IMG/VR virus record: IMGVR_UViG_3300048834_000258
Location: 1-64,000 of that record
Reading direction: 5' to 3' (one strand)
Length of the DNA stretch: 64,000 bases
Origin: a virus
The first letter of the stretch is position 1; each line of letters begins with the position of its first letter. This document shows, one piece after another, positions 1 through 64,000 of this stretch. The notes under the pieces were generated by a model. The model searched no databases. It had not been told where the DNA came from and was given only the letters and a program-made list of their open reading frames with translations. The translations under genes were made by a program, and so were the position numbers.

Positions 1-2325
1 GTCGCAAACGGCAGTAACAAAGTCTACGGCACTGGAACCAACTTCCTCGCAGTATTCGGCGCGGGGCGTGCAGGCCCGCCGATCAAGACGACAGATTCCG
101 CCAATGCCCAGATTGCGATTCGAAACGTCTCGACGGGGTATCCCTATTTCGTTTACAGGACAATCACGAACGTAGACTCCGACACCGAATTGACGATCAG
201 CGCGACGTGGCAGCAGACCACCATCAGCTCGCCTGGTGTTGCGTGGGGGTCCTGGACCATTGGGCAGGTGCGCAAGGGCACAGGGACGGTCTACGTGGCC
301 AACGGCAGCACGACGGTCACAGGCACGGGCGGGACCGATCTACAGGCGGAGATCTGCGACGGCGGCACCACGCCGGATGGCGGGACCACGATCTATTTTG
401 TCGAGGCGGGAGCGGTGACGCGGAAGTCGGTTGCCTCCTGTCAGAGCGCCACGCAGATCACCCTTGCGGCGGCGTACGACGGCACGACGATCAGCAGCCC
501 TGGGGTGCCCTACACCTTTGACGATTGGGATCTGGCCAAGGGGGCATGGAGCCCCAATGGCGCGTCGACGGTGAACTTCTACGACATCGCCAAGGCCATG
601 TATCGCTTCTGGTATGCAAGCGGCTGGACGCGCCCCCGAGATGCGGCGCGGTTCCTGGCAGATCGCTACTGGAAACAGACGGCGAACGGCGGGCAGTATA
701 TGTGGGAGTCCTTCGCAGGCTCCGTGATTCGACAGGTAGTTGATCCGCCAGAGTCGCCTGACTCGGATTTCTGGATTGTCAGCGAAAACCGCATGTCGGA
801 TGTGTGGGACGTGCGGAAGTATGTCGGCCACAGTCCCATGTATGAGGCGCGGGAGGTTGCCTACGCCCTGGAGGTTGCCGTAAGGACTGCCCGCTACGAC
901 CCCGACGCCACGCGGCGAGCAACCAATCTAGCGCGGGTGCAAGACTCTTACGATGACCTGTGGAGTACGGACATGGTGGCGGCGTCCAGCGGGGGCTTCT
1001 ACCGCAACCACATCAAAGAACCGGATTCGGCGCGGGTGCTGGCGGTGACCAATGGCTCAGCGACGGTCACCAAGCACAGCGGGACGGATTTCGCTGCGGA
1101 CTTTTGCGGCGATCCTGCGAGCTTCTACAGCACGGGCACGCTGGCGCTGACGAATGGGAGCACGACAATTTCGCTAACTGGGGGCGACCTGACCTTGCAC
1201 GCCGGCAAAAGGATCTTCATTCGGGGCACGCTGGCTGGCCAGCCATACTCGCAGGTCAATCAGATCACCAACGCCACAACGCTCAAATACCCGTGGCCGG
1301 GGACAACGGGCAACGCGACTGCGTGGCGAGCACAGACTCGCGTGGAGTGGTACCCAGGCGACTACTACGCCCTGGAGATGCTGCAAGTCGATTCATCCGG
1401 CGCGGCGATTGGCCCGAAAGCGTGGGGAAGCACCAATGCGGCACTGCCGGAGACTGACGCCTGGTACTGGTGTACCCGAGACAGCGGCACGCAGCTCACG
1501 CTGGATAGGCCATTCACCGGGGACACAGGCGGCACCGGATATCGCAGGGTGATGTTCCACGGCGGCTCCTACGTCCAGCCGTACTTCCAGATGCTTCTCG
1601 CCCGTTCGTTCCAGATGGCTGCAAGGTTGCTGGATGACGAAGGGGACACGGTGCGGGCGGCGGGGTATCGGAGCCTTGCGTCCGATCTGGTGGACTACGT
1701 GACGGAGGTGGCGGCAGACGGCTACAGCTATGGAGTGCCGTACTTCACGGAAACACCCGTCTGCGAACCGGTTTCCAGCAAACCAAACATCTGCGATGAG
1801 GCAGCGGATTCCGACTACCACCGGGCCTACTCGGTGGAGGCGAACGGCCCGCTTGCGCAAGACTACCTGGACGCTCCGACGCCAGAAAAGCTGACGCGAA
1901 TGAATGCCTGGTTCAACGCGCAATTCTGCCCGTCTGCTGGATACGATTGCCCGTTTGCATCCGACGGCAGCACGGCGGAACTGGTGCAGGACGGCATTCC
2001 TGAGTTCAGCGACACGCTCCGCACGAAGAACTTCGGGCAAGCGTTTGGCGTAGGCGGCGGCTACATGGTGGATGCGGCGCGGGTGGGGGGGCAGGCGGCG
2101 GTCGAGAATCGCACGCTAACGGTCCAGGTGGCATCACCACTGGCGTATGGCGATCGCATCAAGATTACGGCAGTCAATGCAAGCGGTGTGGCTGTGACCA
2201 ATACCTGCGAGGCCGTGACGTGCAGCGTCACCAGCGACTTCCGCGCGGGCGGGCAGGTGGTGAAGATCCAGTACTACCTGGATGATGTCCCGGTAACACC
2301 GGAAGGGTTTTTGATTGTCAATTAG
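1..2325 (+). CDS. Large virion/surface protein, 5' end cut by window
   Basis: The frame is open from base 1, so this is the C-terminal 774 residues of a longer protein. The first internal start (TTG, 190) is probably not the true one. At least three beta-type modules recur, each starting with a (V/T)NGSxxV stretch and ending near TTISSPGV or a similar hydrophobic strand (about residues 1-80, 90-170, 345-440). Between and after them lie helical stretches rich in Trp, Tyr and Arg (about 175-330 and 520-700), reminiscent of an alpha-toroid hydrolase fold. I infer a tailspike, depolymerase or other surface virion protein. No catalytic motif was recognised. It ends 8 bases before the JAMM gene. 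Confidence 0.6.
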   Translation, partial: VANGSNKVYGTGTNFLAVFGAGRAGPPIKTTDSANAQIAIRNVSTGYPYFVYRTITNVDSDTELTISATWQQTTISSPGVAWGSWTIGQVRKGTGTVYVANGSTTVTGTGGTDLQAEICDGGTTPDGGTTIYFVEAGAVTRKSVASCQSATQITLAAAYDGTTISSPGVPYTFDDWDLAKGAWSPNGASTVNFYDIAKAMYRFWYASGWTRPRDAARFLADRYWKQTANGGQYMWESFAGSVIRQVVDPPESPDSDFWIVSENRMSDVWDVRKYVGHSPMYEAREVAYALEVAVRTARYDPDATRRATNLARVQDSYDDLWSTDMVAASSGGFYRNHIKEPDSARVLAVTNGSATVTKHSGTDFAADFCGDPASFYSTGTLALTNGSTTISLTGGDLTLHAGKRIFIRGTLAGQPYSQVNQITNATTLKYPWPGTTGNATAWRAQTRVEWYPGDYYALEMLQVDSSGAAIGPKAWGSTNAALPETDAWYWCTRDSGTQLTLDRPFTGDTGGTGYRRVMFHGGSYVQPYFQMLLARSFQMAARLLDDEGDTVRAAGYRSLASDLVDYVTEVAADGYSYGVPYFTETPVCEPVSSKPNICDEAADSDYHRAYSVEANGPLAQDYLDAPTPEKLTRMNAWFNAQFCPSAGYDCPFASDGSTAELVQDGIPEFSDTLRTKNFGQAFGVGGGYMVDAARVGGQAAVENRTLTVQVASPLAYGDRIKITAVNASGVAVTNTCEAVTCSVTSDFRAGGQVVKIQYYLDDVPVTPEGFLIVN

Positions 2326-2333
2326 GAGACCTT

Positions 2334-2774
2334 ATGACGGTCAAAGTGGCGGAGATTGTTTGGAAGCACTTGCGTAAGAAGGCTCGCGAGGCGTTTCCGA
2401 ATGAGATGTTGGGCTATCTGTTTGGGCATATAGAAGGGGATGTGATATATGTTCAAACAGTTTATATCGCCGAGGGCGATGATATTGTGCAGGCTTCGCC
2501 GGAAGCCATCTCCGTGAGTGCTGGGTCCAAAGCAGCGGCGGAATACATTGCGGGAATAATGAAGATGAAGCTGTTGGGTACGGTTCATACGCACCCGGAA
2601 GCGGAGCCTGAAGAGTATACCTGCGATGCGGTTCCGTCGCTTTTTGATTATGAGTATGGATGGGAGGAGCACGTAATGGGCATATTGCACATTTGCCGGA
2701 AGGGCAAGCGGTGGCAGTATGATCTGAGATTTTACGATCCGAAGGGGCTGTATGTCACTGAATTTGTACGTTAA
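2334..2774 (+). CDS. JAB/MPN (JAMM-fold) metalloprotease-like protein
   Basis: 146 residues. Glu24 (NEMLG), then HTHP at 85-88 and Asp98 follow the spacing of the JAMM zinc motif E-xn-HxH-x7-S-x2-D. The position of the usual Ser is Tyr95, so the zinc ligands are present but the oxyanion Ser is changed. JAMM proteins cleave isopeptide or peptide bonds. In phages they occur in tail-tip (lambda K-like) and capsid-processing contexts, and as possible removers of ubiquitin-like conjugates. The RBS is TAGGAGA, 6 bases before the ATG. The gene overlaps the terminase gene by 23 bases, suggesting coupling and a packaging or morphogenesis role. Substrate unknown. Confidence 0.7.
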   Translation: MTVKVAEIVWKHLRKKAREAFPNEMLGYLFGHIEGDVIYVQTVYIAEGDDIVQASPEAISVSAGSKAAAEYIAGIMKMKLLGTVHTHPEAEPEEYTCDAVPSLFDYEYGWEEHVMGILHICRKGKRWQYDLRFYDPKGLYVTEFVR

Positions 2775-5757
2775 GGACCCACGCGAGTCGCGCACCAAAC
2801 AGGTGGCCGAGGAGCGCGAGGCGATCATGAAGATTGCCAAAGCGCGTTGGTTGGCGCGGACTAATATGTACTACCTGTGTAATAAGGTGCTTGGGTACAA
2901 AGATGTGAACCCTGCGGTCCATTATGGGTTGATTCGTACTTTGCAGCAGTTTCCGATGCCTGCGGAAAATGAGTGGTTCAAGTATGATAAGCCGATGGTT
3001 CGCGCCGATGGGTCGGTGGTTTGGGACTATACACCTGTTATTCCGAATATGCTCGATTTGCCGGGAGGCCGTAGACGCCTTATTCTGGATAGTCGCGGTA
3101 CGCTCAAGTGCCACTGCGATTCGAACTGGATGCGTAAAGCCTCGGGCGAGTATGTGCAGACGAAAGACATCGAAGTTGGAGATGTGCTCGACGGTATCGA
3201 TGAGAATTTCCGATTTACTCCTGTAGTTATTGAGCGAAAAGAACTTCAAGGAGAGCAGGAGTGCTATCGAATTACTACCAGAACCGGACGAGTTTTGGAG
3301 GTTTCCCACAACCATCCACTTAGAATGGTGGATAAGTGGATTGAGGCGGAAAAGCTGAAGCCGAAAGATCGAATTGCTATTCACGGAAGGTTGCCAGAGC
3401 CGGAGGGGGCACAGGATGTTGCCTACGACGAGATACTTGGTTGGTTTCTAGGCGACGGCAATATCAGCGGCAGTACTGTTACGCAGAAAAGGGATCGTTT
3501 TGTCCAATGGATTATAGAGGCCGCACAAAAAGCAGGTTTCACGGCAGATGCAATAGAGTACGACCCTGTAAAGAGGCCGGGGATTAAGACGGTTCGGGTG
3601 CAGGGAGCGCGGGATCTATTTCGGGAGTTAGGGTATTTGAAGAAGGATTGGTATGCGAAATCGGCAGACAAGTTTGTCCCCGAGACGATCTTTCGGGCCA
3701 GCAATGCTAGCGTAGGTCGCTTTTTGGCGACACTGTTTGCGGCAGATGGTACTTTCGGAACTGGGTCTATTAGCTATTGCTCTATCTCGAAGAGGCTGTG
3801 CCAAGACATCCAAAGGTTGTTGTTGCGTTTTGGTATTCATAGCCGTGTTTCTACGATTTTGACGAAATACAAAGGAGAGCCTTACACTTGCTATCATCTG
3901 CACGTTCAAGGGATGGAGAACATTTTGCAGTTTGTGGCGAGTATCGGATGGTACAAAGAGTGCCGTTTTAAGTGGCCGAAAGGAAAGGCAAATCCCAACG
4001 TCAACACAGTGCCGAAGCAATGGCGCAAACTGTTTCCGAAGTACTTCTTTGCACGAGGGGAGCGCCCCGATGATTTGCCCAAACTGTGGAACAAGAAACA
4101 GAATCGCTTCATTCCGAAGAGTCTTTCGTCCTACAACGTAGACAAAAAGTATCTTAAGGCAATTTGCCAATATCGTCCAGATGCTTTGATGGAGGGGTTG
4201 GCGTCCGATGATGTATTTTGGGACGAAGTAGTCTCGGTGGAATCTATTGGCAAACAGAGGACGTGGGCTATCCAGACGAACAAACGAAACTACTCTATTT
4301 CGGATGTAGTTACCCATAATACTTCCATTAACATTATGGCGCATTCGGTGCAGTGGATACTGAATTATCCCGACATCGCGATTCTGTTGGTACACGCAAA
4401 AGCCGAGATTGCTGAGGATATCTTGGGCGAGGTTCGTGACATGTTTGCGTTCTGTGAACCACTGCGGCACTTGTTTCCCGAGTTGTGCCCGGAAGCAGAT
4501 CAGATCAAGCACTTTGGAAATAGGAGTCGATTTACTATCCCAGGTAGATCGAAGATTCGCAAAGAGCCGACCATGGATACGACCTCTATTACGTCGGCCA
4601 TCGCCGGAGCGCACTTCGACGTTATCAAGTTTACGGACTGCGTGGAAGAACAGAACGCGGCCAACAAAGAGATGCGCAATGACGTGAGCAAGAAGTTCTC
4701 ACTGTTCCGTAACGTGCTCTCGACGCCGATGCACTGGATTGACGTGGAGGGCACTCGCTATCACTTTGATGACCAGTACGGGCGTATCATTGACGGCGAG
4801 AAGACGCTTCCCTTGGAGCATCGGGTGTGGGGCATCTATGTTAGAGGGTGTTATAAGAAAAAGCTGCCCTCCGGGCAGAAAGATTATCAGTTTTCGCCCG
4901 AGGAGTTGGAACTGCCGGACCTGTTGGACGAGAACGGGAAGAAAGTGAGTTGGTGGCCGGAGCGGTTTCCCACATGGTTCCTGGAGCGAGAAGAGAACGA
5001 CCCTACGGGCGAGATCTTCGACTTCAATTCGCAGCGCCGCAACCATCCGGTGGGTGATAGTAAGACGCTGGATTTCCCCGCCAGCGTGATCCAGTGGATT
5101 CCCGAGAAGGAACTTCGTTCAATTCGAGCGGAGTATTTTGTGACGACGGTGGACACGGCGGAGACGCAGAACGCACAGAGCAACTTCTCGGTAATTACAA
5201 CGTGTATGTGGGATTGTAACAATCGGTGCTATGTGATGGACGTGCGCCGCGCGAAAATGAAGCCCGATGAATTAGTGTCCCAGTTGTTTGATGTGTATGC
5301 AAAATGGCGTCCCATTGTGGTGCGGATCGAGGAAACCTCATACACACGAGGGTTGCAGTTTGGTTTGCGCCGCGAAATGGATTTGAAGCAGTTTTCCATT
5401 CCGTTTGACTTCGTGAAGCCGGACAACCAGAAGAGCAAGCAGGAGCGTATTCGTCTGACGTTGCAGCCGGTCTTGCGGCGGGGCGATTTACGCTTCTCGG
5501 AGGGTTTGCCTTCTGACATGAAAGATGCTATCTATCAGGAGTTCACGCAATTCCCCAAGGGAATTTCGGACGACATCCTGGACACGCTGGCGGACCAGTT
5601 TCAGAACAAGTCGTTCTATGGGAGGATTCGTGAGAGAGAGACTTTCGAAACCATGTCACAGAAAGCATTTAATGCTCTCGTACAGGGGTTGGAAAATCCT
5701 TTTGCGGACCCAGCTACTCCGCCCGAGAGTTACTACTCGCGGACAGGCGGGCTTTAG
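2752..5757 (+). CDS. terL: Terminase large subunit, intein-containing
   Basis: 1001-residue precursor of the DNA-packaging motor. The exteins are residues 1-119 and 524-1001 (597 residues joined, normal for TerL). The P-loop SRGTLK|TS is split by the intein between Lys119 and Thr524. The C-terminal RNase H-like nuclease shows VDTAE (Asp801), RIEET (Glu860) and DDILDTL (Asp940/941). An ATPase acidic motif lies in VIKFTDCVEE. Splicing must restore the Walker A loop before the motor can work. The start ATG at 2752 lies inside the JAMM gene. The 3' end overlaps the end of the convergent AAA+ gene by 4 bases. Confidence 0.93.
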   Translation: MSLNLYVKDPRESRTKQVAEEREAIMKIAKARWLARTNMYYLCNKVLGYKDVNPAVHYGLIRTLQQFPMPAENEWFKYDKPMVRADGSVVWDYTPVIPNMLDLPGGRRRLILDSRGTLKCHCDSNWMRKASGEYVQTKDIEVGDVLDGIDENFRFTPVVIERKELQGEQECYRITTRTGRVLEVSHNHPLRMVDKWIEAEKLKPKDRIAIHGRLPEPEGAQDVAYDEILGWFLGDGNISGSTVTQKRDRFVQWIIEAAQKAGFTADAIEYDPVKRPGIKTVRVQGARDLFRELGYLKKDWYAKSADKFVPETIFRASNASVGRFLATLFAADGTFGTGSISYCSISKRLCQDIQRLLLRFGIHSRVSTILTKYKGEPYTCYHLHVQGMENILQFVASIGWYKECRFKWPKGKANPNVNTVPKQWRKLFPKYFFARGERPDDLPKLWNKKQNRFIPKSLSSYNVDKKYLKAICQYRPDALMEGLASDDVFWDEVVSVESIGKQRTWAIQTNKRNYSISDVVTHNTSINIMAHSVQWILNYPDIAILLVHAKAEIAEDILGEVRDMFAFCEPLRHLFPELCPEADQIKHFGNRSRFTIPGRSKIRKEPTMDTTSITSAIAGAHFDVIKFTDCVEEQNAANKEMRNDVSKKFSLFRNVLSTPMHWIDVEGTRYHFDDQYGRIIDGEKTLPLEHRVWGIYVRGCYKKKLPSGQKDYQFSPEELELPDLLDENGKKVSWWPERFPTWFLEREENDPTGEIFDFNSQRRNHPVGDSKTLDFPASVIQWIPEKELRSIRAEYFVTTVDTAETQNAQSNFSVITTCMWDCNNRCYVMDVRRAKMKPDELVSQLFDVYAKWRPIVVRIEETSYTRGLQFGLRREMDLKQFSIPFDFVKPDNQKSKQERIRLTLQPVLRRGDLRFSEGLPSDMKDAIYQEFTQFPKGISDDILDTLADQFQNKSFYGRIRERETFETMSQKAFNALVQGLENPFADPATPPESYYSRTGGL
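3109..4320 (+). mobile_element. Intein with LAGLIDADG homing endonuclease in terL
   Basis: 404 residues (120-523 of the precursor). It starts at Cys120 (CHCD...) with block A ending IEVGDVL, has a block B-like VSHNHPL, and ends VVTHN, the classic His-Asn of block G. The +1 extein residue is Thr524. Two LAGLIDADG-type motifs are visible: LGWFLGDGN (about 229-237) and FLATLFAADG (about 324-333). This is a full-size class 1 intein, presumably able to splice and home. It sits exactly in the P-loop, a recurrent intein site because target sequence there is invariant. Confidence 0.92.
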
Positions 5758-6785
5758 GTAGCCGCCTGCCGCTTTTCCTGCGAGAATGCCAGCTTGTCGC
5801 CATCGGCGCTGATGTGGATGGTGATGCCCGCCGTAATCTTGCCGCTAGTTTTGAGGACCGCCAGCGGTTGCCACAATAGGTGAGTGATGGCCCGCTTCAA
5901 AGGTCGTGCTCCGTACTTAGCTTCGAAGCCCACTTTAACGAAGAGGTCTTTTGCCGAGTCTTCGAAGTGCAGGGCGCACGAATTGAAGCCCCACCGAGTA
6001 ACGAGCCAGTCGTCGGCTTTGGCCAGTTCAATCTCTACAATGTGGCGCAGCGTCTCTTTTGAGAGTTCTTCATAGTAGAGGAACTCGTCAATGCGGTTGA
6101 TGAACTCCGGCGAGAACTTGCGCTTGAGCCGCTGTTCGACCATGGTGGTCAGGGAGGCGGCTGTGGTTGTGGCGGTGAAGCCGGGGGAGTTCCGTATTTG
6201 GCCAATCTCGGCATAGCCGATGTTGGACGTTAGGAACACCAGCGTGTTCTCGAAGTCGACCGGATTGTTGTCGCCGGTGCGAAGGAAGCCCTTGTCGAGA
6301 ATGCCGAGGAGGATGCGCTGCATCGAAGGCGCGGCCTTCTCAATCTCATCGAACAGTACGACGGAAATTCGACTATGCTCACTGGAAATCGACTCCAGCC
6401 GCTGTTGGGAAAGCACGGCCTGCGTTTCCTTATGGCCCAGATATCCGGGAGGTGCGCCTACCAGTTTGGCCACTTCATGCTCCATCTGGTACTCTCCGCA
6501 GTCCACGCGGAGCAAATGGCGGTCGCTGTTGTGTAGGAGTTCAGCCACGGCTTCGACGGTTCTAGTCTTGCCAGTACCAGTGGGGCCGAGAAGCATGAAA
6601 ACGCCAGCGGGTCTTCCGGGAGGGTTAAGGTTGGCGTCCACCATATCCAGGTAGGGAGTGATTTTGGAAATGCACTCCTGACCGATGATACGCTCGCGTA
6701 ATCGTACCAAGTACGGGAGTTCGGCTTCTCGCGCTCGCCGCGAGTCGGCCATTGGGATGTGCATTCGAGTTCCGTTTACAGGCAT
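5754..6785 (-). CDS. AAA+ unfoldase-like ATPase (ClpA/B D2 type)
   Basis: 343 residues from the ATG at 6785, chosen because AAGGGAGGAG stands 8 bases upstream; an in-frame start 39 bases further out lacks one. Walker A GPTGTGKT (67-74), pore-like GYLG (114-117), Walker B VVLFDEIEK (142-150), sensor 1 LTSNIG, arginine-finger region FINRIDE and sensor 2 GARPLKRA are all present. This matches the second AAA+ ring of ClpB/ClpA, with no N-domain and no ClpP-binding loop recognised. It is alone on the minus strand between terL and the portal gene, with its own promoter and hairpin (cassette A). A role in remodelling capsid or host proteins is inference. Confidence 0.88.
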   Translation of the reverse strand: MPVNGTRMHIPMADSRRAREAELPYLVRLRERIIGQECISKITPYLDMVDANLNPPGRPAGVFMLLGPTGTGKTRTVEAVAELLHNSDRHLLRVDCGEYQMEHEVAKLVGAPPGYLGHKETQAVLSQQRLESISSEHSRISVVLFDEIEKAAPSMQRILLGILDKGFLRTGDNNPVDFENTLVFLTSNIGYAEIGQIRNSPGFTATTTAASLTTMVEQRLKRKFSPEFINRIDEFLYYEELSKETLRHIVEIELAKADDWLVTRWGFNSCALHFEDSAKDLFVKVGFEAKYGARPLKRAITHLLWQPLAVLKTSGKITAGITIHISADGDKLAFSQEKRQAAT

Positions 6786-6856
6786 TTTGGTTTCTCCTCC
6801 CTTGGATCTTACTCGTAAAGCCATTCCAAATCAACTCCTTTCTTCGGCCACCTACA

Positions 6857-6937
6857 GAAAAGAGGGCAGATTGGCGTCCGCCCTCTCGTCCGTTTGTGTG
6901 GCGCGAAGCGCCACGGGGGTCTACAACTAGTGTACCA
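6857..6937 (-). ncRNA. Small-RNA cassette A (promoter-hairpin-T run)
   Basis: On the minus strand an extended -10, TGGTACACT (6929-6937), is followed by GTTGTAGACC (6918-6927), a GGCGC/GCGCC hairpin (6898-6914), then a second hairpin with AGAGGG/CCCTCT-type arms (6861-6886) ending in TTTT. No ORF lies between promoter and terminator. The predicted RNA is about 65 nt. Read-through would enter the AAA+ gene, so the hairpin could instead act as its attenuator. One of eight similar elements. Confidence 0.55.
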
Positions 6938-6941
6938 CTAA

Positions 6942-6966
6942 TGGCGCGTAGCGCCAATGGTAAAAT
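6942..6966 (+). promoter_or_regulatory. Portal-gene promoter with upstream palindrome
   Basis: An extended -10, TG-G-TAAAAT (TAAAAT at 6961-6966), ends 10 bases before the portal ATG. A perfect palindrome with 6-bp arms and a GTA loop (6942-6956) lies directly upstream. No -35 box is visible. The expected start site leaves a leader of only a few bases. Confidence 0.6.
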
Positions 6967-6976
6967 AGAAGTAGCG

Positions 6977-8911
6977 ATGGCTGAAGAACTTAACGATTCC
7001 CTCGTACTTTCGACTGACCCGACTCCGGGCTACGAAGACATCACGAAGCAGCTTGCGCTGTCTCGGGTGGTGCAGACGTTCTTCAAGTACGAGACTTGGC
7101 GGCAGCGCAACTACGACCTCAAGTGGCGGCACCTCCAGGAGCTTTATAACGGGGTGGTACCCAGACGGTTCTGGGAAGGCACTACGACCGAGAGAGCTTC
7201 GCTCTCTGTGCGACTCATTCACTCCCAGGTCCAGAGCGTTCTCCCTCTTCTGCACCAAGCATTGTTTGGGTCTGACATTGAGTGGTTCAAAGTTGCCGCC
7301 ATTGGCGAGACTTCTACGCAGGAAGCAGCGGAGGTGCAAGCGCGGCTACTGTACCTGTGCGAGCACCCAACGGATCGGTTTGGGAACAATGTGCGTAACC
7401 AAGTTACGCTTACTCTCAATGATTTGCTTGTCAAAGGTATCGCCATTCTTGCTTTGCAAGTAGATCCGCTTACGCTGGAGCCTGTAGCCAATCGTATCTC
7501 GCCGCTGGACTTCTATGTCGATCCCGCTTGCGGGCCGGACATTGAACAGGCGAAATCGGTTATTTGGCGGCGCACGCTGACGCTGGATCAGGTAGAGGCA
7601 CTGCGAGGGGCCGAAGGCTTTGATATCCCCGACAGGGGGACGCTCATGGAGTGTATTCAGAGTATGCCGTCGGCTATTGCAGATACGTCCCGGCAGATGG
7701 AAGAAAGTTCGCGGGGTGTTCAGTACAATCCGCTGTCCGACGGGCAGGGTGTGTTTGGCGCGGAGAGCAATCTTGAGGTATTAGTGTACTACACCAAGAC
7801 ACGGGTTGTTTGGGTGCTTAACAGACACTACGTTATTTACAATGGCGAGAATCCGTATGGGTTCTACCCGTTTACGGCGGCGACCTGCTTCTTCGACCCG
7901 GATCGGTTCTACGGGAATGGCTATTCCGATGTACTGGCCGATTTGCAGAAGTACATGCAGTCGATTCGTAATGCGCGACTGGACGAGCTTTCGCTGGCCT
8001 TGAATCCGCCGCGAGTGACCCGCGCTTCGCACGATCAGCGCATGACGTTTTCGCAGAGAGTGTGGCGACCGGGTGCTCAGTTGGCGACCGAGAATGGCAA
8101 GGACGATATTTCGGTCCAGGTGCCGTCGAATATTACACAGAATTCATATCAAGAAGAGAGTTGGATGCAACAGCAGGCCCAGGAGATGACCGGGGTGAAC
8201 TCCATGGTCCTCCAGGGTATGCCGATGCGGGGCAATGCTTCTGCGAGTGCAACTTCGGTAGGAGCGCAGCGCGAGGCTCCGTCGTTGCGGCTGCTGATGG
8301 TGGTTCTCTCTTTGGAGAATTATCTGTTGACGCCGATGTTGTATAAGATGTTGAAGATGCACCAGATTCATAATCAGGGCGATCTTCAGTTGAGAGGTAT
8401 GACGGCGGAAGGACAGACGCCTGTTGCGAATCAAAGTTTGCAGCGCGATGTGAAGTTCATGATGTTGTCTGCAACGCGGATGATGTCACGCGAGAAGCTG
8501 TTGCAGGTGTTCCCGTTCCTGACGCAGTATTTGCTCAATCCTGAGTTGATGGGGCACTTGCAACGGATCGGACTGGCGGTTGATATGGCGGAATGGGTCC
8601 GTATGTTGCAGGACGCCAGCGGCACGAAGCAAGTGTATCAGTTGGTGCGGCCTCTCAATGAACAGGAACAGCAGGCGCTCATGCAGCCGACGCCTGAGAT
8701 GATGCAGGATCAGCAGAAGACGAAGGCATCGAACGAAGTTCGCCTCGCGATGGCGGATAAGAAGAATCAGGCCGAGCAGATGAAGGTCCAGGGCAAACTG
8801 CAAGAGGTCGATAAAAAGACCGAGGCGGACATGAAGAAAGAGATGCTGTTGGCGGTTATGCAGCGAGTGATGGGCGGCGGCAACGCCGAAGGCGGCAACA
8901 GTGGCTCTTAG
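6977..8911 (+). CDS. Portal (head-to-tail connector) protein
   Basis: 644 residues from the ATG at 6977, the first start after the promoter. Upstream in-frame codons run through the promoter and are not used. The sequence has the layout of podovirus connector-type portals: an N-terminal helical stem with many Trp/Arg, the segment DRFYGNGYSDVLADLQKYM near the middle, and a Gln/Lys/Glu-rich coiled C-terminus (about 590-640). Twelve copies would form the DNA channel at the packaging vertex and dock TerL. It is the first gene of the late head module and overlaps the next gene by 11 bases. Confidence 0.88.
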   Translation: MAEELNDSLVLSTDPTPGYEDITKQLALSRVVQTFFKYETWRQRNYDLKWRHLQELYNGVVPRRFWEGTTTERASLSVRLIHSQVQSVLPLLHQALFGSDIEWFKVAAIGETSTQEAAEVQARLLYLCEHPTDRFGNNVRNQVTLTLNDLLVKGIAILALQVDPLTLEPVANRISPLDFYVDPACGPDIEQAKSVIWRRTLTLDQVEALRGAEGFDIPDRGTLMECIQSMPSAIADTSRQMEESSRGVQYNPLSDGQGVFGAESNLEVLVYYTKTRVVWVLNRHYVIYNGENPYGFYPFTAATCFFDPDRFYGNGYSDVLADLQKYMQSIRNARLDELSLALNPPRVTRASHDQRMTFSQRVWRPGAQLATENGKDDISVQVPSNITQNSYQEESWMQQQAQEMTGVNSMVLQGMPMRGNASASATSVGAQREAPSLRLLMVVLSLENYLLTPMLYKMLKMHQIHNQGDLQLRGMTAEGQTPVANQSLQRDVKFMMLSATRMMSREKLLQVFPFLTQYLLNPELMGHLQRIGLAVDMAEWVRMLQDASGTKQVYQLVRPLNEQEQQALMQPTPEMMQDQQKTKASNEVRLAMADKKNQAEQMKVQGKLQEVDKKTEADMKKEMLLAVMQRVMGGGNAEGGNSGS

Positions 8912-9245
8912 TCCTACGGAGTTCGAGCAAGCGGGGAAAGCCCGCGACCTTGCGGACCTGTCCTCCCATCCGGGGTGGGCGGTTCTTCTGTCGGCGCTAG
9001 CCGACAAAGAGAAGCAGTTGTTGGAAGAATTGGCTTTGCTGGACGAGCCGAAGGCTATTGTGCGGGCGAAAGATCACTGGAGTATCTTCCGGCATATTGT
9101 GCAGTTTATTACCAGCGCCCCCGAGAACGCTAAGATCAATGTCTTCGACATCAAAGAGGCCGAAGGGATTGATGATAGCACTCTGACGGTAGGCGCGTTC
9201 CTCAACAAAGTCCCTTATGGATCGGATCAGTTACCTTTAGTGTAA
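8901..9245 (+). CDS. Small protein between portal and scaffold genes
   Basis: 114 residues with a GTG start at 8901 inside the portal gene. It is mostly helical, with a central charged stretch (DKEKQLLEEL) and a C-terminal half with mixed strand character. No family recognised. Position suggests a head-assembly accessory or minor capsid protein. Confidence 0.6.
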   Translation: MALSPTEFEQAGKARDLADLSSHPGWAVLLSALADKEKQLLEELALLDEPKAIVRAKDHWSIFRHIVQFITSAPENAKINVFDIKEAEGIDDSTLTVGAFLNKVPYGSDQLPLV

Positions 9246-9288
9246 ATGTTATCATGGTCTTAGGGACGATTCCCACATAGGAGAGACA

Positions 9289-10074
9289 ATGGCTACCACG
9301 CCCACTTTTGACATCAATTCCATTTCTCCGGAGAAACTGGCCGAGATTCTCGAACAGCTTCGGCAGGAAGACAATAACAATGCACCCCCGCCCCCGGCGC
9401 AGCCGCAGCCCATTAAGATCTCATTCAATGGGGTTGATTTTGTCGGCAATAGTGCCGAAGAAGTGCAGCGCCAGATCGATGTATATACACGAGCACTGGC
9501 CAATGAGCAGCACGCACGGCAGATCCAGGAAGCTACGCGCCAGCAGGCGGCCACACCGCCCGAACCGAAGGCTAAGCAGAAGAAGACGACCGAGGAGTGG
9601 GTGAACAAGTTCACCGAAGATCCGGCCGATGTGATGGACCAGGAAATGGAGCGGAAGATCGAGTCCTATCTTTCGCAGAAGTTTGGGATGCCGAACTGGG
9701 CGGAAGTTCAGAAGGCGGCGGTCCAGCAGATTGTGCAGGACAATTTGCAGAAGACCAAGAATGCGTTCTTCGAACGTAACCCGGATTTCGTGGAAGATCC
9801 CGTCAATTTGCAGGCCATCCAAGGCATCATGCAGCAGAATGGCTTGCAGCCGTCGTTGCAGGGTCTAGAGTGGGCTTGGTCCGAGGCGAAACGCCAGCAA
9901 GTTGCGCGTGTGAAGCAGGCGGAGCCGGTTGCAAGACCGACGGCCCCACTGCCGATGTTGCCTACGGGCGGCGCAAATCCGGGTAGTGATCTGTTGGATG
10001 CGTTCTATTCAACGACTGATCCGGTCAAACAGGAACAGATTTTGCGGCTCATCGAGAAGGCGCAGGCTGGCTAA
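9289..10074 (+). CDS. Scaffolding-like protein
   Basis: 261 residues, acidic and Gln-rich, with predicted coiled coils (about 12-30 and 60-90), a Pro-rich linker (NAPPPPAQPQP), and a C-terminal helix with LLDAFYSTTDP and a LRLIEKAQ end. It sits directly before the major capsid gene, where podoviruses encode the internal scaffold that guides procapsid assembly and then leaves. RBS AGGAGAG 5 bases before the ATG. Assignment rests on position and composition rather than a motif. Confidence 0.65.
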   Translation: MATTPTFDINSISPEKLAEILEQLRQEDNNNAPPPPAQPQPIKISFNGVDFVGNSAEEVQRQIDVYTRALANEQHARQIQEATRQQAATPPEPKAKQKKTTEEWVNKFTEDPADVMDQEMERKIESYLSQKFGMPNWAEVQKAAVQQIVQDNLQKTKNAFFERNPDFVEDPVNLQAIQGIMQQNGLQPSLQGLEWAWSEAKRQQVARVKQAEPVARPTAPLPMLPTGGANPGSDLLDAFYSTTDPVKQEQILRLIEKAQAG

Positions 10075-10083
10075 TGGGGGGGG

Positions 10084-10105
10084 AGGGAGGCGTAAGCCTC
10101 CCTTT
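10084..10105 (+). terminator. Rho-independent terminator before capsid gene
   Basis: Seven-base arms GGGAGGC/GCCTCCC with a GTAA loop, then TTTAT. It insulates the capsid gene, which has its own promoter 24 bases downstream. Confidence 0.65.
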
Positions 10106-10127
10106 ATCCTTAATGCTAAATTGCGTA

Positions 10128-10136
10128 TGTTACAAT
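10128..10136 (+). promoter_or_regulatory. Major capsid promoter
   Basis: An extended -10, TG-T-TACAAT, is followed by AATAAGTAGGAGG, which includes the ribosome-binding site of the capsid gene. Same architecture as the other phage promoters here (see 63871). Confidence 0.6.
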
Positions 10137-10159
10137 AATAAGTAGGAGGAACCCTTTCT

Positions 10160-11197
10160 ATGGCTTATACCCCGGCATCCGTTATCCTGCAAGGCAATAC
10201 TAACTTGCAGCACAATTATACGGGCGGCTCCGCTTCCGGCCTGTATATTTTCCACTACCAGACCAAGGCTCTCGATACTCTTCAGAAGAAGTTCGTGTTT
10301 ATGGACGTTCTGAAGTTGGACGATATGCCCAAGCAGTCTGGCAATACTGTTCAGTGGTATCGTTACCGCGAACTGGGCACCAACACCACGGCGGTCGGCT
10401 CCGCTGCGGAAGGCGCGGTCGGCACTGCGATTCCCGCGCTCAACAGCGATATCATTACGGCCACGCTGTCTCAGTACATGGACTTCGTTACGCTGTCGGA
10501 TCGGGTCATCCTGACTTCGATTGACGGTATGGTGCAGAGTGCCACTGAGCGCATGTCTTACCGGGCAGCGTACACTGTGGATATGATTACCCGTGCGGAA
10601 ATCGATAGCATTTCGGCGGCTGATCGTAGCTCGGCGCTGCTGGGCACTTACCTGAGTTCCGGCGACATTCGCCTGTCTCATGCGTATTTGCAGGGCAACG
10701 ATGTCCGTCCAATGCAGAGCGGCTCCTGTGCAGGCTACTTCTGCGGCATTATCCACCCGTACATTGTGTTCGACGTGGTGAATGATCCCGCCGCGAACGG
10801 TATTGTTGACGTGCGCAAGTACACTGAAGGCAACCCGTTCGAGAAGGTCGAAGACCGTGGGCAGGCGTTCACTTTCAACGGCATCATGTTCAAGGTGTCT
10901 ACGAATGTGCTGGTCGCTTCGAGCAACTACCGCACCTACATCTTCGGCGATGGTGGCATCGGTGGTTCGCAGCTTGCGGGCAAGGGGCCGTCCAAGGTTT
11001 CCGATCCTCGCAATCAGCGGTTCCGGCTGCACGTTGAGGGTAACCTTGCGCCGTCTCTGGCGAACCCCACCGGCTCCATTGGTGGCTTTGTGTCCTACAA
11101 CTTCTACTATGTTGCGAAGGTGCTGACTGACACCCTGACGGGCGGATCGACCTTCAATCGGTTTATCTACTACGATACTCCGACCCAGGTTTCCTAG
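10160..11197 (+). CDS. Major capsid protein (N4 gp56-like, HK97 fold)
   Basis: 345 residues. The N-terminal block with KKFVFMDVL and KQSGNTVQWYRY, followed by TATLSQYMDFVTLSDRV and later GIIHPYIVFDV, is the pattern of the N4 gp56 family of HK97-fold capsid proteins. It forms the icosahedral shell. It is bracketed by terminators and has a dedicated promoter and strong AGGAGG site, consistent with very high expression. It is followed by a strong terminator. Confidence 0.9.
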   Translation: MAYTPASVILQGNTNLQHNYTGGSASGLYIFHYQTKALDTLQKKFVFMDVLKLDDMPKQSGNTVQWYRYRELGTNTTAVGSAAEGAVGTAIPALNSDIITATLSQYMDFVTLSDRVILTSIDGMVQSATERMSYRAAYTVDMITRAEIDSISAADRSSALLGTYLSSGDIRLSHAYLQGNDVRPMQSGSCAGYFCGIIHPYIVFDVVNDPAANGIVDVRKYTEGNPFEKVEDRGQAFTFNGIMFKVSTNVLVASSNYRTYIFGDGGIGGSQLAGKGPSKVSDPRNQRFRLHVEGNLAPSLANPTGSIGGFVSYNFYYVAKVLTDTLTGGSTFNRFIYYDTPTQVS

Positions 11198-11234
11198 TCT
11201 CTTGGCGGCGGGCGTAGGCTGGTTTCTCCTCAAT

Positions 11235-11265
11235 AGGGAGGCGTGTAAAAGCGCCTCCCTTTTTG
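11235..11265 (+). terminator. Terminator after capsid gene
   Basis: Nine-base arms AGGGAGGCG/CGCCTCCCT with a TGTAAAAG loop and a T5 run. The arms are almost the same as the terminator before the capsid gene (10084), so the capsid gene is flanked by a near-repeat. Confidence 0.85.
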
Positions 11266-11301
11266 TTTATTAGTGCGGATAATCACTTGCCGCAGGCATG
11301 G

Positions 11302-11316
11302 TAAAATAAAAGTATG
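11302..11316 (+). promoter_or_regulatory. Leaderless-type promoter of the 208-residue protein
   Basis: TG-G-TAAAAT ends at 11307, six bases before the ATG at 11314, with no Shine-Dalgarno sequence. The predicted transcription start coincides with the start codon. Confidence 0.6.
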
Positions 11317-11940
11317 GCAAGTGAACAAAAAGCGGAACTGACTGGTACCATCACGTATGTCGATGGCACTCTTTTTAATGGGTGGATGCTAGTCGGTTTG
11401 GTTCCTCCGCTGCGCGGGTCAACTGCCTATACGAGTTTCTACAAAATCTACGCACAGCAGCGCACGAAGCTGCCCCAGTGGATTACGTTTCAAGTCCGGA
11501 ACGGAGAGTTACAGGCTCCTGCGAAGCTTCGCTTCAACACCTCCATTTCACCGCCGAATACGAAGTATGTTTCGTTTTTTGTTGACTACGAGGGGAACAC
11601 GCTAGCGACCGGGAGCCTGTTCACGGTGACTGCTACTCCACACGCGATTGTGGAACCCTCTTTCTCGATTCCGACTGCGGGCACCACTGCCCCGACACCA
11701 TGCCAGGGGGTTTCCGTGAGCGCACTTTCCACACCTATCCGCGAGACGCCTACCGGCACCATTGATGGGGTCAACGACACGTTCACCCTCTCCGTCATCC
11801 CACCTTCCTTCGTGATCGTCATTCTAGGCGGTACCATTCAGGAAGAGGGAACCTCTTACACGATTTCCGGGAACACGATCACCTTCGAGGCTGCTTACAT
11901 CCCGAGCAGCGGAAGTATTATCGAAGCGATCATTTTCTAA
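11314..11940 (+). CDS. Head decoration-like protein with C-terminal beta domain
   Basis: 208 residues. The N-terminal half (about 8-125) is beta-rich. The C-terminal part (about 145-208), containing TGTIDGVNDTFTL and a GTIQEEGTSYT turn, resembles a small beta domain common in phage tail and decoration proteins. Position directly after the major capsid gene favours a capsid decoration or head fibre role. It has its own leaderless-type promoter after the capsid terminator. Confidence 0.55.
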   Translation: MASEQKAELTGTITYVDGTLFNGWMLVGLVPPLRGSTAYTSFYKIYAQQRTKLPQWITFQVRNGELQAPAKLRFNTSISPPNTKYVSFFVDYEGNTLATGSLFTVTATPHAIVEPSFSIPTAGTTAPTPCQGVSVSALSTPIRETPTGTIDGVNDTFTLSVIPPSFVIVILGGTIQEEGTSYTISGNTITFEAAYIPSSGSIIEAIIF

Positions 11941-11953
11941 GGGAGAGACGCCC

Positions 11954-12217
11954 ATGGACACAGTAAACGAGTTCTTAGAGAAGGCATTTGGAGTCTCTGT
12001 GTTCAAGCTGCTAAGTGTCGTTGTATTAGGTATGGCTATGTTTTTTGCCATGCAGTCGAAACTGGATGCACTTTCGCGCGACGTACAGAACGCCTTGACA
12101 CAAAACCAAGCACTGACTGCGGAACTCAAAGAGACCAACAAAGAACTCGCGAAGATGCGCGAAGCACTGATCGAAGTCAAGACAGAATTAGCCCTCGATA
12201 GAGGAAGGAGAAACTAA
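11954..12217 (+). CDS. Small membrane-anchored coiled-coil protein
   Basis: 87 residues: one hydrophobic segment (about 15-34, VFKLLSVVVLGMAMFFAM) followed by a long heptad-patterned coiled coil (about 36-80). The topology resembles an i-spanin or a membrane-active virion protein, but it lies among head genes, so a minor virion or injection role is possible too. RBS GGGAGAG upstream. It is followed without gap by the next gene. Confidence 0.6.
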   Translation: MDTVNEFLEKAFGVSVFKLLSVVVLGMAMFFAMQSKLDALSRDVQNALTQNQALTAELKETNKELAKMREALIEVKTELALDRGRRN

Positions 12218-12805
12218 GTGGCGCACGCCGTTTTTGACACCGCCTCCCTGGAGCGACAACGCCTTGGAGACAAGATCGACCGTACCGGCGAGTTTATCGA
12301 TAGAGCGGAGAAGGAGCAAACCTCCGCCGTAATCGAGAACGAAGATGGGTCAATCATTGATCCTGAGTATAATGCCGGGAGGCCAATGGCCCATACGCAG
12401 TTGGAGAGGCTGGTACGTGTTTATGCGCCACATTTGCACTTTTACGATCATCCTCGAAACCCGACGCTGAAGTTCATTTCGAGAAGCAATTGGCACGAGA
12501 AGAGCGAGTACAGCACGGTGCTGTATCATCGTGGGATCATGCCGGAAAACACACTCCACTCGTTCCAAACGGTGAAGGTGCCGCACCCTTACAACAACCA
12601 TATTGATTGTAAGGACGACCCGGACAAGCAGCTTTTCGTGGAGCGGCGGGTGCCGGGGCCAATCGTGCGTAAGGGATGGAAGCGGGTGTTTACTGAGCTT
12701 TTCAAGCTCGGGTGGATTACCCAGGAACAGTGCGAGCGGGTCGGCGGTAAGTTTGGATCGTCTCGTGACGACCAACGCTTTGCCCAGGATATGGGCAGAG
12801 CTTAG
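12218..12805 (+). CDS. Uncharacterised head-region protein
   Basis: 195 residues, GTG start with AAGGAG 9 bases upstream and directly abutting the preceding stop. Rich in His, Arg and aromatic residues (PHLHFYDHPRNP, VPHPYNNHID). No family recognised. Mixed charge and lack of signal peptide fit a minor structural or neck protein. Confidence 0.6.
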   Translation: MAHAVFDTASLERQRLGDKIDRTGEFIDRAEKEQTSAVIENEDGSIIDPEYNAGRPMAHTQLERLVRVYAPHLHFYDHPRNPTLKFISRSNWHEKSEYSTVLYHRGIMPENTLHSFQTVKVPHPYNNHIDCKDDPDKQLFVERRVPGPIVRKGWKRVFTELFKLGWITQEQCERVGGKFGSSRDDQRFAQDMGRA

Positions 12806-12836
12806 ATATCCTTCCATTTAGATGCCGAAGGCCCAA

Positions 12837-12845
12837 TGGTAAAAT
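12837..12845 (+). promoter_or_regulatory. Promoter before the Cys-rich protein gene
   Basis: TG-G-TAAAAT followed by AGAAGTAGC, as at the portal gene. A GCAGC/GCTGC mini-palindrome (about 12852-12864) lies in the 5' leader. Confidence 0.5.
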
Positions 12846-12890
12846 AGAAGTAGCAGCTATGCTGCTTATTCTATGCCGAGAGGAAAGACC

Positions 12891-13295
12891 ATGCCTTCCA
12901 TTACTCCCCCACTGAAGGGAACCGATGCACCGGCCCCGGCTGCGTCTGATATCGAATTGCGTCTAAAGGCGCTTCAGCTTGCTAAATTGGAACGAGAAGA
13001 GGCGGAGCTTGCCGAAAAGCAAGAGCGGCGTGTAGCTAGTGCTCGTCGTCAAGCTGAAGACGCCGTAGAGACCGAACGAAAACAAAAGTTAGCTGAGAGT
13101 ATGTGCTCTCACCAGATGCCGGGAGGCGTTTCTGCCTTCGGCGGGCAATGGCTATCTAACGGCAAATTGCGCGTAGTTTGCGGGAAATGCGGCAAGAATT
13201 GTTATCGTGAGGAGCTAACGCCTGCGGAGCGGGCTTTGGTCGATTCTGATATGGGCCGTTTTGGCGGTTCAATGACTTTTAGCATGTCGGTCTAA
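12891..13295 (+). CDS. Coiled-coil/zinc-ribbon-like protein
   Basis: 134 residues from the ATG at 12891 (RBS GAGAGGAAAG); an ATG at 12873 is an alternative. A charged helix (about 15-70, many E/K/R) leads into a Cys cluster CSHQM...CGKCGKNC that could bind zinc, then a Met/Ser-rich tail. No family recognised. It lies 10 bases before the adaptor genes. Confidence 0.6.
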   Translation: MPSITPPLKGTDAPAPAASDIELRLKALQLAKLEREEAELAEKQERRVASARRQAEDAVETERKQKLAESMCSHQMPGGVSAFGGQWLSNGKLRVVCGKCGKNCYREELTPAERALVDSDMGRFGGSMTFSMSV

Positions 13296-13305
13296 GAGGT
13301 AGCTG

Positions 13306-13977
13306 ATGGCTTACACAGTCGGCAAGGCGCTTACATACGCGAAGAAGTTTATCAAAGACCAGCCTATTGATGGGACGGACGTAGGTGTTCAGACCCTCGA
13401 TATGGCGTCTAAGTTCTTCTGGATGTATGCGCCTTGGCGCTGGACCATTGGCAATATGAGCCCCGTGCAGATTACCGGGAATGCCGTAGATTATACAGTG
13501 GCGGAACCCGCCGATTTTCTGTATCTGCAGCAGGCATGGCTTCCAGAAGGCGACAAATTTACGCCCCTGGACATTGTGCCAATGCTGCCTGCGGACCCCA
13601 AGCAGACGGGCAAGCCTTCTAAGGTGATGTTTGTTCAAGGGGCAACTGACAAGTATCGTCTGTTTCCCCAGCCTCCGGCTGGAGGCGACAAGTGGCTTCT
13701 GGCCATCTACAAGAAGGCTCATACGGAAATTACAGCGACTTCAGACACTCCGGGGTTTCCCGACGAGTGGTTTCCGATCTATCAGGAGATCGTGCTCTAC
13801 TATGCGTACAAGTTTGCAGATGACCAGAGAGCGGGCAGTTCGACCATTATGGCCAATGGTCAAACGCAGCACTCAGGCCAGTGGGGCAAAGTGATTTCGA
13901 TGCTCGAAGCGATGAAGGGCCGCGAAGATCTGCTGTTTACGTGGCCGGGATCGATGCAGAGCAAGGAGCAACGGTAA
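13306..13977 (+). CDS. Head-tail adaptor / tubular-A-like protein
   Basis: 223 residues. The pattern (helical N-terminus, WRWTIGNMSPV, DYTVAEPADFLYL, then FPDEWFPIYQEIVLYYAYKFA) is that of the podovirus adaptor family (T7 gp11, P22 gp4 relatives) that lines the portal exit and joins it to the nozzle. It overlaps the next gene by one base (TAATG), and that gene looks like a divergent paralogue of the same fold. Confidence 0.65.
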   Translation: MAYTVGKALTYAKKFIKDQPIDGTDVGVQTLDMASKFFWMYAPWRWTIGNMSPVQITGNAVDYTVAEPADFLYLQQAWLPEGDKFTPLDIVPMLPADPKQTGKPSKVMFVQGATDKYRLFPQPPAGGDKWLLAIYKKAHTEITATSDTPGFPDEWFPIYQEIVLYYAYKFADDQRAGSSTIMANGQTQHSGQWGKVISMLEAMKGREDLLFTWPGSMQSKEQR

Positions 13978-14669
13978 TGGCAAGCACCTACACATGGGAA
14001 GATGTTTTGGCCTACCTGTATCAGAACGTGCCTCGCGTAAGCGAGTCGCAGGTAGGGCCGCTGGTGTGCAACCAGATTCTTAACATGATGTGGGATAAGT
14101 GCGACTGGCGCGAGACGATGGCGGATATGCCGCCGTGGCATCCGATTTGCGGAGAACAGGATCATTATTCTCCGCTTGTTTGCGCCCCTTCGGACTTCCG
14201 GGGGTTGCGTAAAGCGCAAGTGTTCGGCATTGGAAGTGATCCGCCCGTGGAACGCATTCTTATCGTCAACAAAGATCTGAAGGAAACAACGTTCCAGTCG
14301 CTTCCCGAGGACCTGTCCTATGATACGGCACGCCGATGCTTCCGGCTTTTCCCGAGGTTTCCCGAGGGACTGGACCCGACCGATTGGGTCATCCAGTGTA
14401 CCTACAAGAAGAATCCGACGAAGATTACTGGAGCGACTATCAATTCAGTAATTCCGTTCGATGACCACTATTTCCAGACACTGGTGGATGTAGGCCACTA
14501 TTGTTTGGCCAAAACAGATCCGCGCCGTATCCGTGAGTATGAAGCTCTACGGGGACAAGCTGAGTATTCGCTGGAACGGAAAGCGATTGAAGAGGGCATT
14601 AACCTGGGAGACCAGCCGATTGCACCGCAGTTTCCTATGGATATGTTTAGGGGAGGATGGTACCGCTAA
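13977..14669 (+). CDS. Second head-tail adaptor-like protein
   Basis: 230 residues from the ATG at 13977 (TAATG overlap). An N-terminal helical domain with QILNMMWDKCDWRET is followed by a beta domain and by IPFDDHYFQTLVDVGHYCLAK, which aligns in character with the FPDEWFPIYQEIVLYY helix of the preceding protein. Probably the second ring of the short tail. The gene again ends TAATG into the next. Confidence 0.6.
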   Translation: MASTYTWEDVLAYLYQNVPRVSESQVGPLVCNQILNMMWDKCDWRETMADMPPWHPICGEQDHYSPLVCAPSDFRGLRKAQVFGIGSDPPVERILIVNKDLKETTFQSLPEDLSYDTARRCFRLFPRFPEGLDPTDWVIQCTYKKNPTKITGATINSVIPFDDHYFQTLVDVGHYCLAKTDPRRIREYEALRGQAEYSLERKAIEEGINLGDQPIAPQFPMDMFRGGWYR

Positions 14670-15994
14670 TGGCTACAAATGCATTTCGACTCTCAAGAAC
14701 GGCGACTCCAACGCCTCGTGTCAATTACGGTCCCAACGAACCCGTTTCTACCACCGGACGAACGGCAACCTCCGATTTCCCGCGTGTAGGTGCTCCCTCT
14801 ACCTTCGAGGAAACCTTCGGAGGGCGCACCTCGCAGCCCTATGCCCCCACCTCCAGCTTCGGAGCTACCTCGCGTACCTCTGGCTATGGAGTGGGCAATA
14901 CACCGTCTGCAACGCCGCAAGCTCCGCCTACGGCTCCGGCGAATCCGATGTTTTCCGTGCCTACGGCAGCGCCTACGCAGGCCCCTTCCGGGGGCGGAGC
15001 CTCCGCTCCGAATCCGTATGCACCGGCCTCCAACTTTATGTCTCCATACTTTGTCGAGAGTATGGGGCAGAATGTTCAGACGCCGAACTTCGGTGGACCT
15101 GTTCTGAACCCCGACGGCAGTGTGTCTACGGGCACCCCTGACAGTTGGGGCGCTTTCGGCTTCAACCCGTTTGCCAACTGGAGCGGTATCAATTCTGATA
15201 CAGGCCAAGCCTGGAATGTGGGCGACCGCTTCCTCAATGACCAGGGAGCGCGGAAGCTGATGGAGCTTCTCGGGCTGAACGCGCCCATCATGAACGAAAG
15301 CGGCGACATTCGCGGCTGGTCTCAGAAAATGGGCAATGTCTTTGGCCCCGGCTCGGGTAACGTAAGTGGCCCTGGCGGGGTGGGTATGTATCGCTACGCG
15401 GACCCGCTGACGGGCCAGTTGGTGGATCTAAGTGCGTATGCACCCTACTTCATTTCTGGCCAAGATGATATTGGAAAGTTTCTCTTCGAAAACCGAAACA
15501 ACCCGATGGTGAATACGGGCCTTCAGTCTGTTATTCCTCAACAGTTCACCAACGTATCGGATCTGCAAGCGGCTCTCCAGAGCGCGGCCTCTTCCCCTGC
15601 GGCGCAAGGCATCTTTCCGGCCACTCCTGCCACGCCCACGACACCCGGCACGGGCGGTACTGGCAGTGGGAGCGGAACGGGTAACAGTTCTGCGGGCAAT
15701 CGCTCGGCGATTGATTCTTTCATTCAGTTGCTCCAAGGTATCTACCAGGGAAGTAACCCGTTCACGGTCCAGAACTTCAATACGACGGGTAATCTCGGCA
15801 CGCCGGGAGCGCCCTTCGGGCAGGATTATCTGGATGGGCTGAGGGTGTTGAGCAACTTCTCCAATCTGGGGGATCAGATTACCAGTTTGCTTACGCCGAA
15901 GGATTTGTTCGACGTATCCCCCACGGGGATGTACGCCAACTTCGGACCAGCGGCGTACCTGCAACGAGCACTTTATCCTGAATTCTATATGTAG
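14669..15994 (+). CDS. Pro/Ala/Ser/Thr-rich virion protein
   Basis: 441 residues from the ATG at 14669. The first 125 residues are low complexity (Pro, Ala, Ser, Thr, Gly). The middle contains the aromatic GAFGFNPFANW, and a second low-complexity linker (TPATPTTPGTGGTGSGSG, about 315-340) precedes a C-terminal module. Disorder flanking folded segments is common in minor virion proteins. No family recognised. Located between adaptors and nozzle. Confidence 0.6.
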   Translation: MATNAFRLSRTATPTPRVNYGPNEPVSTTGRTATSDFPRVGAPSTFEETFGGRTSQPYAPTSSFGATSRTSGYGVGNTPSATPQAPPTAPANPMFSVPTAAPTQAPSGGGASAPNPYAPASNFMSPYFVESMGQNVQTPNFGGPVLNPDGSVSTGTPDSWGAFGFNPFANWSGINSDTGQAWNVGDRFLNDQGARKLMELLGLNAPIMNESGDIRGWSQKMGNVFGPGSGNVSGPGGVGMYRYADPLTGQLVDLSAYAPYFISGQDDIGKFLFENRNNPMVNTGLQSVIPQQFTNVSDLQAALQSAASSPAAQGIFPATPATPTTPGTGGTGSGSGTGNSSAGNRSAIDSFIQLLQGIYQGSNPFTVQNFNTTGNLGTPGAPFGQDYLDGLRVLSNFSNLGDQITSLLTPKDLFDVSPTGMYANFGPAAYLQRALYPEFYM

Positions 15995-16002
15995 GGGGAT
16001 TA

Positions 16003-18342
16003 ATGGCGCAAGAGAACCAGCTTGACGGCGTATCTATTCCCCTACGACTTCCGTTCGACGCGATCCTTTCGGAACTTGATCCGTCTCCGCGTATTGTCTC
16101 TGGTTTGAATAACCAAGTCACTACGGGAGGTTTCCTCAAGAAGCGTGGGGCAATGTCGCAGGTATCTGCCGCCAGCACCATCGGAACGAATAAGCGGATC
16201 GACCGTCTCTACTGCTATACGACCATGGGTGCGTCCCCCAAGTCGTTTGTGATGGCGTCTGTCTACGATACCTCGGGAGGCACCTGGAGCGTCTACTACA
16301 CACGCCCCTCCGCGCCTACGGCATGGACGCAGATCACTTCGTATCGAGACATTAATGCTTCCACGCGCCCTCACGAAATGTGCGAGTCTCGCGGACTTCT
16401 CTACATCAAGGGGTATCCCGCCAGCGGCTCTAGTGAGAAGCTCGGCACTGTTGTCTTCAACGGTGACGACCTGACGGTCAAACCGTGGGGCGCTCTTGGG
16501 CCGTCTACAGCGGCTCGGATGACGAACCAGTACAAGACCAGCGATGCCCTCTACAGCGCGTGGACCTCCTCTGCGCACCCCTTCTCGGTCTCGCAAGGCT
16601 GGCAGTACACCTACGCCTACAAGAGCCTTACGGGCCACATTACAAACCGTTCGCCGCTCGAAACCAACTATGATTTCCCGGCCAGCAACACGGGCGCTTT
16701 CAGCAATCTTTTGCCGAAATTGACGTACGTTGTTCCTGCGGACCCTACCAATTTTCCTACAGTTGTAGTATTTCGCACTACGGATGGCGGCGGAACTTGG
16801 TATGAACTAGACACCATCAATGTGTCGGCAATGACACCGAGTTCGTCCCAGACCTACACCGACAATAGCTTTGTGAGCGGCTTAACGGGGGGGACAGTCA
16901 CAACCACACTAAATGGTGGTATTAATTCAAGTGTACTTTCATTAGTGGTGGCTTCTGCCACCAACTTTCCTGGGTACGGTGACTTTGCCATTCTCATCGA
17001 TAGTGAGTATATCAAAGTGACTGCCGTCAGCGGAACTACATTCACCATTGAGCGCGGCTTTGCCGGAACGACCGCTGCTTCGCATTTGAATGGTGCAACT
17101 ATTACCTATTATGGACTGGACCCAGTACCGGATTCCCAGTTAGACAAGGCCAGCGTAGCTCCTACCCTTACCTCTAATTCGCCGCCTCCTACGGTCCTAG
17201 CGGAAGACGGCGGGATCGTCGGAACCACTACGCCTCAGCCCTCTACGCCTATTGTCAAATTTGCGGGCCGTCTGTGGTACGGAATTGGCAATGTGCTTTT
17301 TTACAGTGCCCTCGAAGAGTTGGACCAAGGGAAGCCTGAAGAGGCTTGGCCCTCGGGAACACTCGGGAACTTCTTCCGACTCCAGGAGCCGCTCGTCGGA
17401 ATGGTGTCTACGGCGGAATCCCTCTACATCTTCACGACAAGACGTACCTACTGGCTGAAGGGCTTCGACAAGCCCTCCTTTTCCATTCAACCGCTCTTTA
17501 CAGACGTAGGGGCCAAGGATGGCTGGGGCATGTGTGCCAAAGGAGATGTGGTCTACTGGGTATCCAACAACAACCGCATCTTTCGCGCCCGCGACAACCA
17601 GAAGGAGCCTATCGGCGACCCACTAGGGTCGGAACTGGCTACGCGCCTAGCGCCTTCGAATGGCGTCTCGAACCTACGCCTCTATCTCACTTCCTACCAA
17701 GTAGATCAGCTTGACTGGGTTGTGTTGCAAGCTACGAATGTTGCGGATAGTTCACTAACGCGCACATTTGTATTCGATTTGCAACAGGAAGGTATCTTCT
17801 GGTATACACCTTGGGATTTGCCCGTGTCTTGCGTAGCAAGCGGTCAGATTTACGAGACAGATACAAAGGACTATCTGATCGGTAGCGGTTGGAATAGAAG
17901 CACAAATACTGTTTCGCTCAACTACTACCAGGATGACGGAACACAGGACTATGTGCCTTCTGCCGTGCAGAACTATACCTATTCCTACAAAACGAACCTG
18001 TTCGGCATCCCCTCGGGGAATAACGTCAACACATACAAGAAGCCGACCTTTGTGCCGTGCATCTATGCGGTTGTGTTCGAGCGCAAGAAGTTCACGAGTG
18101 ACACGGAACCGACGCTCACCTTCTTCATTGATAGCGCCACTACTTCGGTGGCTTCCGGTACGGCGTATCCGCCGCCACGCAGAGCGCAGAGCACCGACTA
18201 CCTCGCCTATAAGTATTGTGACAACATCTACAAGGTGGGCGAACGAATCGGTATCAACGTAGCCAAGTCGGCAGTCAACGAGAAGTTCGAATGTCACGGC
18301 ATGAGAATCATTTGGGAGTACACTGGTGGCATTGGATACTAG
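16003..18342 (+). CDS. Tail nozzle (tubular B-like beta-propeller) protein
   Basis: 779 residues. Start MAQENQLDGVSIPL, followed by repeated blades with WYGIGNVLFYS, ESLYIFTTRRTYWLKG and DVVYWVSNNNRIFRA, matches podovirus nozzle proteins (T7 gp12, P22 gp10). An extra module of about 70 residues (about 300-372, ASATNFPGYGDFAILID and TIERGFAGTTAASH) is a small beta domain common in phage structural proteins, inserted between blades. It forms the distal tube through which DNA leaves. Confidence 0.8.
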   Translation: MAQENQLDGVSIPLRLPFDAILSELDPSPRIVSGLNNQVTTGGFLKKRGAMSQVSAASTIGTNKRIDRLYCYTTMGASPKSFVMASVYDTSGGTWSVYYTRPSAPTAWTQITSYRDINASTRPHEMCESRGLLYIKGYPASGSSEKLGTVVFNGDDLTVKPWGALGPSTAARMTNQYKTSDALYSAWTSSAHPFSVSQGWQYTYAYKSLTGHITNRSPLETNYDFPASNTGAFSNLLPKLTYVVPADPTNFPTVVVFRTTDGGGTWYELDTINVSAMTPSSSQTYTDNSFVSGLTGGTVTTTLNGGINSSVLSLVVASATNFPGYGDFAILIDSEYIKVTAVSGTTFTIERGFAGTTAASHLNGATITYYGLDPVPDSQLDKASVAPTLTSNSPPPTVLAEDGGIVGTTTPQPSTPIVKFAGRLWYGIGNVLFYSALEELDQGKPEEAWPSGTLGNFFRLQEPLVGMVSTAESLYIFTTRRTYWLKGFDKPSFSIQPLFTDVGAKDGWGMCAKGDVVYWVSNNNRIFRARDNQKEPIGDPLGSELATRLAPSNGVSNLRLYLTSYQVDQLDWVVLQATNVADSSLTRTFVFDLQQEGIFWYTPWDLPVSCVASGQIYETDTKDYLIGSGWNRSTNTVSLNYYQDDGTQDYVPSAVQNYTYSYKTNLFGIPSGNNVNTYKKPTFVPCIYAVVFERKKFTSDTEPTLTFFIDSATTSVASGTAYPPPRRAQSTDYLAYKYCDNIYKVGERIGINVAKSAVNEKFECHGMRIIWEYTGGIGY

Positions 18343-19744
18343 TCCTACGCTGGTAACGCAGAACGAGTTGAAGCGCGTGGCTGATGCCATGCGCTCTCTC
18401 GTCGGCTCGGCGTCCGCAGGCCAGGGCAGCGCCTTTGCTCCGAAGTTGGTCGGAAGCACCCAGGTTCCGACCGTTCAATCCCTCCGTGTGACGCCGCTGT
18501 CTGACTCCTTCCTAGGAAGCGAGTTCCTGCTCACCTGGGAGGACTTGCCGCGCTTCCTGAACGTAGACAGGTACAACGTATATGCCAAGCGTGCAAACGA
18601 CCTAGAGGAGCCTAAGATCGTCGCCTCCGTAGGTAAGGCCCCGTGCCGTATCCGCGTCGGAGGTGACTCGACTTCGCCGGTTACATTTTGGGTCCAGACC
18701 CAACTGAAGAACGGTTTTGCTTCTCCTCGCGAACTAAGCTCTACCGTGACCGGCGTTTCCACGCAGTCTCAGATTGAAGACGACGATATCTCTTCTGTGT
18801 CGATTGGTAAGCTACTTGCAGGGACCGCCACCTTTACGGGGACAGCTACCTTCCAGAACGGAAGCTATTTGCTTGAGATCGCTTCCACGGGTATCCGTAT
18901 GTCCGACGGCACCCGCAATGTGAATATTACGGGAAGTGCCATCACCATCGGAGACGGTACCGCAAGTGTTACCATCAACTCTTCGGGAAACGTCGTCCTC
19001 TCGCGCAGCGGACGCACCGTTACATTGTCCTCAACCGCACTTACTTTGTCTGACGGAACCGGCAGCGTTACCATCAATTCTTCGGGTCATGTAGTCCTTC
19101 AGAACGGAAGCTATACTTCGACCCTTACGGGGTCTAGCCTTACAATGGGCAATGGCACCCAAGCGGTGTCTATCTCCGGCACTGCTATCTCCATGGCGTA
19201 TACAGCAGGCCGTTATATCCAGTTTGATGCTACGCAGATCACACTTACAGACGGCACTGGCTCTCTGTCCATGACAGGTAGTTTGGCGCGGTTCTCGCGC
19301 GGCAGCTATCGACTGGATTTAGCCGCTACCTACGTTGAAATCTCGGACGGCACCAACTACAACCGAATTACTTCCACCCAGCAACTTATTAATGGCGGGC
19401 AAATCATCATTAATGGTACGTCGGGAACTGAGCCGGTTATCATTCGCCTGAGCGGTAATACCAAATTTCGCGTGAACTCGGGCGGCGACATGCAGTTCTC
19501 GGACGATGTACAATTCGGCCCCACAGATATCATTGAACACGGAGATGGGTCTTTCTCCCGAGTGTGGCAGTCTCGAAGTTCAGGCTTTGATTGTTTCGTA
19601 GACTTCGAAGTAGTCAACTCGGGAACAGCTTACCGTCATAATGGAAACGCGGGTATTACGGGGACAAGAACTGCGCTGGACAGCGGAAGTGTAAGCCGCA
19701 CGGTAACTATTAGTGGCGGCATCATTACGGGGTGGACAACCTAA
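18326..19744 (+). CDS. Tail fibre with beta-repeat shaft
   Basis: 472 residues, GTG start 17 bases inside the nozzle gene. Residues about 50-145 look like a fibronectin III-type domain (LTWEDLPRFLNVDRYNVYAK). Residues about 165-340 are repeats with DGT(A/G)SVTINSSG and similar turns, typical of trimeric beta-helix shafts. The C-terminus with a DGSFSRVWQSRSSGFD stretch may be the receptor-binding tip. Position after the nozzle gene supports a fibre attached to the short tail. Confidence 0.7.
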   Translation: MALDTSPTLVTQNELKRVADAMRSLVGSASAGQGSAFAPKLVGSTQVPTVQSLRVTPLSDSFLGSEFLLTWEDLPRFLNVDRYNVYAKRANDLEEPKIVASVGKAPCRIRVGGDSTSPVTFWVQTQLKNGFASPRELSSTVTGVSTQSQIEDDDISSVSIGKLLAGTATFTGTATFQNGSYLLEIASTGIRMSDGTRNVNITGSAITIGDGTASVTINSSGNVVLSRSGRTVTLSSTALTLSDGTGSVTINSSGHVVLQNGSYTSTLTGSSLTMGNGTQAVSISGTAISMAYTAGRYIQFDATQITLTDGTGSLSMTGSLARFSRGSYRLDLAATYVEISDGTNYNRITSTQQLINGGQIIINGTSGTEPVIIRLSGNTKFRVNSGGDMQFSDDVQFGPTDIIEHGDGSFSRVWQSRSSGFDCFVDFEVVNSGTAYRHNGNAGITGTRTALDSGSVSRTVTISGGIITGWTT

Positions 19745-20055
19745 TGTCAGCTTGCAAAGATTGCGCCAATTTCTCGGGCTTGGGGAGCTTCGCCGATGGA
19801 GCGGTGCCTAAGATCGACACATCCGAAAGGGCCGAATGGTACGCGCCTCTCAAGTGCCGCGCCAGTGTCCAACTGATCCAACTGTGGGACCCCGTGAATG
19901 GTATCATGAAGGAATGGAAAGGATACGCCAATGTCGGAGACATTAACAACGACCCCCAGCGAGACTGCCCCCTCTTCGAGCGAAGAAGTGCAGGAATCTC
20001 CCTCCAGGATAGTGCTCTCATCGCGCCACCAGCAAAACTTGAAGGAATTAGATGA
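19744..20055 (+). CDS. Small Cys-rich protein after the fibre gene
   Basis: 103 residues from the ATG in a TAATG overlap. Cys at 4, 7, 41 and 77 (ACKDCANF, PLKCRA, RDCPLF) could bind a metal ion or an Fe-S cluster. No family recognised. It overlaps the next gene by 125 bases in another frame, unusually long for this genome. Confidence 0.6.
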   Translation: MSACKDCANFSGLGSFADGAVPKIDTSERAEWYAPLKCRASVQLIQLWDPVNGIMKEWKGYANVGDINNDPQRDCPLFERRSAGISLQDSALIAPPAKLEGIR

Positions 20056-20197
20056 GTTGACGGCCAGAGCCGCAGAAGAAGCGATCCGCCCCTTCCTGGA
20101 GCGCCGCAACGGCTATCTGGCGGCTGTCATGACCGCACTCGAACTGACGGGCAACTGGGACTACGACGCACAGACCTTTACGTTCACACGTAAGTAA
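19931..20197 (+). CDS. Small acidic-to-basic helical protein
   Basis: 88 residues with a Ser/Thr/Glu-rich disordered N-terminus (1-30), a central helix and a WDYDAQTFTFTRK end. AAGGA-type RBS upstream. Its first 125 bases overlap the Cys-rich gene. Function unknown. It is the last gene before a transcription boundary carrying cassette B. Confidence 0.55.
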   Translation: MSETLTTTPSETAPSSSEEVQESPSRIVLSSRHQQNLKELDELTARAAEEAIRPFLERRNGYLAAVMTALELTGNWDYDAQTFTFTRK

Positions 20198-20204
20198 AAA
20201 GCAC

Positions 20205-20276
20205 CTACAAAACGCACAAAGGGCGGCACAATGGCCGCCTCTCTGTGTTTTGGTGGTCTACAACCAGTGTAGCATA
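20205..20276 (-). ncRNA. Small-RNA cassette B
   Basis: Minus-strand extended -10 TGCTACACT (20267-20275), then GTTGTAGACCACC, then a long hairpin with GGCGGC/GCCGCC arms and an ACGCACAAA-complement tail ending in TTTT. The predicted RNA of about 55 nt would be antisense to the gap after the plus-strand gene. The hairpin can also end rightward transcription. No ORF inside. Confidence 0.55.
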
Positions 20277-20284
20277 GACGCGAG

Positions 20285-21073
20285 CTATTCTTCGACGTAA
20301 GTACCTTTCCACCCATAGAAGGTTACTTCTGAGCCGGGAGCCGGAATCGGAAATTTTGGATGTGTCGGAGATCCAAGGTAATCGGCCACGGCATCATACG
20401 GGATACGAATGTATCCCCGCTTGCGCGTGCCGACGATGGCTCGACGCGGTGAGCCGAGCAAACTGACACTTGTCAGGACAGTAAGATCTGCGGTGCTTAC
20501 AAACACAGAGTCAGCATTTACGCATTGCATTTCCGGCTCAATGAACTGGTTCTCCTTGAGTTTCCCCTCCGCCCGCAGCTTCGCTTCCAGCGCCGCCGCG
20601 TCGGTGATGTCCTCGCCGTACACCTGCTGCCAGTCGTTGAGCTTGTAGGCGTGAATGATTTTGAAGTTGATGCCATATTCGCCCGTGAAGTCTTGAGACA
20701 AAGTCGGTCGCCTGCCTGCGTAATGGATCACAGCAAAGGGCCGTCCCGCAGCAACGTCCCCAAACTTCGGCTTCCCATACTTCTCCGGGCAGGGGCAGTG
20801 CTTCGCCCACACGCTCTCGGGCGTAGCGCCTTCGCCGTACTTTTCCTCGATCTCGGTCAACGCCGGGGCGAGGATGAGGACAGGGGCATCACAGGGGTAA
20901 TCGTCGGAAGCGGCAATCACCCGAGGTGCCCACCTCCCTAGCCAATTCTCCCCTTTCTTGGGGGGCCGAAACGCAATTGCCCGAAAGCCGGTTGGGATCG
21001 GTGGGTTGGGGGTTCCGTACTTCTGCTCAACCGTGATCGTTTCCTCAACTTGCACTTTCCAAGGTTCAAACAT
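20285..21073 (-). CDS. Orphan protein of the FRPP paralogue family
   Basis: 262 residues, RBS GAGGAGG 5 bases from the ATG. The N-terminus carries VEETITVEQKYG followed by AFRPPKKGENWLG and PRVIAA, shared in pattern with the proteins at 50302, 28118 and 59221. The rest has no recognised family. It interrupts the plus-strand structural region as a single minus-strand unit with its own promoter (21117-21145) and cassette B downstream, the layout of a moron gene. Confidence 0.75.
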   Translation of the reverse strand: MFEPWKVQVEETITVEQKYGTPNPPIPTGFRAIAFRPPKKGENWLGRWAPRVIAASDDYPCDAPVLILAPALTEIEEKYGEGATPESVWAKHCPCPEKYGKPKFGDVAAGRPFAVIHYAGRRPTLSQDFTGEYGINFKIIHAYKLNDWQQVYGEDITDAAALEAKLRAEGKLKENQFIEPEMQCVNADSVFVSTADLTVLTSVSLLGSPRRAIVGTRKRGYIRIPYDAVADYLGSPTHPKFPIPAPGSEVTFYGWKGTYVEE

Positions 21074-21116
21074 GAAATCCTCCTCTGGCGCACAGCGCCG
21101 ATTGACTTACACAGAC

Positions 21117-21145
21117 AGGATAACACGGGTCCACCCGGACTGCAA
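21117..21145 (-). promoter_or_regulatory. Promoter TTGCAG-17-TATCCT for the 262-residue orphan
   Basis: Minus strand -35 TTGCAG (21140-21145), 17-base spacer, -10 TATCCT (21117-21122) preceded by TGT. The same two hexamers with the same spacing occur at 56821-56849. It is back to back with the plus-strand promoter at 21146. Confidence 0.55.
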
Positions 21146-21154
21146 TGGTAAAAT
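21146..21154 (+). promoter_or_regulatory. Promoter of the ejection-protein operon
   Basis: TG-G-TAAAAT (TAAAAT 21149-21154) followed by AGTAGTAGG and the ATG at 21164, leaving a leader of about 3 bases. No -35 visible. Confidence 0.6.
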
Positions 21155-21163
21155 AGTAGTAGG

Positions 21164-23578
21164 ATGGCTGAATACCAAGCTCCGACTTTAGATAAAATTC
21201 TAGGTGGTGTGGGCACTGGCGTCGGGCTTGGGACGATGGCCACAACCGCTATGGGGAGTGCTGCGGCCTCCGGGCTGATGGGCGCAACGATGGCGGGGTT
21301 GCTTAGCAACCCGTTTACGGCGGTGGGAGCAGCCCTGCTGCCACTGGCAGCGAAGATGTTTGGTCCGGGGTCCGATGGACCGAAGATGGTGGGGGCAACC
21401 AACTTGGTTGAACCCTACGACAAGCTGCTTACGCAAAGGCGTGATGACTTCCTGAAGAATAGTGCGAATGCTACGCCGGAACAGAAATTACGGTTTGCGG
21501 CGGAACAAGAAGCTATTATTCAGGATATGTTCTCGAAATTCGAGAAATATAAGGATCAGTTAGGGGATATCGGGGCGCGTAGTATTGCTGAACGGCAGGC
21601 GGGCGGCAAGCATGACTTCTACAAATACTATGTGACTCCTATTACTGGTGGCGGGCGAGCCGCAGATTTCGCGCAGGCGAACGGGTTGCAGATGCCGCAA
21701 ATCAGCGGCGTAGGCACCCCCGGAGGGGGAGGTCTCAACCTCACCCAGCGAGTAATGGGTGCTCCCGGAGGGAGCGCGGGTACGGGAATAGGCGGTGCCG
21801 CAGGCACCCCGATTTTGAATTTGGGAGGCGGCTCTGCCGCTAATTGGGCTTTACCAGCAGCGGCGGGAGGTGCGACGATGTTCAGCGGTATTGGTTCGTG
21901 GCTCGGAAATCTTTTCGGAAACCAGGGTTTCCAGCAAGCAATGGGCGCTCTTGCGCCCGCAATTACCGGCATTCTCGGCGGTCTGGGTCAGCGGTCTTCT
22001 AACGATTCGGCTAACGAGACTCTCCAGGGCGCAATCGCAGACCTCCTCGGACGCGGCGATGAGTTTGCCAATTTGTCCGCAGAACAACAGGCACAGGTGG
22101 TCCAAGCTGTTCAGCAGATGCTCGGAGCGGGCGGGGCCACCCCGCAGTTCTCCGCTTTGCAGAGTGATATCGCTCGCACTGGCAGTTCGATGCCCGCGCT
22201 GTTCGGCCAGAACCTTGCGGACCCGCAGGCTATCAACATGCTGCTTCAGAGCATCGCTGATCCTCGGGCGCAAAGCGCCATGACACAGGGGGCTAACATG
22301 GTCGCCTCTGGCGGAATGACTCCTGAACTGGCTCAGTTGTTCCAGACAGCACAGGCGCTCCAGACGGGCAGTTCTGGCCAACAGATGCAGCTTCAATCGT
22401 TGGCAAACGAACTAACCCAAAACGGCGGTACTACGCCCTTCCTCCAAACGCTTATGGGCGCGGGGGCTAGTGCCCTCGGCACTAGAGGGATGACGCCGGA
22501 GATCCAGCAGGCACTCGGCCCGTTTATGTCGCTCTTGCAGAGCGGCGGTAAGAATGCCGAAAATACCGCGCTGTTTGGGCGCGGCATGGACCTCTTCAAC
22601 CGGGAAGCCTTGCTTCCTATGTCGAAGGTTATTGGCATCGCTGGTGACCAAGCGGGTAGAGCCGTCCTCGATCAGTATGAGCAGGTACGGCGCGAAGCGC
22701 AGCAGCGTGGCGGTGGCCCTGGAGCCGTGGTTGGCTCGGGGAGTGCCAACGATGCGCGGGCCGAGTTTGGAGACCGGGCAGCAGCAGCTATTGCGAAGGC
22801 ACAGCAAGACGCAATGATGGGCCAGCAGGGGCTGCAACTGCAACAGCAGGCGACTGGTGCCGGAGCCGCAGGCCAAGGGGCTTCACTGATGGCGCAGCTT
22901 CTCGGAATGGGCCAGAGCGGCGTATCCAACCTTCTGAGCACAGCCGCAGGGCGCGAAGGCACTCTGGGCCAGTTGGGAGCCGCAGGTCAGCAGCAGGCCA
23001 ATGCCCGGACGGGCATGGGTGGAGATTTCCTCAACACCATCATGCAAATTGCCCTGGGCGGCGGACAGTTGGGAGCCTCTGCTGCGGGACAGCAGACGGG
23101 GCGCATTAACGCTGGTGGTAACATTGTGCAAGGCATGGGCCAATTGCAGCAGAGCGGCCTCGATTCGATTGTGAAGAATCTGCTGCAAGGTTCGCAGTTG
23201 GGGATCCAGCAGGGAACAGCTTTGGGCAATTTGCTCAATACAAACCAGGAGCTTCTGTCTCGGAACGAGATTGGACGGATGTCCAATATCAATTCGCTGC
23301 TTTCGTTGCTAACACAAATGAGCGGGCAGAATTTGAGTACAGCGAGTGGGCTGTATCAGGGTTCGACAGGACTACAAACACCGCTGGCAACTGGACAGCG
23401 AAACTCGCCTATTAGTGATGCGCTAACGGCTCTTGGACCTGGACTAGCTCAGTGGTTCGGTAATCGGATGTCTATTCCTACTGCGAGTACGCCGGGAATT
23501 GTACCCACTCCCAATGCAACGGTAGCGCCCTATGTGACATCACTACCTAAACTTCCGGGATTTAATCCGACTTCGTAG
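21164..23578 (+). CDS. Internal virion / ejection protein 1
   Basis: 804 residues. The N-terminus (about 10-70) is Gly/Ala-rich and hydrophobic (VGTGVGLGTMATTAMGSAAASG), able to insert in membranes. The remainder is Gln-, Gly- and Ala-rich with helical stretches. First of three consecutive large proteins of the size and order expected for podovirus ejection proteins, which are released with the DNA to build a channel across the envelope. Family-level similarity cannot be confirmed by eye. Confidence 0.65.
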   Translation: MAEYQAPTLDKILGGVGTGVGLGTMATTAMGSAAASGLMGATMAGLLSNPFTAVGAALLPLAAKMFGPGSDGPKMVGATNLVEPYDKLLTQRRDDFLKNSANATPEQKLRFAAEQEAIIQDMFSKFEKYKDQLGDIGARSIAERQAGGKHDFYKYYVTPITGGGRAADFAQANGLQMPQISGVGTPGGGGLNLTQRVMGAPGGSAGTGIGGAAGTPILNLGGGSAANWALPAAAGGATMFSGIGSWLGNLFGNQGFQQAMGALAPAITGILGGLGQRSSNDSANETLQGAIADLLGRGDEFANLSAEQQAQVVQAVQQMLGAGGATPQFSALQSDIARTGSSMPALFGQNLADPQAINMLLQSIADPRAQSAMTQGANMVASGGMTPELAQLFQTAQALQTGSSGQQMQLQSLANELTQNGGTTPFLQTLMGAGASALGTRGMTPEIQQALGPFMSLLQSGGKNAENTALFGRGMDLFNREALLPMSKVIGIAGDQAGRAVLDQYEQVRREAQQRGGGPGAVVGSGSANDARAEFGDRAAAAIAKAQQDAMMGQQGLQLQQQATGAGAAGQGASLMAQLLGMGQSGVSNLLSTAAGREGTLGQLGAAGQQQANARTGMGGDFLNTIMQIALGGGQLGASAAGQQTGRINAGGNIVQGMGQLQQSGLDSIVKNLLQGSQLGIQQGTALGNLLNTNQELLSRNEIGRMSNINSLLSLLTQMSGQNLSTASGLYQGSTGLQTPLATGQRNSPISDALTALGPGLAQWFGNRMSIPTASTPGIVPTPNATVAPYVTSLPKLPGFNPTS

Positions 23579-23586
23579 GAGCTAAT

Positions 23587-25443
23587 ATGGCGTTCAACTT
23601 TACACAACTCGCGGAAATGATGAACCCTCAAGCTCCTCAACCTGCGCCTATGGCACAGCAGGCGGCAGCACAGCAGGCAGCGGCGGAATTGGAGTTCCAG
23701 CAAATGCTGGCAAAGATCCGCGAACACCAAGAGGCTCAGCGCCAAGCTCAGTTGGCCGAAACTAGCCAGCAGTTTGATCCTATTATCGAACGGATGCGTG
23801 GTAACGTTGAAACGGCTACGCAGCCGGTTCCGCAGGGAAGCCGTCTCGGCGACTTGGGCGAGATCATTGCGAATGCTTTCTATACTGCTAGGTTCAACGA
23901 ACGGCTGAAGACACCCTACGAGCGCCGACAGGCGGAAGCCGGAACCCGCCAGCAGCAAGAGATGAACGCGCTAGCGCAAATGCGGCTGATGATGGAGGGC
24001 AAGTCCAAGGCAGAGGATCGAATTTCCCAGTCGTTTGATGACCGCACAAAAGCGGAGATGGACGCAGCCGCTAAGCTGTGGAAAGCTCGTCAAGACATGG
24101 AGAAAGCTGCTCGTGCTGCACAGCAGCGGGACCGAGGTTTGGATATTTCTCAAGCGAGATTAGAAGATACTCAGAAGCGCACTGGTATTATGGAAGGTCG
24201 TGCTGAGGATGATATTGGCAATCAAGCTGATGTTCTCGTCCAACAGAAGTATCCTCGTTTGAAAAAGGGATCTGCTGAGTATGTGGCTCGTCATGCGGAG
24301 GAGTTTGATGCTATTCGCAGAAATCGCCAAGGCTCTAAAATCCTCTCGCAGCAAACATTCGATGCGGGCCTAAATCCCGTCATCGACATTATGCGAGTAC
24401 CTCCGGTGCCTATCTCCGTCACACCAACACAACAGCCGAAGGCCGCAGCCGCTCCTACGAAACAATTAGGCGGGCAGGCTCGACCCTCGATCCCAGCACC
24501 GGCTCCCCCGGCTAATGCGTCTCCGAGACCTCTAGTGTCTGAACGCACGCTACTGTCGGCTTCGGAATTACCCAACACAAATAACAAAAGCTGGTGGGTT
24601 CGTAGAAACATTACCGACGGAGCGCCAAAAGTCTGGTTCAATTCAGGAAGACGCCACAAAGCACAGTCGCTTAAAGTAGTGCAAGACCACCAAGCGTTGC
24701 TCGATCTCAACAACTCTATGTTGTCGGCGGTCGGGCGTATTGTGGAAAAGGGAGGAGCCGAATATTTCTCACCGGCCCACCCTCGAAATATTATGGGACT
24801 TCTAGCGGCTCCTGTAACTGAACCTGGAGTGGCCGAGGATCTCTACGACCGGGGCTGGAGTATTCTGAAATCGGTCATGTCTCCAAAAGCAGGAGGCGAG
24901 AATTCACTGCCTCCTCAAGTTCGAGATTTGGTGATGGACTTGCGGGAGAATCTCAACAAAGCCATCAAACTACAGACTGGCGCTGCTGGTTCGTTTCAGG
25001 AATACAAACGTATCAGTTTGACGCAACCTGCGGAAAGCGATAGCTTGCACGAGTTAGCTCGAAAGTTCGTAAAGAATCAAATAGCAGTTTCTTTGAATCT
25101 CGGCTTGCTGGATGTATACACTACAGGCAAGGGTCAGTTGTCCGACAAGCAACTAGAATCGTTCCGCCAATACCATGCCGTTATTGCGGAGAAGATGAGC
25201 CAATCATTGGTTAATGGCAACCTTTCTGGGGCTGAATTGGAGGAGGCGTTTAAGCCCGAAACCTTAATCGAAGGGGCACTTCTCTACAGTCAAGCCAAAG
25301 AACGGGGGCCTGAGTTCGCCGATCAAGTTCTGGCGGATATGGTTCGCGGCATTGAAGCCATTCAGAAGAAGAAGTCTAATGTCATCGATAGGATGAAAAA
25401 AGCCAACACATCTGAAGGTGAGTTCGCGGAGTTCAACAACTAG
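23587..25443 (+). CDS. Internal virion / ejection protein 2
   Basis: 618 residues. The N-terminal third is a Gln/Ala/Glu-rich coiled coil (about 20-200). A Pro-rich linker lies near 265-310, and the C-terminal half is helical. No enzymatic motif recognised. It begins 9 bases after ejection protein 1 with AGGAG upstream and precedes protein 3 by 9 bases, so all three are one operon. Confidence 0.6.
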   Translation: MAFNFTQLAEMMNPQAPQPAPMAQQAAAQQAAAELEFQQMLAKIREHQEAQRQAQLAETSQQFDPIIERMRGNVETATQPVPQGSRLGDLGEIIANAFYTARFNERLKTPYERRQAEAGTRQQQEMNALAQMRLMMEGKSKAEDRISQSFDDRTKAEMDAAAKLWKARQDMEKAARAAQQRDRGLDISQARLEDTQKRTGIMEGRAEDDIGNQADVLVQQKYPRLKKGSAEYVARHAEEFDAIRRNRQGSKILSQQTFDAGLNPVIDIMRVPPVPISVTPTQQPKAAAAPTKQLGGQARPSIPAPAPPANASPRPLVSERTLLSASELPNTNNKSWWVRRNITDGAPKVWFNSGRRHKAQSLKVVQDHQALLDLNNSMLSAVGRIVEKGGAEYFSPAHPRNIMGLLAAPVTEPGVAEDLYDRGWSILKSVMSPKAGGENSLPPQVRDLVMDLRENLNKAIKLQTGAAGSFQEYKRISLTQPAESDSLHELARKFVKNQIAVSLNLGLLDVYTTGKGQLSDKQLESFRQYHAVIAEKMSQSLVNGNLSGAELEEAFKPETLIEGALLYSQAKERGPEFADQVLADMVRGIEAIQKKKSNVIDRMKKANTSEGEFAEFNN

Positions 25444-25452
25444 GAGTAATCT

Positions 25453-27870
25453 ATGCCCATCATTGGCGGCGGTATTGTTTCGGAGCAAAAAGCGCAAGAG
25501 CGTGAAGAGAAATTTCGCCGGTTTCAGCAACAACTGAAACTATACAAGACCATGCCGCCCGAAGCCCGCAAGGAATTCCTCGTCAAAAAGATGGGAATGT
25601 CGGAATTGGCCGAGGTTTCTCCCGAAGAGGCGGCTTTGAAATTCGACGAGATTTACGCCAAGAAAGCGGACGCTCCAGGACCGGATCTTACTGCTAATCC
25701 TATGTGGATGATTTCTGGAACTGACCCAGTTAGCCCCGGAACTGCCGCAACCCGCCTAGGTCTAGGCACAGCGGGAGCCGCTGCTACTGCTTTTTTGCCA
25801 GGTCCCTTTAAGGGGGCTGGGATGTCTCTGCTAGCTTCGGCCCCTTTTACTTCTCCAGATTCCGCACCGGCTGATGTAGCAAGTGCTGCCGTCAATGCTA
25901 TCCCAGCGGGACGCGGCGGCTTTATTATGCAAACCCTCAAAAATATGTTTCTGGGCGGGGCCGAGGGAGTTGCCCGTAAAGCCTTTGGGGATGAACAGGC
26001 CAGTCCTGCCCTTCAAGCGGGACTAGGTGCTGCGTCAGGGCTAGCCCAAGGTACTGTGCCGTGGATGGCTCGCGCCATTCCGGGCAAGGGACGAGAGATG
26101 GCCGAAGATATACTCTTCCAGTCACGCTCCAAACTTAAGCCTGCTGGAGAAAAAGCTATTCCCCAAAAAGAAGCTGTGCGTATGCTTACTCAACGACCCG
26201 AGTACATGGCACAGGTAGACCAAGCCCTAGGCCAACCGGGCCTCGCCGCTTCCACAGCAGCCCCGGCTAGCCTTGTTCCCGAAGACGTTCTCAAGTATAT
26301 GCGAAGTTTGGAGGAAACCGCTAAGGGTAGCGTGCAAGTCGCGCCTTTGCCGAAGCGGCCCACTATCAAACCCTTCAAGGAAACACCGACCTATAATAGA
26401 GGCGTTAGTCCTCTGGCCAAAGGTACCGAAGACGAGGTAGTTGAAGAATTTATTGGAGGTGGGCGTATCACACTAGAGCCTGGAACTGCTTCAGTATCTC
26501 GTCAGTCCCTTGGAGTCGGCTTTAATCCCGACCTCATGTACACTAGACTTCTGGGGCAAATTACCCAGAATAAGAAATATGCAGTTGAAGCGCAGGCAGC
26601 TTTGCAAGCCTTGGATTACATGAACGACGCAGTATTTGGTGATGCTAAAGGGGCAGACGCTGTATTGGAAGTAGCCAATAAGCACAAGCTCTTTAGCAAT
26701 GTGAAAAATTTCCCCTCCCGTGCTTCTATCGATGCCGCTGCGGAAGATTTGGCCGAAGCCTCCAATTTTGACAAGACTTCAGCCGTTGCCGTACTTGAAC
26801 ACGCTGTTAAGTACGGACGCGGCGAAGGCACGCTCAAAAAGCTGGTGGATAAGGTCGGCAAGGAAACCGACCAAGGTATCCGCGCTCTTATTGACGAGAC
26901 TAAAATGCCGGGGGAGACAGTCGAAACTGTTATTCCGGGGCAAGCACCTAAGTTCGACCTTGCGGATAATACCGCGTATGAAATGCGCGTAGCACCTATG
27001 CGGCAGCAGGCTGCTCAGCGCACGGAAGAAGCTAATGCCAAAATCGCGGCAGAGAATGCTTTCAAACAAGAGCAAGCGCAGGTGGCCAACGCGCGAAACA
27101 TTGCGCAATTCAAGCAGAAGCTAGAAAAGTTTGACGCAATTCGCCAAACTCGTGAGAGCTTGGGGTTGCCGGGGATTCTCCCAAAAGGAGATGAACTGGC
27201 AAAGCCGATCACCTCGGGAGGAGATTCTCAGGATATTGTTCATTCTCTAGGGAAACTGTTTGAGACGGTGGAGAAAGAAATTCCCAAAGATCTTCCCCGT
27301 ACTCGTCAGTTGATGATTCAACAGATGTTGGCAAAGGTTCGAGACGCCAAACTTACTAAGGATATGGTCAAGCGTCTCAAGCCCCCGGACGGCATTGGGG
27401 TACTCCCCGACGACCAGATTGATCCTAAGACCGCAGGGCTTTCTTGGGAATACCTAAAGACGCTGACAGGCGAAACCGAAGTTCCTGACAGCCAAGCCAC
27501 GGCAGCTTTGGGCTTGTCTGCCGTGCTTCGGGACGAACAACTTCTCAACGCAATTGCCCAGGGAGACCGAGAGACTGTCTGGCTTAGTACCAAACTGTCG
27601 ATTATCGGCGTTCGTTTCCGCGAATTGCTCAAAGCCGATCCTTCGGGAGCCGTCGAACGTTACATGAAAGCCACTCCCGAGCAAATCAAAGCCATGGGCA
27701 CTCGCCTTAACACAACACTGCCCATGCTTCGTTCCGGGATGCGTGTAGGTGTGGGGGAAATATCTCGAAGTACAGAAGGCGAAGGCCAACGTCAAACCAT
27801 TCTGGACACAGTTGCCAAGAAGTTCAAGGGTGCGAAAAATCGGCAGAAGATTGTAGATCGGTTGCCTTAA
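25453..27870 (+). CDS. Internal virion / ejection protein 3
   Basis: 805 residues. A charged N-terminal helix (1-60) precedes a Gly/Ala/Pro hydrophobic segment (about 95-190) of membrane-active character. The C-terminal half is long helices with Lys/Glu repeats. Likely inner-core protein delivered at infection. No lytic transglycosylase or polymerase motif is visible, so this trio lacks the giant RNA polymerase of N4. Confidence 0.6.
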   Translation: MPIIGGGIVSEQKAQEREEKFRRFQQQLKLYKTMPPEARKEFLVKKMGMSELAEVSPEEAALKFDEIYAKKADAPGPDLTANPMWMISGTDPVSPGTAATRLGLGTAGAAATAFLPGPFKGAGMSLLASAPFTSPDSAPADVASAAVNAIPAGRGGFIMQTLKNMFLGGAEGVARKAFGDEQASPALQAGLGAASGLAQGTVPWMARAIPGKGREMAEDILFQSRSKLKPAGEKAIPQKEAVRMLTQRPEYMAQVDQALGQPGLAASTAAPASLVPEDVLKYMRSLEETAKGSVQVAPLPKRPTIKPFKETPTYNRGVSPLAKGTEDEVVEEFIGGGRITLEPGTASVSRQSLGVGFNPDLMYTRLLGQITQNKKYAVEAQAALQALDYMNDAVFGDAKGADAVLEVANKHKLFSNVKNFPSRASIDAAAEDLAEASNFDKTSAVAVLEHAVKYGRGEGTLKKLVDKVGKETDQGIRALIDETKMPGETVETVIPGQAPKFDLADNTAYEMRVAPMRQQAAQRTEEANAKIAAENAFKQEQAQVANARNIAQFKQKLEKFDAIRQTRESLGLPGILPKGDELAKPITSGGDSQDIVHSLGKLFETVEKEIPKDLPRTRQLMIQQMLAKVRDAKLTKDMVKRLKPPDGIGVLPDDQIDPKTAGLSWEYLKTLTGETEVPDSQATAALGLSAVLRDEQLLNAIAQGDRETVWLSTKLSIIGVRFRELLKADPSGAVERYMKATPEQIKAMGTRLNTTLPMLRSGMRVGVGEISRSTEGEGQRQTILDTVAKKFKGAKNRQKIVDRLP

Positions 27871-27873
27871 TTG

Positions 27874-27950
27874 TGGTATGCTTGTTGTAGACACCAACCC
27901 CACGAGAGGACAGACGCCGACGCCCGTTGGCTCTGTCCTTTTGTGTTTTC
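27874..27950 (+). ncRNA. Small-RNA cassette C
   Basis: Plus-strand extended -10 TGGTATGCT (27874-27882), then GTTGTAGACACC, then CACGAGAGGACAG pairing with CTGTCC (27933-27938) and a TTTTGTGTTTT run. Same order as the minus-strand cassettes but in the opposite genomic direction, which shows that promoter and hairpin move as a unit. A 47-codon gene starts 28 bases after it. Confidence 0.55.
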
Positions 27951-27977
27951 TGTGCGTTTTCGATTTGGGAATAGCGA

Positions 27978-28121
27978 ATGAGACGAGTGCCTAGAAACCC
28001 CTACGTGAAGGCCGTCAAAAATAGAAGTGGCGCGGGTCCCCACAAGTTCAACCGCAAAGCGGCCCTTGCCGAAATCCGCGCCAAAGAAGCCTCCAAAGAA
28101 GCCGAACGCTGGAGGCGCTAG
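27978..28121 (+). CDS. 47-residue basic phage protein
   Basis: Short ORF MRRVPRNPYVKAV... ending ERWRR. It contains NPYVKAV and HKFNRKAAL, resembling the tiny basic phage proteins of the (N/R)xVAK...FNRxxxHxxRK type (DUF7230-like). Its stop codon lies in a hairpin shared with the end of the convergent gene. Likely nucleic-acid binding, function unknown. Resemblance judged by eye. Confidence 0.6.
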   Translation: MRRVPRNPYVKAVKNRSGAGPHKFNRKAALAEIRAKEASKEAERWRR

Positions 28122-28819
28122 AGCGCTTCGCGCTCTTCGACTTTTCCTGCCAAAAGTCCCGTTTTACCTTTGCGGAGACCGCCGAGAACCACCCACTGGA
28201 GGCATCCGACTTCTGGATTGGGGACCACAGTATAAGTCGTCTTAGCAACCTCATCGAAATCGAAAACCAGGACGCGCTTTTTGCGCGGCTGCTTCGGACG
28301 CACGATATAGACGGGCTTGCCTCCGGCCTCGTAGTTCTGTGCGCCGTCTATCGTACCGTAGATCCAAAACTCTTCTGGGTCGATGAAGGCGCAGGTCTCC
28401 TTGTCTCGCAACTTGCGAAACTCAACCACTTCCCACTCGTTGCCGTCTCGACTAGCCATAGCGTCGTCAGACTTGCCCACTGCGTTCCGTGCATGATTGG
28501 AGGCTCGTGGACACTTCGCCAGCGCGTCTGCGCCGGTCTTGATGCCTTTGCCGTAGGTGCGCTCGCTCTCGTTGAGGTCTTCTACCACAATCAAGCGCGG
28601 GCCGTAAGGTCCCTTGTCGCCCTTCTCCTTCGTGGCAATCTTGCCGTCGGGAGTCAGGTAAGTGTCCCCTAAAGAGGGGACGCGGAAGTTGGGTACACAG
28701 GGGGCCTTGCTATACCCCAAGGAACTCAGGTAGACTGCGATAGACACCCCCAAATCCTTTACCAATTCCGAATAGACCTCCCCAAACCAAACAGAAACAC
28801 AGTTAGATGGTGTAAGCAT
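28118..28819 (-). CDS. Unknown protein, FRPP paralogue family
   Basis: 233 residues, RBS AGGAGGG 8 bases before the ATG. The segment FRVPSLGDTYLTPDG followed by YGPRLIVVED matches in order the FRPP-xx-(E/D)xYL...GPRLII segments at 50302 and 20285. The C-terminus includes EFWIYGTIDG and VLVFDFDEV. No enzymatic motif. Last gene of the leftward early region, ending in the AGAGCG/CGCTCT hairpin at 28120-28137. Confidence 0.7.
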   Translation of the reverse strand: MLTPSNCVSVWFGEVYSELVKDLGVSIAVYLSSLGYSKAPCVPNFRVPSLGDTYLTPDGKIATKEKGDKGPYGPRLIVVEDLNESERTYGKGIKTGADALAKCPRASNHARNAVGKSDDAMASRDGNEWEVVEFRKLRDKETCAFIDPEEFWIYGTIDGAQNYEAGGKPVYIVRPKQPRKKRVLVFDFDEVAKTTYTVVPNPEVGCLQWVVLGGLRKGKTGLLAGKVEEREAL

Positions 28820-28831
28820 CTCAAAACCCTC

Positions 28832-29074
28832 CTATGTGAGAATGACTTTCAGTTCTTTGGCGTCTACGAGTACTTCGCGTACCGTTTCGCCAAAGTGGAT
28901 TGCGTTCACCGCGCCAAAGGCGGTGCTCTGCACCTTTACAGTGCGGAGTTGACATAATTCGCCGTCGTGGTAACGGAAGCGAGTTTGAGCGCCCAACTGG
29001 CGGCGGTCGATGTAGTAGATCGGCGCGTGGCTGGGCACTTCTTCAAGAGCTTTCAGAAGGTCGGCTTTCGTCAT
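28832..29074 (-). CDS. Small MTKADLLKAL-type protein
   Basis: 80 residues from the ATG at 29074 (a GTG 3 bases upstream is possible). Start MTKADLLKALEEVPSHAPIY resembles the common phage fold seen in the genes at 35174 and 34948 (helix, then HGDLPV- or HAPIY-type strand). It is the first gene after cassette D. Function unknown. Confidence 0.6.
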   Translation of the reverse strand: MTKADLLKALEEVPSHAPIYYIDRRQLGAQTRFRYHDGELCQLRTVKVQSTAFGAVNAIHFGETVREVLVDAKELKVILT

Positions 29075-29104
29075 CACAAAACCAGTTTCGCACAGAAAAG
29101 CGAA

Positions 29105-29179
29105 AAATGCAAACGAAAAAGGCAGGCCACTTTCGCGGCACTGCCTCTTCCGGGGTTGGTCTACAACCAGTATAGCATA
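29105..29179 (-). ncRNA. Small-RNA cassette D
   Basis: Minus-strand extended -10 TGCTATACT (29169-29177), the closest to consensus of the set, then GTTGTAGACCAACCCCGG, then GGCAG/CTGCC arms with a T5 run (29116-29120). It starts directly behind the terminator of the replication operon and precedes a small gene, for which the hairpin may be an attenuator. Confidence 0.6.
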
Positions 29180-29220
29180 AAAAGCGAACGGCCCTCCGGG
29201 TACCAGTCGAAGGGCCGCTC
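29178..29220 (-). terminator. Terminator of the leftward replication operon
   Basis: Ten-base arms GAGCGGCCCT/AGGGCCGTTC (one G-T pair) on the minus strand with a T5 run. The T-run overlaps the start of promoter D, so termination and re-initiation are packed into 45 bases. The 125 bases between here and the helicase stop hold no gene I can support. Confidence 0.7.
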
Positions 29221-29344
29221 ACAAGCGAAATTCTCACAAATTGTATGGTCACCCTAACAACAGGTTATAGGGACTTCCTTTCCGGTCCTATCGGACCCTT
29301 TGAGATTAGTGCCTTAGCACACTCTCAGAATAACGCCGCAGGGG

Positions 29345-30187
29345 TTAAATGTCAAACGGAAAAGATTCGCAGAGGTCGTAAAGGGGAGCTTTGTAGGAGT
29401 TCTGGACGTAGAGGACGCGGGAGAGGTTGTAGGCGTTCACTTCGAGGTAGAAGTCTTCTGGGGATTCGCCCTGGCGGGTTTGGACGCGCATTTCGAGGTA
29501 CCAGCTACAGTGAGAGGAGTGGTGCCGTTTGGAGGCGCTGACGAGCGTGTCCGGGTTGCCCACCCACTGGGAGGCCCCTCGGAAGTTGTGGATGTCGAGG
29601 GTGTCTGCGTTGCGGCTGGTTTCGTCGGTGCCCGGTTTGCGGAAGTGATGGGCGATGATGGCGGAAGCGCCTGGGTGCTTCAGGAGAGCTTCGTCTAGGT
29701 GCGCGTAGAACTGACGTACTACTTGGTTTGAAGAATCGTCGCCCTCTAACATGCGGCCCACGGGGTCGAGGATCACGATGTCCGGTTGTGCTTCGCCCAT
29801 TAGCTGGAGGAGCAGTTTGTACCCTTCGTAGGTGTCCAGTTTGAATTCTGGTATTTTTGAGACGTAGGTGAAGCCCTCCAGTTGTTCGGGCGTTAGACCG
29901 CGCAAGAGGCGCTTCAAACGTTTCTGGAGGCCCCATTCGCCGAGTTCCTGTTCGAAGTAGAGGATGCGAGGCTTGGCCTCCGGGAGAAAGTCTGGATGGC
30001 CGTAGATGGGATTTCCAAGGGCGAAGTCCCGGATGTTTTCGAGGATGCAGAAGGACTTGCCCACTTTAGCGCCAGCGCCTAAGAGGAGCGTGCCGCCTTT
30101 GGGGAGGTACGACGGACCAGCCCACGTTGCGTTTGTGGGTAGGTCCGCCGCTACGAGTTGTGCAAGCGACTTGACTTGCGGGGGCAT
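29345..30187 (-). CDS. RepA/DnaB-like RecA-fold helicase
   Basis: 280 residues. Walker A GAGAKVGKS (about 37-45), an acidic FEQELGEWG strand (motif 1a), Walker B DIVILDPVGR, and IIAHHFRKPG as the H3-type motif match the RSF1010 RepA-like hexameric helicase family. It would unwind DNA ahead of the phage polymerase. It is abutted by the DUF5664 gene (stop and start within 1 base). No primase was found, so priming may be by host enzymes. Confidence 0.8.
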   Translation of the reverse strand: MPPQVKSLAQLVAADLPTNATWAGPSYLPKGGTLLLGAGAKVGKSFCILENIRDFALGNPIYGHPDFLPEAKPRILYFEQELGEWGLQKRLKRLLRGLTPEQLEGFTYVSKIPEFKLDTYEGYKLLLQLMGEAQPDIVILDPVGRMLEGDDSSNQVVRQFYAHLDEALLKHPGASAIIAHHFRKPGTDETSRNADTLDIHNFRGASQWVGNPDTLVSASKRHHSSHCSWYLEMRVQTRQGESPEDFYLEVNAYNLSRVLYVQNSYKAPLYDLCESFPFDI

Positions 30188-30694
30188 TTAGCTGTTGACC
30201 TTCCCTTCCACGGAAGGAAACTTCTCCAAGATGCGAGCGAATAGGGAGGGTGGCGGGGGCGCAAAGGTGGTAGCGGTCGGAACCGAAGGTTCTTCGATGT
30301 CCGCAGCCGTAGGCTGGTCGTGTTCGATGTATTCGTCCAGGATACCGAAGTCTTCGGGGAGTGGGTAGTTGCCGAAGATGCCAGCTTCTGCGAGTTCCCC
30401 CAGGTGGCCGCGCAAGTAGAGGAAATAGACGAGTATGTTTAGGTTGGCAGCACAATGGCCAATATGTTCGGCTGCTTTTTCTGGCTCTTCGATGAGGCCG
30501 TAGAGGTGTTCAAGCGCGTGGGTATAGCAGCTTTTGATGAACTCCGGGCCACCGGAACGGTAGTTGTACTCGCCCTTAGATTTACGACCCTCGGTCATCG
30601 CTTCGGCAACAAGCCGATTGAATTGAGGGTTGACCAGATGATAGTCAGGCTTAGCCTCAGAACGAGCGGCTCCGCCTTCGTATGAAACGGACAT
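30188..30694 (-). CDS. DUF5664 / MazZ-like dNTP hydrolase candidate
   Basis: 168 residues from the ATG at 30694 (RBS AGAAGGAG). The stretch AEAMTEGRKSKGEYNYR...YTHALEHLYGL...EHIGHCAANLNIL follows the all-helical pattern of DUF5664 (dATP/dGTP diphosphohydrolase family, which includes MazZ), with the EH...H..N metal/nucleotide residues kept. The C-terminus has a Pro-rich tail (APPPPSLFARI). Probably trims purine dNTPs. Whether it serves base replacement (Z) or pool control cannot be told here. Confidence 0.6.
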   Translation of the reverse strand: MSVSYEGGAARSEAKPDYHLVNPQFNRLVAEAMTEGRKSKGEYNYRSGGPEFIKSCYTHALEHLYGLIEEPEKAAEHIGHCAANLNILVYFLYLRGHLGELAEAGIFGNYPLPEDFGILDEYIEHDQPTAADIEEPSVPTATTFAPPPPSLFARILEKFPSVEGKVNS

Positions 30695-30720
30695 GGTGTC
30701 TCCTTCTGTAGCCCTCCGGG

Positions 30721-31521
30721 CTACGGTGTGTAGATTTTGCCGTTGAGCGCGAAGCGTTCGGCGTGCATGATTACAGGGTAAATGCTGAAGGTGCCGTCGG
30801 TCAATAGGTAGCCGTAGGCAAAGCCGTGGGACCACTCATTGTTTTGGCGTTTTGAGTAGTGGGGGTTCAGATCACAAAGACCGGGGATGCTCCATCCGAT
30901 GAGTGTTTCGTTTTTGTCGAGGGGCTTTTTGCGCGAATGCGCTTGGAAGGTGTGACGGTGACCATATACGATGTTGCGCATATAGTCGCGGGTTGCGGCG
31001 GCTGCGTGGTATTGGCCGTTGGCGATAGTGTCGCCGTGGCCGAAGAAGAGCTTGCCGAGTTGGTGGAAGTACCCTTGTTCAACTATCTTGAAGGATTGTG
31101 CAGATAGCTGAAGCAGCCCATCCAAAGATAGGATGTCATCCAGACAGGGGTACTTGTCGAGGAACTGCTGAAGCCAGTTTTCGTGGTTGCCGATAATGAA
31201 TACACGCTCGGCAGCGATAGCCGCCATGGGTGCGATGACTTGCTCTTGTGCTTTGTTCAAATCGTCGCGCAGCGACGTGCGAGACACCTCAGCGGCGCGG
31301 TCTTTGTTCCAGTGGGAAATGGGTGCCCAATCAAGGAGGTCGCCGCCATGAATCCAGACATCGGGGCGGAAGTCTTCGGCGAAGTTGCGGACGCAGCGGA
31401 TAGCCCGTTCGTTGTGGGTCTTTTTGTTGATGTATTTGCCCGCTTTGTGTTCGACCCAGGTGCCGATGTGAGTGTCTGTCCAGAAGAGGAAGCGTTTGGC
31501 GATTTCGACGTGTTTAGGCAT
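30721..31521 (-). CDS. Calcineurin-like metallophosphoesterase
   Basis: 266 residues from the ATG at 31521, overlapping the upstream gene by 8 bases. All motifs are in order: WTDTHIG (D-x-H), HGGDLLDW (GDxxD), IGNHENW (GNH[E/D]), FGHGD and YGHRHTF (GHxH). This is a two-metal phosphoesterase. In phages such enzymes act as DNA or nucleotide phosphatases/nucleases. Context (helicase, polymerase) supports DNA metabolism. Confidence 0.85.
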   Translation of the reverse strand: MPKHVEIAKRFLFWTDTHIGTWVEHKAGKYINKKTHNERAIRCVRNFAEDFRPDVWIHGGDLLDWAPISHWNKDRAAEVSRTSLRDDLNKAQEQVIAPMAAIAAERVFIIGNHENWLQQFLDKYPCLDDILSLDGLLQLSAQSFKIVEQGYFHQLGKLFFGHGDTIANGQYHAAAATRDYMRNIVYGHRHTFQAHSRKKPLDKNETLIGWSIPGLCDLNPHYSKRQNNEWSHGFAYGYLLTDGTFSIYPVIMHAERFALNGKIYTP

Positions 31522-31783
31522 TGAACTCAACCCTCGCTTGGTAGAGACGGTTGGCGGTTGCTAAGCAAATCCAGGCGGCTTCGGCGAGAGTTAAGTGTTC
31601 TTGTTCGGTGAATTGGTGGAAGCTGTCGAGTAGAGCTTCGACGGCGGGCAAGTATTTCGTTTCGAGTTTAGAAGGATCTATGTCTTGAGAATCCTCCCGG
31701 AGCATTACGAGAGAAGCCGTGCGAAGCGCATTGGCTACGTCTTTGGCTGTGGTGCGCTCTTCAACCTTTGGTTTTCTCGCCAA
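31514..31783 (-). CDS. Small helical protein downstream of the polymerase
   Basis: 89 residues, helical, with a basic N-terminus (MARKPKVEERTT) and an acidic middle. AGGAGG lies 8 bases upstream, directly behind a TGTTACAAT promoter. First gene of the phosphoesterase-DUF5664-helicase unit. No family recognised. Confidence 0.65.
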   Translation of the reverse strand: MARKPKVEERTTAKDVANALRTASLVMLREDSQDIDPSKLETKYLPAVEALLDSFHQFTEQEHLTLAEAAWICLATANRLYQARVEFNA

Positions 31784-31803
31784 ACAGCTATCCTCCTACA
31801 ATT

Positions 31804-31812
31804 ATTGTAACA
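31804..31812 (-). promoter_or_regulatory. Promoter TG-T-TACAAT, minus strand
   Basis: An extended -10 followed by AATTGTAGGAGG, which is also the RBS of the 89-residue gene. It is the same promoter type as before the capsid gene but in the leftward early region. Confidence 0.6.
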
Positions 31813-31836
31813 GTTTCAAGAGGTTGGCGTCAAGAG

Positions 31837-33831
31837 TTAAATTAGTTCCATGGTGCCCCAGTTAGGGCCGCGCTTTAGTTCGGATGCGCAATAGAAGTCG
31901 GGGTAAATGTCCGTTTCGGTTGTCATGAGGTTCATGAACTCCCGGCATTCGTCTAGCGTCCAGACGAGGGGAACTTCAAAGATAAGCTCGTCGTGGATTT
32001 GCATTAGAGGCACAGCACCATAGGTACTGTAGTATTTGCGCATAATACCTTGGCAGTGGTCGCCGCCGTAGCCTTGACCGATAGCTGCCGCAGCTTTCTT
32101 GAGGTTGTCGTTGGGGTCTTTGTAGAGATTGAGAAAGTAGCCATTTGCGCGGGTAATACGCTCAGTAGTTTCAACCTCTCTACCGATTTTCTGCTGCCAG
32201 TCTAAGACCTTCGGAAAGTGATGAAGGTAGCCAAGTTGAATCTCTACCGCTTGACGACGATGTTCGATAGTGTCATCGCCAAAGAGTAGGAAGGCCAGCT
32301 TCTTTCCACTGAGGCACATTTGGAGACCGCAGTATTGCCAGTCTTCAAAAATGTGCAGAGCGCCTTGATCGAGCAGTTGGCGGTTGAAACCAGTGCGTAG
32401 GTCGCCGGGGCGGTAGCCGTGATATCCAAGCAAATAGTTGGTGCCTAATACCACAATCTTCGAGATATCGCGAGGTTTGCAGTTTCGGTCTTTAGCGGGT
32501 CTTGCGAACAGTTCACCCACAGTATCAGTGATTAAGGTGTAGCCATCGTATTTTAATTCTTCGAGATACCCCGCCTCTTTCAAAACAATGCGAAGTTCGA
32601 GCTGGCTAAAATCCCCACGAAGTAGTACATAATCTTCTCTGGAAGGGACGACTACGCGGCGCACAGCCGACATGCCGCCTTTCTTAGGGACGTTCTGAAA
32701 GTTGGGCGAAGCACAACTGAGGCGACCCGTCGAGGTACTCGCGACGATGAAGCGCGGGTGGACTTTGTTGGCGCGGTCGAGATATTTTTCATCGACCCAA
32801 GACTTGATACCCTTGCCTGCCTGCTTCCAGTCGTACAAATTTTTGAGGTGCCGGAGAAGCTCGGGAGCCGATTCGTCTACGTCTTCGAGGCGGTAGCCGT
32901 ATTCGTCAGCTACGCTGCGCAGCGTAGAAAGCACGTTGTCCTTAGAGGCGCTCTCCATTTCGATGCCGGAGGCGGAGAAGAAAGCAGTCACTTGCTTTGG
33001 CGAGCCGGGATTGAAGGGGAGGTCAGCAGCAGTACGGTCGCGCTTTTCTTTGATTTCGGCGGCAATCTCCGCCGCAGTCTCCATGTTGAGTTGGATGCCC
33101 CGGTCTTGCATCTTCTCGGCAATCTCGGCCATCTCCGCTTTGTGCCAATACGCCAGCTTGGAGGGGAACTGTTTTTCGTACTGGCGCTTCATTTCGTACC
33201 AAGCCACCAAGGGTGCCCAGCTATCGACGGCATTGTACCCCCAAACGTCGCATTTCGGGCAAGGCCCTGTACAGAACTTGCCTCGACACTCTTTGTAGTT
33301 GGGGATAAGCAAGTAGTGAGCGGAGCACGAAAACAGATCGAAAAGTCCGATAGATCCGCTTTCGCCAGTGGATTCACCACTTTCCGAGCGGTCTTCAGTT
33401 TTGGCGTAGTGCTGATGTAGGATGTAGAAGTAGAGAAGAGTATCCTCCCAGCGGTGGAGGTCTGTCTTGAAGCCGAGAACGGCTTCAGTCACAGGCTTGT
33501 CAGCGGACACTACTGCGTGGCCTACGAGCGGTAGTCCGCTGTCCCATATCTCTTCTACGAGCTTCTGCTCGTGCGGCAGCGATGCGGCGCTTCTCTTAGA
33601 GGCAATGCCTACGATAGTGGGCCGCAGGCCCGTAAACTCCAAGTCGTAGCCGAGAGCGCCTTCCTCTTGTGCTTCGCGCAGGGTGCGCGAAAAGCCCGCG
33701 TAATCGCGGTAGATGGGCGGAAAGAAGCCCTCCCCCAAAGGGGGACCGTCGTCGCCGAGAAGTGTAAGCTGCATTGGCCGCGAGCCGAGCAGGTTTGCGA
33801 ACAGTTCGCCTTTTGCTTTTCTACTTGCCAT
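31837..33831 (-). CDS. Family A DNA polymerase with 3'-5' exonuclease
   Basis: 664 residues from the ATG at 33831 (GGAG 5 bases upstream); a TTG start further out is unlikely. The exonuclease domain has YDLEFTG (DxE) and YNAVDSWAPL (YxxxD type). Polymerase motif A GDFSQLELRIV, motif B RDISKIVVLGTNY, motif C MQIHDELIFEV. Counting from the motif B Arg/Lys, the residue matching E. coli Phe762 is Leu. An insert with a Cys cluster (CRGKFCTGPCPKC) sits before the second exonuclease motif. It overlaps the 43-residue membrane gene by 11 bases. Confidence 0.93.
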   Translation of the reverse strand: MASRKAKGELFANLLGSRPMQLTLLGDDGPPLGEGFFPPIYRDYAGFSRTLREAQEEGALGYDLEFTGLRPTIVGIASKRSAASLPHEQKLVEEIWDSGLPLVGHAVVSADKPVTEAVLGFKTDLHRWEDTLLYFYILHQHYAKTEDRSESGESTGESGSIGLFDLFSCSAHYLLIPNYKECRGKFCTGPCPKCDVWGYNAVDSWAPLVAWYEMKRQYEKQFPSKLAYWHKAEMAEIAEKMQDRGIQLNMETAAEIAAEIKEKRDRTAADLPFNPGSPKQVTAFFSASGIEMESASKDNVLSTLRSVADEYGYRLEDVDESAPELLRHLKNLYDWKQAGKGIKSWVDEKYLDRANKVHPRFIVASTSTGRLSCASPNFQNVPKKGGMSAVRRVVVPSREDYVLLRGDFSQLELRIVLKEAGYLEELKYDGYTLITDTVGELFARPAKDRNCKPRDISKIVVLGTNYLLGYHGYRPGDLRTGFNRQLLDQGALHIFEDWQYCGLQMCLSGKKLAFLLFGDDTIEHRRQAVEIQLGYLHHFPKVLDWQQKIGREVETTERITRANGYFLNLYKDPNDNLKKAAAAIGQGYGGDHCQGIMRKYYSTYGAVPLMQIHDELIFEVPLVWTLDECREFMNLMTTETDIYPDFYCASELKRGPNWGTMELI

Positions 33832-33952
33832 AGTGCTCCGCGAAATAGGCAGCGATGGTGCTGATAATGACAACAGCGGCGAAGATGGCTGCTAGCGAAA
33901 GCAGGTCTTGCCAAAAGTGCCAATCGTAGTCTTCCGGTGGTTTGGGAATCAT
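33821..33952 (-). CDS. 43-residue single-pass membrane protein
   Basis: Sequence MIPKPPEDYDWHFWQDL followed by a hydrophobic helix (about 18-36, LLSLAAIFAAVVIISTIAA) and EHYGK. Its ATG overlaps the stop of the upstream gene (ATGA) and its stop overlaps the polymerase start, so translation is coupled on both sides. This supports a real gene despite its size. Function unknown. Confidence 0.65.
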   Translation of the reverse strand: MIPKPPEDYDWHFWQDLLSLAAIFAAVVIISTIAAYFAEHYGK

Positions 33953-34365
33953 TTAAGCACCTCAAGAATTAAACAGTCTTTGCCGTAGTAGATGAGCGTG
34001 GGTTTGGGATCTTCTTCGTAATGAATATGGCCCAAGTGATCTTCTGGGGTGGCTTCGATGTATGGATGTATCCAGGCAAGGAAGCGTTCAATCTCTCGGT
34101 CGTAGTTCTTTAGATCGCAGCGAGTGGTGAGACAATACCCCGAGTCAATAGAGTTTCGCTTAAAATCCCGAACAAATCGAGGGACGAAATAGTAAGAACT
34201 GGAGTTTCCTATATGGTCCCAACGCTCGGTCACGAAGTATGGATGAAAAGGTAGCAGTTTAGGCTCCTGCCCTTCATCGAATAAATACTGAAGCACTGCC
34301 AGAACCTCCCCCGGCAAATCCTTCTTGAGGGTGCAGCAGAGATACAGTTCGGTGTACATTCCCAT
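33949..34365 (-). CDS. Conserved-type small phage protein (MGMYTE)
   Basis: 138 residues; RBS TAGGAGG 6 bases before the ATG. Start MGMYTELYLCCTL, then PFHPYFVTERWDHIGNSSSYYF, is a pattern seen in many phage accessory proteins of unknown role. Alpha/beta. First cistron of the membrane protein-polymerase unit. Confidence 0.65.
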   Translation of the reverse strand: MGMYTELYLCCTLKKDLPGEVLAVLQYLFDEGQEPKLLPFHPYFVTERWDHIGNSSSYYFVPRFVRDFKRNSIDSGYCLTTRCDLKNYDREIERFLAWIHPYIEATPEDHLGHIHYEEDPKPTLIYYGKDCLILEVLK

Positions 34366-34381
34366 AGAAACCTCCTACGTC

Positions 34382-34948
34382 CTATGGACGCCAATGGAAC
34401 TTAGTATCGATGTGGAGCTTCCAGGAGGACAAGCCCCCCTTGAGTTGCGGGTCGAGGAACTCCAGAACTTCTTTGCCGTAAGCGACTAAGGGGCGATAGC
34501 CCCGGTCAGCCAGTTGTTGAGCTTTGCTCGCCGCCAACTCGTTGATGCACTGCATCGGAGGGGAGCCGAAAGCTCCCTCCAGGTCGTAGGTGTAGACGAC
34601 GGCGTTCGGCCTCCAAGCCCGCAGGGCTTGGTCGTACTGGCGGCATAGGGTGAGCGCGTGCTGTGCGTTCGTCTTTGGAAGCGTGCCCTTGGCACTGTGC
34701 GCAAAGTAGCAGCGAATGAGGTACGCTACTAAGATGTCGTCTTTGGCAAAGCCAAGTTTGTTATAGGTCCGTAGGACCGAGTACATAGAGTCGGCATCCC
34801 AAGGGTCGCCAGTGACGGCGCTTTCGCGCCCAGGGCGATACAACAGCACACCTACTTTAGGTGCCGAAGGCACCAAGTCAGCGCAGAAGCCTACCGTAGG
34901 TAGGTGATAGAGACGGCAACTTGAGCAAGTGTCCGGCTTGCGGTTCAT
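34382..34948 (-). CDS. Uracil-DNA glycosylase-superfamily-like protein
   Basis: 188 residues. The N-terminal CSSCRLY and later C-x-x-Y-D-Q (LCRQYDQAL) resemble the Fe-S Cys sites of family 4/5 UDGs. LLYRPGRES...TGDPW takes the place of the usual GEAPG...G(L/R)PF motif, and ILVAYLIRC matches the core strand NVVKC. The catalytic motif is altered and the HPS motif is not seen (the end is DTKFHWRP), so it may be inactive or of altered specificity. TAATG overlap with the upstream gene. Confidence 0.6.
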   Translation of the reverse strand: MNRKPDTCSSCRLYHLPTVGFCADLVPSAPKVGVLLYRPGRESAVTGDPWDADSMYSVLRTYNKLGFAKDDILVAYLIRCYFAHSAKGTLPKTNAQHALTLCRQYDQALRAWRPNAVVYTYDLEGAFGSPPMQCINELAASKAQQLADRGYRPLVAYGKEVLEFLDPQLKGGLSSWKLHIDTKFHWRP

Positions 34949-35163
34949 TAGACCCAGACCACCTTTTCCAAATCTTCGGAATAGGCTGGGTGATGCAGAG
35001 GAATGAGATTTCCGTGTGCGCAGCGTTCGACCGACAGCACGGAATGTTCGTACTCAATCTCTCCGCCTTTGTCAGGAAATGGTACACATTCCACCACTAC
35101 AGGCAAATCGCCGTGCAGTTCTCGCAGATGCTCTAACCGTTTGATGTATTGTGAAATTGTCAT
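34948..35163 (-). CDS. Small HGDLPV-type protein, copy 1
   Basis: 71 residues from the ATG at 35163 (AAGGAGCTTCAC upstream). MTISQYIKRLEHLRELHGDLPVVV shares its layout with the next gene upstream: helix, then HGDLPV strand. The two genes also share the leader GAGCTTCACATG, so they are tandem paralogues. Function unknown. Confidence 0.65.
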   Translation of the reverse strand: MTISQYIKRLEHLRELHGDLPVVVECVPFPDKGGEIEYEHSVLSVERCAHGNLIPLHHPAYSEDLEKVVWV

Positions 35164-35173
35164 GTGAAGCTCC

Positions 35174-35380
35174 TTAGCGTAGTTCGAGATAGGGACCGTA
35201 GAAAGGTTTTTCATCCTCGGGCACAGGCCCATAGGTGTGAAGACGTTCTCGTAGGTTGCGTTGAACTACCAAAGCCTCCGAGACCTCCTCGAAACCATCT
35301 TCCTGCCATAAGATGACAGGAAGATCTCCGTGCTCAACAATCTGAGCAGCAATCTCCTGAATGAGTTCTGATGCTTTCAT
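35174..35380 (-). CDS. Small HGDLPV-type protein, copy 2
   Basis: 68 residues from the ATG at 35380, with RBS GAGGAGCTTCAC. MKASELIQEIAAQIVEHGDLPVIL parallels the next downstream gene. It is the first cistron behind the strong promoter at 35399-35427, leading into the UDG-like and polymerase genes. Confidence 0.65.
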   Translation of the reverse strand: MKASELIQEIAAQIVEHGDLPVILWQEDGFEEVSEALVVQRNLRERLHTYGPVPEDEKPFYGPYLELR

Positions 35381-35398
35381 GTGAAGCTCCTCTAAGTC

Positions 35399-35427
35399 AG
35401 TATACCGCGATTTGCGAAGCAAATCAA
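35399..35427 (-). promoter_or_regulatory. Promoter TTGATT-17-TATACT with palindromic spacer
   Basis: Minus strand: -35 TTGATT (35422-35427), 17-base spacer, -10 TATACT (35399-35404). A perfect palindrome with 6-bp arms ATTTGC/GCAAAT and a GAA loop fills 35410-35424, overlapping the spacer and the -35. Confidence 0.7.
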
Positions 35428-35428
35428 C

Positions 35429-35460
35429 AAAAAACAGGGGCGAGCCGAAGCCCGCCCCTT
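35429..35460 (-). terminator. Strong terminator of the upstream leftward operon
   Basis: GGGGCGGGC/GCTCGCCCC-type hairpin (35437-35459, about 9-bp arms with one mismatch) followed on the minus strand by TGTTTTTTG. It closes the Sak4/SSB-like operon just before the promoter at 35399. Confidence 0.8.
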
Positions 35461-35490
35461 AGTTAGGAGGTTGCCTATTGCATGGCTTAC

Positions 35491-36180
35491 TTAGAGGACT
35501 TCTCCCACGCGGTCGGGGGTGAAGGTCACTTCGGCGTCGTCTTCGTCCAACTTGTCGTAGGAGTTGATTTCGCCCGCCGCAAAACGAGTGGCCTGTTTCT
35601 CGGCGCGTTTCAGGAAGGACTCGAAGGTCTTCGTCATCTTGGCTTCGTCGCCGAAGGGAATGAAGGTGAAGTTCGCGATTTCGCGATACTGGCCGCGAAC
35701 CTTGATCCATTCGCCGTCACCGTCGCGCTCGTTCTTGCGCTGCTGTGCGGTGATGTAGAGGAAGGGCAGGGGCCGCTTCGTTTCGTCTTCTTCACCCTGG
35801 GCGAACACGGAACGAAGAACCGCGACCAACTCTTCGGGAGTGTACTCGGCCATTTCGCCGAGGGCGGCAAGATAGTCGTCGGCGCGTTCAAACGAACCGG
35901 CTACGCCCATCAGAAGACCGGGGCGGTCCACCGAGCCGAGGTTGCGCTGGTATTCGTACTTGTCGCGCTTTTCGAGCGTGTTGCAGTTGAAGGTATTGGG
36001 GCACCACTCGGGCTGAATGGTGATGTATGTGTTGAAGTCGGGGGAACCGGCGAGGCCCTTGATCTTGACCTTTACGCCTAGAGCACCGTCGGTGCTGCGC
36101 ACCTTCCCTACTTCAAATCCGGCGAGGACGCCCAGGTTGAACTGCTGCGGCATGGGCCGCGCTTGCAATGGTTTTGCCAT
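35491..36180 (-). CDS. Possible ssDNA-binding protein near Sak4
   Basis: 229 residues, RBS AAGGAG 9 bases upstream. The N-terminal beta-rich region (about 15-65, VGKVRSTDGALGVKVKIKG...TYITIQPEW) is compatible with an OB fold. The C-terminus is acidic (DKLDEDDAEV), as in many SSBs. It is co-directional with and close to the Sak4-like ATPase gene; Sak4 phages usually encode an SSB nearby. No family motif proves it. Confidence 0.5.
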   Translation of the reverse strand: MAKPLQARPMPQQFNLGVLAGFEVGKVRSTDGALGVKVKIKGLAGSPDFNTYITIQPEWCPNTFNCNTLEKRDKYEYQRNLGSVDRPGLLMGVAGSFERADDYLAALGEMAEYTPEELVAVLRSVFAQGEEDETKRPLPFLYITAQQRKNERDGDGEWIKVRGQYREIANFTFIPFGDEAKMTKTFESFLKRAEKQATRFAAGEINSYDKLDEDDAEVTFTPDRVGEVL

Positions 36181-36193
36181 GTGATGTTTCTCC

Positions 36194-36580
36194 TTAGTGG
36201 ATCAATTTCGTCTGAGGCGGAGCCTCTTCAGAAGTACCCCGAACGGGGTACACGAACTGCGGCGAAGCCGAGAACGAAGTGCCCGGTAGGGCCAGCGGCG
36301 TGTGGTTGTCCACGAGCGCCTCTTCGTAGCCAGCTTGCTTTCGCATCTCGGGCAAAGCTGCCCTATATGAGTCTACCGCAAGTTGATAGTTTTTGTCAAC
36401 AACTTCCTCGCCAAATTGTACGAGGAGAGATGCTCGAAGTGAAGAGACGATAGCGGACACCGCTGCTGGCGGATAAGGGCACAGCATGATGTTAACCGCT
36501 TCGTGCAACTTCAAAAGAATGAGTTCGACCTTTTGAGCTTCGCTCAAATCGCCAAAGTTTACTTGTTGATTTTCTTCCAC
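36194..36580 (-). CDS. Helical protein between Sak4 and SSB-like genes
   Basis: 128 residues with a GTG start overlapping the end of the Sak4-like gene (GGAGG 5 bases upstream). Helical over about 10-95, then a Pro/Ser-rich tail. No recognised family. Its place between two recombination genes suggests a recombination accessory role. Confidence 0.6.
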   Translation of the reverse strand: MEENQQVNFGDLSEAQKVELILLKLHEAVNIMLCPYPPAAVSAIVSSLRASLLVQFGEEVVDKNYQLAVDSYRAALPEMRKQAGYEEALVDNHTPLALPGTSFSASPQFVYPVRGTSEEAPPQTKLIH

Positions 36581-37425
36581 AGGGCCTCCATGTCGGCTGG
36601 TTCAGTTGGCTGCAAGTCATTGCCACGCTGCTTGCTGACGCAATCAGGGGAGGCAATGACGTATTCGTAGGTGAGTTCTTTCTTTCCGATGGGATACTTG
36701 CGCACCGAGCGGAAAACGAAGTCGAAGTAGCCTGCAACTTGGTTGCGAGTAGCACCTACCAGTGCGGGGCGATAGACCGTATCGGCCTGTTTGACTTCGC
36801 GCCCCGGCTGCGGAGCCGCAGGCTCGTACTCCCAAGCGTTGACGTAGTAGTGCAGCGGCTTCGCCGCTGTCGCCTGCAAGTGCAGGAAGTCGTCCAGGAC
36901 GCGCTTGGAAACACGTCCGATGGCGTCCCAGTCTTTCTCGCCAGCTACGAGACCCTCTTCGCGCATCTGGCCTCCAGCCTTGTCTACCTTGCCTGCGTAG
37001 TCCTTGGAAAGGACGTACTCGTCAATGTAGTTGGTCTGGAAGTTGGAGAGGCCGTCCCAGGCGAGGAGGTCGGGGTCGAAATCGGCCATCGTTTTGCCGT
37101 CGCCAAGCGCAAGCTCCGCGAACCCCTCCACAAAGGCTTTCACTTCCTGGTAAGTGGCGAGGTCGAAGAAAACGAGGTTATCGAGAAGCTCGGGCTTGCC
37201 CTCGGCAAGCAGGTCAGCACGGACGGTGCGAAGCCCATGGCCTCCGGCTTCCGTCGAGAGGACCGCTACCTTTAGGCCCGCTTTGAGAAAGCCCGTAAGG
37301 GCTTTCGTCTTTCCGGTGCCTGAGGCTCCGTACATGAAGATTTTCTGTTGCTGCGGTTCTTCGTCCGTCAGCTTGCGAGGCCGCAAGACGGGTGCGTCTT
37401 TCGGCTTGAAGTTGAGAAGACTCAT
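36559..37425 (-). CDS. Sak4-like RecA-fold recombination ATPase
   Basis: 288 residues from the ATG at 37425 (ATGA overlap with the nuclease stop; RBS AAAGGA). Walker A YGASGTGKT (about 33-41), LSTEAGGHGL (second strand with acidic residue) and Walker B DLLAWDGLSNFQ fit the AAA_24/Sak4 group of short RecA-core ATPases that promote single-strand annealing in phage recombination. Adjacent genes encode a nuclease and an SSB candidate, making a complete recombination module. Confidence 0.8.
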   Translation of the reverse strand: MSLLNFKPKDAPVLRPRKLTDEEPQQQKIFMYGASGTGKTKALTGFLKAGLKVAVLSTEAGGHGLRTVRADLLAEGKPELLDNLVFFDLATYQEVKAFVEGFAELALGDGKTMADFDPDLLAWDGLSNFQTNYIDEYVLSKDYAGKVDKAGGQMREEGLVAGEKDWDAIGRVSKRVLDDFLHLQATAAKPLHYYVNAWEYEPAAPQPGREVKQADTVYRPALVGATRNQVAGYFDFVFRSVRKYPIGKKELTYEYVIASPDCVSKQRGNDLQPTEPADMEALWKKINK

Positions 37426-38261
37426 AGAGTAAGTTCCTTTCCAGTGTTGAAGCCGGTGGCGATTTGCCAATCGCGAATCTGCATATAGGCGGCAGCGATA
37501 GCGGCGTGAGCCGCTTTGCCGACCTGAAGTGCCATCCCGTCTTCCTCGGTCCCCGTCAATTTTGAGAGGCGAAGCCTCTCCGGGCAAAGGGCGAATTTGT
37601 CGAGGGTTGAATGCGACAGGTGCTCTAATTTTAGCACACCAGCGGGGGTGCCAGTCGAAAGGCACCCTGTCATAAAGGGACAGTCGCGCCCAAAAGCGCC
37701 GCAGCCTGAGGGGCGGTATTCCGGCCAGCGTTCCGCGTCTCGGAGAGATTCCAATTGCGCGGCACTCTGCCGCAGGTAAAGAGGTACCTTACCTAGTTGG
37801 TAGTTCCAGTAAGAGGATGCCGACGTAAGAGCGACTTGGCGCGGTTTGCCGCTCCCGGCACGCGGAATGCCGCGATAGAGGAACTTGACATTCAGTTTGG
37901 GGAATCGTTGCTGGATGAAGTAGCTGTAGAGCCGCCACTGCCAGCTATCCACTATCTTAGACTCCCAGCGTTTGTCGGGATTCGTTGTGATCTTCCAGTC
38001 AACGATGATTACCTGGGAAGGGTTGTACGCGATCAGGTCGGCGACCCACTTGAACTTGTAGGGCCAGAAGTCGAGCGTTTCTTCGAACTCCTGTTCGACG
38101 CCTACGATGCGGAACCCGTCTGCGTCCGCCGAGGCGCATGCCTCTAAAGCACACATAGCAGAAGCTGCCGCGCTGTCGGTGTAATAGTCGGGAAGGTCGC
38201 AGTCGAGGATTGCTTGGTTGAGGGGGTCGGAGTTAAGGTCGTTAAGGCGAAACTTAGCCAT
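37422..38261 (-). CDS. PD-(D/E)XK Fe-S nuclease in circularly permuted order
   Basis: 279 residues. Starting from residue 54: EQEFE (Glu56-60), WVADL (Asp75), VDWK (Asp88-Lys90), QWRLYSY (Gln108) and three Cys (187, 194, 200) make the usual back half of a Cas4/RecB-like nuclease. The usual front half, LSHSTLDKFALCP (Cys226) then GKAAH (Gly248-His252), follows at the C-terminus instead of at the N-terminus. All catalytic and Fe-S residues are therefore present, in permuted order. It overlaps the Sak4-like gene (ATGA), so it probably processes recombination ends. Confidence 0.75.
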   Translation of the reverse strand: MAKFRLNDLNSDPLNQAILDCDLPDYYTDSAAASAMCALEACASADADGFRIVGVEQEFEETLDFWPYKFKWVADLIAYNPSQVIIVDWKITTNPDKRWESKIVDSWQWRLYSYFIQQRFPKLNVKFLYRGIPRAGSGKPRQVALTSASSYWNYQLGKVPLYLRQSAAQLESLRDAERWPEYRPSGCGAFGRDCPFMTGCLSTGTPAGVLKLEHLSHSTLDKFALCPERLRLSKLTGTEEDGMALQVGKAAHAAIAAAYMQIRDWQIATGFNTGKELTL

Positions 38262-38551
38262 TAAGCCTCCCCTTCTTCGAAGTGGTCATTGTGCGGAGAT
38301 CCAAAGGATCTCGCTTGAACAAGAGTACGTCCTCCGGGCGCGAGGCTAAAGCCTCCACGTTCAAAGCGTTCCACTTCTGAGAGAGCGCAGCGTATGAGCG
38401 AGGTTTCCTCGGCGCTAGCCGTGCCGCTGTAACGATCCTCCCACCCTCGGGCCGCGAAGTGCTCGTCCAGCTTCTCCGCTAACGATTTGCGGTTGGGGTT
38501 TTGGTTGCGTTGGGCAACGTAGTAGCGTTTGCGTGTTGCATCAATCTGCAT
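38261..38551 (-). CDS. Small basic-to-acidic helical protein
   Basis: 96 residues, start MQIDATRKRYYVAQR with a basic N-terminus and a long helix to about 70. It ends one base into the nuclease gene start. Contains two mini-palindromes in its coding sequence (for example 38296-38312). Function unknown. Confidence 0.65.
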   Translation of the reverse strand: MQIDATRKRYYVAQRNQNPNRKSLAEKLDEHFAARGWEDRYSGTASAEETSLIRCALSEVERFERGGFSLAPGGRTLVQARSFGSPHNDHFEEGEA

Positions 38552-38574
38552 TTAAGTATTCTCCTTTCTTGACG

Positions 38575-39510
38575 CTATTTTAGCGCCTTGCCCTCGTTGT
38601 CCGTGATGCCATAGCCGTGGCACTTGTCGCACACCCGAAGCGGCTCTCCCAGTTTTGCAAGAATGCCGTCCAGAAACGCCTGCACCTTGGATTCAAGGTC
38701 GTCGGCATTCTGCCCAGTGATGGTTTCCGGCTGTGGGTGCCCTTGGCGGTATTGTGCGGTTCCGTAATTTACGATGTTACCCAAGGACAACTCACGAAGC
38801 GGCTCCCGCCACGACCTGACGCGCTTACTACGACCGCGCCCCTCTTCGCGTGTGAAGTTTTGCATCTCTTCATGAATGACGGGGATGGTCTTTTTGATTT
38901 CCAGAAAGGTAGTTGCGCTGCTTCCCGAAAAGATGCCGGAACTCAGCGAGCACCCCGCTGGAATGCGCGGGACCACATAATCCCAGATGACCTTGTAGAG
39001 ATCATCACCGCCTAAGTAGCATGGGTACTTGTGCCAAGATACTGGGTTGTATTCCAAACCGAAAGGAAGCTGCATTTTAGTGCCTGCATACTTCGGGGTG
39101 CGCGGTTCGCAGTCGTCATCCACGAGGCGCAAGTCGTACTCAATAGGCACCCACGTTCCGGGGATTTTGGTTGAGTCCGTGTCGTAGAACTGCTGCATTC
39201 CTCCCGGCCATTCCTCATCGGGCCAACCGCCCCATCGGGCTGGGGCCACCTCGGCAGGCAACGTCGGAGACGGCACAAGTTCGGGCTTCAACACAAAGCG
39301 GTGAACGTCCTCGCGCGGTGGTTGCCATTTCGCAATTTCTTTGACTGGCCATTCAGCCTTGTACCAGTCCTTGCCATAGTTGCAGGATTTCGCTTCGGTA
39401 CCGTTGACCGACCACGGCCCGCTGATGGTACGCGGGTACTCTCCCGACGAGATACCGCAAAAATACACCACGCCAGCTTTTTTCACTGCATTGAATGTTG
39501 TAGGATTCAT
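38575..39510 (-). CDS. Unknown protein with C-terminal CxxC
   Basis: 311 residues with many Trp/Pro (KWQPPREDVHRF, RWGGWPDEEWPGG), a positively charged stretch (EEGRGRSKRVRSWR, about 225-240) and a C-terminal CDKCHGYGI that resembles half of a DnaJ-type zinc site. No family recognised. Co-directional with the nuclease operon. Confidence 0.65.
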   Translation of the reverse strand: MNPTTFNAVKKAGVVYFCGISSGEYPRTISGPWSVNGTEAKSCNYGKDWYKAEWPVKEIAKWQPPREDVHRFVLKPELVPSPTLPAEVAPARWGGWPDEEWPGGMQQFYDTDSTKIPGTWVPIEYDLRLVDDDCEPRTPKYAGTKMQLPFGLEYNPVSWHKYPCYLGGDDLYKVIWDYVVPRIPAGCSLSSGIFSGSSATTFLEIKKTIPVIHEEMQNFTREEGRGRSKRVRSWREPLRELSLGNIVNYGTAQYRQGHPQPETITGQNADDLESKVQAFLDGILAKLGEPLRVCDKCHGYGITDNEGKALK

Positions 39511-39512
39511 CG

Positions 39513-39809
39513 CTATTCTTCCTCCTCCTCTTCAAAGGCTTCCGCCAGTTCACAAAGTCCCTTTAAGTTTAGCAGACCTGGCGGCTTCGCCGTAAGGGCG
39601 TAGAGTTCTTCCTTTACCATTCCATAAACCGCCAAAAGGTAGTCAGTTGTGATTTCCTCTTCCGCGAGTTGCTTTAGCAACAAAGTAGCTAGACGGAAGT
39701 TCTGTTCGGCTAGAGGCGCTAGCGCCAGCAGCTCTTTGGCTTCGAGCCAAGCAACTGAGCCGAAAACAGGGCGCGAACGCGCCAGTTCGCGAGCTTCATT
39801 CAGTGTCAT
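39513..39809 (-). CDS. Helical acidic-tailed protein
   Basis: 98 residues from the ATG at 39809 (RBS AAAGGAAA). Helical with AELLAL-type repeats and a poly-Glu tail (AFEEEEEE). It ends 2 bases before the 311-residue gene. No family recognised. Confidence 0.6.
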   Translation of the reverse strand: MTLNEARELARSRPVFGSVAWLEAKELLALAPLAEQNFRLATLLLKQLAEEEITTDYLLAVYGMVKEELYALTAKPPGLLNLKGLCELAEAFEEEEEE

Positions 39810-40089
39810 TGGTTTTCCTTTCTTCCGCCAAAGGCGGAATGTCCTTGACGCGGAGGGCGGCGAGGGATTTAGCGGCGAGGCACTGACTGCAATCGCAGTC
39901 AGTGTTGATATACGGACAAACCCCCTCATCCTCAACGCGGTTCTCCTGTATGCCTATTAGTGCTTCCCGCATCGCCCGGCTGTCGGCTTCGATGGCGAGG
40001 GTGTAAGCACAAAGCAAATTTATGGTGTAGTGAGAGGGTAGCCGGACGGATTCCGTAGCCATGATTCCCTCAATGTCCGGTCGTTTCAT
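39796..40089 (-). CDS. Small Cys-containing accessory protein
   Basis: 97 residues from the ATG in an ATGA overlap. The central DEGVCPYINTDCDCSQC holds four Cys that may bind zinc. It resembles accessory proteins clustered in phage nin-like or early regions. Function unknown. Confidence 0.6.
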   Translation of the reverse strand: MKRPDIEGIMATESVRLPSHYTINLLCAYTLAIEADSRAMREALIGIQENRVEDEGVCPYINTDCDCSQCLAAKSLAALRVKDIPPLAEERKTNDTE

Positions 40090-40424
40090 ACTTCCACCCC
40101 ATTCGCCCTGAGCACACAAACCGTCAGTGCCCGTGCGGCATCTTGCGGCGTGCCGTCGTGAGGTTCGGAAAAAGCCCTATTCGGGGCCATCCATACGCGA
40201 GCCCAGTCCCTATCCATTTCCCAATTCCACAAGTCTTTCGCCCGCGCGAACTCCCAGGCTTGGGTGAGGTTGGAAACGGGAAGCCACGCACTTACGGAAA
40301 CAGTAGGCCCGGCGGTGTCGTGCCAACAGGCGTAAGCGCCATCAGCCCAAGTCGCTACAGGCAATAGCCGCTTCTCCCACCCCATGTACTTCGCCGCTGC
40401 GGCGTTCAGTTGTTCGTTGGTCAT
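40086..40424 (-). CDS. Phage accessory protein (MTNEQLN...DLWNWEMD)
   Basis: 112 residues. N-terminal MTNEQLNAAAAKYMGWEK and a Trp-rich second half (DLWNWEMDRDWARVWMAP) recall small phage proteins of the NinX/DUF2591 neighbourhood, without certain family membership. One of a chain of genes overlapping by 4 bases from 44.7 to 39.8 kb. Confidence 0.6.
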   Translation of the reverse strand: MTNEQLNAAAAKYMGWEKRLLPVATWADGAYACWHDTAGPTVSVSAWLPVSNLTQAWEFARAKDLWNWEMDRDWARVWMAPNRAFSEPHDGTPQDAARALTVCVLRANGVEV

Positions 40425-40672
40425 GCAGTCCCCCTAGTCTTTAGATAGGCCACCACCTTATTGCGAAAGTCCTGTGTCGAATTCCTCAGCACCCAGCCAA
40501 TCAATTCCTGAGCTTCCATCGGCGATAGATCAAAATCCTCGTCAATATCTTCCGACGATCCGGCAGAATCGGTATAGCGATGGCCCGAGAACACGCTTAC
40601 ATGGACCGCCGTATCTTCCGTTAGCGGCTTGCCGCTGAGATCCGAGGTAATCACCTCAACTGTTTTTCTCAC
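40421..40672 (-). CDS. Small protein with Lsr2-like N-terminal pattern
   Basis: 83 residues, GTG start in a GTGA overlap with GGAGG upstream. TVEVITSDLSGKPL...DTAV...DFDLSPMEAQELIGWVL resembles the dimerisation strand-helix of Lsr2-type proteins (DDLDG...EIDLS...L). There is no C-terminal DNA-binding domain. If related, it could act as a dominant-negative partner of a host xenogeneic silencer; this is speculative. Confidence 0.55.
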   Translation of the reverse strand: MRKTVEVITSDLSGKPLTEDTAVHVSVFSGHRYTDSAGSSEDIDEDFDLSPMEAQELIGWVLRNSTQDFRNKVVAYLKTRGTA

Positions 40673-41133
40673 TCTGCACCTCCCTGTTCACTCTCCGCGT
40701 CTGTTCGCGTGGCGTGAACACGCGCCGGGTTGATTGCATCCAGCACCCTTGTGCCAATCTCTTCGCCGTCGGCGTTTTCGTATCCCGGCCAGTCCATGGG
40801 GTCTGGCATGATCAAAGACAGCGCGTGGAGGAGCCGCTCGCGATCCGCCCGCAGTTCGCGGATCTCGGCGATCAGGTTGGGAAGGGCATTACGGGCAGCG
40901 CAAATCAGGTCGCGGTTCGCCGGGTGATCTGTCCAATCGCAGAAATCGACTATTTGGCACACTAGCCGGGACGCCAAGCGTCTTCCAAAGTGGATAATTG
41001 GTTGTGCAATTTCCACGCGGTAAACCCTACGCTTTCCATACGGAGTTGCTTCATGGGCAAATTCCCTAGCCTCCCACGGTCCCGGCGTAGCTTCCACCAG
41101 CAGTCGCTCAAGTTCTTGTAGGTCAATCGGCAT
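40669..41133 (-). CDS. Ead/Ea22-like protein
   Basis: 154 residues. LVEATPGPWEAREF followed by ANRDLICAARNALPNLIAEIRELR is the Ead/Ea22 signature found in lambdoid and other phage accessory regions, ending in a coiled coil. Function of the family is unknown. RBS GGGAG upstream; overlaps the upstream gene by 11 bases. Confidence 0.75.
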   Translation of the reverse strand: MPIDLQELERLLVEATPGPWEAREFAHEATPYGKRRVYRVEIAQPIIHFGRRLASRLVCQIVDFCDWTDHPANRDLICAARNALPNLIAEIRELRADRERLLHALSLIMPDPMDWPGYENADGEEIGTRVLDAINPARVHATRTDAESEQGGAE

Positions 41134-41326
41134 TGTCTTCTCCCTTCCGCGCTACGCGAACGCCATTGTCCAGCTCCTCTTGTACCTGCGTTGGTGTCCA
41201 CTGTGACCAACCGCACCGCTCGCCATTGATGCTGGCTTGCCACTTGTACACAACCTGCTCAAGGGTGAAGACGGACCCATCATCGTAGATGAGCCGGTCC
41301 CCCGGCTTCAGTTCACTTGCTTGCAT
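41123..41326 (-). CDS. Small beta protein (MQASELKPGDRL)
   Basis: 67 residues from the ATG at 41326 (RBS AAGGGAGA). ELKPGDRLIYDDGSVFTLE reads as a small beta barrel (KOW/SH3-like turn). Function unknown. Confidence 0.6.
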   Translation of the reverse strand: MQASELKPGDRLIYDDGSVFTLEQVVYKWQASINGERCGWSQWTPTQVQEELDNGVRVARKGEDNAD

Positions 41327-41507
41327 CGGATTCTCCCTTCTCGATCTGCACCAGTTCGTAGCCGTCGAGGGCCTGTTGCCATAGCGGGTGGATGTCACAC
41401 ATATTGCTCTTGTGGCGCACCGCCCAGTGCTGATTGCACCATCCGCGAGCAGCCCCGAGAAAATTCCACTTCGGGCACATCTCGCACCGGATGTCAGAGA
41501 GTTTCAT
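41313..41507 (-). CDS. Small Cys-rich (zinc-binding?) protein
   Basis: 64 residues from the ATG at 41507, which overlaps the preceding stop. CEMCPKWNFLG...GWCNQHW...MCDIHP provides Cys/His pairs for one or two metal sites. No recognised family. Confidence 0.6.
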   Translation of the reverse strand: MKLSDIRCEMCPKWNFLGAARGWCNQHWAVRHKSNMCDIHPLWQQALDGYELVQIEKGESDASK

Positions 41508-41862
41508 CGCCTTCTCCCTTCGGCGGCGCGGGCAGGGGCATCCAGTGGGTAGGCATCGGGTCGTCGTCCACATAACCAAGCCAACCCTCATCACACTGCC
41601 CCAGATACACCTCTTCATCGATGGTCCAGCCGTAGGCGTCCGCGTCCACGTTGTACTCCCACTTAGCAACCGGGGCGCAATGCCAGCCTTCGCGCCAGAT
41701 GAAAATTTCGGTCCCATCCTTCGGGGCCGTCTCAATCGGCTTCCACTCCGTCTCTTCGAGCAGTTGGCGGAGGGCTAATCCGCATTCGCTGGCCCAAGCA
41801 AGCGGGTCAGCGGCCATCCTGTCCTCGTTCGTCACCAACTCCCGCATCTCATCTCGCGTCAT
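41494..41862 (-). CDS. DUF551-like protein
   Basis: 122 residues from the ATG at 41862 (RBS GGAGGGAGAAG). EWKPIETAPKDGTEIFIWR...PTHWMPLPAPP is the DUF551 signature, a phage and prophage accessory family of unknown function. A second, shorter relative is at 48895. Confidence 0.8.
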   Translation of the reverse strand: MTRDEMRELVTNEDRMAADPLAWASECGLALRQLLEETEWKPIETAPKDGTEIFIWREGWHCAPVAKWEYNVDADAYGWTIDEEVYLGQCDEGWLGYVDDDPMPTHWMPLPAPPKGEGDETL

Positions 41863-42107
41863 CGCTTCTCCCTCCATTCCCGTGCAGCCGCCAGCATGAC
41901 GCCCGCCAGTTCATCCGCTTCCTTGGCCGTGCGGCAAAGAATGGGGGAGCGATGTGGCCTATTCCGTTCGAAATAGGCTTGGTACCAGTAAAGTTTTGCC
42001 CACCGCCCCCCCCTTTGCAGATCCGGCGCAACTCGTGGGTAGTACATCTCGTCGCCGTCCTGCGCCTCCCCCGTCTCAAGGAACTTCGCCCATTGCTTCG
42101 GTGTCAT
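41859..42107 (-). CDS. Small accessory protein (MTPKQWAKFLETG)
   Basis: 82 residues from the ATG at 42107. Helix, central aromatic stretch (RWAKLYWYQAYFERN) and C-terminal helix. Linked by ATGA overlap to the DUF551-like gene. Unknown. Confidence 0.6.
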   Translation of the reverse strand: MTPKQWAKFLETGEAQDGDEMYYPRVAPDLQRGGRWAKLYWYQAYFERNRPHRSPILCRTAKEADELAGVMLAAAREWREKR

Positions 42108-42397
42108 GATGCCTCGCTTTCTTCGTCGTCCTCCCAATCGTCTTCATCTTCTAGTGCCCGCACTTCACGCTCAATACAAGGCAGGCAGCAATAATACCGC
42201 CCGAACTCCCCATCCACCAATGCTGAGTCACAAACAACTTTCGTTCCGGCAGGAATGGAATGCCCACATTCGGGGCCGGGGACCATGCAATCGTGCGGTT
42301 TTCTGGTTATTACCAGTTTTATCGACCTGCACTGAATGTCGGTATCGCGGTCTTCGAATATGAGATACGGAGCATCCAGATATTCCGCGTCTGTCAT
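42104..42397 (-). CDS. Zinc-binding-type accessory protein
   Basis: 97 residues. Metal-type ligands HDCMVPGPECGHSI and RYYCCLPC are spaced like a treble-clef or ribbon, with a very acidic tail (EDEDDWEDDEESE). Possibly DNA-mimic-like at its end, but this is only composition. ATGA overlap upstream. Confidence 0.6.
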   Translation of the reverse strand: MTDAEYLDAPYLIFEDRDTDIQCRSIKLVITRKPHDCMVPGPECGHSIPAGTKVVCDSALVDGEFGRYYCCLPCIEREVRALEDEDDWEDDEESEAS

Positions 42398-42591
42398 TTC
42401 GCCTCACCCTCCTTGATCTTCGCAACCACCGCATCCACCACTTCCGACAGGTCGATCTCGCCAAGGTCGGTGATGACATCAGCGCCCATAAAGTCCACTT
42501 GCGCCTCCGGCATCTTGCTGGCCACCACGAACCGCACGTCATCTGATCCATAGCGATACTTCCGCCGGACTCGGTACAGGTTGAATGTCAT
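42394..42591 (-). CDS. Small alpha/beta accessory protein
   Basis: 65 residues from the ATG at 42591 (GGAGGGCGT upstream). MTFNLYRVRRKYRYGSDDVRFVV then an acidic helix. Start of an overlapping chain; the 181 bases upstream to 42772 hold no gene or clear promoter that I can support. Confidence 0.6.
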   Translation of the reverse strand: MTFNLYRVRRKYRYGSDDVRFVVASKMPEAQVDFMGADVITDLGEIDLSEVVDAVVAKIKEGEAK

Positions 42592-42772
42592 ACGCCCTCC
42601 GGGTTTCGTCGCCCTGCTCTGCATGTCTCTCCTTTGCCGCTACGTTGCCGCAAAATCGCACGTTTGACGCCGATTTGCCGCATCTCCTTTGCTGCTAAGT
42701 CGTTGATTCCCCGTTCGCCCGGTCTGTAAGTCATTGACCAAAAGGCGGGCATGCCATAATCGCAATTTGCCT

Positions 42773-43270
42773 CTATGCCCCATTTAGCGGGGGTTCTGGC
42801 GATGTTTGCCGCTCAGTTGACGCAGTTGCGTCGATGGACTTTACCGTCATGGGGTGCGTAATTTCCAACCGCAGCGCGGCGTCGCGCACCTGCTGCATGT
42901 CTTCGCCGTATCCCCACAGGTCGCCACGGCAATACTCGGCTGGCCATGGCCCGAAGTGCCAAGCATGGAGCCGCTTGCCGGTCATGATGTAATCACGGAG
43001 GCTGCACACCAGCGACCGTAGGGTGCCGCCTTCGCTGAACCCTCGTTTCCAGTAATCGTAGTGAAGATAGATCCGCTTCTGGGTGTACTTGTCGATGAAC
43101 CACACCCGCCCGCGATCATCCACCTCCAGCCGGCTCACTCGCGGGTTCTCCATTCGCTCCAGTCGATCCGCATCCTCGCTGAAGAACCGGCGTCCGCAAC
43201 TGGCGATCACTCGCAATAGCTCATTAGCGCGTTCGCATCGTTCTCGTTTAGTGTCAATCTTGGTGCCCAT
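42773..43270 (-). CDS. Unknown accessory protein
   Basis: 165 residues from the ATG at 43270 (TGATG overlap). A helical basic N-terminus (KIDTKRERCERANELL) is followed by a beta/aromatic part (VWFIDKYTQKRIYLHYDYW). Base composition is high-GC like its neighbours and unlike the early genes on either side. No family recognised. Confidence 0.6.
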   Translation of the reverse strand: MGTKIDTKRERCERANELLRVIASCGRRFFSEDADRLERMENPRVSRLEVDDRGRVWFIDKYTQKRIYLHYDYWKRGFSEGGTLRSLVCSLRDYIMTGKRLHAWHFGPWPAEYCRGDLWGYGEDMQQVRDAALRLEITHPMTVKSIDATASTERQTSPEPPLNGA

Positions 43271-44046
43271 CACTCTCCCCCTTCGCCGGTTGACGGCCGC
43301 CCAGTTGCCGGGGCTTTCGACCGATTGAGCCGATCTATCTCGGCAGCAATCAGTGCCCCCGCTTTGACAAGATTTCGTACCGGATCTGGGTCAGGCTTCC
43401 ACCAGCGCGCCTCCCACGGCCACGGGTGCAGCCACTTGCGAATCCAACCAAATTCTGACTCGACGGTGACCTTCGCCTTTATTGGAAGTTGCGCTGCGTG
43501 AGCGATGTAGGAAATTGCAGCCGCTGCGAGTTCTCCGTACAGATGCTGGTCATCGTGATCGTGGGTCCAGCCTTCTTTTTCAATCTGCCGCCACCGTTCA
43601 GCGATAATTAACTCTGCTCCCGTCATCACCCCCCCCTCCGCCTCGCTGGGCTTCTGTGTCTTCTTGGCGGCCTCCGCGTCCAGGGCGGCGAGTTTGGCTA
43701 GCCATTCCTTCGCCCACCGTGTTAAAATGATGACTTTCCCTTTGTCTTCGTCCACTACCGTGGGGGCTTCCAAAAGTCTGAGCATGACCTCCAGCACCTT
43801 TCGCCGCTCGTCGGCACGGATCCTCTGCTCGTAGGCTTCGGCGGCTTCCGCTGTACCGTTCAGCGCCTTGAGTGCGGCAACGCCCTCATCGCTTTCCAGA
43901 TCAATCGCCAAGCCACCATCCTCGTACCACTTGTCGCTCTCTTCGATCTTGCGGTACAGGTCGGATAAGGCATCTCGCACAACGGCCAGCGCCGCCACCT
44001 GGGCCTCTGCCGCTTCAGCGCGGGCCTTCCAGTCGATGTCACTCAT
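43270..44046 (-). CDS. Coiled coil plus conserved phage C-terminal domain
   Basis: 258 residues. N-terminal Ala/Glu coiled coil (about 5-30, 75-135). The C-terminal domain from about 145, [24 protein letters not shown], then [17 protein letters not shown] and [15 protein letters not shown], is widespread in phage accessory proteins, of unknown activity. His and Asp cluster suggests metal binding. ATGA overlaps on both sides. Confidence 0.7.
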
Positions 44047-44537
44047 TGGGGGCCTCCTTTCGGCAGCGCAGCCAGGCGCGCCGCCACGAACTCAATCCAC
44101 GCGCCGTACTCGGCTGTTTCCGCGTCGGTGTAGCCTTCCTTCCGCCCAACCGCCGCGTAATGTTCCCGCCACCACTCGACCGTCTCGGTCATGCAGCCAA
44201 TTGAGATCTTTCCGTCGTGGACAATCGCAGCGTGGCGCGACAGGCCAAAGTGCCATGGAGCGCCTACCGCTGACGCCACAGCCGCATTGTTCCATCGCGC
44301 CCCGCTCAGGTCGGCCCCGCTCAGGTCGGCCCAGCGCAAGTCGGCCTCGCGCAGGTCGGCCCCGCTCAGGTCGGCCCCGCTCAGGTCGGCCCAGCGCAAG
44401 TCGGCCTCGCGCAGGTCGGCCCCGCGCAAGTTAGCCTCACTCAAGTTGGCCCAACTCAGGTTGGCTCCGCTGGCCACCGCGTCCGCTACGCTGGCGTATT
44501 CGCCTATTTCCGTTCCGTCTCGTCTATAGATTTTCAT
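44043..44537 (-). CDS. Pentapeptide-repeat protein
   Basis: 164 residues. Residues about 24-80 are consecutive A(D/N)LxX pentapeptides, about twelve, forming a right-handed quadrilateral beta helix; the N-terminal 23 and C-terminal 85 residues are a separate domain with [11 protein letters not shown]. Some pentapeptide proteins mimic DNA and bind gyrase, but the helix here is short. The coding DNA contains a perfect 60-bp tandem duplication. Overlaps the 55-residue gene by one base. Confidence 0.85.
44305..44424. repeat. Perfect 2 x 60-bp tandem duplication
   Basis: Units 44305-44364 and 44365-44424 are identical and each encodes four pentapeptides. It is a recent expansion within the repeat protein gene; each unit is itself four diverged 15-bp units. 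Confidence 0.85.
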
Positions 44538-44704
44538 TACTCCTCCCTCCCTAGCGCAAATTTGGCCACTTGCGCCATAAACACCGGGTCTCTCTTGGCC
44601 GCGATTCGCTCCAGCGCCGCACGCAGTCGGGCGTTGTCCGCTTCGAGTGCTTCGACACGCTCATGGTATTCGAACAGCATTTCGCTAGTCGCTTTCGTGT
44701 TCAT
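44537..44704 (-). CDS. 55-residue coiled-coil protein
   Basis: [17 protein letters not shown], then [19 protein letters not shown], a short leucine-zipper-like coil, then a basic end. TAGGAGG lies 5 bases before the ATG at 44704. Stop and next ATG overlap (TAATG). First cistron of the accessory chain. Function unknown. Confidence 0.65.
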
Positions 44705-44713
44705 CTCAACCTC

Positions 44714-45340
44714 CTAGTAAACAATGCCTTTGGGCGCGAAGTGCGCGGCTGTTACCAGTGTACCGAGATTGAGCGTGTCAATCAAGGTCACGGAGCCATT
44801 TAGGTCGCGAAGTCGCTCGAAATCCAGGCGAAGCCTGACCTGCTGATAGGGGCCGACGATAGTTTCAGAACGAAACACCTCAACGCCATTGCGTTCGCGG
44901 TAGATCGCCGCTACGCTGACTGGCGTTTCGCCAGTGTTCACGAACACAATCTCCGTGTCCGCGTTCAGTTCGAACCACGGAAGGGTCCGCTTCGCGCTCG
45001 GCTTCTGCGTGCGCAGAACGCCTTTGTCCGTTAGGACAAAGATGCGTGGAGAGCCAAAGGGCGATACGTTGACAGCCCAGTAGGTGCCCGGTTCAGCGAA
45101 CGTGAAGCACGCGATTGCTTGCGGGACGAGTCCGCCCAAGAGGGCGGCTTGCCGTCCAAAGGCTTTGAAAGAAGGTTGTGTCGGGGAGCCGAGAGGCTCC
45201 CGGAACTGGATGTTGTAGCCGACAGTTTCATCGGAATCATTGAGGATGCAGAGTTGCGTGCCAGGAGTCGCGTCAACGACGGGGAGCACCTGGGCGCTAA
45301 GCGCAAAACAAAGTGTCAAAAGTGTGAATGTGAGTTTCAT
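44714..45340 (-). CDS. Predicted exported beta protein
   Basis: 208 residues from the ATG at 45340 (AAAGGA upstream). MKLTFTLLTLCFALSAQVLP is a signal peptide (Lys, hydrophobic core, Ala-x-Ala-like cleavage). The mature part is beta-rich (YNIQFREPLG, TYWAVNVSPFG). An exported protein in the early region could modify the cell surface or exclude other phages; unproven. Its coding sequence holds several mini-palindromes (45022-45041, 45184-45201). Confidence 0.7.
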   Translation of the reverse strand: MKLTFTLLTLCFALSAQVLPVVDATPGTQLCILNDSDETVGYNIQFREPLGSPTQPSFKAFGRQAALLGGLVPQAIACFTFAEPGTYWAVNVSPFGSPRIFVLTDKGVLRTQKPSAKRTLPWFELNADTEIVFVNTGETPVSVAAIYRERNGVEVFRSETIVGPYQQVRLRLDFERLRDLNGSVTLIDTLNLGTLVTAAHFAPKGIVY

Positions 45341-45370
45341 TGTCTTTTCCTTTGGAGGGGCCAAAGGCCC

Positions 45371-45820
45371 CTAGCAGATTTCGTAGCCCTCGTAGGTACA
45401 AGTGAAGAACAGCGTCTCTCCCTTGCAATGGTATGCGAAGTGGTGCGGCCCGGACACGTCAAATGACAGATCGTCGCAGATCTCGACAATGGGCGCAATG
45501 TCGGTGAAAACAGTCTTGGCTGCGCTAATCGCACGGTCTTTCTCCGAGACAGCCTTCGCGTTGTTGGGAAAACCATCGTAGAGGAAATCGACGGGGCAAT
45601 AGCCACGGATTTCGATGGTCACGTCGCAGCACTCGGGCGAGCCGTAGCAATCAACCGAGGTTTCGGCGGAAGGCCCGCGCCCTTTGACGCGCGGATAGTG
45701 GAAACCCTGGACTACATCGTAGTCGAGGCCGCACTTGGATTCGGCCAGTTGTTCTTGGATTCGTTTTGCTTCGAGTTGCGTCCGTTGAAGTTTTTCGAGT
45801 AGTGTTAGTGTCGTTGCCAT
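45371..45820 (-). CDS. Unknown Cys-rich protein with leaderless-type start
   Basis: 149 residues. N-terminal coiled coil (MATTLTLLEKLQRTQLEAKRI), then a Cys-containing alpha/beta part (CYGSPECCDVTIEIRGYC, FTCTYEGYEIC). The ATG lies 6 bases after the -10 box, with no RBS. No family recognised. Confidence 0.65.
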   Translation of the reverse strand: MATTLTLLEKLQRTQLEAKRIQEQLAESKCGLDYDVVQGFHYPRVKGRGPSAETSVDCYGSPECCDVTIEIRGYCPVDFLYDGFPNNAKAVSEKDRAISAAKTVFTDIAPIVEICDDLSFDVSGPHHFAYHCKGETLFFTCTYEGYEIC

Positions 45821-45826
45821 GTCTCA

Positions 45827-45855
45827 ACTATAACGGCTTTGCGAAGCAAGTGCAA
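45827..45855 (-). promoter_or_regulatory. Leaderless promoter TTGCAC-17-TATAGT
   Basis: Minus strand: -35 TTGCAC (45850-45855), 17-base spacer, -10 TATAGT (45827-45832), then 6 bases and the ATG at 45820. The spacer carries TTGC-GAA-GCAA (about 45839-45849). Confidence 0.75.
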
Positions 45856-45883
45856 GAGAAAAATGCGCTTAGCGCAAAAAATC

Positions 45884-46381
45884 TTACAAACCAAGTTTGG
45901 CAAACGCTTCTTCGAGCGGAAGTGGTTTGTAATCATGCAGTTCCACACAAACGCAAAGGGAGTATTTGCCGAAGGGTTTGTGGGGAGTGTTGTGAACGTG
46001 TCCATAAAACAGCCCAAAGTTGGGGTTGACCTTAGGAAGGTTGGGCCGGTGTTGGGCTACTACCGGGCGCTTGCGAGTTGAGAACACATACCGATCTACT
46101 ACAGATGTAAAACCCGCTTTGAGCAGAAAGTCCGCAGGTCGATCATGGTTGCCGCGCACCAGGAAGATGCGCCCATTAAGACACTCGCGGTACTTCGCCA
46201 CATTTTCGGCCTTGCCCAGGGCAAAATCGCCCAGGTGATAGACCCAATCTTCCGGCCTTACTACGGAGTTCCAGTTGGCGATGAGGGTTTCGTCCATCTC
46301 CTCAACGGAAGAAAAAGGGCGCTGACAGTACTTGATGATATTGGTGTGCCCAAAATGGGTGTCGGAAATGATGAAGTCCAT
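45884..46381 (-). CDS. Metallophosphoesterase (phage YfcE-like type)
   Basis: 165 residues from the ATG at 46381. ISDTHFGHTNII (DxH), HLGDFALG (GD), VRGNHDRP (GNHD) and YGHVHN (GHxH) are all present. This compact type is common in phages; the substrate is unknown, possibly a phosphodiester or RNA 2',3' end. Starts 6 bases after a TATACT -10 box with no RBS. Second phosphoesterase in the window, unrelated in detail to the one at 30721. Confidence 0.85.
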   Translation of the reverse strand: MDFIISDTHFGHTNIIKYCQRPFSSVEEMDETLIANWNSVVRPEDWVYHLGDFALGKAENVAKYRECLNGRIFLVRGNHDRPADFLLKAGFTSVVDRYVFSTRKRPVVAQHRPNLPKVNPNFGLFYGHVHNTPHKPFGKYSLCVCVELHDYKPLPLEEAFAKLGL

Positions 46382-46387
46382 AAACGC

Positions 46388-46393
46388 AGTATA
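46388..46393 (-). promoter_or_regulatory. Leaderless-type -10 box of the phosphoesterase
   Basis: TATACT on the minus strand, six bases (GCGTTT) before the ATG. The -35 region is weak (TTCCTT). It lies just downstream of the terminator run of cassette I. Confidence 0.6.
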
Positions 46394-46402
46394 ACGCAAT
46401 CA

Positions 46403-46478
46403 AAACGCAAAAGGAAAACGGCGGAACCGCTCTCACGGAATCCGCCGCTCTCCGGGTGGTTGCACTACTATTCTACCA
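46403..46478 (-). ncRNA. Small-RNA cassette I
   Basis: Minus-strand extended -10 TGGTAGAAT (46470-46478) overlapping the stop of the upstream gene, then AGTAGTGCAACCACC, then GGCGGA/TCCGCC arms and TTTTCCTTTTGCGTTTT. Same layout as the other cassettes. The next gene has a separate promoter, so this unit can only make a short RNA. Confidence 0.55.
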
Positions 46479-46662
46479 CGGCTTCGCCACCGAAGGTGGT
46501 ACGAAGAGTGGGAACAAAGACTTTTTCTAGGATTTGAGTGAAAGCCCAGGTGACTGATTTGTCGCCGAAGTGAGGGGCGATAGCCCCTCCGACATTGGGG
46601 CGTTTCCGCCCCGCTAGGGCCGGGTCATGAGCGGTAGCTTGGAAGGAAGGCGTTTCACTCAT
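46468..46662 (-). CDS. Small unknown protein
   Basis: 64 residues, starting 8 bases inside the end of the terminase-small-like gene. RKRPNVGGAIAPHFGDK then a hydrophobic C-terminal half (VTWAFTQILEKVFVPTL). Its last codons double as promoter I. Function unknown. Confidence 0.55.
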   Translation of the reverse strand: MSETPSFQATAHDPALAGRKRPNVGGAIAPHFGDKSVTWAFTQILEKVFVPTLRTTFGGEAVVE

Positions 46663-47134
46663 GGGCTTCGCCCTCTTCCGCTTCGGAAGGCTCCTCGAAC
46701 TCGGCGGTGATGATTTCGCCTTTGGCTTCGTAGCCGGTGAAGTCGAGCACTTCTGCCAGGAGTGTTTCGCGCTCTTTGAGAAGCGCGATGTTGATGTTGA
46801 TCTTCTCGGAAGGTGCCCAGCCGACTTCCTTCTTCTTCGCGAGCAGTTCAGCGGCTTTTAACTGGTCGCTAGCGCGATCAGCAGTCAACATTGTTTCGAC
46901 CGCTTTAGCGGTCAGAAGGCGGTTAATCTGTTCGTTGGAGAGGTCCTGCTGGCGCAGAAGGCGTTGGATCTCAGCCTGCACAGGCGTGCTCTCCAGCGAA
47001 GCTGGGTTGCCCAGGGCGATAGCCGCTTCGCTTTGCGAAAGCCCTTGGCCTACGGTCAGGTCAACGAATTGCTTCGCGATTGCTTTACTCTCCGTCCGTA
47101 CTTGGCTTAGGCTCTTCGGCTTCTGTATCCGCAT
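46655..47134 (-). CDS. Probable terminase small subunit
   Basis: 159 residues, RBS GGAGGGG. Helical: VDLTVGQGLSQSEAAIALG is an HTH-like segment, followed by VQAEIQRLLRQQDLSNEQI and ASDQLKAAELLAKKKEVGW, the order seen in terminase_2-type small subunits (DNA-binding HTH, oligomerisation helices, acidic tail for TerL contact). If so, it would mark packaging initiation. It is 41 kb from terL and transcribed with early genes, which lowers confidence. Confidence 0.5.
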   Translation of the reverse strand: MRIQKPKSLSQVRTESKAIAKQFVDLTVGQGLSQSEAAIALGNPASLESTPVQAEIQRLLRQQDLSNEQINRLLTAKAVETMLTADRASDQLKAAELLAKKKEVGWAPSEKININIALLKERETLLAEVLDFTGYEAKGEIITAEFEEPSEAEEGEAHE

Positions 47135-47333
47135 AGAATAGGCCCCCTCCTTCGATTATACTAATGCACTCGATCAGTTCGCCTACGGCCTTTAGAATCT
47201 CCTGGATAGAGCGAAGCTCTGGTTGCGTAGCAACTGTGAGGGCAATGCCGCGTGGTCCCATTTTGAGGGTGACGTATTCACCTCGGTAAACATTTACGTT
47301 GAAAGTGTAGTCCTTGTAGGCTTGTTCCATCAT
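47085..47333 (-). CDS. Small unknown protein
   Basis: 82 residues; ATGA overlap with the upstream gene and 50-base overlap with the terminase-small-like gene. Beta strands then an amphipathic helix (SIQEILKAVGELIECISII), acidic end. No family recognised. Confidence 0.6.
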   Translation of the reverse strand: MMEQAYKDYTFNVNVYRGEYVTLKMGPRGIALTVATQPELRSIQEILKAVGELIECISIIEGGGLFYADTEAEEPKPSTDGE

Positions 47334-47539
47334 TTGCCGAGTATCTCCGGGTCATACAGACAGTGGGCTTTCGCAGTAAAGCTGCGCCAATCTCGTAATA
47401 GGTCTTTGTGCTGACCTGTTCGCATTGTGTTGTTCCAGTCACTAATACTGGAGACATAGGTGACACTGGAAGCGTCAGCTTCCAGCACTTCGCGGATCTC
47501 AGACGAGTCCGACCAGACTTGGCCCTTCTTTGGTTCCAT
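47330..47539 (-). CDS. Small protein (MEPKKGQVW)
   Basis: 69 residues from the ATG at 47539 (GGGAGGAATA upstream; TAATG overlap). MEPKKGQVWSDSS...VTYVSS...WRSFTAKA resembles small SH3-like phage proteins that begin KxGQVW. Function unknown. Confidence 0.6.
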   Translation of the reverse strand: MEPKKGQVWSDSSEIREVLEADASSVTYVSSISDWNNTMRTGQHKDLLRDWRSFTAKAHCLYDPEILGK

Positions 47540-47922
47540 TATTCCTCCCAAGGTGGGGTTTCCACCATTGCAATTTCTTCTGCTGTCGCAGACGGCGCAT
47601 AGCGTGGTACGCGCTTCCGTCCGGGGGTTTTGCGCCCCTTGGGCGGCTTGTAGTAGAGCTTTTTGCCGTACTGCATTTCGAGCAGGTCTGTCATCTCCAA
47701 CAAAAGGCCCATAGGTGTCTCTACCATAGGGAAGTAGCGATGGCCCGCTTTCCGAGACGGAGGCAACACCTCCAGTTTTCCTTTGGCAGTACGCCGAGCT
47801 AGGTAGCCAGGGACTAGAAAAACTTCTCCCGAAGGGAGAGGGATGACTAGTGTGAAGCGAAGACCTTTGCCGGTCTTCAGGTCCACGTAGTCAACGTCGC
47901 GTAGATGCGGTTCGGTGGCCAT
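47539..47922 (-). CDS. Unknown basic protein
   Basis: 127 residues, basic C-terminal half (YYKPPKGRKTPGRKRVPRY), beta-rich N-terminal half. Could contact nucleic acid. It abuts the zinc-ribbon gene upstream. Confidence 0.6.
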   Translation of the reverse strand: MATEPHLRDVDYVDLKTGKGLRFTLVIPLPSGEVFLVPGYLARRTAKGKLEVLPPSRKAGHRYFPMVETPMGLLLEMTDLLEMQYGKKLYYKPPKGRKTPGRKRVPRYAPSATAEEIAMVETPPWEE

Positions 47923-48198
47923 TTAGAGAATCTCCGCTTTTTGGGGACTTTCTGGCGATAGCCGGTCGTTGCTAGAATGCGTCACGTGCGCATTTTCAGC
48001 CTCCTGGTGAAGCCGGGAGAGCACTTTTTGATTAGCCGGGTTCTGGAGCAGAATTGCTAGTTCCTCGGAAGTAATAAAAACTCCCTTCAAGGGGCTTCTC
48101 CAGTGTTTCGTCCGGCATTTGGCAGAGCAGTAGTGATGCCAAGGTCGAGTCGCTTCGAAAAGATCGCCGCATTGCATACAGTTGCGAAAATCGCTCAT
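47923..48198 (-). CDS. Zinc-ribbon protein
   Basis: 91 residues from the ATG at 48198 (TGATG overlap). CMQCGDLFEATRPWHHYCSAKCR is a typical CxxC...CxxxC zinc finger of phage and prophage regulators; the rest is helical. Likely binds nucleic acid or protein. Confidence 0.65.
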   Translation of the reverse strand: MSDFRNCMQCGDLFEATRPWHHYCSAKCRTKHWRSPLKGVFITSEELAILLQNPANQKVLSRLHQEAENAHVTHSSNDRLSPESPQKAEIL

Positions 48199-48914
48199 CA
48201 ATCCTCCAACTCTTCCAAGAAAAGCCGCACCTCATCCACCGAAAGTTTGAACTGCTCGACCGCTTCCTTTGATAGAAGCGTTTGGGAATGGGACAAGAGC
48301 CGGAACTCTTTGGCCCCTTCATCGTGGAGACAGATGAGATCCCCGTAGTCTGCTGAGTGATCTTCCGCCAGCACTTTAGTAAACCAGCGAAGATGTCCCG
48401 AAAGAGGCTTCCCCTTATCGTCCGCGAGAAAACATCGTTGAAAGAACCGATGCAGCCGTTGGACGGGAACATCTTCAACGAAGTTCGTTTTCTTGCGAGG
48501 CAGTCCTCTATCGGTAATTCGGTTGATGGAGGATGCCCACCGCGCAGCGGTGTAGTTTTCCTCGAACATACCATCTTCGTCCACCAGATGGGAGTAAACC
48601 TCCCCTATGCGCTTTTCCCAATCGGCCAAGGCCGATTGCCACGAATGCGGGATGTAGTCAAACGCTAGCCCATCTGCCGACAGGCAGACATGTTCAAAGA
48701 GCGCCTGCGCTCCGCTAGGAGCCGTCAGAATGAGGTTGTGCTTCATCGCGGCTCTGCCACGCAGAGCGGGGTCTTCATCGAAAAGCCCTTCTAGCCACAT
48801 GAAAGCCCCCAGTTCGAAGGTCCAGTCGTCTAGCGAAGCTAAGTAGGTCCGCTCTTTGCGCGGTACTCGCACCGTGTAGGTGCCTTTCGAAAGGTCAATC
48901 GTTGTTAGGTCCAT
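48198..48914 (-). CDS. Unknown 238-residue early protein
   Basis: 238 residues from the ATG at 48914 (AAAGGA 11 bases upstream). The central part has FRPP-unlike, helix-rich sequence with ITDRGLPRKKTNFVEDVPVQRLHRFFQRCF, which may be a winged-helix or primase-like DNA-binding segment; no catalytic motif seen. The C-terminal helix is acidic (VDEVRLFLEELED). Confidence 0.6.
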   Translation of the reverse strand: MDLTTIDLSKGTYTVRVPRKERTYLASLDDWTFELGAFMWLEGLFDEDPALRGRAAMKHNLILTAPSGAQALFEHVCLSADGLAFDYIPHSWQSALADWEKRIGEVYSHLVDEDGMFEENYTAARWASSINRITDRGLPRKKTNFVEDVPVQRLHRFFQRCFLADDKGKPLSGHLRWFTKVLAEDHSADYGDLICLHDEGAKEFRLLSHSQTLLSKEAVEQFKLSVDEVRLFLEELED

Positions 48915-49227
48915 TAGAGCGTCCTTTCTCGGATATCTCCGGTAACGGCCACCAGTAGATAGGCTCTCGGATTTCGTCTGTGCAAAAGCCCGCATCTTCA
49001 TGCCAAGCGCAGACCGAGAAGAAAGGTGATAGCCCACAGCCCTTCAGGTCCACTGAGTAGGCGAGAAACGGTGTACCGTCCGTAGGCGCGGTCTCCATGC
49101 TGTGAGGTTCTAACCTATCTAGCAACTCGCCTACCACACTAGCCAGAAGCCTAGCAGCGGTGGTATCCACTGAAGGGAAACCATTCCAGTAATCGGACAA
49201 GATAGAGCGGGCGCGTTCAGTAGTCAT
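48895..49227 (-). CDS. Short DUF551-like protein
   Basis: 110 residues from the ATG at 49227 (GGAGGAGT upstream). METAPTDGTPFLAY followed by YWWPLPE is a shortened DUF551 pattern, related to the gene at 41494. Confidence 0.65.
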   Translation of the reverse strand: MTTERARSILSDYWNGFPSVDTTAARLLASVVGELLDRLEPHSMETAPTDGTPFLAYSVDLKGCGLSPFFSVCAWHEDAGFCTDEIREPIYWWPLPEISEKGRSNGPNND

Positions 49228-49228
49228 C

Positions 49229-49447
49229 CTAAAACTCCTCCTCCGCCGACGGGGGAGCAAACTCCGTCTTAAGCCATTCCGACCGCTTAGCCGCTTCGTT
49301 GAGCGGAGCGTTCAGCCGTTGGTTTATTTCGTGGCGGTGTTCGAGGTAATCGATCCACGCAATCACGTCCTTGGCGGTGAGCGGGTCCAGACCGGCACCC
49401 GAGCGCAGGACGTGATAAACCCATTGCTGCTCAAACGGTCTCTTCAC
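49229..49447 (-). CDS. Small helical protein
   Basis: 72 residues, GTG start with GGAGGTGAAGG upstream, overlapping the next upstream gene by 17 bases. All helical (DVIAWIDYLEHRHEINQRL). Unknown. Confidence 0.6.
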   Translation of the reverse strand: MKRPFEQQWVYHVLRSGAGLDPLTAKDVIAWIDYLEHRHEINQRLNAPLNEAAKRSEWLKTEFAPPSAEEEF

Positions 49448-49739
49448 CCTTCACCTCCTCCGGCGAAGCCGGAAATGCTACGTTCGGGTGCTTCGCATCC
49501 AGGCCCATCGAACGTAGGTTAGCACAGATTTCCTCTTCTGCCCACCCAGGCAGAGAAAAAACAGGCCAGTACGCCCCTATCTTATCTCGCGACTTAGGCG
49601 GGTGCACCGCTGCGCGAAACAACTGAAAGCCTTTGACAAGCAAAGTCTTGCCGGAAGCAAACTTGAATGTCACATCGAAGTAGAGGCACTCCTCTCCGTT
49701 TTTCAGACGACTGTGTCTCACGTTTCCAACTGAAAGCAT
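49431..49739 (-). CDS. First gene of the leftward early operon
   Basis: 102 residues from the ATG at 49739 (GAGGAGGAAAA upstream). Beta-rich: MLSVGNVRHSRLKNGEECLYFDVTF. No family recognised. As first cistron next to the AT-rich control region it is probably expressed earliest. Confidence 0.6.
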   Translation of the reverse strand: MLSVGNVRHSRLKNGEECLYFDVTFKFASGKTLLVKGFQLFRAAVHPPKSRDKIGAYWPVFSLPGWAEEEICANLRSMGLDAKHPNVAFPASPEEVKGEETV

Positions 49740-49784
49740 TTTTCCTCCTCTTTCTCGCTTCTGCGAAGCAGTTTGGCACTCCAA

Positions 49785-50301
49785 TTGCTATATACTATAT
49801 ACTACTATAGTTATACCTATACTCCCGTAAGGGAGTATAGGATAGTACAAATATGAAAGTATACCTTATACTGTATACTGACCGGGGCCTTCCGCTTCCG
49901 CTCGGCCCCGGAGGTAGTAGTCATACGGTTACGATTTCGCGCCTGCGGCGAGATTCGCCTCTTCTTCGCGTTAAATGGCATGTTAACTCCCGCGTTAACG
50001 GTTAAATTAACGTTCCGTTGGCTGTGCCAACCGCCGACCCCTTGCGGGATCTCTGCCGTTGCGCGGTTTCTATAGGTATAGTATAGGCACTCCACCTTCG
50101 GCACAAGGAAAAAACGCCCACGGCGCTCATTAAAATTTTTTAATGCACCGGAGGCGCACCGAAGGCACGAAAGCCCTTGTATTTTGGCGCGTCTAGCGCC
50201 AAAATAGTTGTAGACCACCACAGCGGCAGCGGGACCGCCAAGTCCCCTGTCCTGCGGTAAACCGCCCGCTTCGCGGGTTTGCAAAGCAAACGGAGGTTCC
50301 A
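49785..50301. other. AT-rich divergent control region, origin candidate
   Basis: About 560 bases between the leftward and rightward early operons without a supportable gene. It holds a run of TATA(C/G)T boxes (49787-49815, 49850-49875), a 10-bp-arm perfect palindrome CTATACTCCC/GGGAGTATAG (49817-49840), a CCGGGGCC/GGCCCCGG hairpin (about 49882-49912) and repeated TTAAC/GTTAA elements (about 49969-50012). Such clusters suit divergent promoters and a replication origin. Confidence 0.5.
50177..50220 (+). promoter_or_regulatory. Rightward early promoter (element E)
   Basis: -35 TTGTAT (50177-50182), 17-base spacer, -10 CAAAAT (50200-50205), then AGTTGTAGACCACC as in the small-RNA cassettes. The spacer forms a 9-bp-arm palindrome TTTTGGCGC/GCGCCAAAA (50182-50204). 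A CCCGC/GCGGG hairpin follows in the leader of the gene at 50302. Confidence 0.6.
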
Positions 50302-50664
50302 ATGTTTCCATTTCCAACAACTTATACATACGAAGAGACAGTCCGCAAGACTGTCACTGTCTACGATGTCTACGGGGATAAAATCCCGGATCCGCCGAAA
50401 GGCAAGCGGTATGTAGCGTTTCGCCCGCCACTACCAAATGACAACTATCTGGCGATAGAGGGAGGCCGTTGTCTCGGCCCTCGTCTCATCATCGGCGATG
50501 TGCCGAAGCCAAAGCGTTTCCTGAAAGTGCCCATGGTAGAGGGCGACACTGTATGGTGCTTGGTCGAGCCTCAGTTGCTTGCTCGAATTTCTGTCAATCG
50601 TTTCTGGGAAGGTACCATCATCGAAGAAAGCCCCGAAGGGGCCGAAGAAGGAGGAGCGGCCTAG
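50302..50664 (+). CDS. First rightward early gene, FRPP family
   Basis: 120 residues, CGGAGG upstream. TYEETVRKTVTVYDVYG, then AFRPPLPNDNYL and LGPRLIIGD, parallels VEETITVEQKYG...AFRPPKKGENWL...PRVIAA of the gene at 20285. Function unknown. It has a CCCCGAAGGGGCC mini-palindrome near its 3' end. Confidence 0.7.
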   Translation: MFPFPTTYTYEETVRKTVTVYDVYGDKIPDPPKGKRYVAFRPPLPNDNYLAIEGGRCLGPRLIIGDVPKPKRFLKVPMVEGDTVWCLVEPQLLARISVNRFWEGTIIEESPEGAEEGGAA

Positions 50665-50678
50665 CCGCGTACAACACT

Positions 50679-51212
50679 ATGAAGAAGCTTAAGAACATTG
50701 TGCCGATTCCGCTGGGCGGCGAAATCGCTGAACCGGGGTGCATTTGGGAAGAATCTCCCGAGTCAGGGCTCTACAGCACACCTATTAATGGCCTTAACAG
50801 GTACATTAATAAAAGGCAAGCCGCCGACCGTCGGATCTTCGAGCCGGTGGAGGAGGAGTGGCCTCGTCTTACATCGCCCTACATGTATCTGTATAGCGCT
50901 ACGAGCGCTGAGCATTCGTGGTGGACCAATGATGACATAGATCAACAGCGGTTCGCGGAAGGCAACTGCTTCCACCCAGACACCAACCTGAACCCCGCAG
51001 GGGTTCACATCGACGACGCGCTGAAGGTGTTCAAGCTCGCGCTGCGGGTGCCGAATCTTTGGGGCACTTTGGTCGGGATGTTTCAGGACCCTCAAGGGTT
51101 TACGGCAAACCAGGACTATTTGGAAGAATTCCACATCGCTGCCGAGATCGAGGAAGCCGCGAAGCGGCTTGGAGGACGCGAAGATGAACTACATCGAACG
51201 TGCGAAGATTGA
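50679..51212 (+). CDS. Unknown early protein, RBS behind a hairpin
   Basis: 177 residues from the ATG at 50679. The only good RBS (GGAGGAG) is 17 or more bases upstream, with a GCGGC/GCCGC hairpin (50656-50668) between; folding would bring it into range. The protein has an aromatic central part (YMYLYSATSAEHSWWTNDD) and an HPDTN turn. No recognised family. Confidence 0.6.
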   Translation: MKKLKNIVPIPLGGEIAEPGCIWEESPESGLYSTPINGLNRYINKRQAADRRIFEPVEEEWPRLTSPYMYLYSATSAEHSWWTNDDIDQQRFAEGNCFHPDTNLNPAGVHIDDALKVFKLALRVPNLWGTLVGMFQDPQGFTANQDYLEEFHIAAEIEEAAKRLGGREDELHRTCED

Positions 51213-51438
51213 CGCGATCCTTCGGATCCTGCGCGATTTGGAAACACTCGGTGCCTACGGCACCAACGTAGCTACACCACATCGCTATATGGAAGCTACG
51301 CTAGACGAATTGCTGCGAACTTCGTTCGCGCCGAAAGCAGCACTAAAGCATGTGACGGCATCACGGCCCGAGTACCTGCCTACAATCGAGACGGTGCGAG
51401 CTTCGCTTGCGCAAGGGGGAGCGCCTTCGGCGCTCTAA
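51184..51438 (+). CDS. Small helical early protein
   Basis: 84 residues from the ATG at 51184 (GGAGGACGCGAAG upstream), overlapping the previous gene by 29 bases. Helical, basic middle. Last gene before the terminator at 51489. Confidence 0.6.
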   Translation: MNYIERAKIDAILRILRDLETLGAYGTNVATPHRYMEATLDELLRTSFAPKAALKHVTASRPEYLPTIETVRASLAQGGAPSAL

Positions 51439-51488
51439 AATCTGCGAAATTTGGAGATTCGGAACGAATCCCGAAAACAGCATATATA

Positions 51489-51513
51489 GAGGCGGCAAAA
51501 GCCGCCTCTTTTT
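51489..51513 (+). terminator. Rho-independent terminator
   Basis: Perfect eight-base arms GAGGCGGC/GCCGCCTC, AAAA loop, T5 run. Ends the first rightward early unit. The 150 bases after it carry only mini-palindromes (GGGGCCTTCGGCCC-like, GGCGC/GCGCC). Confidence 0.85.
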
Positions 51514-51666
51514 GTGTGCCTATGGGGGCCTTCGGCCCTGGAGGCTCGGCGCTACGCGCCGTGTCAATGATCGATTAGTCAAGTATTATTTCGCAAAAAT
51601 TGCTTGCTGATGGCGTGAAATCGCGATAGCCTATGACTTCCGGCGATGCCGGAAAGCGAGGAAAAC

Positions 51667-51984
51667 ATGGGAAAATTCGACAATGACATGGAGGCATACA
51701 TCTACGGTCTTAGCCTAGATGGGTGCGATGAGGAATGCGGCGATAGCGTGGATGGTACCGGATGGTACGGATTGCTAGTAGGCAATCTGGCCGAGGCTGA
51801 CCGCGAAGAGTTCGCCCAACTCAGTTCAGAAGACCGAACGGAACTGGCCAGATTCGCTGGTGCAATCATCGGCGAAGATACCCAAGGTTTCGTTAGTGTC
51901 GAATACTTCGAAACCGAAACCGAACTCCGGGAAACTTGGGCGCAAGTTTTAGTCGATGTGGGAGAACTGGAACATGAAAACTGA
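51667..51984 (+). CDS. Small very acidic protein
   Basis: 105 residues from the ATG at 51667 (GAGG 8 bases upstream). Strongly acidic throughout (DGCDEECGDSVDG, EADREEF, ETETELRETW), a composition shared by DNA-mimic anti-defence proteins, though no family is recognised. Overlaps the next gene by 11 bases. Confidence 0.6.
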   Translation: MGKFDNDMEAYIYGLSLDGCDEECGDSVDGTGWYGLLVGNLAEADREEFAQLSSEDRTELARFAGAIIGEDTQGFVSVEYFETETELRETWAQVLVDVGELEHEN

Positions 51985-52483
51985 ATTGATTCGAGACGGT
52001 GAGAGTCTGGTCTCTGCCAGATTCAAGTCTAGCGGAACTGAGATACCCGTTTATGACGATGGATTCGGTCCGCTCTACATTCATCGCGATTCTATGGGAG
52101 TTAGCGGAATCGTGAGAGCGCAAACATGGGAAGACGCCTACAGTATTTGCGAAGACGAGTTTTTCCCCGAAGCAACGGAAACGTTGGAAGAAATCGTCAA
52201 GGAATACGGATTTCGGCGTGAACACAAGAAAGTGGTAGACGACTCTGGCCAGTTTGTACGCTGGGAAACGGTAGAAACACCCGACCCTGACGCTTGGATC
52301 GAGAATGCATTGTTCTGTGAGGCGTTCGGCTTCCGTTCCAGTGGTCCGAACGTTACAGACACTCTAAATCACGGCATCTATGCCAAGGATCTGAACGGGG
52401 ATTTTTTAGACCGTCTCACGCGAAAATTGCTGGATCAACTGGGAATCGAACTGACAATCGAAACGAATGAGGAAATCGACTAA
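51974..52483 (+). CDS. Acidic unknown protein
   Basis: 169 residues from the ATG at 51974 (GGGAGA upstream). Acidic, alpha/beta; ETVETPDPDAWIENALF then a helical C-terminus ending in TNEEID. Together with its neighbours (51667, 52485) forms a three-gene overlapping unit. Confidence 0.6.
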   Translation: MKTELIRDGESLVSARFKSSGTEIPVYDDGFGPLYIHRDSMGVSGIVRAQTWEDAYSICEDEFFPEATETLEEIVKEYGFRREHKKVVDDSGQFVRWETVETPDPDAWIENALFCEAFGFRSSGPNVTDTLNHGIYAKDLNGDFLDRLTRKLLDQLGIELTIETNEEID

Positions 52484-52484
52484 C

Positions 52485-53483
52485 ATGGCAAGACAGAAAA
52501 CGATCTATCCAACAAACGAGATTGCTCACTTATGGGCACACCAAGCGGTACCCGTTGCGTACAATCCGCGACGGAACTTTTACTTCGAAGGGCCGACGAT
52601 TTTTTCCTATGGCTCTCACTTCCCGATTGCGATGCACGTTCGGAACAAACGCGGCCAATCGGCTATTTTGCTCACGGAGAAAACCCATTCGGTTACGACC
52701 GCTGGGCATATCTCCATGGTTCGGCGTGCGATTCCGTTTCCGACATCTACTTGTTTCAACGTTTGGAATCCTACGGATGCCCGGCCCGAAGTAATCCGGC
52801 GCGATTACGAAATCCGCATTGAACGGAAACGCGCATCCCTGGACGCGCCTAAGACACGCAAGACAACCAAAGCACAACGATTGCTTGAACTCCGTTCGTT
52901 GATCGCAGAAGCGAACCGCGCGGCTGAGTTCTTTGGCTTTGATTCGTTCGAGCCGGTACCGCAAGCGGACATCGATGCCGCGTTAGCGGTGCAAGCAGAA
53001 TATTCTGCGAAATTGGAGGAAACGCGCGAAGCGCGTAGGATTGTGCAGAACGCGCGCTGGGAAGCACAACGCGAACGCTGGGCGCAAGAACAGACAAAAC
53101 GCCGATTGGATCAAGAGCAGTTTTGCGCCATGTGGGAATCGACTCTCAAGGATTGTTGGCGCAATCGGCAACCATTCCCGGATGGCGTGGGAATGCAAGG
53201 GCACGCGCTATCGTTTGCTTACTTGCGCGTCAGCGGAAACGAAATCGAAACTACGCTAGGCGCTCGTGTTCCGGCAGAGCATGTACGGCGTGCTTTGCCC
53301 TTCGTCCTTCGCCTGTTGGCCAGCGGCCAGCAATGGCAACGGAACGGCCATACAATCCATCTAGGACATTATAGCCTAGATCGGATTGACGCTGATGGGA
53401 CTGTCCATGCTGGATGCCATCGTATCCCGCGCGCCGAAGTGGAGTACATCGCAGCTACGCTGGGAGTACCTCATGCAGCATAA
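52485..53483 (+). CDS. Conserved phage protein (YPTNEIAHLWAHQ family)
   Basis: 332 residues from the ATG at 52485. YPTNEIAHLWAHQAV, YFEGPTIFSYGSHFPIA and SVTTAGHISMVRRA belong to a well-distributed phage/plasmid family of unknown activity. A basic helical middle (about 120-220) and a C-terminal part with HTIHLGHYSLDRI follow. Possibly modifies or binds nucleic acid; no catalytic motif recognised. Confidence 0.7.
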   Translation: MARQKTIYPTNEIAHLWAHQAVPVAYNPRRNFYFEGPTIFSYGSHFPIAMHVRNKRGQSAILLTEKTHSVTTAGHISMVRRAIPFPTSTCFNVWNPTDARPEVIRRDYEIRIERKRASLDAPKTRKTTKAQRLLELRSLIAEANRAAEFFGFDSFEPVPQADIDAALAVQAEYSAKLEETREARRIVQNARWEAQRERWAQEQTKRRLDQEQFCAMWESTLKDCWRNRQPFPDGVGMQGHALSFAYLRVSGNEIETTLGARVPAEHVRRALPFVLRLLASGQQWQRNGHTIHLGHYSLDRIDADGTVHAGCHRIPRAEVEYIAATLGVPHAA

Positions 53484-53562
53484 CGGGCTTTGGCTCACTC
53501 TCGAATTGCTGGCAGCACTTACACTGCCGGTATACGCAATTTATAGGCTAGTCAACGGCTAG
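53473..53562 (+). CDS. 29-residue membrane peptide
   Basis: MQHNGLWLTLELLAAL plus hydrophobic continuation to YRLVNG; a single transmembrane helix. Its ATG lies in the end of the previous gene, and it stops before the terminator at 53588. Real gene status uncertain because of its size. Confidence 0.35.
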   Translation: MQHNGLWLTLELLAALTLPVYAIYRLVNG

Positions 53563-53587
53563 CCAACCAACTAACCGACACAAAAAA

Positions 53588-53611
53588 GCCGCTCCAATCG
53601 GAGCGGCTTTT
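53588..53611. terminator. Bidirectional terminator
   Basis: Perfect arms GCCGCTCC/GGAGCGGC with an AATC loop, A6 on the left and T4 on the right, between convergent units. Confidence 0.85.
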
Positions 53612-53632
53612 GCTTTGGGTGGTGAGCGTAGC

Positions 53633-53896
53633 TTAAAGCGATTCGACATAGACGCGCATTGCTCGCCTTGTCCGATAGGACGCTATCGCGTCGCAAAGAC
53701 GCTGTATCGCGTTTCGGTGCGGTTCGGGAAGCGAAGCTTCCGGCGTCCGCTCCAGACGGTCCAGGAGGGCTAAGGCTCTCCGATAGTGATCTACCCTAGC
53801 TGTATCGGCCAGTAGATCGTCGCATCTATCGATGCGGCGCGATTCAGCCAAGTAGGCCAGTAGCACGTATTCGCGTGTTCGCTCCAAGGTTGTCAT
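53633..53896 (-). CDS. Small Arg-rich helical protein
   Basis: 87 residues, helical and Arg-rich (SRRIDRCDDLL, YRRALALLDRLE). Last gene of a short leftward unit; its start overlaps the preceding stop by 4 bases. Unknown. Confidence 0.6.
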   Translation of the reverse strand: MTTLERTREYVLLAYLAESRRIDRCDDLLADTARVDHYRRALALLDRLERTPEASLPEPHRNAIQRLCDAIASYRTRRAMRVYVESL

Positions 53897-54102
53897 TGCG
53901 TATACTCCGTTTCGAAGGTTTGGGTTTTGTCATTGTGCCACCAATAGACCCTGCGGCCATGGTAGAGACCTGTTCCTGACGTTCCATTCGTGGTGGATGC
54001 CAGTATTCGCAACTTAGGGATTTTCGCGTAGTCCGTTAACCAGCATCCATTTTCGTTCAGGCCGTGGTGCTGTTTGAGTAGACGTGCCAAGGTTTCGAGC
54101 AT
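53893..54102 (-). CDS. Small unknown protein
   Basis: 69 residues from the ATG at 54102 (GGAGGAAAAC upstream). Helix then beta hairpin with GLYHGRRVYWWHNDK. Unknown. Confidence 0.6.
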   Translation of the reverse strand: MLETLARLLKQHHGLNENGCWLTDYAKIPKLRILASTTNGTSGTGLYHGRRVYWWHNDKTQTFETEYTQ

Positions 54103-54103
54103 C

Positions 54104-54289
54104 TTAGTTTTCCTCCGATTCGATTCTGATTTCACGCTGCAATCGCCGCGCGACGCGGTTTAGGATGCGCCAGCTAACGCTGGAGCAACCTGGAGTTGAT
54201 TGGAGATCGGTTACGATCTCCAAAGCATCGCAGAGATCGGTTAGGCGTTTGATAGAGCGCGCTAACGCGCGGATTGATTGGGTTGCCAT
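54104..54289 (-). CDS. Small basic helical protein
   Basis: 61 residues from the ATG at 54289 (AGGGAGA upstream). ATQSIRALARSIKRLTDLCDAL then a basic C-terminal helix. Possibly DNA binding; no motif. Confidence 0.6.
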   Translation of the reverse strand: MATQSIRALARSIKRLTDLCDALEIVTDLQSTPGCSSVSWRILNRVARRLQREIRIESEEN

Positions 54290-54318
54290 GGTTTGATTCT
54301 CCCTTGAGTGGGGGGCGC

Positions 54319-54483
54319 TTAGCGTCCTGCGTAGTCCCAATAGACGGCATCATAATTGCTTTGTGCTAGGCGCAAAGCAAACCACGCACGAGCGCGGTCA
54401 AGTCCGTCTGTATTGAGAGTCAGTGACTCATAAGTCACGCGTGCATTGCACAGTGTTTGGTAAAGCGTGTGTAAGGTTTCCAT
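54319..54483 (-). CDS. 54-residue protein with leaderless-type start
   Basis: METLHTLYQTLCNAR...NYDAVYWDYAGR from the ATG at 54483, six bases after a GATACT -10 box and without an RBS. Helical. First gene of a four-gene leftward unit. Unknown. Confidence 0.6.
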   Translation of the reverse strand: METLHTLYQTLCNARVTYESLTLNTDGLDRARAWFALRLAQSNYDAVYWDYAGR

Positions 54484-54489
54484 GAGTCC

Positions 54490-54518
54490 AGTATCCCGCC
54501 GTGTGCTAGCACACGCAA
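54490..54518 (-). promoter_or_regulatory. Leaderless promoter TTGCGT-17-GATACT
   Basis: Minus strand -35 TTGCGT (54513-54518), 17-base spacer, -10 GATACT (54490-54495), then GGACTC and the ATG. The 14-base palindrome GTGTGCTAGCACAC (54501-54514) overlaps spacer and -35, a likely operator. Confidence 0.6.
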
Positions 54519-55218
54519 GCAAACAAAGGGCGAAGGATCGATAGATTATTTTTATGGGAGCTTCGCTCCGCAAATACTTGAGTGGAAGAGACTCAAGTAT
54601 TGGATATGTGAGTGTGAGACACTCAGATGCTAAGAATTTAGCACACCGCACGTCCCTTGCCAAACTACAAGTGTAGTAAATCGGATTTATAGGTCCATTA
54701 ACGAAATTAATGGCCTTTCGGGCCTGTCAGCTAGTACCATGAGGCTAGAATCCTCGCTACAGTACCGTGCCGCTAAGCTCCATTATGTAACCTTTCGTCT
54801 TTTTCGCTGTAAGCCCTTACACTATACAACTGGCCTATATTCAGACATGCGTGTCCGAATTAATTATGTTTAATGTGGGGAGGGGTCGGGGGAGGGGGCA
54901 CTGCGTGCCTGGGGTCGTAAACCGTTGATTTTAAAGGGAAAGAAGGTTCCTTGCCGGGGTATGGGGTGGGGTCCCTTTTTTGTGGGGAGGGGTTGGGGCG
55001 GGGTTTGGGGTGGGGGCGCAGCCCCCACTGTCTCCGGCCCAAACCAAGAAGGTTCCTAACTTTTTGATTCCCTTGGCGGGGAATTCGTTGCATCTATCTT
55101 AGCGAATATTTCTGAGAATTTCCTATCAATAACAAAACTAATCTTCGCCCTTTGTTCCCCTTGGGGGAACGCGCTTCCGGGGGCCGGAAGGGACCTTTAG
55201 CCCCTTCCACTAACCCCT
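54519..55218. other. 700-bp non-coding region with G-rich tracts
   Basis: No supportable gene. It holds perfect palindromes (ACTTGAGT/ACTCAAGT at about 54579-54601; GAGTGT/ACACTC just after), two clusters of G4-G5 runs on the plus strand (about 54877-54898 and 54983-55017) able to form G-quadruplexes, a duplicated AAGAAGGTTCCT (about 54942 and 55048), and a GTTCCCC/GGGGAAC hairpin near 55155. Candidate origin, packaging or regulatory site. Confidence 0.5.
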
Positions 55219-55569
55219 TTATTTGTAATCACTTAGCACCTTAGCCACTTTCTTCGACAGCCGGTCCACATCCTCTTCAATTTCAAGCAGTTGCGCCCGC
55301 AAAGAATCTCCTAAGTCGGATCTCTGCGGCCTCGCGGCCAACAACGTCGGCAAGTAGCTCTCCGCTACCGCATAGTCCCAAGCCTGCAAAAGCCACTCCA
55401 CTCCCATCTCGTTCGTCTCAATCAGTCGCGCGGCTTCCCACTTGGAGCGATTGTCACGAATCCACAAAAAGAACATCTCCCTGGCGCTACTCGCCGAATC
55501 CGCCATGGACAAAACGTGCGTCTTCCACTTCCGCGCCCCGTTCTCCAAATACTCAATCGTGTACGTCAT
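55219..55569 (-). CDS. Unknown protein with C-terminal coiled coil
   Basis: 116 residues from the ATG at 55569 (GAAGGAGG upstream; ATGA overlap). MTYTIEYLENGARKWKTHVLS is a beta N-terminus, then helices with a heptad end (LLEIEEDVDRLSKKVAKVL). Last gene of a four-gene leftward unit. Confidence 0.6.
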   Translation of the reverse strand: MTYTIEYLENGARKWKTHVLSMADSASSAREMFFLWIRDNRSKWEAARLIETNEMGVEWLLQAWDYAVAESYLPTLLAARPQRSDLGDSLRAQLLEIEEDVDRLSKKVAKVLSDYK

Positions 55570-55877
55570 TTGCCCTCCTTCGGGGCTTTCGCTCCGGCGC
55601 TTAAAACACTTTGCCGCTCCTTCTGCAACTGCTCCGACCACCAATCAAGTACGAGCCGCTTCGCGTTTGTCTCCCCTCGCGCCCCCAAATACTCGCGTAT
55701 CTGTATAACCGCGTCGTTCCGCCCTATGCGGCGCTGCGCTGCCGCGCTCTGCGCATATACCGTGTACCACTCAGTCTCCGACCGAGCGGTCTGAGACACT
55801 CCCAGGTTATAACCACTGACAGCACAAGTCGCCGCCAGAAAAGTCAACCACGCTAAATGCAACAACGCTTTCTTCAT
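55566..55877 (-). CDS. Small exported or membrane-anchored protein
   Basis: 103 residues from the ATG at 55877 (CAGGAGG upstream; ATGA overlap). MKKALLHLAWLTFLAATCAVSG is a signal sequence or anchor; the Cys after LAAT is close to, but not, a perfect lipobox. The rest is helical and outside the membrane. Spanin-like size, but no Rz partner is adjacent. Confidence 0.6.
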   Translation of the reverse strand: MKKALLHLAWLTFLAATCAVSGYNLGVSQTARSETEWYTVYAQSAAAQRRIGRNDAVIQIREYLGARGETNAKRLVLDWWSEQLQKERQSVLSAGAKAPKEGK

Positions 55878-56464
55878 TTGCCCTCCTGCGCCTGCGCCTC
55901 CGGCGCTCCGAAACAATCAGACATGGCCAGTGCCCAAAATTTGGTGGCCTTTTCCGGGAACCGGCAGGCTGCCGTAATTTGCTCTACTCCGTACCAAATC
56001 ACGGAATCCGATACCTCCGGTTCCCATTGTGTCCAACACTCGGCCAACTTACCCAGAAACATCTTCGCCTCCAGGTACGTCGCCACGTTGTCCATCTCCT
56101 TAACAATCGGCAAATCGCACGCCACCCCAAACTTCCCACAAATCACACGCCTTGCGCGATCCTCCGCCTGCCGATATGCAAGCATGTCCGGCCTGTGCTT
56201 AATCGGCTTCGGCATATCCTTCAGATAGGCTTCGCCCGCGTCATGGAGCAGCGCACACTTCCAAAGCTCTCTATCGTCCGTCGCGCTGCGCACCAACTCG
56301 TAAACCACCAGCGTATGCTGCGCGACCGTCCACCCACCCGCGTTCCCGCCGAAGCGCACCTCATGTGCCAAGTTATGGACGATATCGCTCAACTCGATGT
56401 CCTCCGCGCGTAGCGCAAACGGATCAACGACTTTACCACTTCCCATTTGAATGCGGTAGCTCAT
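55874..56464 (-). CDS. HD-domain nucleotide hydrolase (DatZ/YfbR-like)
   Basis: 196 residues from the ATG at 56464 (TGATG overlap). IVHNLAHEVRFGG, TVAQHTLVVYELV, LLHDAGEAYLKDMPKPIK and VKEMDNVA follow the order of the phage HD family that includes the dATP triphosphohydrolase DatZ and YfbR 5'-nucleotidases (H...HD...D). It would act on deoxynucleotides in the cytoplasm. With the DUF5664 gene at 30188 it gives two of the enzymes that in Z-genome phages deplete purine dNTPs. Confidence 0.8.
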   Translation of the reverse strand: MSYRIQMGSGKVVDPFALRAEDIELSDIVHNLAHEVRFGGNAGGWTVAQHTLVVYELVRSATDDRELWKCALLHDAGEAYLKDMPKPIKHRPDMLAYRQAEDRARRVICGKFGVACDLPIVKEMDNVATYLEAKMFLGKLAECWTQWEPEVSDSVIWYGVEQITAACRFPEKATKFWALAMSDCFGAPEAQAQEGK

Positions 56465-56745
56465 CAGAAGCACTCCTCGGCGAACTGCTTTGCCTTCTCA
56501 CGGTCCTCAAAATAGTAGGTCACGTCCGGTTCGCGCTGCGCCGTCCCAAAGAACTTCACCTCATACGCCTGCACATCTGCGCACAGCGCCGCCATTCCCA
56601 ACCGCGCCACCACTTCCGCCGACTCGTCGCACACCAGCCACGCCGTATGCTCCTTGTCGATCCAATGCGTCTTTCGCGCTGCCCGCGCTTGGCGCACCAA
56701 GTCCTTAGCCATTAACGCCGTCTGAAAACTCAACATATCTGGCAT
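56464..56745 (-). CDS. Unknown small protein upstream of HD hydrolase
   Basis: 93 residues, RBS AAGGAGG 6 bases before the ATG. Helical N-terminus (QTALMAKDLVRQARAARK) then alpha/beta with VTYYFEDREKAKQFAEECF. Starts the HD-hydrolase unit. A GGAGCC/GGCTCC mini-palindrome lies in its leader (56757-56773). Confidence 0.65.
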   Translation of the reverse strand: MPDMLSFQTALMAKDLVRQARAARKTHWIDKEHTAWLVCDESAEVVARLGMAALCADVQAYEVKFFGTAQREPDVTYYFEDREKAKQFAEECF

Positions 56746-56820
56746 AAATCCTCCTTCGGAGCCTTTGGCTCCACTCCCATCTTACCCCTTTCTTGCAAGA
56801 AAAACTACTACTTTTTTTTC

Positions 56821-56849
56821 TTGCAGGCGCAAAGCGCCCGTGCTATCCT
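56821..56849 (+). promoter_or_regulatory. Promoter TTGCAG-17-TATCCT with palindromic spacer
   Basis: -35 TTGCAG (56821-56826), 17-base spacer, -10 TATCCT (56844-56849). GGCGC-AAA-GCGCC (56826-56838) fills the first part of the spacer. The hexamers match the promoter at 21117-21145. Confidence 0.7.
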
Positions 56850-56864
56850 AAGTGCGGAGGTCCA

Positions 56865-57131
56865 ATGGCTCGCAAACCAATCGAACGCCCGCGCACAACA
56901 CTTGTGCCCCTACCGTGCCGCTGGTATGCCCCCGGCAAATTCGCACACAACCCCAACTGGGAGTTGCACACCCTTTGCGAAGGCTACTTCCTGGCCGAAA
57001 TTGCCCAGGACGGACCCAACTACTTCGTCTTTGTTCCCGGCGCGAAAGTCCCCGAACTGCCCTTCCCGACGGCCCACGCCGCCAAAGAATGGGCCGAGAC
57101 CTACCTCGCCGACCCCAACAACTTCAAATAG
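56865..57131 (+). CDS. Small alpha/beta protein
   Basis: 88 residues from the ATG at 56865 (CGGAGG upstream). Pattern: PLPCRWYAPGKF, LHTLCEGYFLAEIAQDGPNYFVFV, then PFPTAHAAKEWAETYL reads as a three-strand sheet with a final helix, as in small phage proteins of unknown function. Starts a three-gene rightward unit. Confidence 0.65.
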   Translation: MARKPIERPRTTLVPLPCRWYAPGKFAHNPNWELHTLCEGYFLAEIAQDGPNYFVFVPGAKVPELPFPTAHAAKEWAETYLADPNNFK

Positions 57132-57158
57132 CGCCTAGCGCAAGAAAGGAACCGCCCC

Positions 57159-57539
57159 ATGCCCGCACGCACCAAAAAGACTCCCATCGTACTTGTGTAC
57201 GATCCCACCGACGAAGGACGCTTTGCTTTCTATGACGAGGGCACTCTCGCTTTCGAAGGCTCTGACGAAAACAACCACTACTTCGACTTCCTCGCCTTCT
57301 GTCAAAAGTTCAACATCCCTTACGAAGAACGCGAGATGCTCGAAGGTCTTGAAGGCGAGGAATTTCCCCGCAAACTCGAAGATCTGAAGCCGAAGGTTTC
57401 CGTTCACGTCGAAATCGATACGTGGGATGAAGCCGAATACCTGAACATCGCGACCGACGATACCGGCCTCGGTTGGGTCTCCAAAGCCGACGCCATCGAG
57501 ATCCGCGACCGTCTCGTGGAGGCCCTCGGCAAATGCTAG
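57159..57539 (+). CDS. Acidic alpha/beta protein
   Basis: 126 residues, RBS AAAGGAA. Acidic throughout; IVLVYDPTDEGRFAFYDEG then helix and a C-terminal VSKADAIEIRDRLVEAL. Unknown. Overlaps the next gene by 7 bases. Confidence 0.65.
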   Translation: MPARTKKTPIVLVYDPTDEGRFAFYDEGTLAFEGSDENNHYFDFLAFCQKFNIPYEEREMLEGLEGEEFPRKLEDLKPKVSVHVEIDTWDEAEYLNIATDDTGLGWVSKADAIEIRDRLVEALGKC

Positions 57540-57880
57540 CCACCCGAACCGAACTACCGAACGAGCCGCGCCGCTGGCGGCTCGTCTCCTCGGCCCGCGC
57601 CGAACCGGGACGCGACTTCGCCATCTACATTGACAACTACCTTTACTGCATCGGAGATGCGGGTCTCGAAGCGATTCTTCTTGAGACGAAGACTCCCTTC
57701 ATCCCCGAAATGACAGAACGGGAGAAGTTCCCCGAGTTCTTCGAAGATCTCATCCACACAACCGACATCGACATCGACTGCCTCGCGACCGACGAAGCGG
57801 CTTTTCTGCGCCTCGATGGACGCTATTACACACGCCGCCAAGCGGAGCACATCTACAACGCGCTAAAAGCGCACTTCTAA
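57533..57880 (+). CDS. Unknown protein at end of rightward unit
   Basis: 115 residues from the ATG at 57533 (ATGCTAG overlap). FAIYIDNYLYCIGDAG, an acidic middle and YYTRRQAEHIYNAL. Possibly same fold class as its neighbour. Cassette F begins right after its stop. Confidence 0.6.
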   Translation: MLATRTELPNEPRRWRLVSSARAEPGRDFAIYIDNYLYCIGDAGLEAILLETKTPFIPEMTEREKFPEFFEDLIHTTDIDIDCLATDEAAFLRLDGRYYTRRQAEHIYNALKAHF

Positions 57881-57957
57881 ACGCACAAAAGGCGGAACCA
57901 AAGCCGCTCGGCCTCGGATTCCGCCCTTCGTGTGGTGGGTCTACAACCAGTTTAACA
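57881..57957 (-). ncRNA. Small-RNA cassette F
   Basis: Minus-strand extended -10 TGTTAAACT (57949-57957), then GTTGTAGACCCACC, a hairpin with GGCGGAA/TTCCGCC core (57891-57923) and TTTTGTGCGTTT. Predicted RNA about 60 nt, antisense-facing to the plus-strand gene end. The CACACGAAG lead-in to the stem is close to that of cassettes C and G. Confidence 0.55.
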
Positions 57958-57958
57958 T

Positions 57959-57986
57959 AAAAGGGGAGCCGGGTGGCTCCCCTTTT
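57959..57986. terminator. Bidirectional terminator after the minus-strand gene
   Basis: Perfect 12-base arms AAAAGGGGAGCC/GGCTCCCCTTTT with a GGGT loop. Ends leftward transcription of the gene at 58007 just before cassette F re-starts it. Confidence 0.85.
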
Positions 57987-58006
57987 AGTTAGTTAGCGCC
58001 GAAGGC

Positions 58007-58513
58007 TTACAGGCCCGCGAAGTCGCCGTAGGCGCGGCTGTCAGCGCCCGCCTGGGGAGCGCACCACAGGACGACGAAGGCACCAGCGCCCTCGGTTTCC
58101 GGCGTGGTCCGCGTCACGTCGAAGTCCGCAGTCAACACGGAACCCGCCGCAATCGTGGTTTTGGTCGCGTCCAGGACGGGCGGGGTAACGCCGGTGCTGG
58201 CAGCATTCGCGTAGACAAAGCCCGCGCCCGCAGCCTTGGTGATGGTGCAGGTGGTGGTAAGAATGGAAGTGCCGGAAGTCGCGGCGTCAGCCCGCTTGTC
58301 CACGTCGATAACGACCTGCCAAGCATCGGTGCCGTCAACACCGTTGGTTACGATGCCCGCATTGATGCCGACAACTTCCACATCAAAGGGGAAGATGCCG
58401 CCAGGGACGCCGAGCACGTCAGCGGACAAAGTGCCCGACTGCATAATCACGGGAAAGAGCAGCGCCGTTCCGGGCGCAGCCGCGTTAGAGAGAAGCAAAA
58501 CACCATTAGCCAT
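58007..58513 (-). CDS. Ala/Thr/Gly-rich probable virion protein
   Basis: 168 residues rich in Ala, Thr, Val and Gly, beta-rich, no charge clusters (MANGVLLLSNAAAPGTALL, VLGVPGGIFPFDVEVVGINAG). The character fits a capsid decoration protein or fibre. It stands alone on the minus strand with its own promoter and terminator, an unusual arrangement for a structural gene. RBS TAGGAGG. Confidence 0.6.
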   Translation of the reverse strand: MANGVLLLSNAAAPGTALLFPVIMQSGTLSADVLGVPGGIFPFDVEVVGINAGIVTNGVDGTDAWQVVIDVDKRADAATSGTSILTTTCTITKAAGAGFVYANAASTGVTPPVLDATKTTIAAGSVLTADFDVTRTTPETEGAGAFVVLWCAPQAGADSRAYGDFAGL

Positions 58514-58560
58514 AGTTTGGCCTCCTAGCTAGAAGTATAAGGATGCGCAATCCTACTATT

Positions 58561-58569
58561 ATTCTACCA
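58561..58569 (-). promoter_or_regulatory. Promoter TG-G-TAGAAT, minus strand
   Basis: Extended -10 followed by AATAGTAGGAT and an AGGAT/ATCCT hairpin with a TGCGC loop in the leader of the gene at 58007. Confidence 0.6.
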
Positions 58570-58609
58570 TGTGCTTCGCACGCCATTAACTTTCCATAGT
58601 GGAAGGGTA

Positions 58610-58638
58610 TTGACAGCGGGCCAGAGGCCCGCTATACT
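58610..58638 (+). promoter_or_regulatory. Consensus promoter with palindrome filling the spacer
   Basis: -35 TTGACA (58610-58615) and -10 TATACT (58633-58638). The 17-base spacer is exactly a perfect palindrome, GCGGGCC-AGA-GGCCCGC. Probably the strongest promoter in the window and likely tightly controlled. Confidence 0.85.
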
Positions 58639-58644
58639 GAGATT

Positions 58645-58861
58645 GTCGCTCGGCGCAACCTCCCCGGTTGTCGTTAGTGGCAGGCCCGAGCTGGGCGGGG
58701 CGCGACGAAACCCGGCAAAGATTCGCCAACAGCCTCGGCTTAACGCTTGCAAGGTTGGCGAAGTCGCAGGTCTGGCGAATGTCACCGTAGGGTGGCCAGT
58801 AACCAGCGCATGTGGCCCCGAGTGTGGCGACGAATCGGGGCAATTTTCGAGGAGGTAAATC
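58645..58861 (+). other. Long structured 5' leader
   Basis: About 215 bases between a strong promoter and the phosphatase ATG without a credible ORF. Pairings: CAAC/GTTG (near 58659-58673), a nine-base long-range stem TTCGCCAAC/GTTGGCGAA (about 58724-58761), and CCCCGA/TCGGGG (58816-58841) ending just before the RBS GAGGAGG. Could be a riboswitch-like or protein-bound leader; no known class recognised. Confidence 0.5.
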
Positions 58862-59224
58862 ATGAGTGTTTTTGGTGGATGGATCGGCGTGGACCTGGAT
58901 GGCACACTCGCTGAATATGACGGATGGAAGGGGCCGGAACACATCGGCAAGCCCGTCCCGGCGATGGCCTTCCGCGTCAAGAAGTGGCTGGCTGAAGGAA
59001 AGGACGTGCGGATCTTCACGGCACGAGTGTCGCATGACGGGTCTCCCGCTCGCGTGGCCGATGCAGCAGATGCTTCTGACGCCATTTCTAGTTGGTGCAA
59101 AGAGAACTTCGGCCAACGACTTCCGATTACAAACCAGAAAGACTACGCCATGGTGGAACTGTGGGACGACCGCTGCGTGCAGGTTGAACCCAACACCGGC
59201 AGAAGGGTGGATGGGAAGTCATGA
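58862..59224 (+). CDS. HAD-superfamily phosphatase
   Basis: 120 residues. VDLDGTLAEYDGW holds the DxD nucleophile motif, IFTARVS the second (Ser/Thr) motif, and MVELWDDRCVQV the acidic motif; the family occurs in many phages and acts on nucleotides or polynucleotide ends. Compact, without a large cap. Expressed behind the strong promoter and structured leader. Confidence 0.8.
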   Translation: MSVFGGWIGVDLDGTLAEYDGWKGPEHIGKPVPAMAFRVKKWLAEGKDVRIFTARVSHDGSPARVADAADASDAISSWCKENFGQRLPITNQKDYAMVELWDDRCVQVEPNTGRRVDGKS

Positions 59225-59646
59225 GTGAACCGTTCAAGATGACGCCGGAAGAGATCAAGCAGGCGGAGGATATGTATGTCAACAGCGGGCCTTTCGGCTC
59301 ACTGACGCAGGTGTTCAACAAATTCCCGCGAATCTACGCATTCAGGCCCTACCGAGAGGGAGAGGAAGTGGTTACGCTGGACCGGACTTCGCTTGTTGTG
59401 AACCATAGTGGTGGTGACAGACCGCACTTCATCCTCCGCCCGCGCAAGAAGGTCACCGTGACCGACTACGTGTTTCGCGATACGGGGGAGACGCGGCTCC
59501 CAGACTACGGAGAGTGGTTTCGTTCTGGTGGGATGCTTGGCCTCGAAGATTATTTCCTGCAAGCGATGCCGGGAAATCTCTACACCAAACGCGAACGGAT
59601 CTACACCCGCGAGGAGATCACCCGCGAAATCGAGGTGGAGGAATGA
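59221..59646 (+). CDS. Unknown protein, divergent FRPP family
   Basis: 141 residues, ATGA overlap with the phosphatase. FPRIYAFRPYREGEEVV and DRPHFILRPRKK follow the order of the FRPP/GPRLI segments in the genes at 20285, 28118 and 50302. The C-terminus repeats IYTREEITREIEVEE, similar to the EETVRKTVTV segment of the 50302 protein but at the other end. Function unknown. Confidence 0.65.
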   Translation: MSEPFKMTPEEIKQAEDMYVNSGPFGSLTQVFNKFPRIYAFRPYREGEEVVTLDRTSLVVNHSGGDRPHFILRPRKKVTVTDYVFRDTGETRLPDYGEWFRSGGMLGLEDYFLQAMPGNLYTKRERIYTREEITREIEVEE

Positions 59647-59673
59647 TTCGGCGCAAAGCGCCGAAGAAATAGC

Positions 59674-59760
59674 TTGACAGATTTACCGCGAAGCGGTAAA
59701 TTAGTAGTGGACCCTCCTCACGAGAGACGCCGCGATGCTTGCATCCGGCGTTTTTCGTTT
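59674..59760 (+). ncRNA. Small-RNA cassette G, with consensus -35
   Basis: -35 TTGACA (59674-59679), 17-base spacer, -10 TAAATT (59697-59702), then AGTAGTGGACCCTCCTCACGAG, then GACGCCG/CGGCGT arms and TTTTTCGTTTT. A palindrome with 9-bp arms and a GAA loop covers spacer and -10 (59681-59701). No ORF inside; the next gene has its own promoter 10 bases later. Predicted RNA about 50 nt carrying a CCTCC that could pair with GGAGG sites. Confidence 0.6.
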
Positions 59761-59769
59761 TAGTTGAAA

Positions 59770-59778
59770 TGATAAAAT
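59770..59778 (+). promoter_or_regulatory. Promoter TG-A-TAAAAT
   Basis: Extended -10 followed by AGTCATAGGAGG, shared with the promoter at 62481. Confidence 0.6.
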
Positions 59779-59798
59779 AGTCATAGGAGGCGTGTCCT

Positions 59799-60209
59799 AT
59801 GGCATTTACCTTTGTTAATGATGGGGAGCGAGTTGCCCTCGAACTTTTGCTCAACAAAACCGGGTCGTTGGCTAATACAGTTATGGGCCTGTACACCAAC
59901 AACCAGTCGATCTCTAACGCGGTTGTTTTAGGCGACTTGACCGAGGCGACTGGCAGCGGCTATAGCGCGATTACCCTTACGGGAGCCAGTTGGACGATTA
60001 CCGAGGGCGCTCCTACCAGCGCGGCTTTTCCCCAGCAGACCTTCACTTTCAGTGGAGCCATCGGTCCCATTTACGGCTACTTCATTAAGCATGGGACCAC
60101 TTTGATCGGGCTTGAGGCTTTTTCGGCTGGCCCCTATACATACACGTCAGCCGGTGGTACCCTAAAGGTGACGGTCAATTTGACCGCAGGATCTTCAACC
60201 AACGACTAG
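59799..60209 (+). CDS. Small phage structural-type protein
   Basis: 136 residues, beta-rich. MAFTFVNDGERVALELLL...LYTNN...GLYxxN-like start, ITLTGASWTITEG and GPIYGYFIKHGTT follow a family of small phage virion proteins found near fibres. Likely virion-associated. Expressed by its own promoter. Confidence 0.65.
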   Translation: MAFTFVNDGERVALELLLNKTGSLANTVMGLYTNNQSISNAVVLGDLTEATGSGYSAITLTGASWTITEGAPTSAAFPQQTFTFSGAIGPIYGYFIKHGTTLIGLEAFSAGPYTYTSAGGTLKVTVNLTAGSSTND

Positions 60210-60216
60210 GAGACGC

Positions 60217-60597
60217 ATGAGACACACCTTCTTCCTTCTCTGGGCCGTCCTTTTGACGGCCCTTCTTTTGCCCGCGCAGACCGCACAGCGCAAGGTGACC
60301 CTTAATTGGGATCACCCAGACGCGAACGTCACGTTCAACGCCTACATTTCTCCTGGAGATTGCCTGACGACTCCGACGTTTGTGAAGCACAACACCGCGC
60401 CCATCACGGCGAAGACCTATGAGATTACGGGGCTTGCCGAGGGCACGTACTGTTTCGCGGTGCGAGCCGAGCGGGACACGCTGGAGTCTGGAAACAGTAA
60501 CTTGGCCAGTGCCATTGTTGGCCCGCCGCCCGTCGTTCCTGGCGCTCCGACCGGGCTTAGCTTGAGCGTGTCGGTGACGGTAACCGTTAACCCCTAA
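60217..60597 (+). CDS. Exported protein with fibronectin III-like domain
   Basis: 126 residues. MRHTFFLLWAVLLTALLLPAQ is a clear signal peptide, unusual beside virion genes. The mature part is one FN3-like domain (LNWDHPDANVTFNAYIS ... YEITGLAEGTYCFAVRA) and a Pro-rich tail. It may be placed in the host envelope or periplasm, or its signal peptide may be retained. TAATG overlap with the next gene. Confidence 0.65.
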   Translation: MRHTFFLLWAVLLTALLLPAQTAQRKVTLNWDHPDANVTFNAYISPGDCLTTPTFVKHNTAPITAKTYEITGLAEGTYCFAVRAERDTLESGNSNLASAIVGPPPVVPGAPTGLSLSVSVTVTVNP

Positions 60598-62198
60598 TGC
60601 GCGTACTGATCGCTCTCTTGTGGGTGGCACTGGCGTTCGCGCAGCCGGTGCCGCCTACTAACCTTCGGGCGTCTACCAAACCCATGGCCACTTTCGTACA
60701 AGGCGCAGTTCCCACATCGGCGGCAGATCCGATCAGTTGCACGTTCTCTTCGGCTCCGACCGAGGGAAATCTGCTGATTGCGGCGATGTCCGAGCGGAGC
60801 GGGAATAGCACGACAAACCACACCATCAGTGGAAGCGGCTGGACAAAGCGGGTGGGGCGTGATGTGTCGCTACCATCGGGCGACAATAGACGCACCCTCA
60901 CGATCTGGACGAAAGTAGCGGGAGCCTCAGAGCCGTCTACCATCACAATGGATGATGGCGGGTCCGGTACATCAAAAAACGGTTTCGTCGCAGAGTACGC
61001 GCTGGAGAGCGGCGAAGACACCTGGGAATTTCTGGAAGCCGTATCAAACGACAACGGGGAAACCGATAACGCCACGAGTCTAGCCACCGGGACCACATCG
61101 TCGTTGTCTGGCACGCAGATGGTGGTGTTTGGCGTTGGATCGATGAAGGCGGCGAGCGGCGCTCCATCGGGCCATACCTGGGCGTCCGCGACGTTGACTG
61201 CTAATGTCAGTTCCTACCCGAGTGGCTTGGGCAGCTACGGGATGTGGCTCGGCATCGCGTCCGCGAACAGTGATAGCGCGGGGACGAAAGCCTCCACGAT
61301 GACGATGGGTGGCGGCCCGTCGAATGACGGGCTTACCGCTGCGATCCTGGTTTTCAATTTGGTGAGTGGCGGAGGTGGCGACGATTACACCCACTCTGGT
61401 ACCGGAGCTTTAGCCCTTTCTGGTTCCAATACCACAGTTCTAGACACCATTGTAAGCTCTTCTGGCAACCTAGCCGTTTCGGGCACTACCGGGATTGTGC
61501 TAGAGGCCATTGTCACCACTTCGGGGGCATTGACATTTACGGGGAGTCACGCTGCGGTCCTTGAAGCCATCGCAGCCGTTTCCGGCAACTTGACGCTATC
61601 TGGTAGTGCGGCTGTTGCACCTGATTGGGTAGTTAGTAGCTCCGGTGGTTTTCTATTAGGCGGCACGGGAGAACCTGTGCCCGGCTTCGATCTACTGGGA
61701 ACCGGGGCGCTTTCCCTGGGCGGCTCCGTCAGCGTAGAGTTTACCGAATCTGGCGATATTGTGTACTCCGGTACTGGCCATCTAGCCCTAGCCGGTGCTG
61801 CCTCCATTGTCCTAGACGCGATCACCTCTCAGTCGGGCAACCTCGCTTTAGGAGGCTCGGGCGCTATCGCCCCCGACTTCCTCATTGCGGGTACGGGGGC
61901 TCTCAGCTTAGCGGGTAGTTCGGCGCTTGTGCCCGAGTTTGTGCTTACGCCCTCGGGCAATTTGGCCCTAAGTGGCTCGATTGCGACTGAAGCTAACTTT
62001 GTCGTGGCGGTTTCGGGCGACCTGGAGTTGGGCGGAACGGCAGTCGTTGCGTATACCGGCCCCGTCTCTACGCAAGTAGCAACTTCTACAATTGTAGTAG
62101 TTCCGTGTGTGGCTACCGTGGTAAAATTAGATCATAGGACTGTTTTACTGCTACAGAAGCCCCGCACGGAGGTCTCTTTATGGAAAGACATCACGTAG
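60597..62198 (+). CDS. Exported repeat-rich adhesin/fibre-like protein
   Basis: 533 residues. Signal peptide MRVLIALLWVALAFAQP. Domain about 30-260 with PTEGNLLIAAMSE... reads as a jelly-roll type domain. Residues about 265-490 are ten or more repeats of roughly 22 residues (consensus SGxLALSGSxxVxxDxIVSx), a beta-solenoid. The C-terminal VKLDHRTVLLLQK ends the protein. With the gene before it, a pair of signal-peptide surface proteins inside a phage operon. Confidence 0.65.
   Translation: MRVLIALLWVALAFAQPVPPTNLRASTKPMATFVQGAVPTSAADPISCTFSSAPTEGNLLIAAMSERSGNSTTNHTISGSGWTKRVGRDVSLPSGDNRRTLTIWTKVAGASEPSTITMDDGGSGTSKNGFVAEYALESGEDTWEFLEAVSNDNGETDNATSLATGTTSSLSGTQMVVFGVGSMKAASGAPSGHTWASATLTANVSSYPSGLGSYGMWLGIASANSDSAGTKASTMTMGGGPSNDGLTAAILVFNLVSGGGGDDYTHSGTGALALSGSNTTVLDTIVSSSGNLAVSGTTGIVLEAIVTTSGALTFTGSHAAVLEAIAAVSGNLTLSGSAAVAPDWVVSSSGGFLLGGTGEPVPGFDLLGTGALSLGGSVSVEFTESGDIVYSGTGHLALAGAASIVLDAITSQSGNLALGGSGAIAPDFLIAGTGALSLAGSSALVPEFVLTPSGNLALSGSIATEANFVVAVSGDLELGGTAVVAYTGPVSTQVATSTIVVVPCVATVVKLDHRTVLLLQKPRTEVSLWKDIT
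62119..62127 (+). promoter_or_regulatory. Internal promoter TG-G-TAAAAT
   Basis: Located inside the end of the repeat gene, followed by TAGATCATAGGA; drives the 99-residue gene at 62180. Confidence 0.5.
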
Positions 62199-62479
62199 TT
62201 AAGGATACTAAATGCCGTCTTACCTGCACTTTCTACGACATTTCGAACGCGCTGGCCGATCCTACCACAGTGACCTTCTCGATTAAGCTGCCTGCGGGCA
62301 CGACCACCACATACACCTACGGAACCGATGCGGAGTTGGTGCGGTCTTCGACTGGTGTTTACTACGTGGATTTCCTGTTTAACGCCAAAGGCGCGTACAT
62401 TTACCGCTTTCTGGGTGCTGGTTCGGTGGGTGCGCCGGGTGAGGGTACCGTGGACGTTGCCGAGAGTGCTCTAGCCTAA
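62180..62479 (+). CDS. Ig-like small phage protein
   Basis: 99 residues, CGGAGG upstream. ADPTTVTFSIKLPAGTTTTYTYG and STGVYYVDFLFNAKGAYIYRFLG are the strands of a single beta-sandwich common in phage virion accessory proteins. Overlaps the repeat gene by 19 bases. Confidence 0.7.
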   Translation: MERHHVVKDTKCRLTCTFYDISNALADPTTVTFSIKLPAGTTTTYTYGTDAELVRSSTGVYYVDFLFNAKGAYIYRFLGAGSVGAPGEGTVDVAESALA

Positions 62480-62480
62480 A

Positions 62481-62489
62481 TGCTAAAAT
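62481..62489 (+). promoter_or_regulatory. Lysis-block promoter TG-C-TAAAAT
   Basis: Extended -10 followed by AGTCATAGGAG; heads the holin-like, endolysin-like, Acb2-like and second membrane genes. Confidence 0.6.
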
Positions 62490-62509
62490 AGTCATAGGAG
62501 ACTGAACCT

Positions 62510-62785
62510 ATGGCCTTTTTGCAGATTTTCGCTTTGATTCCCGTCCTCTGGGAACTTCTGGAGCGCATCATCAAGACTGTTGAGACCGAGGAGCTTCCTG
62601 GGTCTGAGAAGAAGCAGCTTGCGCTCGACGCGCTCAAATCCCTGGTCGAAGTAGTTGGGTCGATCCCTGGCGTGAAGGGCAAATTCTCTGCCGACTTTGT
62701 GGTCAACCTCGCTATCCCTATCATTGACATTGTTGTTGGCATTTTCAATGCCATCGGCATCTTCCGCAAGAAACCTGCCGCCTAA
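62510..62785 (+). CDS. Holin-like membrane protein
   Basis: 91 residues. Two hydrophobic stretches (about 3-20 and 66-84) flank a charged central helix (EKKQLALDALKSLVEVVG), ending in Lys. It lies first in the lysis block, directly before an endolysin-like gene. A holin role (timed membrane permeabilisation) is inferred from topology and position. Confidence 0.6.
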   Translation: MAFLQIFALIPVLWELLERIIKTVETEELPGSEKKQLALDALKSLVEVVGSIPGVKGKFSADFVVNLAIPIIDIVVGIFNAIGIFRKKPAA

Positions 62786-62807
62786 AGGCAGTGCCGGGAC
62801 TTCGACC

Positions 62808-63353
62808 ATGACGCGCACAGAACTTATTTCCATGATGGCGGATGCCATCGAAATCAAGGAGGGGTACCACGCTAGACCGGGGCACCCCGACTATCCGACC
62901 ATTCCGCAGCAGCTTTGTAACCCTGGCAACGTTCGGCGCTGGAGTGCCAAGCATCCGACAGCTTACGGTTACATCGACTTCTATCAATGGGAGTTGAACA
63001 AGACCGGCTCGGTCGAGCCGCTTATGCCGCGCCGCCCTGTTCGGTCTGCCTCCAAAAAGCAGCGCCGCGAAACCTTAGATAAAATTCTAAGCGAAATGGC
63101 GAAGCGGCCCGCAGAGCGCGTCCGTTCGGCCCAAGCCGAAGGTCGCAGGGTGCTCGAAGCACTGATCGGCCAGTACATTGACGGGAAGTACACGAACGGG
63201 AAGTCGCCTTCGATGCTCGGCATGTTCCAGGTGTACGCGCCGTCTTCGGACGGCAACGAGCCGTTCACTTACGCGCAGTTTGTAGGAGAACGGTGCGGGT
63301 TCGACCGCAAGACGATTATGGAAACGCCTCTAAAGGAGTTAGTTAGTGACTAA
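62808..63353 (+). CDS. Endolysin / lysozyme-like protein
   Basis: 181 residues from the ATG at 62808 (weak RBS). IEIKEGY (likely catalytic Glu17), LCNPGNVRRW and later VYAPSSDGNEPFTYAQFV follow phage peptidoglycan hydrolases of the NPGN type. A basic helical insert (about 75-115) lies between. No signal peptide, so it depends on a holin. Overlaps the next gene by 8 bases. Confidence 0.7.
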   Translation: MTRTELISMMADAIEIKEGYHARPGHPDYPTIPQQLCNPGNVRRWSAKHPTAYGYIDFYQWELNKTGSVEPLMPRRPVRSASKKQRRETLDKILSEMAKRPAERVRSAQAEGRRVLEALIGQYIDGKYTNGKSPSMLGMFQVYAPSSDGNEPFTYAQFVGERCGFDRKTIMETPLKELVSD

Positions 63354-63567
63354 CGAACATCTCGACCGAATTTTTACCTACCGCGCCCCTTTCGGGGATC
63401 AGCCGGAAAGGTACGTCAAGATTAGGCAAGCCGCCAAAGATTTCGCGCAATTGGTGCAGGATGCGTGTCCCGAATCTCGGGAGAAATCCACTGCTCTGAC
63501 AAACATTCAACAGGCGGTGATGTGGGCAAATGCCAGCATCGCCATCAACGAGGAGCAAAGCTCATGA
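63346..63567 (+). CDS. acb2: Acb2/Tad-hairpin-like anti-CBASS sponge
   Basis: 73 residues, GTG start with AAAGGAG upstream. FTYRAPFGDQPERYVKIR, AAKDFAQLVQDACPESRE and ALTNIQQAVMWANASIAIN match the Acb2 family pattern (FTYHPP...YxxIRxxAKxxA...CPxSxExxxAxxxxxxAVMxANAxIA). Acb2 hexamers sequester cyclic oligonucleotide signals, blocking CBASS. Its position between endolysin and a holin-like gene is frequent in this family. Recognised by pattern, not by search. Confidence 0.8.
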   Translation: MTNEHLDRIFTYRAPFGDQPERYVKIRQAAKDFAQLVQDACPESREKSTALTNIQQAVMWANASIAINEEQSS

Positions 63568-63770
63568 GTAAATTCACTGAATGGTTGGAGGGCGAGGGTG
63601 CCAAGATCTTTACGATGAGCGCCCTTTGTCTGGTGTTTTTCGCGGCGGAAGTGGCGATCAAGGTTTGGGTGCCGGAGAGCGAGCAGCTTCAGGGGCAGAT
63701 CGGCTCGATTGCCGCTGGCTTTGGCGGAGCGTTGCTCGCGATCCTACGACCTCCGCAGGCGACGAAATAA
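63564..63770 (+). CDS. Second small membrane protein, holin-like
   Basis: 68 residues from the ATG at 63564 (ATGA overlap). Hydrophobic segments about 14-33 and 45-62 with a short acidic loop make a class II holin topology. It may be the true holin, or an antiholin to the protein at 62510. Confidence 0.6.
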   Translation: MSKFTEWLEGEGAKIFTMSALCLVFFAAEVAIKVWVPESEQLQGQIGSIAAGFGGALLAILRPPQATK

Positions 63771-63773
63771 CGG

Positions 63774-63846
63774 CGAAAACTCAAAACCCCAGACGACCGT
63801 CCGCATTGCGGAGCGGCCATCCTGGGGTCTACAACTAGTCTAACAC
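63774..63846 (-). ncRNA. Small-RNA cassette H
   Basis: Minus-strand extended -10 TGTTAGACT (63837-63845), then GTTGTAGACC, then a hairpin with CCCCAG/CTGGGG outer arms (63786-63827) and TTTTGAGTTTT. Lies between the lysis block and the next late promoter; transcribed antisense-wards into the end of the lysis block. Confidence 0.55.
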
Positions 63847-63858
63847 AACTCGCGGCGG

Positions 63859-63879
63859 TTGCGAAGCAAATGTTACAAT
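63859..63879 (+). promoter_or_regulatory. Late promoter with GAA-loop palindrome
   Basis: TTGC-GAA-GCAA (63859-63869) directly precedes TG-T-TACAAT (63871-63879). A GGGAGGA site follows for the gene at 63903. Confidence 0.65.
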
Positions 63880-63902
63880 AGAAAGAGGGAGGAACCTGCA
63901 CT

Positions 63903-64000
63903 ATGGCTCAACCGAAGATTGGATCTGTTCCGTTCACGAAGATGCTGACGGCGAACGTCAACCCGGCTGAAGTGGCGGCGAATACGTCGGCGGCTCAGAC
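63903..64000 (+). CDS. Virion-type protein, 3' end cut by window
   Basis: First 32 residues only (MAQPKIGSVPFTKMLTANVN...). The short, polar, Ala/Thr/Val start resembles small decoration or tail-associated proteins such as the one at 58007. It has its own promoter and RBS, so it is a unit start. Confidence 0.5.
   Translation, partial: MAQPKIGSVPFTKMLTANVNPAEVAANTSAAQ

Follow-up and report, generated by a model that had tools for sequence, protein, structure and literature searches.

Nine related promoter-hairpin cassettes dispersed in a phage genome and kept in its only known long relative

The 64,000-nucleotide stretch of viral DNA analyzed here (the window; positions 1 to 64,000 of IMG/VR record IMGVR_UViG_3300048834_000258) raises the question of what is made by a promoter followed at short distance by a hairpin, an arrangement that recurs at widely separated places. 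The first-pass annotation had described eight such cassettes, six leftward and two rightward, as apparently autonomous small-RNA genes at transcription-unit boundaries. Phage small RNAs known so far are mostly single loci. The phage probably infects soil Acidobacteriota, a major soil phylum from which few phages have been isolated.

Anatomy and setting of the cassettes

Direct reading of the window located all eight cassettes (A to H) where they had been described, with the same order of elements and the orientations claimed [Table 1]. Common to them are an extended -10 (TGnTAnnnT), GT(T/A)GT(A/G), an ACC-type start, an A/C-rich stretch, a hairpin and T-runs, with the exception of cassette G, which carries CGGTAAATT at -10 but a TTGACA -35. 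A mobile repeat was ruled out, as the hairpins of the copies differ in sequence and sharing is confined to promoter and layout. A 20-column promoter matrix built from A to H scored 20-30 at the window cassettes versus a maximum of 13.8 in reversed sequence used as control (maximum 12.3 for G0), and revealed a ninth cassette, I, overlooked earlier, whose promoter and start are as in the other eight. In the relative G001, which was outside the training set, the same nine were found at 21.7-29.6 versus a maximum of 13.7 in reversed sequence.

The ordinary gene promoters of the phage have TGnTAnnnT and GTAG in common with the cassettes, correctly spaced from their leaders; they differ from them in that these short leaders run straight to a Shine-Dalgarno site. 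Because GTAG is also found in these ordinary promoters, the conserved GTNGTAG of the cassettes is assigned, from its sequence, to the promoter. No shared DNA element was found upstream of -10, where the sequences vary among cassettes. A putative promoter of its own, with extended -10 and discriminator kept, lies directly upstream of the predicted non-coding RNA in all nine units and in both phages.

Table 1. Cassettes and ordinary gene promoters of the phage, with predicted elements and surroundings
Feature	Position	Strand	Promoter	Predicted TSS	Further elements	Setting
Cassette A	6855..6937	-	TGGTACACT	~6922	additional GC hairpin ahead of terminator hairpin	upstream of AAA ATPase gene 5754-6824(-), for which no other promoter is visible
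Cassette B	20203..20274	-	TGCTACACT	~20259	terminator	between convergent genes 20285-21073(-) and 19931-20197(+)
Cassette C	27874..27953	+	TGGTATGCT	~27889	terminator; fold z -7.0	after gene 25453-27870(+), before 47-aa ORF 27978-28121(+)
Cassette D	29106..29177	-	TGCTATACT	~29162	terminator	separate terminator directly upstream (near 29188); before gene 28832-29074(-)
Cassette E	46403..46478	-	TGGTAGAAT	~46463	terminator	-10 overlaps stop end of ORF 46468-46662; next gene 45884-46381(-) has own TATACT promoter, placed for leaderless start
Unit I	50197..50274	+	same discriminator		AGACCACC start, bulged hairpin (conserved), U-tract absent
Cassette F	57882..57957	-	TGTTAAACT	~57942	terminator	bidirectional terminator directly upstream (57963-57982); antisense to 3' flank of gene 57533-57880(+)
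Cassette G	59694..59759	+	TTGACA/TAAATT	~59709	leader containing CCUCC, terminator	gene 59799-60209(+) has own promoter at 59770
Cassette H	63780..63845	-	TGTTAGACT	~63830	terminator	lies antisense between genes 63564-63770(+) and 63903-64184(+)
Ordinary gene promoter, example	6958..6977	+	TGGTAAAATAGAAGTAGC			back to back with cassette A
Ordinary gene promoters, further	10128, 11299, 12837, 21146, 59770, 62481, 63871	+
Ordinary gene promoters, further	31812, 58569	-

The ACGAGAGG-like lead-in is not single-stranded but pairs with CCUUUUGUG, and so makes up the 5' side of a long stem, on the opposite side of which the first U-run is found; the first T-run accordingly falls within the stem, and the tail is formed by the second (CGTTTT). 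G.U pairs in this stem leave the opposite strand without a U-run, and termination should therefore, as far as the predicted folds indicate, be one-directional. An intrinsic terminator is predicted at the RNA end of eight of the nine units, ordinary promoterless terminators being present elsewhere in the phage. Fold z-scores ranged from -3.6 to -7 for A-F and H and were weaker for G (-1.8 to -2.5) and I (-2.1), the tested stretches of G and H having cut off part of each. The cassettes do lie at transcription-unit boundaries, but their settings are not alike: three face opposing genes, and H stands between two genes of the opposite strand. For B, F and H, the gene that they face has a downstream flank (possibly a 3' UTR) to which they are perfectly antisense.

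Conservation and distribution

G001, the only long relative known, shares 90% of the capsid protein with the window phage and has kept all nine cassettes. Their identity between the two phages is 611/677 positions (90%); that of four-fold synonymous sites in the neighboring genes and the capsid gene is 707/1227 (58%; one row read out of frame left out). Cassette A, also present in L035, L036 and L041, is 100% identical in G001, unit I matches at 69 of 78 positions, and G has been kept although both flanking genes differ there. Since the stems are unequal in length, a MAFFT alignment of all cassettes was unfit for a covariance model, and pairing was counted instead on orthologous cassettes of the window phage and G001. 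Out of 163 predicted pairs, 145 were unchanged, 10 had changed yet still paired and 8 were broken, five of the latter in cassette H, the hairpin of which is strongly altered in sequence but folds in both phages (-33.4 and -32.6 kcal/mol). Support from covariation is thin, with one double-sided (covarying) change counted between the two long genomes compared. The coupling of promoter to hairpin, on whose conservation in related phages the first-pass annotation had staked its proposal, is thus preserved in nine units of G001. This comparison of sequences indicates selection on the promoter, on the A/C-rich tail and on the shape of the hairpin, the sequence of which is free to turn over. Conserved shape with varying sequence would also be expected of a pure terminator.

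Rfam covariance models gave no match in the window at gathering score or E<=1, on which ground a known RNA family was rejected. A pattern scan of IMG/VR retrieved the cassettes in this phage group only; the other matches had different downstream sequence, formed no such unit and were mostly coding-like. Distant relatives (1.15 Mb), 20 complete records of relatives, the isolates Tunturi_1 and Tunturi_3 and two Acidobacteriota genomes yielded nothing above chance, nor did 1.2 Mb of Acidobacteriota contigs searched for the promoter block. Searches for closer relatives by way of the primase-like and 804-aa proteins returned the same record only.

Short-RNA units, leaders or DNA sites

That each cassette is a transcription unit of its own, producing a short non-coding RNA, is, given the evidence from sequence, an even call; for most cassettes it is the best reading, in preference to leaders, because G outlives a change of neighbors, D and F lie behind terminators, and B, F and H face opposing genes. 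The claim of autonomous small-RNA genes, backed by promoter and terminator conservation and by these settings, is in this way retained for most cassettes, whereas A and C could be attenuated leaders: as a leader would, each immediately precedes a conserved gene for which no other promoter is visible, the 47-aa ORF after C being 98% conserved in G001. The absence of a U-tract in unit I also speaks against a stand-alone unit.

Transcription, termination and action, which we infer from anatomy, conservation and predicted folds, would proceed as follows. Host RNA polymerase, most likely with the housekeeping sigma factor, would start at the extended -10 promoter and yield an RNA beginning with (A/G)GACC and 8-14 A/C-rich unpaired bases. 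Transcription would stop in eight of the nine units at the long hairpin, whose 3' arm holds the first U-run, A-U and G.U paired with a GAGAGG-like arm, ahead of the second U-run; each cassette would probably give an RNA of about 45-70 nt. Because promoter, tail and shape are kept while the hairpin sequence turns over, it is more likely by shape than by a fixed pairing seed that this RNA acts, either as a small RNA or by decoying an RNA-binding protein. Pairing of the C-rich 5' part with phage Shine-Dalgarno sites, as proposed earlier, failed for eight of the nine: in duplex energies, leader binding to phage translation-start regions did not exceed that of random DNA or shuffled leaders except for G (CCUCC), and complementary runs numbered 113 versus 117 in the reversed control. 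Such pairing is thereby rejected as a general function; that no target signal for the cassette RNAs was found in the phage start regions also counts against the stand-alone reading. We consider it doubtful that the nine units make up a novel multi-copy family of phage RNAs whose hairpins act in trans by shape, sequestering for example a host RNA-binding protein, ribonuclease or immune sensor, the hairpin sequences drifting freely under a conserved promoter, A/C-rich tail and stem.

In a reading to which we give a rather low probability, the cassettes are conditional leaders, their promoters serving the next gene and early termination being the default, relieved by a phage or host antiterminator or by leakage. 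Genes under Q or AlpA control show this arrangement, a promoter closely followed by a terminator (PMC6606751, PMC7969949), and D and E, like A and C, lie upstream of conserved genes. Read-through from B, F and H would however serve no gene; the genes after E and G have their own promoters (that after G in the window phage only, a different gene following in G001); the cassettes show no common element upstream of -10, where Q and AlpA bind; and no antiterminator was seen among the top 25 Pfam and PHROG families listed, most genes being without a match. Less probable still is insulation of unit boundaries by a strong promoter that carries its own stop, which would hold polymerase at the boundary and shut out traffic from neighbors, the RNA being a by-product. 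Every unit does sit at a boundary, with B, C and F at operon ends and H firing against its neighbors, but F already adjoins a bidirectional terminator and D a terminator, promoterless terminators are in use elsewhere, and conservation reaches into the RNA start; a two-way insulator in particular is unlikely, because the predicted terminators have no U-run on the other strand. It is highly improbable that the asymmetric TANACTNGTTGTAGACC block is a dispersed repressor-binding site such as those of mycobacteriophage L5: the block is repeated at unit boundaries, and the phage has a ParA-type gene (71574-72575), a hint of a plasmid-like temperate lifestyle, but the block reads as a promoter, is in every case joined to a hairpin of matching strand (a terminator in eight), and has no recognized repressor among the Pfam and PHROG families listed.

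If the reading as stand-alone short-RNA units is true, nine paralogous promoter-hairpin units under clear constraint would be a new type of phage regulatory layer. The cassettes offer precise start and stop sites for testing, and their promoter consensus is usable for a poorly known, Acidobacteriota-linked group of phages and hosts.

Comparison with known systems

The closest layout to that of B, F and H is the pO-oop-tO unit of lambda, in which a short non-coding RNA with its own promoter and terminator hairpin is antisense to the end of a neighboring gene (PMC5869508). OOP is however a single locus, whereas the cassettes, known here from sequence alone, are nine related units with a common promoter and RNA start, several of them antisense to no gene. 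Promoters controlled by Q- and AlpA-type antitermination likewise have an intrinsic terminator a little downstream (PMC6606751, PMC7969949); the cassettes differ from them in lacking a shared upstream element and a recognized antiterminator gene among the families listed, and three lead to no gene. The put RNA of HK022, an element of early phage transcripts, also acts on transcription (PMC9378689), but it suppresses termination, whereas the cassette structure is itself terminator-like and variable in sequence among copies. Stoperators of cluster A mycobacteriophages are asymmetric too and lie scattered in short gaps between genes (PMC9283540); they are 13-bp repressor sites for which no paired hairpin is described, whereas the cassettes join promoter, RNA start and hairpin.

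Cassette family and promoter classes

All eight promoter-hairpin cassettes (A-H) of the first-pass annotation were found in place on direct reading, and a 20-column matrix spanning the promoter and first RNA bases, trained on these eight (20-30 bits, against at most 13.8 bits in reversed-sequence controls), also picked out a ninth unit, I, from outside the training set (Table). The same nine units were recovered at 21.7-29.6 bits from an independent genome, IMGVR_UViG_3300048587_000332 (G001). GTTGTAGACC occurs six times without mismatch in the 73.6-kb record, each time within a cassette unit. An extended -10 followed by GTAG is present at 10 sites in one of the two phages and at 11 in the other, but at none in their reversed sequences or in the isolate phages Tunturi_1 and Tunturi_3. 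As far as the collections show, the family is limited to a small group of phages around this record and G001.

A second promoter class lies immediately 5' of genes and consists of TGnTA(A/C)AAT followed by NNNGTAGGAGG; its consensus, without a -35, reads TGnTA(A/C)AATAnnnGTAGGAGG, and its very short leaders lead directly to the Shine-Dalgarno site adjoining the start. Because GTAG follows shortly after the -10 in both classes, the cassette block GT(T/A)GTAG, previously described as a conserved start, is conserved but mostly discriminator, and the A or G of GTAGACC is the expected first base of the predicted RNA. Cassettes differ from gene promoters by TAnACT, in most of them, and by an RNA that would begin with GACC and continue A/C-rich. 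We infer from sequence that they are transcribed. In genes 45884-46381 and 28832-29074 the start codon falls where a transcript driven by the preceding -10 (TATACTGCGTTTATG; CGAAACTGGTTTTGTGATG) would be expected to begin, so these genes may have leaderless mRNAs.

Cassettes and examples of gene promoters, with position, strand and setting
Feature	Position	Strand	Setting
A		-	upstream of gene 5754-6824, same strand; no other promoter visible for it
B		-	directed into convergent gene
C		+	upstream of 47-aa ORF, same strand, 98% identical in G001; no other promoter visible
D		-	upstream of conserved gene with at most a weak promoter
E		-	upstream of conserved gene with own TATACT promoter placed for leaderless start
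F		-	directed into convergent gene
G		+	upstream of gene with own promoter in this phage
H		-	antisense, between two genes of opposite strand
I	50197-50274	+	
Gene promoters	10128, 11299, 12837, 21146, 59770, 62481, 63871	+	
Gene promoters	31812, 58569	-	

Hairpin structure and conservation

The element ACGAGAGG, earlier taken for a lead-in before the hairpin, is the outer 5' stem arm in predicted folds, where CACGAGAGG pairs with CCUUUUGUG in cassette C, CGGAAGAGG with CCUUUUUCG in D and GGAGAGCGG with CCGUUUUCC in E, with similar pairings in other cassettes; the first U-run is thus a paired part of the stem, leaving the second T-run as the tail. The outer stem includes one or two G.U pairs in all eight U-bearing units, so that the opposite DNA strand carries CTCTC instead of a T-run and the terminators should act in one direction only, unlike an A-run/T-run terminator of this phage (57963-57982) that scored on both strands. 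Folding z-scores were -3.6 to -7.1 for tested copies of A-F and H, and weaker for G (-1.8, -2.5) and I (-2.1). Short GC palindromes of the GGCGC-TTCG/TACG-GCGCC type are found repeatedly between genes (6880-6960, 50170-50275, 59660-59720), one inserted within the leader of A and others overlapping the -10 of G and of I.

Cassettes are 90% identical between this phage and G001 (611/677), compared with 58% at four-fold synonymous sites of neighbouring genes and the capsid gene (707/1227, a count omitting one row read in the wrong frame). Among 163 base pairs predicted here, 145 are unchanged in G001, 10 are changed yet paired and 8 are broken, five of the latter in H, whose pairwise alignment is poor and which folds equally strongly in G001 (-32.6 vs -33.4 kcal/mol here). 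Differences in the A/C-rich stretch ahead of the hairpin are mostly A/C exchanges. Together, these patterns point to selection maintaining promoter, unstructured A/C tail and hairpin shape.

Possible roles of the units

Attenuated leaders are a real possibility for A and C, which precede genes devoid of another visible promoter, but are rather unlikely as a general account, since B and F run into convergent genes and H is antisense. Boundary insulators are a doubtful reading, given that a terminator would be redundant at D and F, where the T-run of a separate terminator already abuts the -10; that the units are repressor sites is very improbable. Cassette G is kept in G001 although both flanking genes differ there. 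A leader role fails for B, F and H, and a boundary terminator would be superfluous at D and F; what all the units have in common is best read as self-contained production of a short RNA, and we give about even chances to stand-alone, putatively transcribed short non-coding RNAs acting mainly by shape. The proposed pairing of leaders with Shine-Dalgarno sites failed on two counts, except for G, whose leader contains CCUCC: mean duplex energies against start regions were no better than for random DNA or shuffled leaders, and long complementary runs numbered 113 versus 117 in the reversed control.

Phage, host and known systems

The window covers bases 1-64,000 of a 73,567-base IMG/VR virus record. 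Among its products are a terminase, a head-tail adaptor/portal, a major head protein, recombination proteins, a primase/helicase and a DNA polymerase, whereas the protein families listed for this phage include neither an RNA polymerase nor a sigma factor. The host is probably an acidobacterium, judging from Tunturiibacter phage Tunturi_3, whose capsid and terminase are the closest among GenBank phages (capsid identity 29%), and from the AAA ATPase at 5754-6824, whose closest genome matches are Acidobacteriota proteins (58% identity). G001 (61,847 bases, capsid 90% identical) is the sole long relative; three short fragments also bear cassette A. A ParA-type partition ATPase (71574-72575 of the full record), not found in the G001 record, suggests a plasmid-like or temperate state. 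The 72 window proteins include one match each to the Acb2/Tad1 hairpin domain and to Gad1 (Gabija anti-defence), positions unassigned, and an IS66 transposase C-terminal element. In the 1001-aa protein at 2752-5757, the terminase large subunit domain is confined to the C-terminal half, the N-terminal part resembling helicase or DarB-like phage proteins.

No Rfam family matched the cassettes, and no title or abstract returned by searches of an open-access library described a multi-copy phage family of such units, which is not proof of absence. A promoter with a close terminator is present in Q and AlpA control (PMC6606751, PMC7969949), where there is an upstream binding element that has no counterpart common to the cassettes. 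The nearest described layout is that of lambda OOP RNA (PMC5869508), which is a single unit, whereas here there are nine.

What the first reader, a model, noticed from the sequence alone, without database searches (positions are those of the whole stretch)
37422..38261. Cas4/RecB-type nuclease with circularly permuted domain order
Seen: catalytic Asp75, Asp88-x-Lys90, QWRLY and three Cys (187, 194, 200) come first; the segment normally at the N-terminus (LSHSTLDKFALCP with Cys226, then GKAAH) follows. All four Fe-S cysteines and the motif His are kept. Known: in AddB/Cas4-like nucleases the first Cys is N-terminal and three are C-terminal. Inference: joining old C- to old N-terminus keeps the cluster, because both ends meet at it. 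The gene is coupled to a Sak4-like ATPase.
Basis: partly seen in the sequence, partly recalled or inferred. Interest (0 to 1): 0.75.

Follow-up and report, generated by a model that had tools for sequence, protein, structure and literature searches.

The report
Circularly permuted phage Cas4-type nuclease
A phage DNA-end-trimming enzyme related to Cas4 has its front quarter moved to its tail end, and the same rearranged gene sits in the same DNA-replication gene cluster in several distantly related phages, so it is a real and lasting natural circular permutation.

Summary
Its first ~200 residues match positions 84-246 of Pfam PDDEXK_1 and its last 75 match positions 1-50. Moving that tail to the front gives one unbroken match, 1-246 of 247. 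Against seven ordinary phage Cas4-type exonucleases, two out-of-order pieces become one full-length 233-column alignment only when the chain is cut in the linker between Cys200 and Cys226. It is not an assembly error: a 97% identical copy and four others at 23-26% identity, four phage lineages in all, have the same order. All keep Asp88-x-Lys90, Gln108/Tyr112, four Cys and Gly-x3-His. The tail is under purifying selection (23 synonymous, 0 amino-acid changes). All lie in one cassette: nuclease, Sak4-like ATPase, SSB-like protein, UDG-like protein. Most likely function: trimming dsDNA ends to give ssDNA that Sak4 anneals (inferred). The model (pTM 0.68) matches Cas4 but is poor at the cluster, so packing and metal remain unproven. 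Novelty: new variant of a known kind.

The parts
37422..38261 (-). Circularly permuted Cas4/AddB-type PD-(D/E)XK nuclease, 279 aa (P0001)
37650..38261 (-). Residues 1-204: equivalent of the old back three quarters: helices, beta core with Glu56, Asp75, Asp88-x-Lys90, Gln108/Tyr112, then Cys187, Cys194, Cys200
   Evidence: PDDEXK_1 84-246/247; hhalign 49-207 to standard 113-255
37587..37661 (-). Residues 201-225: linker joining old C-terminus to old N-terminus between cluster cysteines Cys200 and Cys226
   Evidence: rotation scan: only cuts at about 205-214 give the full-length alignment; low model confidence here
37425..37649 (-). Residues 205-279: the old N-terminal segment, now C-terminal: LSHSTLDKFALCPERxR with Cys226 and GKAAH with His252
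   Evidence: PDDEXK_1 1-50, E=6e-4 alone; DUF3799 1-41; PHROG_1218 8-61; 0 nonsynonymous and 23 synonymous codon differences to L001
36559..37425 (-). Sak4-like ATPase (288 aa from ATG at 37425), start overlaps nuclease stop (ATGA)
   Evidence: PHROG_124 E=2.6e-16, Pfam AAA_24; homologues in four other phage records that carry the nuclease and in L052
36194..36580 (-). 128-aa ORF between Sak4 and SSB-like gene, unknown
   Evidence: also in L001; not found in the distant relatives
35491..36180 (-). 229-aa protein, SSB-like by position only, conserved in the cassette
   Evidence: 30% identity to L004 copy, homologues in all lineages; no PHROG or Pfam function match
34382..34948 (-). UDG-superfamily-like protein, 188 aa, conserved in the cassette
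   Evidence: Pfam UDG E=0.0027, below cut-off; 34% identity to L004 copy
31837..33873 (-). Family A DNA polymerase of the same replication module
   Evidence: Pfam DNA_pol_A 8e-28; PHROG_17
38261..38551 (-). 96-aa ORF upstream, stop overlaps the nuclease start; unknown, carries no second copy of the nuclease front half

Best explanation
The gene encodes a Cas4/AddB-type, cysteine-stapled PD-(D/E)XK nuclease whose chain is a natural circular permutation. The old N-terminal segment, with the first cluster cysteine and the Gly-x3-His helix, now follows the three C-terminal cysteines. It is joined by a linker of about 25 residues lying between two ligands of the same metal cluster. The new ends lie in the variable helical stretch between the His helix and the first core strand. 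Shown here: order, motif conservation, purifying selection, recurrence in four phage lineages, and profile continuity after rotation. Inferred: the fold closes up as in Cas4 with the same active site. Also inferred: the enzyme trims double-stranded DNA ends to leave single strands that the co-encoded Sak4-like annealase and SSB-like protein pair during phage recombination-dependent replication. The permutation probably arose once, by tandem duplication and trimming of both ends, in the ancestor of this cassette.
For: Split and reversed Pfam and PHROG matches fuse on rotation: PDDEXK_1 20.2 and 36.2 bits as pieces, 57.6 bits as one stretch 1-246/247; PHROG_69 22.2 and 29.5 as pieces, 51.8 as one; L030 shows the same. 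hhalign rotation scan against seven standard-order phage exonucleases: native order gives pieces of 48 and 135 columns in reversed order (scores 47.8 and 33.1); cuts at 205-212 give one 233-column alignment, score 64-66. Five homologues in the same order, shared C-x6/8-C-x5-C spacing, shared cassette. No second copy of the front half in the window flanks. dN/dS 0.022 overall, 0 in the tail. AlphaFold strand/helix order fits; top PDB matches are Cas4-family ACE1, Cas4 SSO0001, MGME1, RecE, AdnAB. Best BFVD match is a 280-aa phage protein aligned over 283 columns, TM 0.64 both ways, whereas most other listed matches score about 0.3-0.45. Cas4 is a 5'-3' exonuclease proposed to make 3' tails (PMC3466216); Sak4 anneals, stimulated by SSB (PMC5928155).
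Against: The model has pTM 0.68 but pLDDT below 50 over 176-239, the cluster and linker; a second model (L030) is poor, pTM 0.45. PDB TM-scores are low (0.2-0.4), as expected for a permuted chain compared sequentially but also for a weak model. Packing, metal, nuclease polarity and partnership with Sak4 were not tested. Known Sak4 modules need not carry their own nuclease (HK620 carries Abc2, a hijacker of RecBCD).
Confidence: 0.88

Rival explanations
1. Domain-swapped assembly: the tail of one chain completes the fold of a neighbouring chain, so the enzyme is an obligate dimer or ring and not a closed permuted monomer.
For: The evidence for order does not say within which chain the tail packs; the linker is poorly modelled.
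Against: Cys200 and Cys226 should bind one cluster, and about 25 residues can easily close within one chain; the shortest relative (L030, 261 aa) keeps a linker of similar length.
Confidence: 0.1
2. The C-terminal segment is an unrelated helical appendage that looks by chance like the Cas4 front end, and the first 200 residues are an N-terminally truncated nuclease.
For: The tail alone scores just below Pfam's cut-off (20.2 against 22 bits).
Against: The tail matches exactly the missing profile start in PDDEXK_1, DUF3799, PHROG_69 and PHROG_1218; the same motif recurs in four lineages; no amino-acid change in the tail.
Confidence: 0.02
3. Assembly chimera or fusion of two gene fragments.
For: None found.
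Against: Full-length homologues in the same order in five other contigs, one of them at 97% protein identity but dS 0.6, so a separate genome.
Confidence: 0.01
4. A correctly permuted fold that no longer acts as an exonuclease for Sak4 but as an endonuclease, for example on branched DNA or during host DNA breakdown.
For: Cas4-like and RecB-like nucleases include endonucleases; activity cannot be read from sequence.
Against: Conserved adjacency to the Sak4-like ATPase and the 229-aa SSB-like gene in all lineages, and the exonuclease character of the relatives RecE, AddB and Cas4.
Confidence: 0.2

Closest known systems
Phage 'Cas4 family exonuclease' (PHROG_69-like; e.g. Streptomyces phage FlowerPower gp62, Mycobacterium phage Euphoria gp68)
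   Same: All nuclease motifs and the four cysteines align after rotation; also encoded near an ATPase gene, annotated DnaB-like helicase
   Different: Standard order; C-x2-C-x5-C spacing; different neighbour genes
Cas4 (SSO0001, PDB 4ic1) and Argonaute-associated Cas4-family ACE1 (9iab)
   Same: Fold match of the model; one plus three cysteine staple (PMC3466216)
   Different: First cysteine at the N-terminus; SSO0001 and ACE1 are not in a Sak4 cassette
AddB/AdnAB nuclease domain, RecE, MGME1
   Same: RecB-type nuclease fold, end resection
   Different: Standard order; AddB and AdnAB are parts of helicase machines
A0A6J5MFE0, uncultured Caudovirales phage PD-(D/E)XK protein (BFVD)
   Same: 280 aa, sequential full-length structural match, TM 0.64 both ways, 26% identity: probably another permuted member
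   Different: Annotated only as PD-(D/E)XK nuclease superfamily; its sequence could not be read here

Membership tests
RecB-like PD-(D/E)XK nuclease (Pfam PDDEXK_1) | Profile score above the curated cut-off | tested here: met
   52.2 bits against cut-off 22
RecB-like PD-(D/E)XK nuclease (Pfam PDDEXK_1) | Catalytic Asp, (D/E)-x-Lys, Gln-x3-Tyr, Gly-x3-His | tested here: met
   Asp88, Lys90, Gln108, Tyr112, Gly248, His252 invariant in six sequences; Asp75 has a counterpart in each by eye (FLDIV, KIDLV, YIDVL), although the aligner shifts it in the relatives
Cas4/AddB iron-staple nucleases | Four conserved cysteines | tested here: met
   Cys187, 194, 200, 226 invariant
Cas4/AddB iron-staple nucleases | One Cys before and three after the nuclease core in sequence | tested here: not met
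   All four come after the catalytic core; order permuted
Cas4/AddB iron-staple nucleases | Bound Fe-S cluster (or Zn) | not testable with these tools
   Needs purified protein
CRISPR Cas4 | Adjacent cas1/cas2 | tested here: not met
   The neighbours scanned are a replication/recombination module, no cas gene among them
Phage Cas4-type exonuclease (PHROG_69) | Match in standard domain order | tested here: not met
   Two stretches in reversed order; one continuous stretch only after rotation
Phage nuclease plus Sak4 recombination module | Gene next to a Sak4-like ATPase | tested here: met
   PHROG_124; conserved adjacency in all lineages
Phage nuclease plus Sak4 recombination module | Resection feeding Sak4 annealing | not testable with these tools
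   Biochemistry needed

The most novel reading that the evidence does not exclude
A first natural circular permutation of the Cas4/AddB iron-staple nuclease, in which the metal cluster clasps the joined old ends and so made the permutation tolerable; it became fixed in a wide phage lineage as the dedicated end-resection partner of Sak4, perhaps because the new chain ends are better placed to contact Sak4.
Probability: 0.55. Interest if true: 0.7.

Novelty: new variant of a known kind. Interest (0 to 1): 0.6.

Why it matters
Natural circular permutations of catalytic domains in which a metal cluster bridges both chain ends are unusual; I found none reported for Cas4-type nucleases in the papers searchable here. 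It gives a natural test of what the iron staple is for: if the cluster holds the two ends together, joining them should make the cluster less essential. It also warns that annotation by profile fragments can take such genes for truncated or fused ones, and it adds an unrecognised nuclease-Sak4 pair of possible use in recombineering.

Tried and rejected
tblastn of the native protein, and of a rotated copy, against isolated phages gave no match, even at E=10 for the rotated copy. Sequence search of the PDB gave none. Scans with near-identical sequences found only the one 97% relative. Relatives came instead from DNA patterns written for the permuted motif order; most pattern hits were chance matches and were discarded. 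Because these patterns demand the permuted order, they say nothing about how common the standard order is in near kin. The one scan of bacterial and archaeal genomes found no member, but its pattern needed TGC as the cysteine codon and Gly-Lys, so absence is not shown. A second AlphaFold model was too poor to use. Considered and rejected: assembly chimera, truncated nuclease with unrelated tail, and a separate front-half gene nearby (only 82 and 826 bases upstream were available for L004 and L030). E-values come from profiles that include the hits and show relatedness, not independent significance. Literature: the 2012 PD-(D/E)XK superfamily survey (PMC3424549) is not held, so whether permutations were reported in other families of the superfamily could not be checked.

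Full report
What was checked. The window is part of a 73,567-base virus record. The reported ORF lies on the minus strand, 38261..37422, 279 aa, ATG to TGA. Its start overlaps the stop of a 96-aa ORF (TAATG), and its stop overlaps the start of the Sak4-like gene (ATGA).

Is the order really permuted? Against Pfam PDDEXK_1, residues 26-200 match profile positions 84-246 and the tail matches the start; PHROG_69 and PHROG_1218 show the same. Tested apart, the first 204 residues give 36.2 bits (84-246) and the last 75 give 20.2 bits (1-50). With the tail put in front, the protein gives one stretch, 1-246 of 247, 57.6 bits. PHROG_69 goes from 29.5 and 22.2 bits to one stretch of 51.8 bits. L030, a 23%-identical relative, behaves the same way: two stretches, then one stretch, 1-237 with 59.2 bits for PDDEXK_1 and 58.9 bits for PHROG_69. 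As an independent test, the six-sequence alignment was rotated at every tenth residue and compared with seven real standard-order exonucleases (six from Streptomyces, Mycobacterium and Rhodococcus phages, one from a viral contig). In native order hhalign gives two pieces in reversed order (48 columns, score 47.8; 135 columns, score 33.1). Once the tail precedes the core the score rises to about 66 (cuts 100-210), but the alignment reaches full length, 232-233 columns covering 4-251 of 275, only for cuts at 205-214, that is in the linker; there the DxK motif, the glutamine and the cysteines fall in register.

Is it an artefact? No. Another virus record (L001) has the whole protein at 97% identity in the same order, with dS 0.6, so it is a separate genome. 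DNA patterns written for the permuted order then found L004 and L035, L030, and L052, at 23-26% identity to the window protein. All keep the order and the invariant residues Glu56, Asp88, Trp89, Lys90, Gln108, Tyr112, the four cysteines, Ser216, Phe223, Cys226-Pro-Glu, Gly248 and His252. The aligner misplaces the Asp75 counterpart in the relatives, but the motif is present by eye (FLDIV, KIDLV, YIDVL). The family shares a second odd feature, C-x6-C-x5-C (x8 in L030) against C-x2-C-x5-C in the ordinary enzymes, which points to one origin. Between the window and L001 the tail has 23 synonymous and no amino-acid differences (dS 0.60, dN 0); the whole gene has dN/dS of 0.022. No second front half lies within 3 kb of the window gene.

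Surroundings. In the window the order is nuclease, Sak4-like ATPase (PHROG_124), a 128-aa ORF, a 229-aa protein that is SSB-like by position only, a UDG-like protein (weak Pfam UDG), then family A DNA polymerase, metallo-phosphoesterase and helicase-like genes. Relatives of the nuclease, Sak4, 229-aa and UDG-like genes occur in the same order in all the distant records; in L035 the UDG-like match is cut by the locus end.

Structure. AlphaFold with six sequences gave pTM 0.68 and mean pLDDT 66.8: helices 11-19 and 25-49, strands 51-63, 66-80, 83-92, helices 97-104 and 107-119, strands 124-133 and 147-152, helix 158-174, and helices 220-225, 227-235 and 239-269. Confidence is below 50 over nearly all of 176-239, where the cysteines and linker are. 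The best solved matches are Cas4-family ACE1, Cas4 SSO0001, MGME1, RecE and AdnAB, with low TM, as expected if only part of a permuted chain can align sequentially. Among predicted viral structures one 280-aa protein, A0A6J5MFE0, aligns over 283 columns with TM 0.64 both ways, while most others reach 0.3-0.45. It is probably a permuted member already in UniProt, labelled only as PD-(D/E)XK. Whether the tail packs as the missing front half was not measured.

How it probably works. In Cas4 and AddB one N-terminal and three C-terminal cysteines staple the two ends of the nuclease through a metal cluster, Fe-S in most and Zn in one DUF3799 protein (PMC3466216). The old ends therefore meet at the cluster, and joining them by about 25 residues (201-225) costs little, while opening the chain in the variable helical stretch leaves the core whole. 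Cas4 is a 5'-3' exonuclease proposed to leave 3' tails, and Sak4 is an annealase stimulated by its SSB (PMC5928155). I therefore infer a nuclease-annealase pair, as in lambda Red or RecET (general knowledge). The polarity and the partnership are inference.

Known or new. The kind of enzyme is known; the permuted order is not described in the papers that could be searched (no mention in the Cas4 phylogenomics paper). Migration of catalytic residues within the superfamily is known (PMC551604) but is a different thing. A superfamily survey that might mention permutations elsewhere could not be read. I class it as a new variant of a known kind, with moderate to good interest.

Noticed in passing
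window 2752-5757 (+): The terminase large subunit ORF (1001 aa) appears to carry an intein: Pfam Intein_splicing (159-523) and LAGLIDADG_3 (323-399), with terminase matches after it.
   Followed up: partly
L048 5886-7964 (phage record behind L004): The family A DNA polymerase is split: residues about 63-365 and 370-674 match two stretches about 200 bases apart, as if two genes or an intervening sequence.
   Followed up: no
window 34382-34948 (-): Conserved UDG-superfamily-like protein with a CxxC and further Cys, weak Pfam UDG match, present in every permuted-nuclease cassette; role unknown.
   Followed up: partly
window 35491-36180 (-): 229-aa protein conserved in all cassettes without any Pfam or PHROG function match; SSB by position only.
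   Followed up: partly
L047 8882-10129 (+): A tyrosine integrase (Pfam Phage_integrase) sits inside the replication cassette, between the UDG-like and polymerase genes.
   Followed up: no
window 6752-8911 (+): Portal matches Phage SU10 portal (Pfam), suggesting a podovirus-like virion.
   Followed up: no
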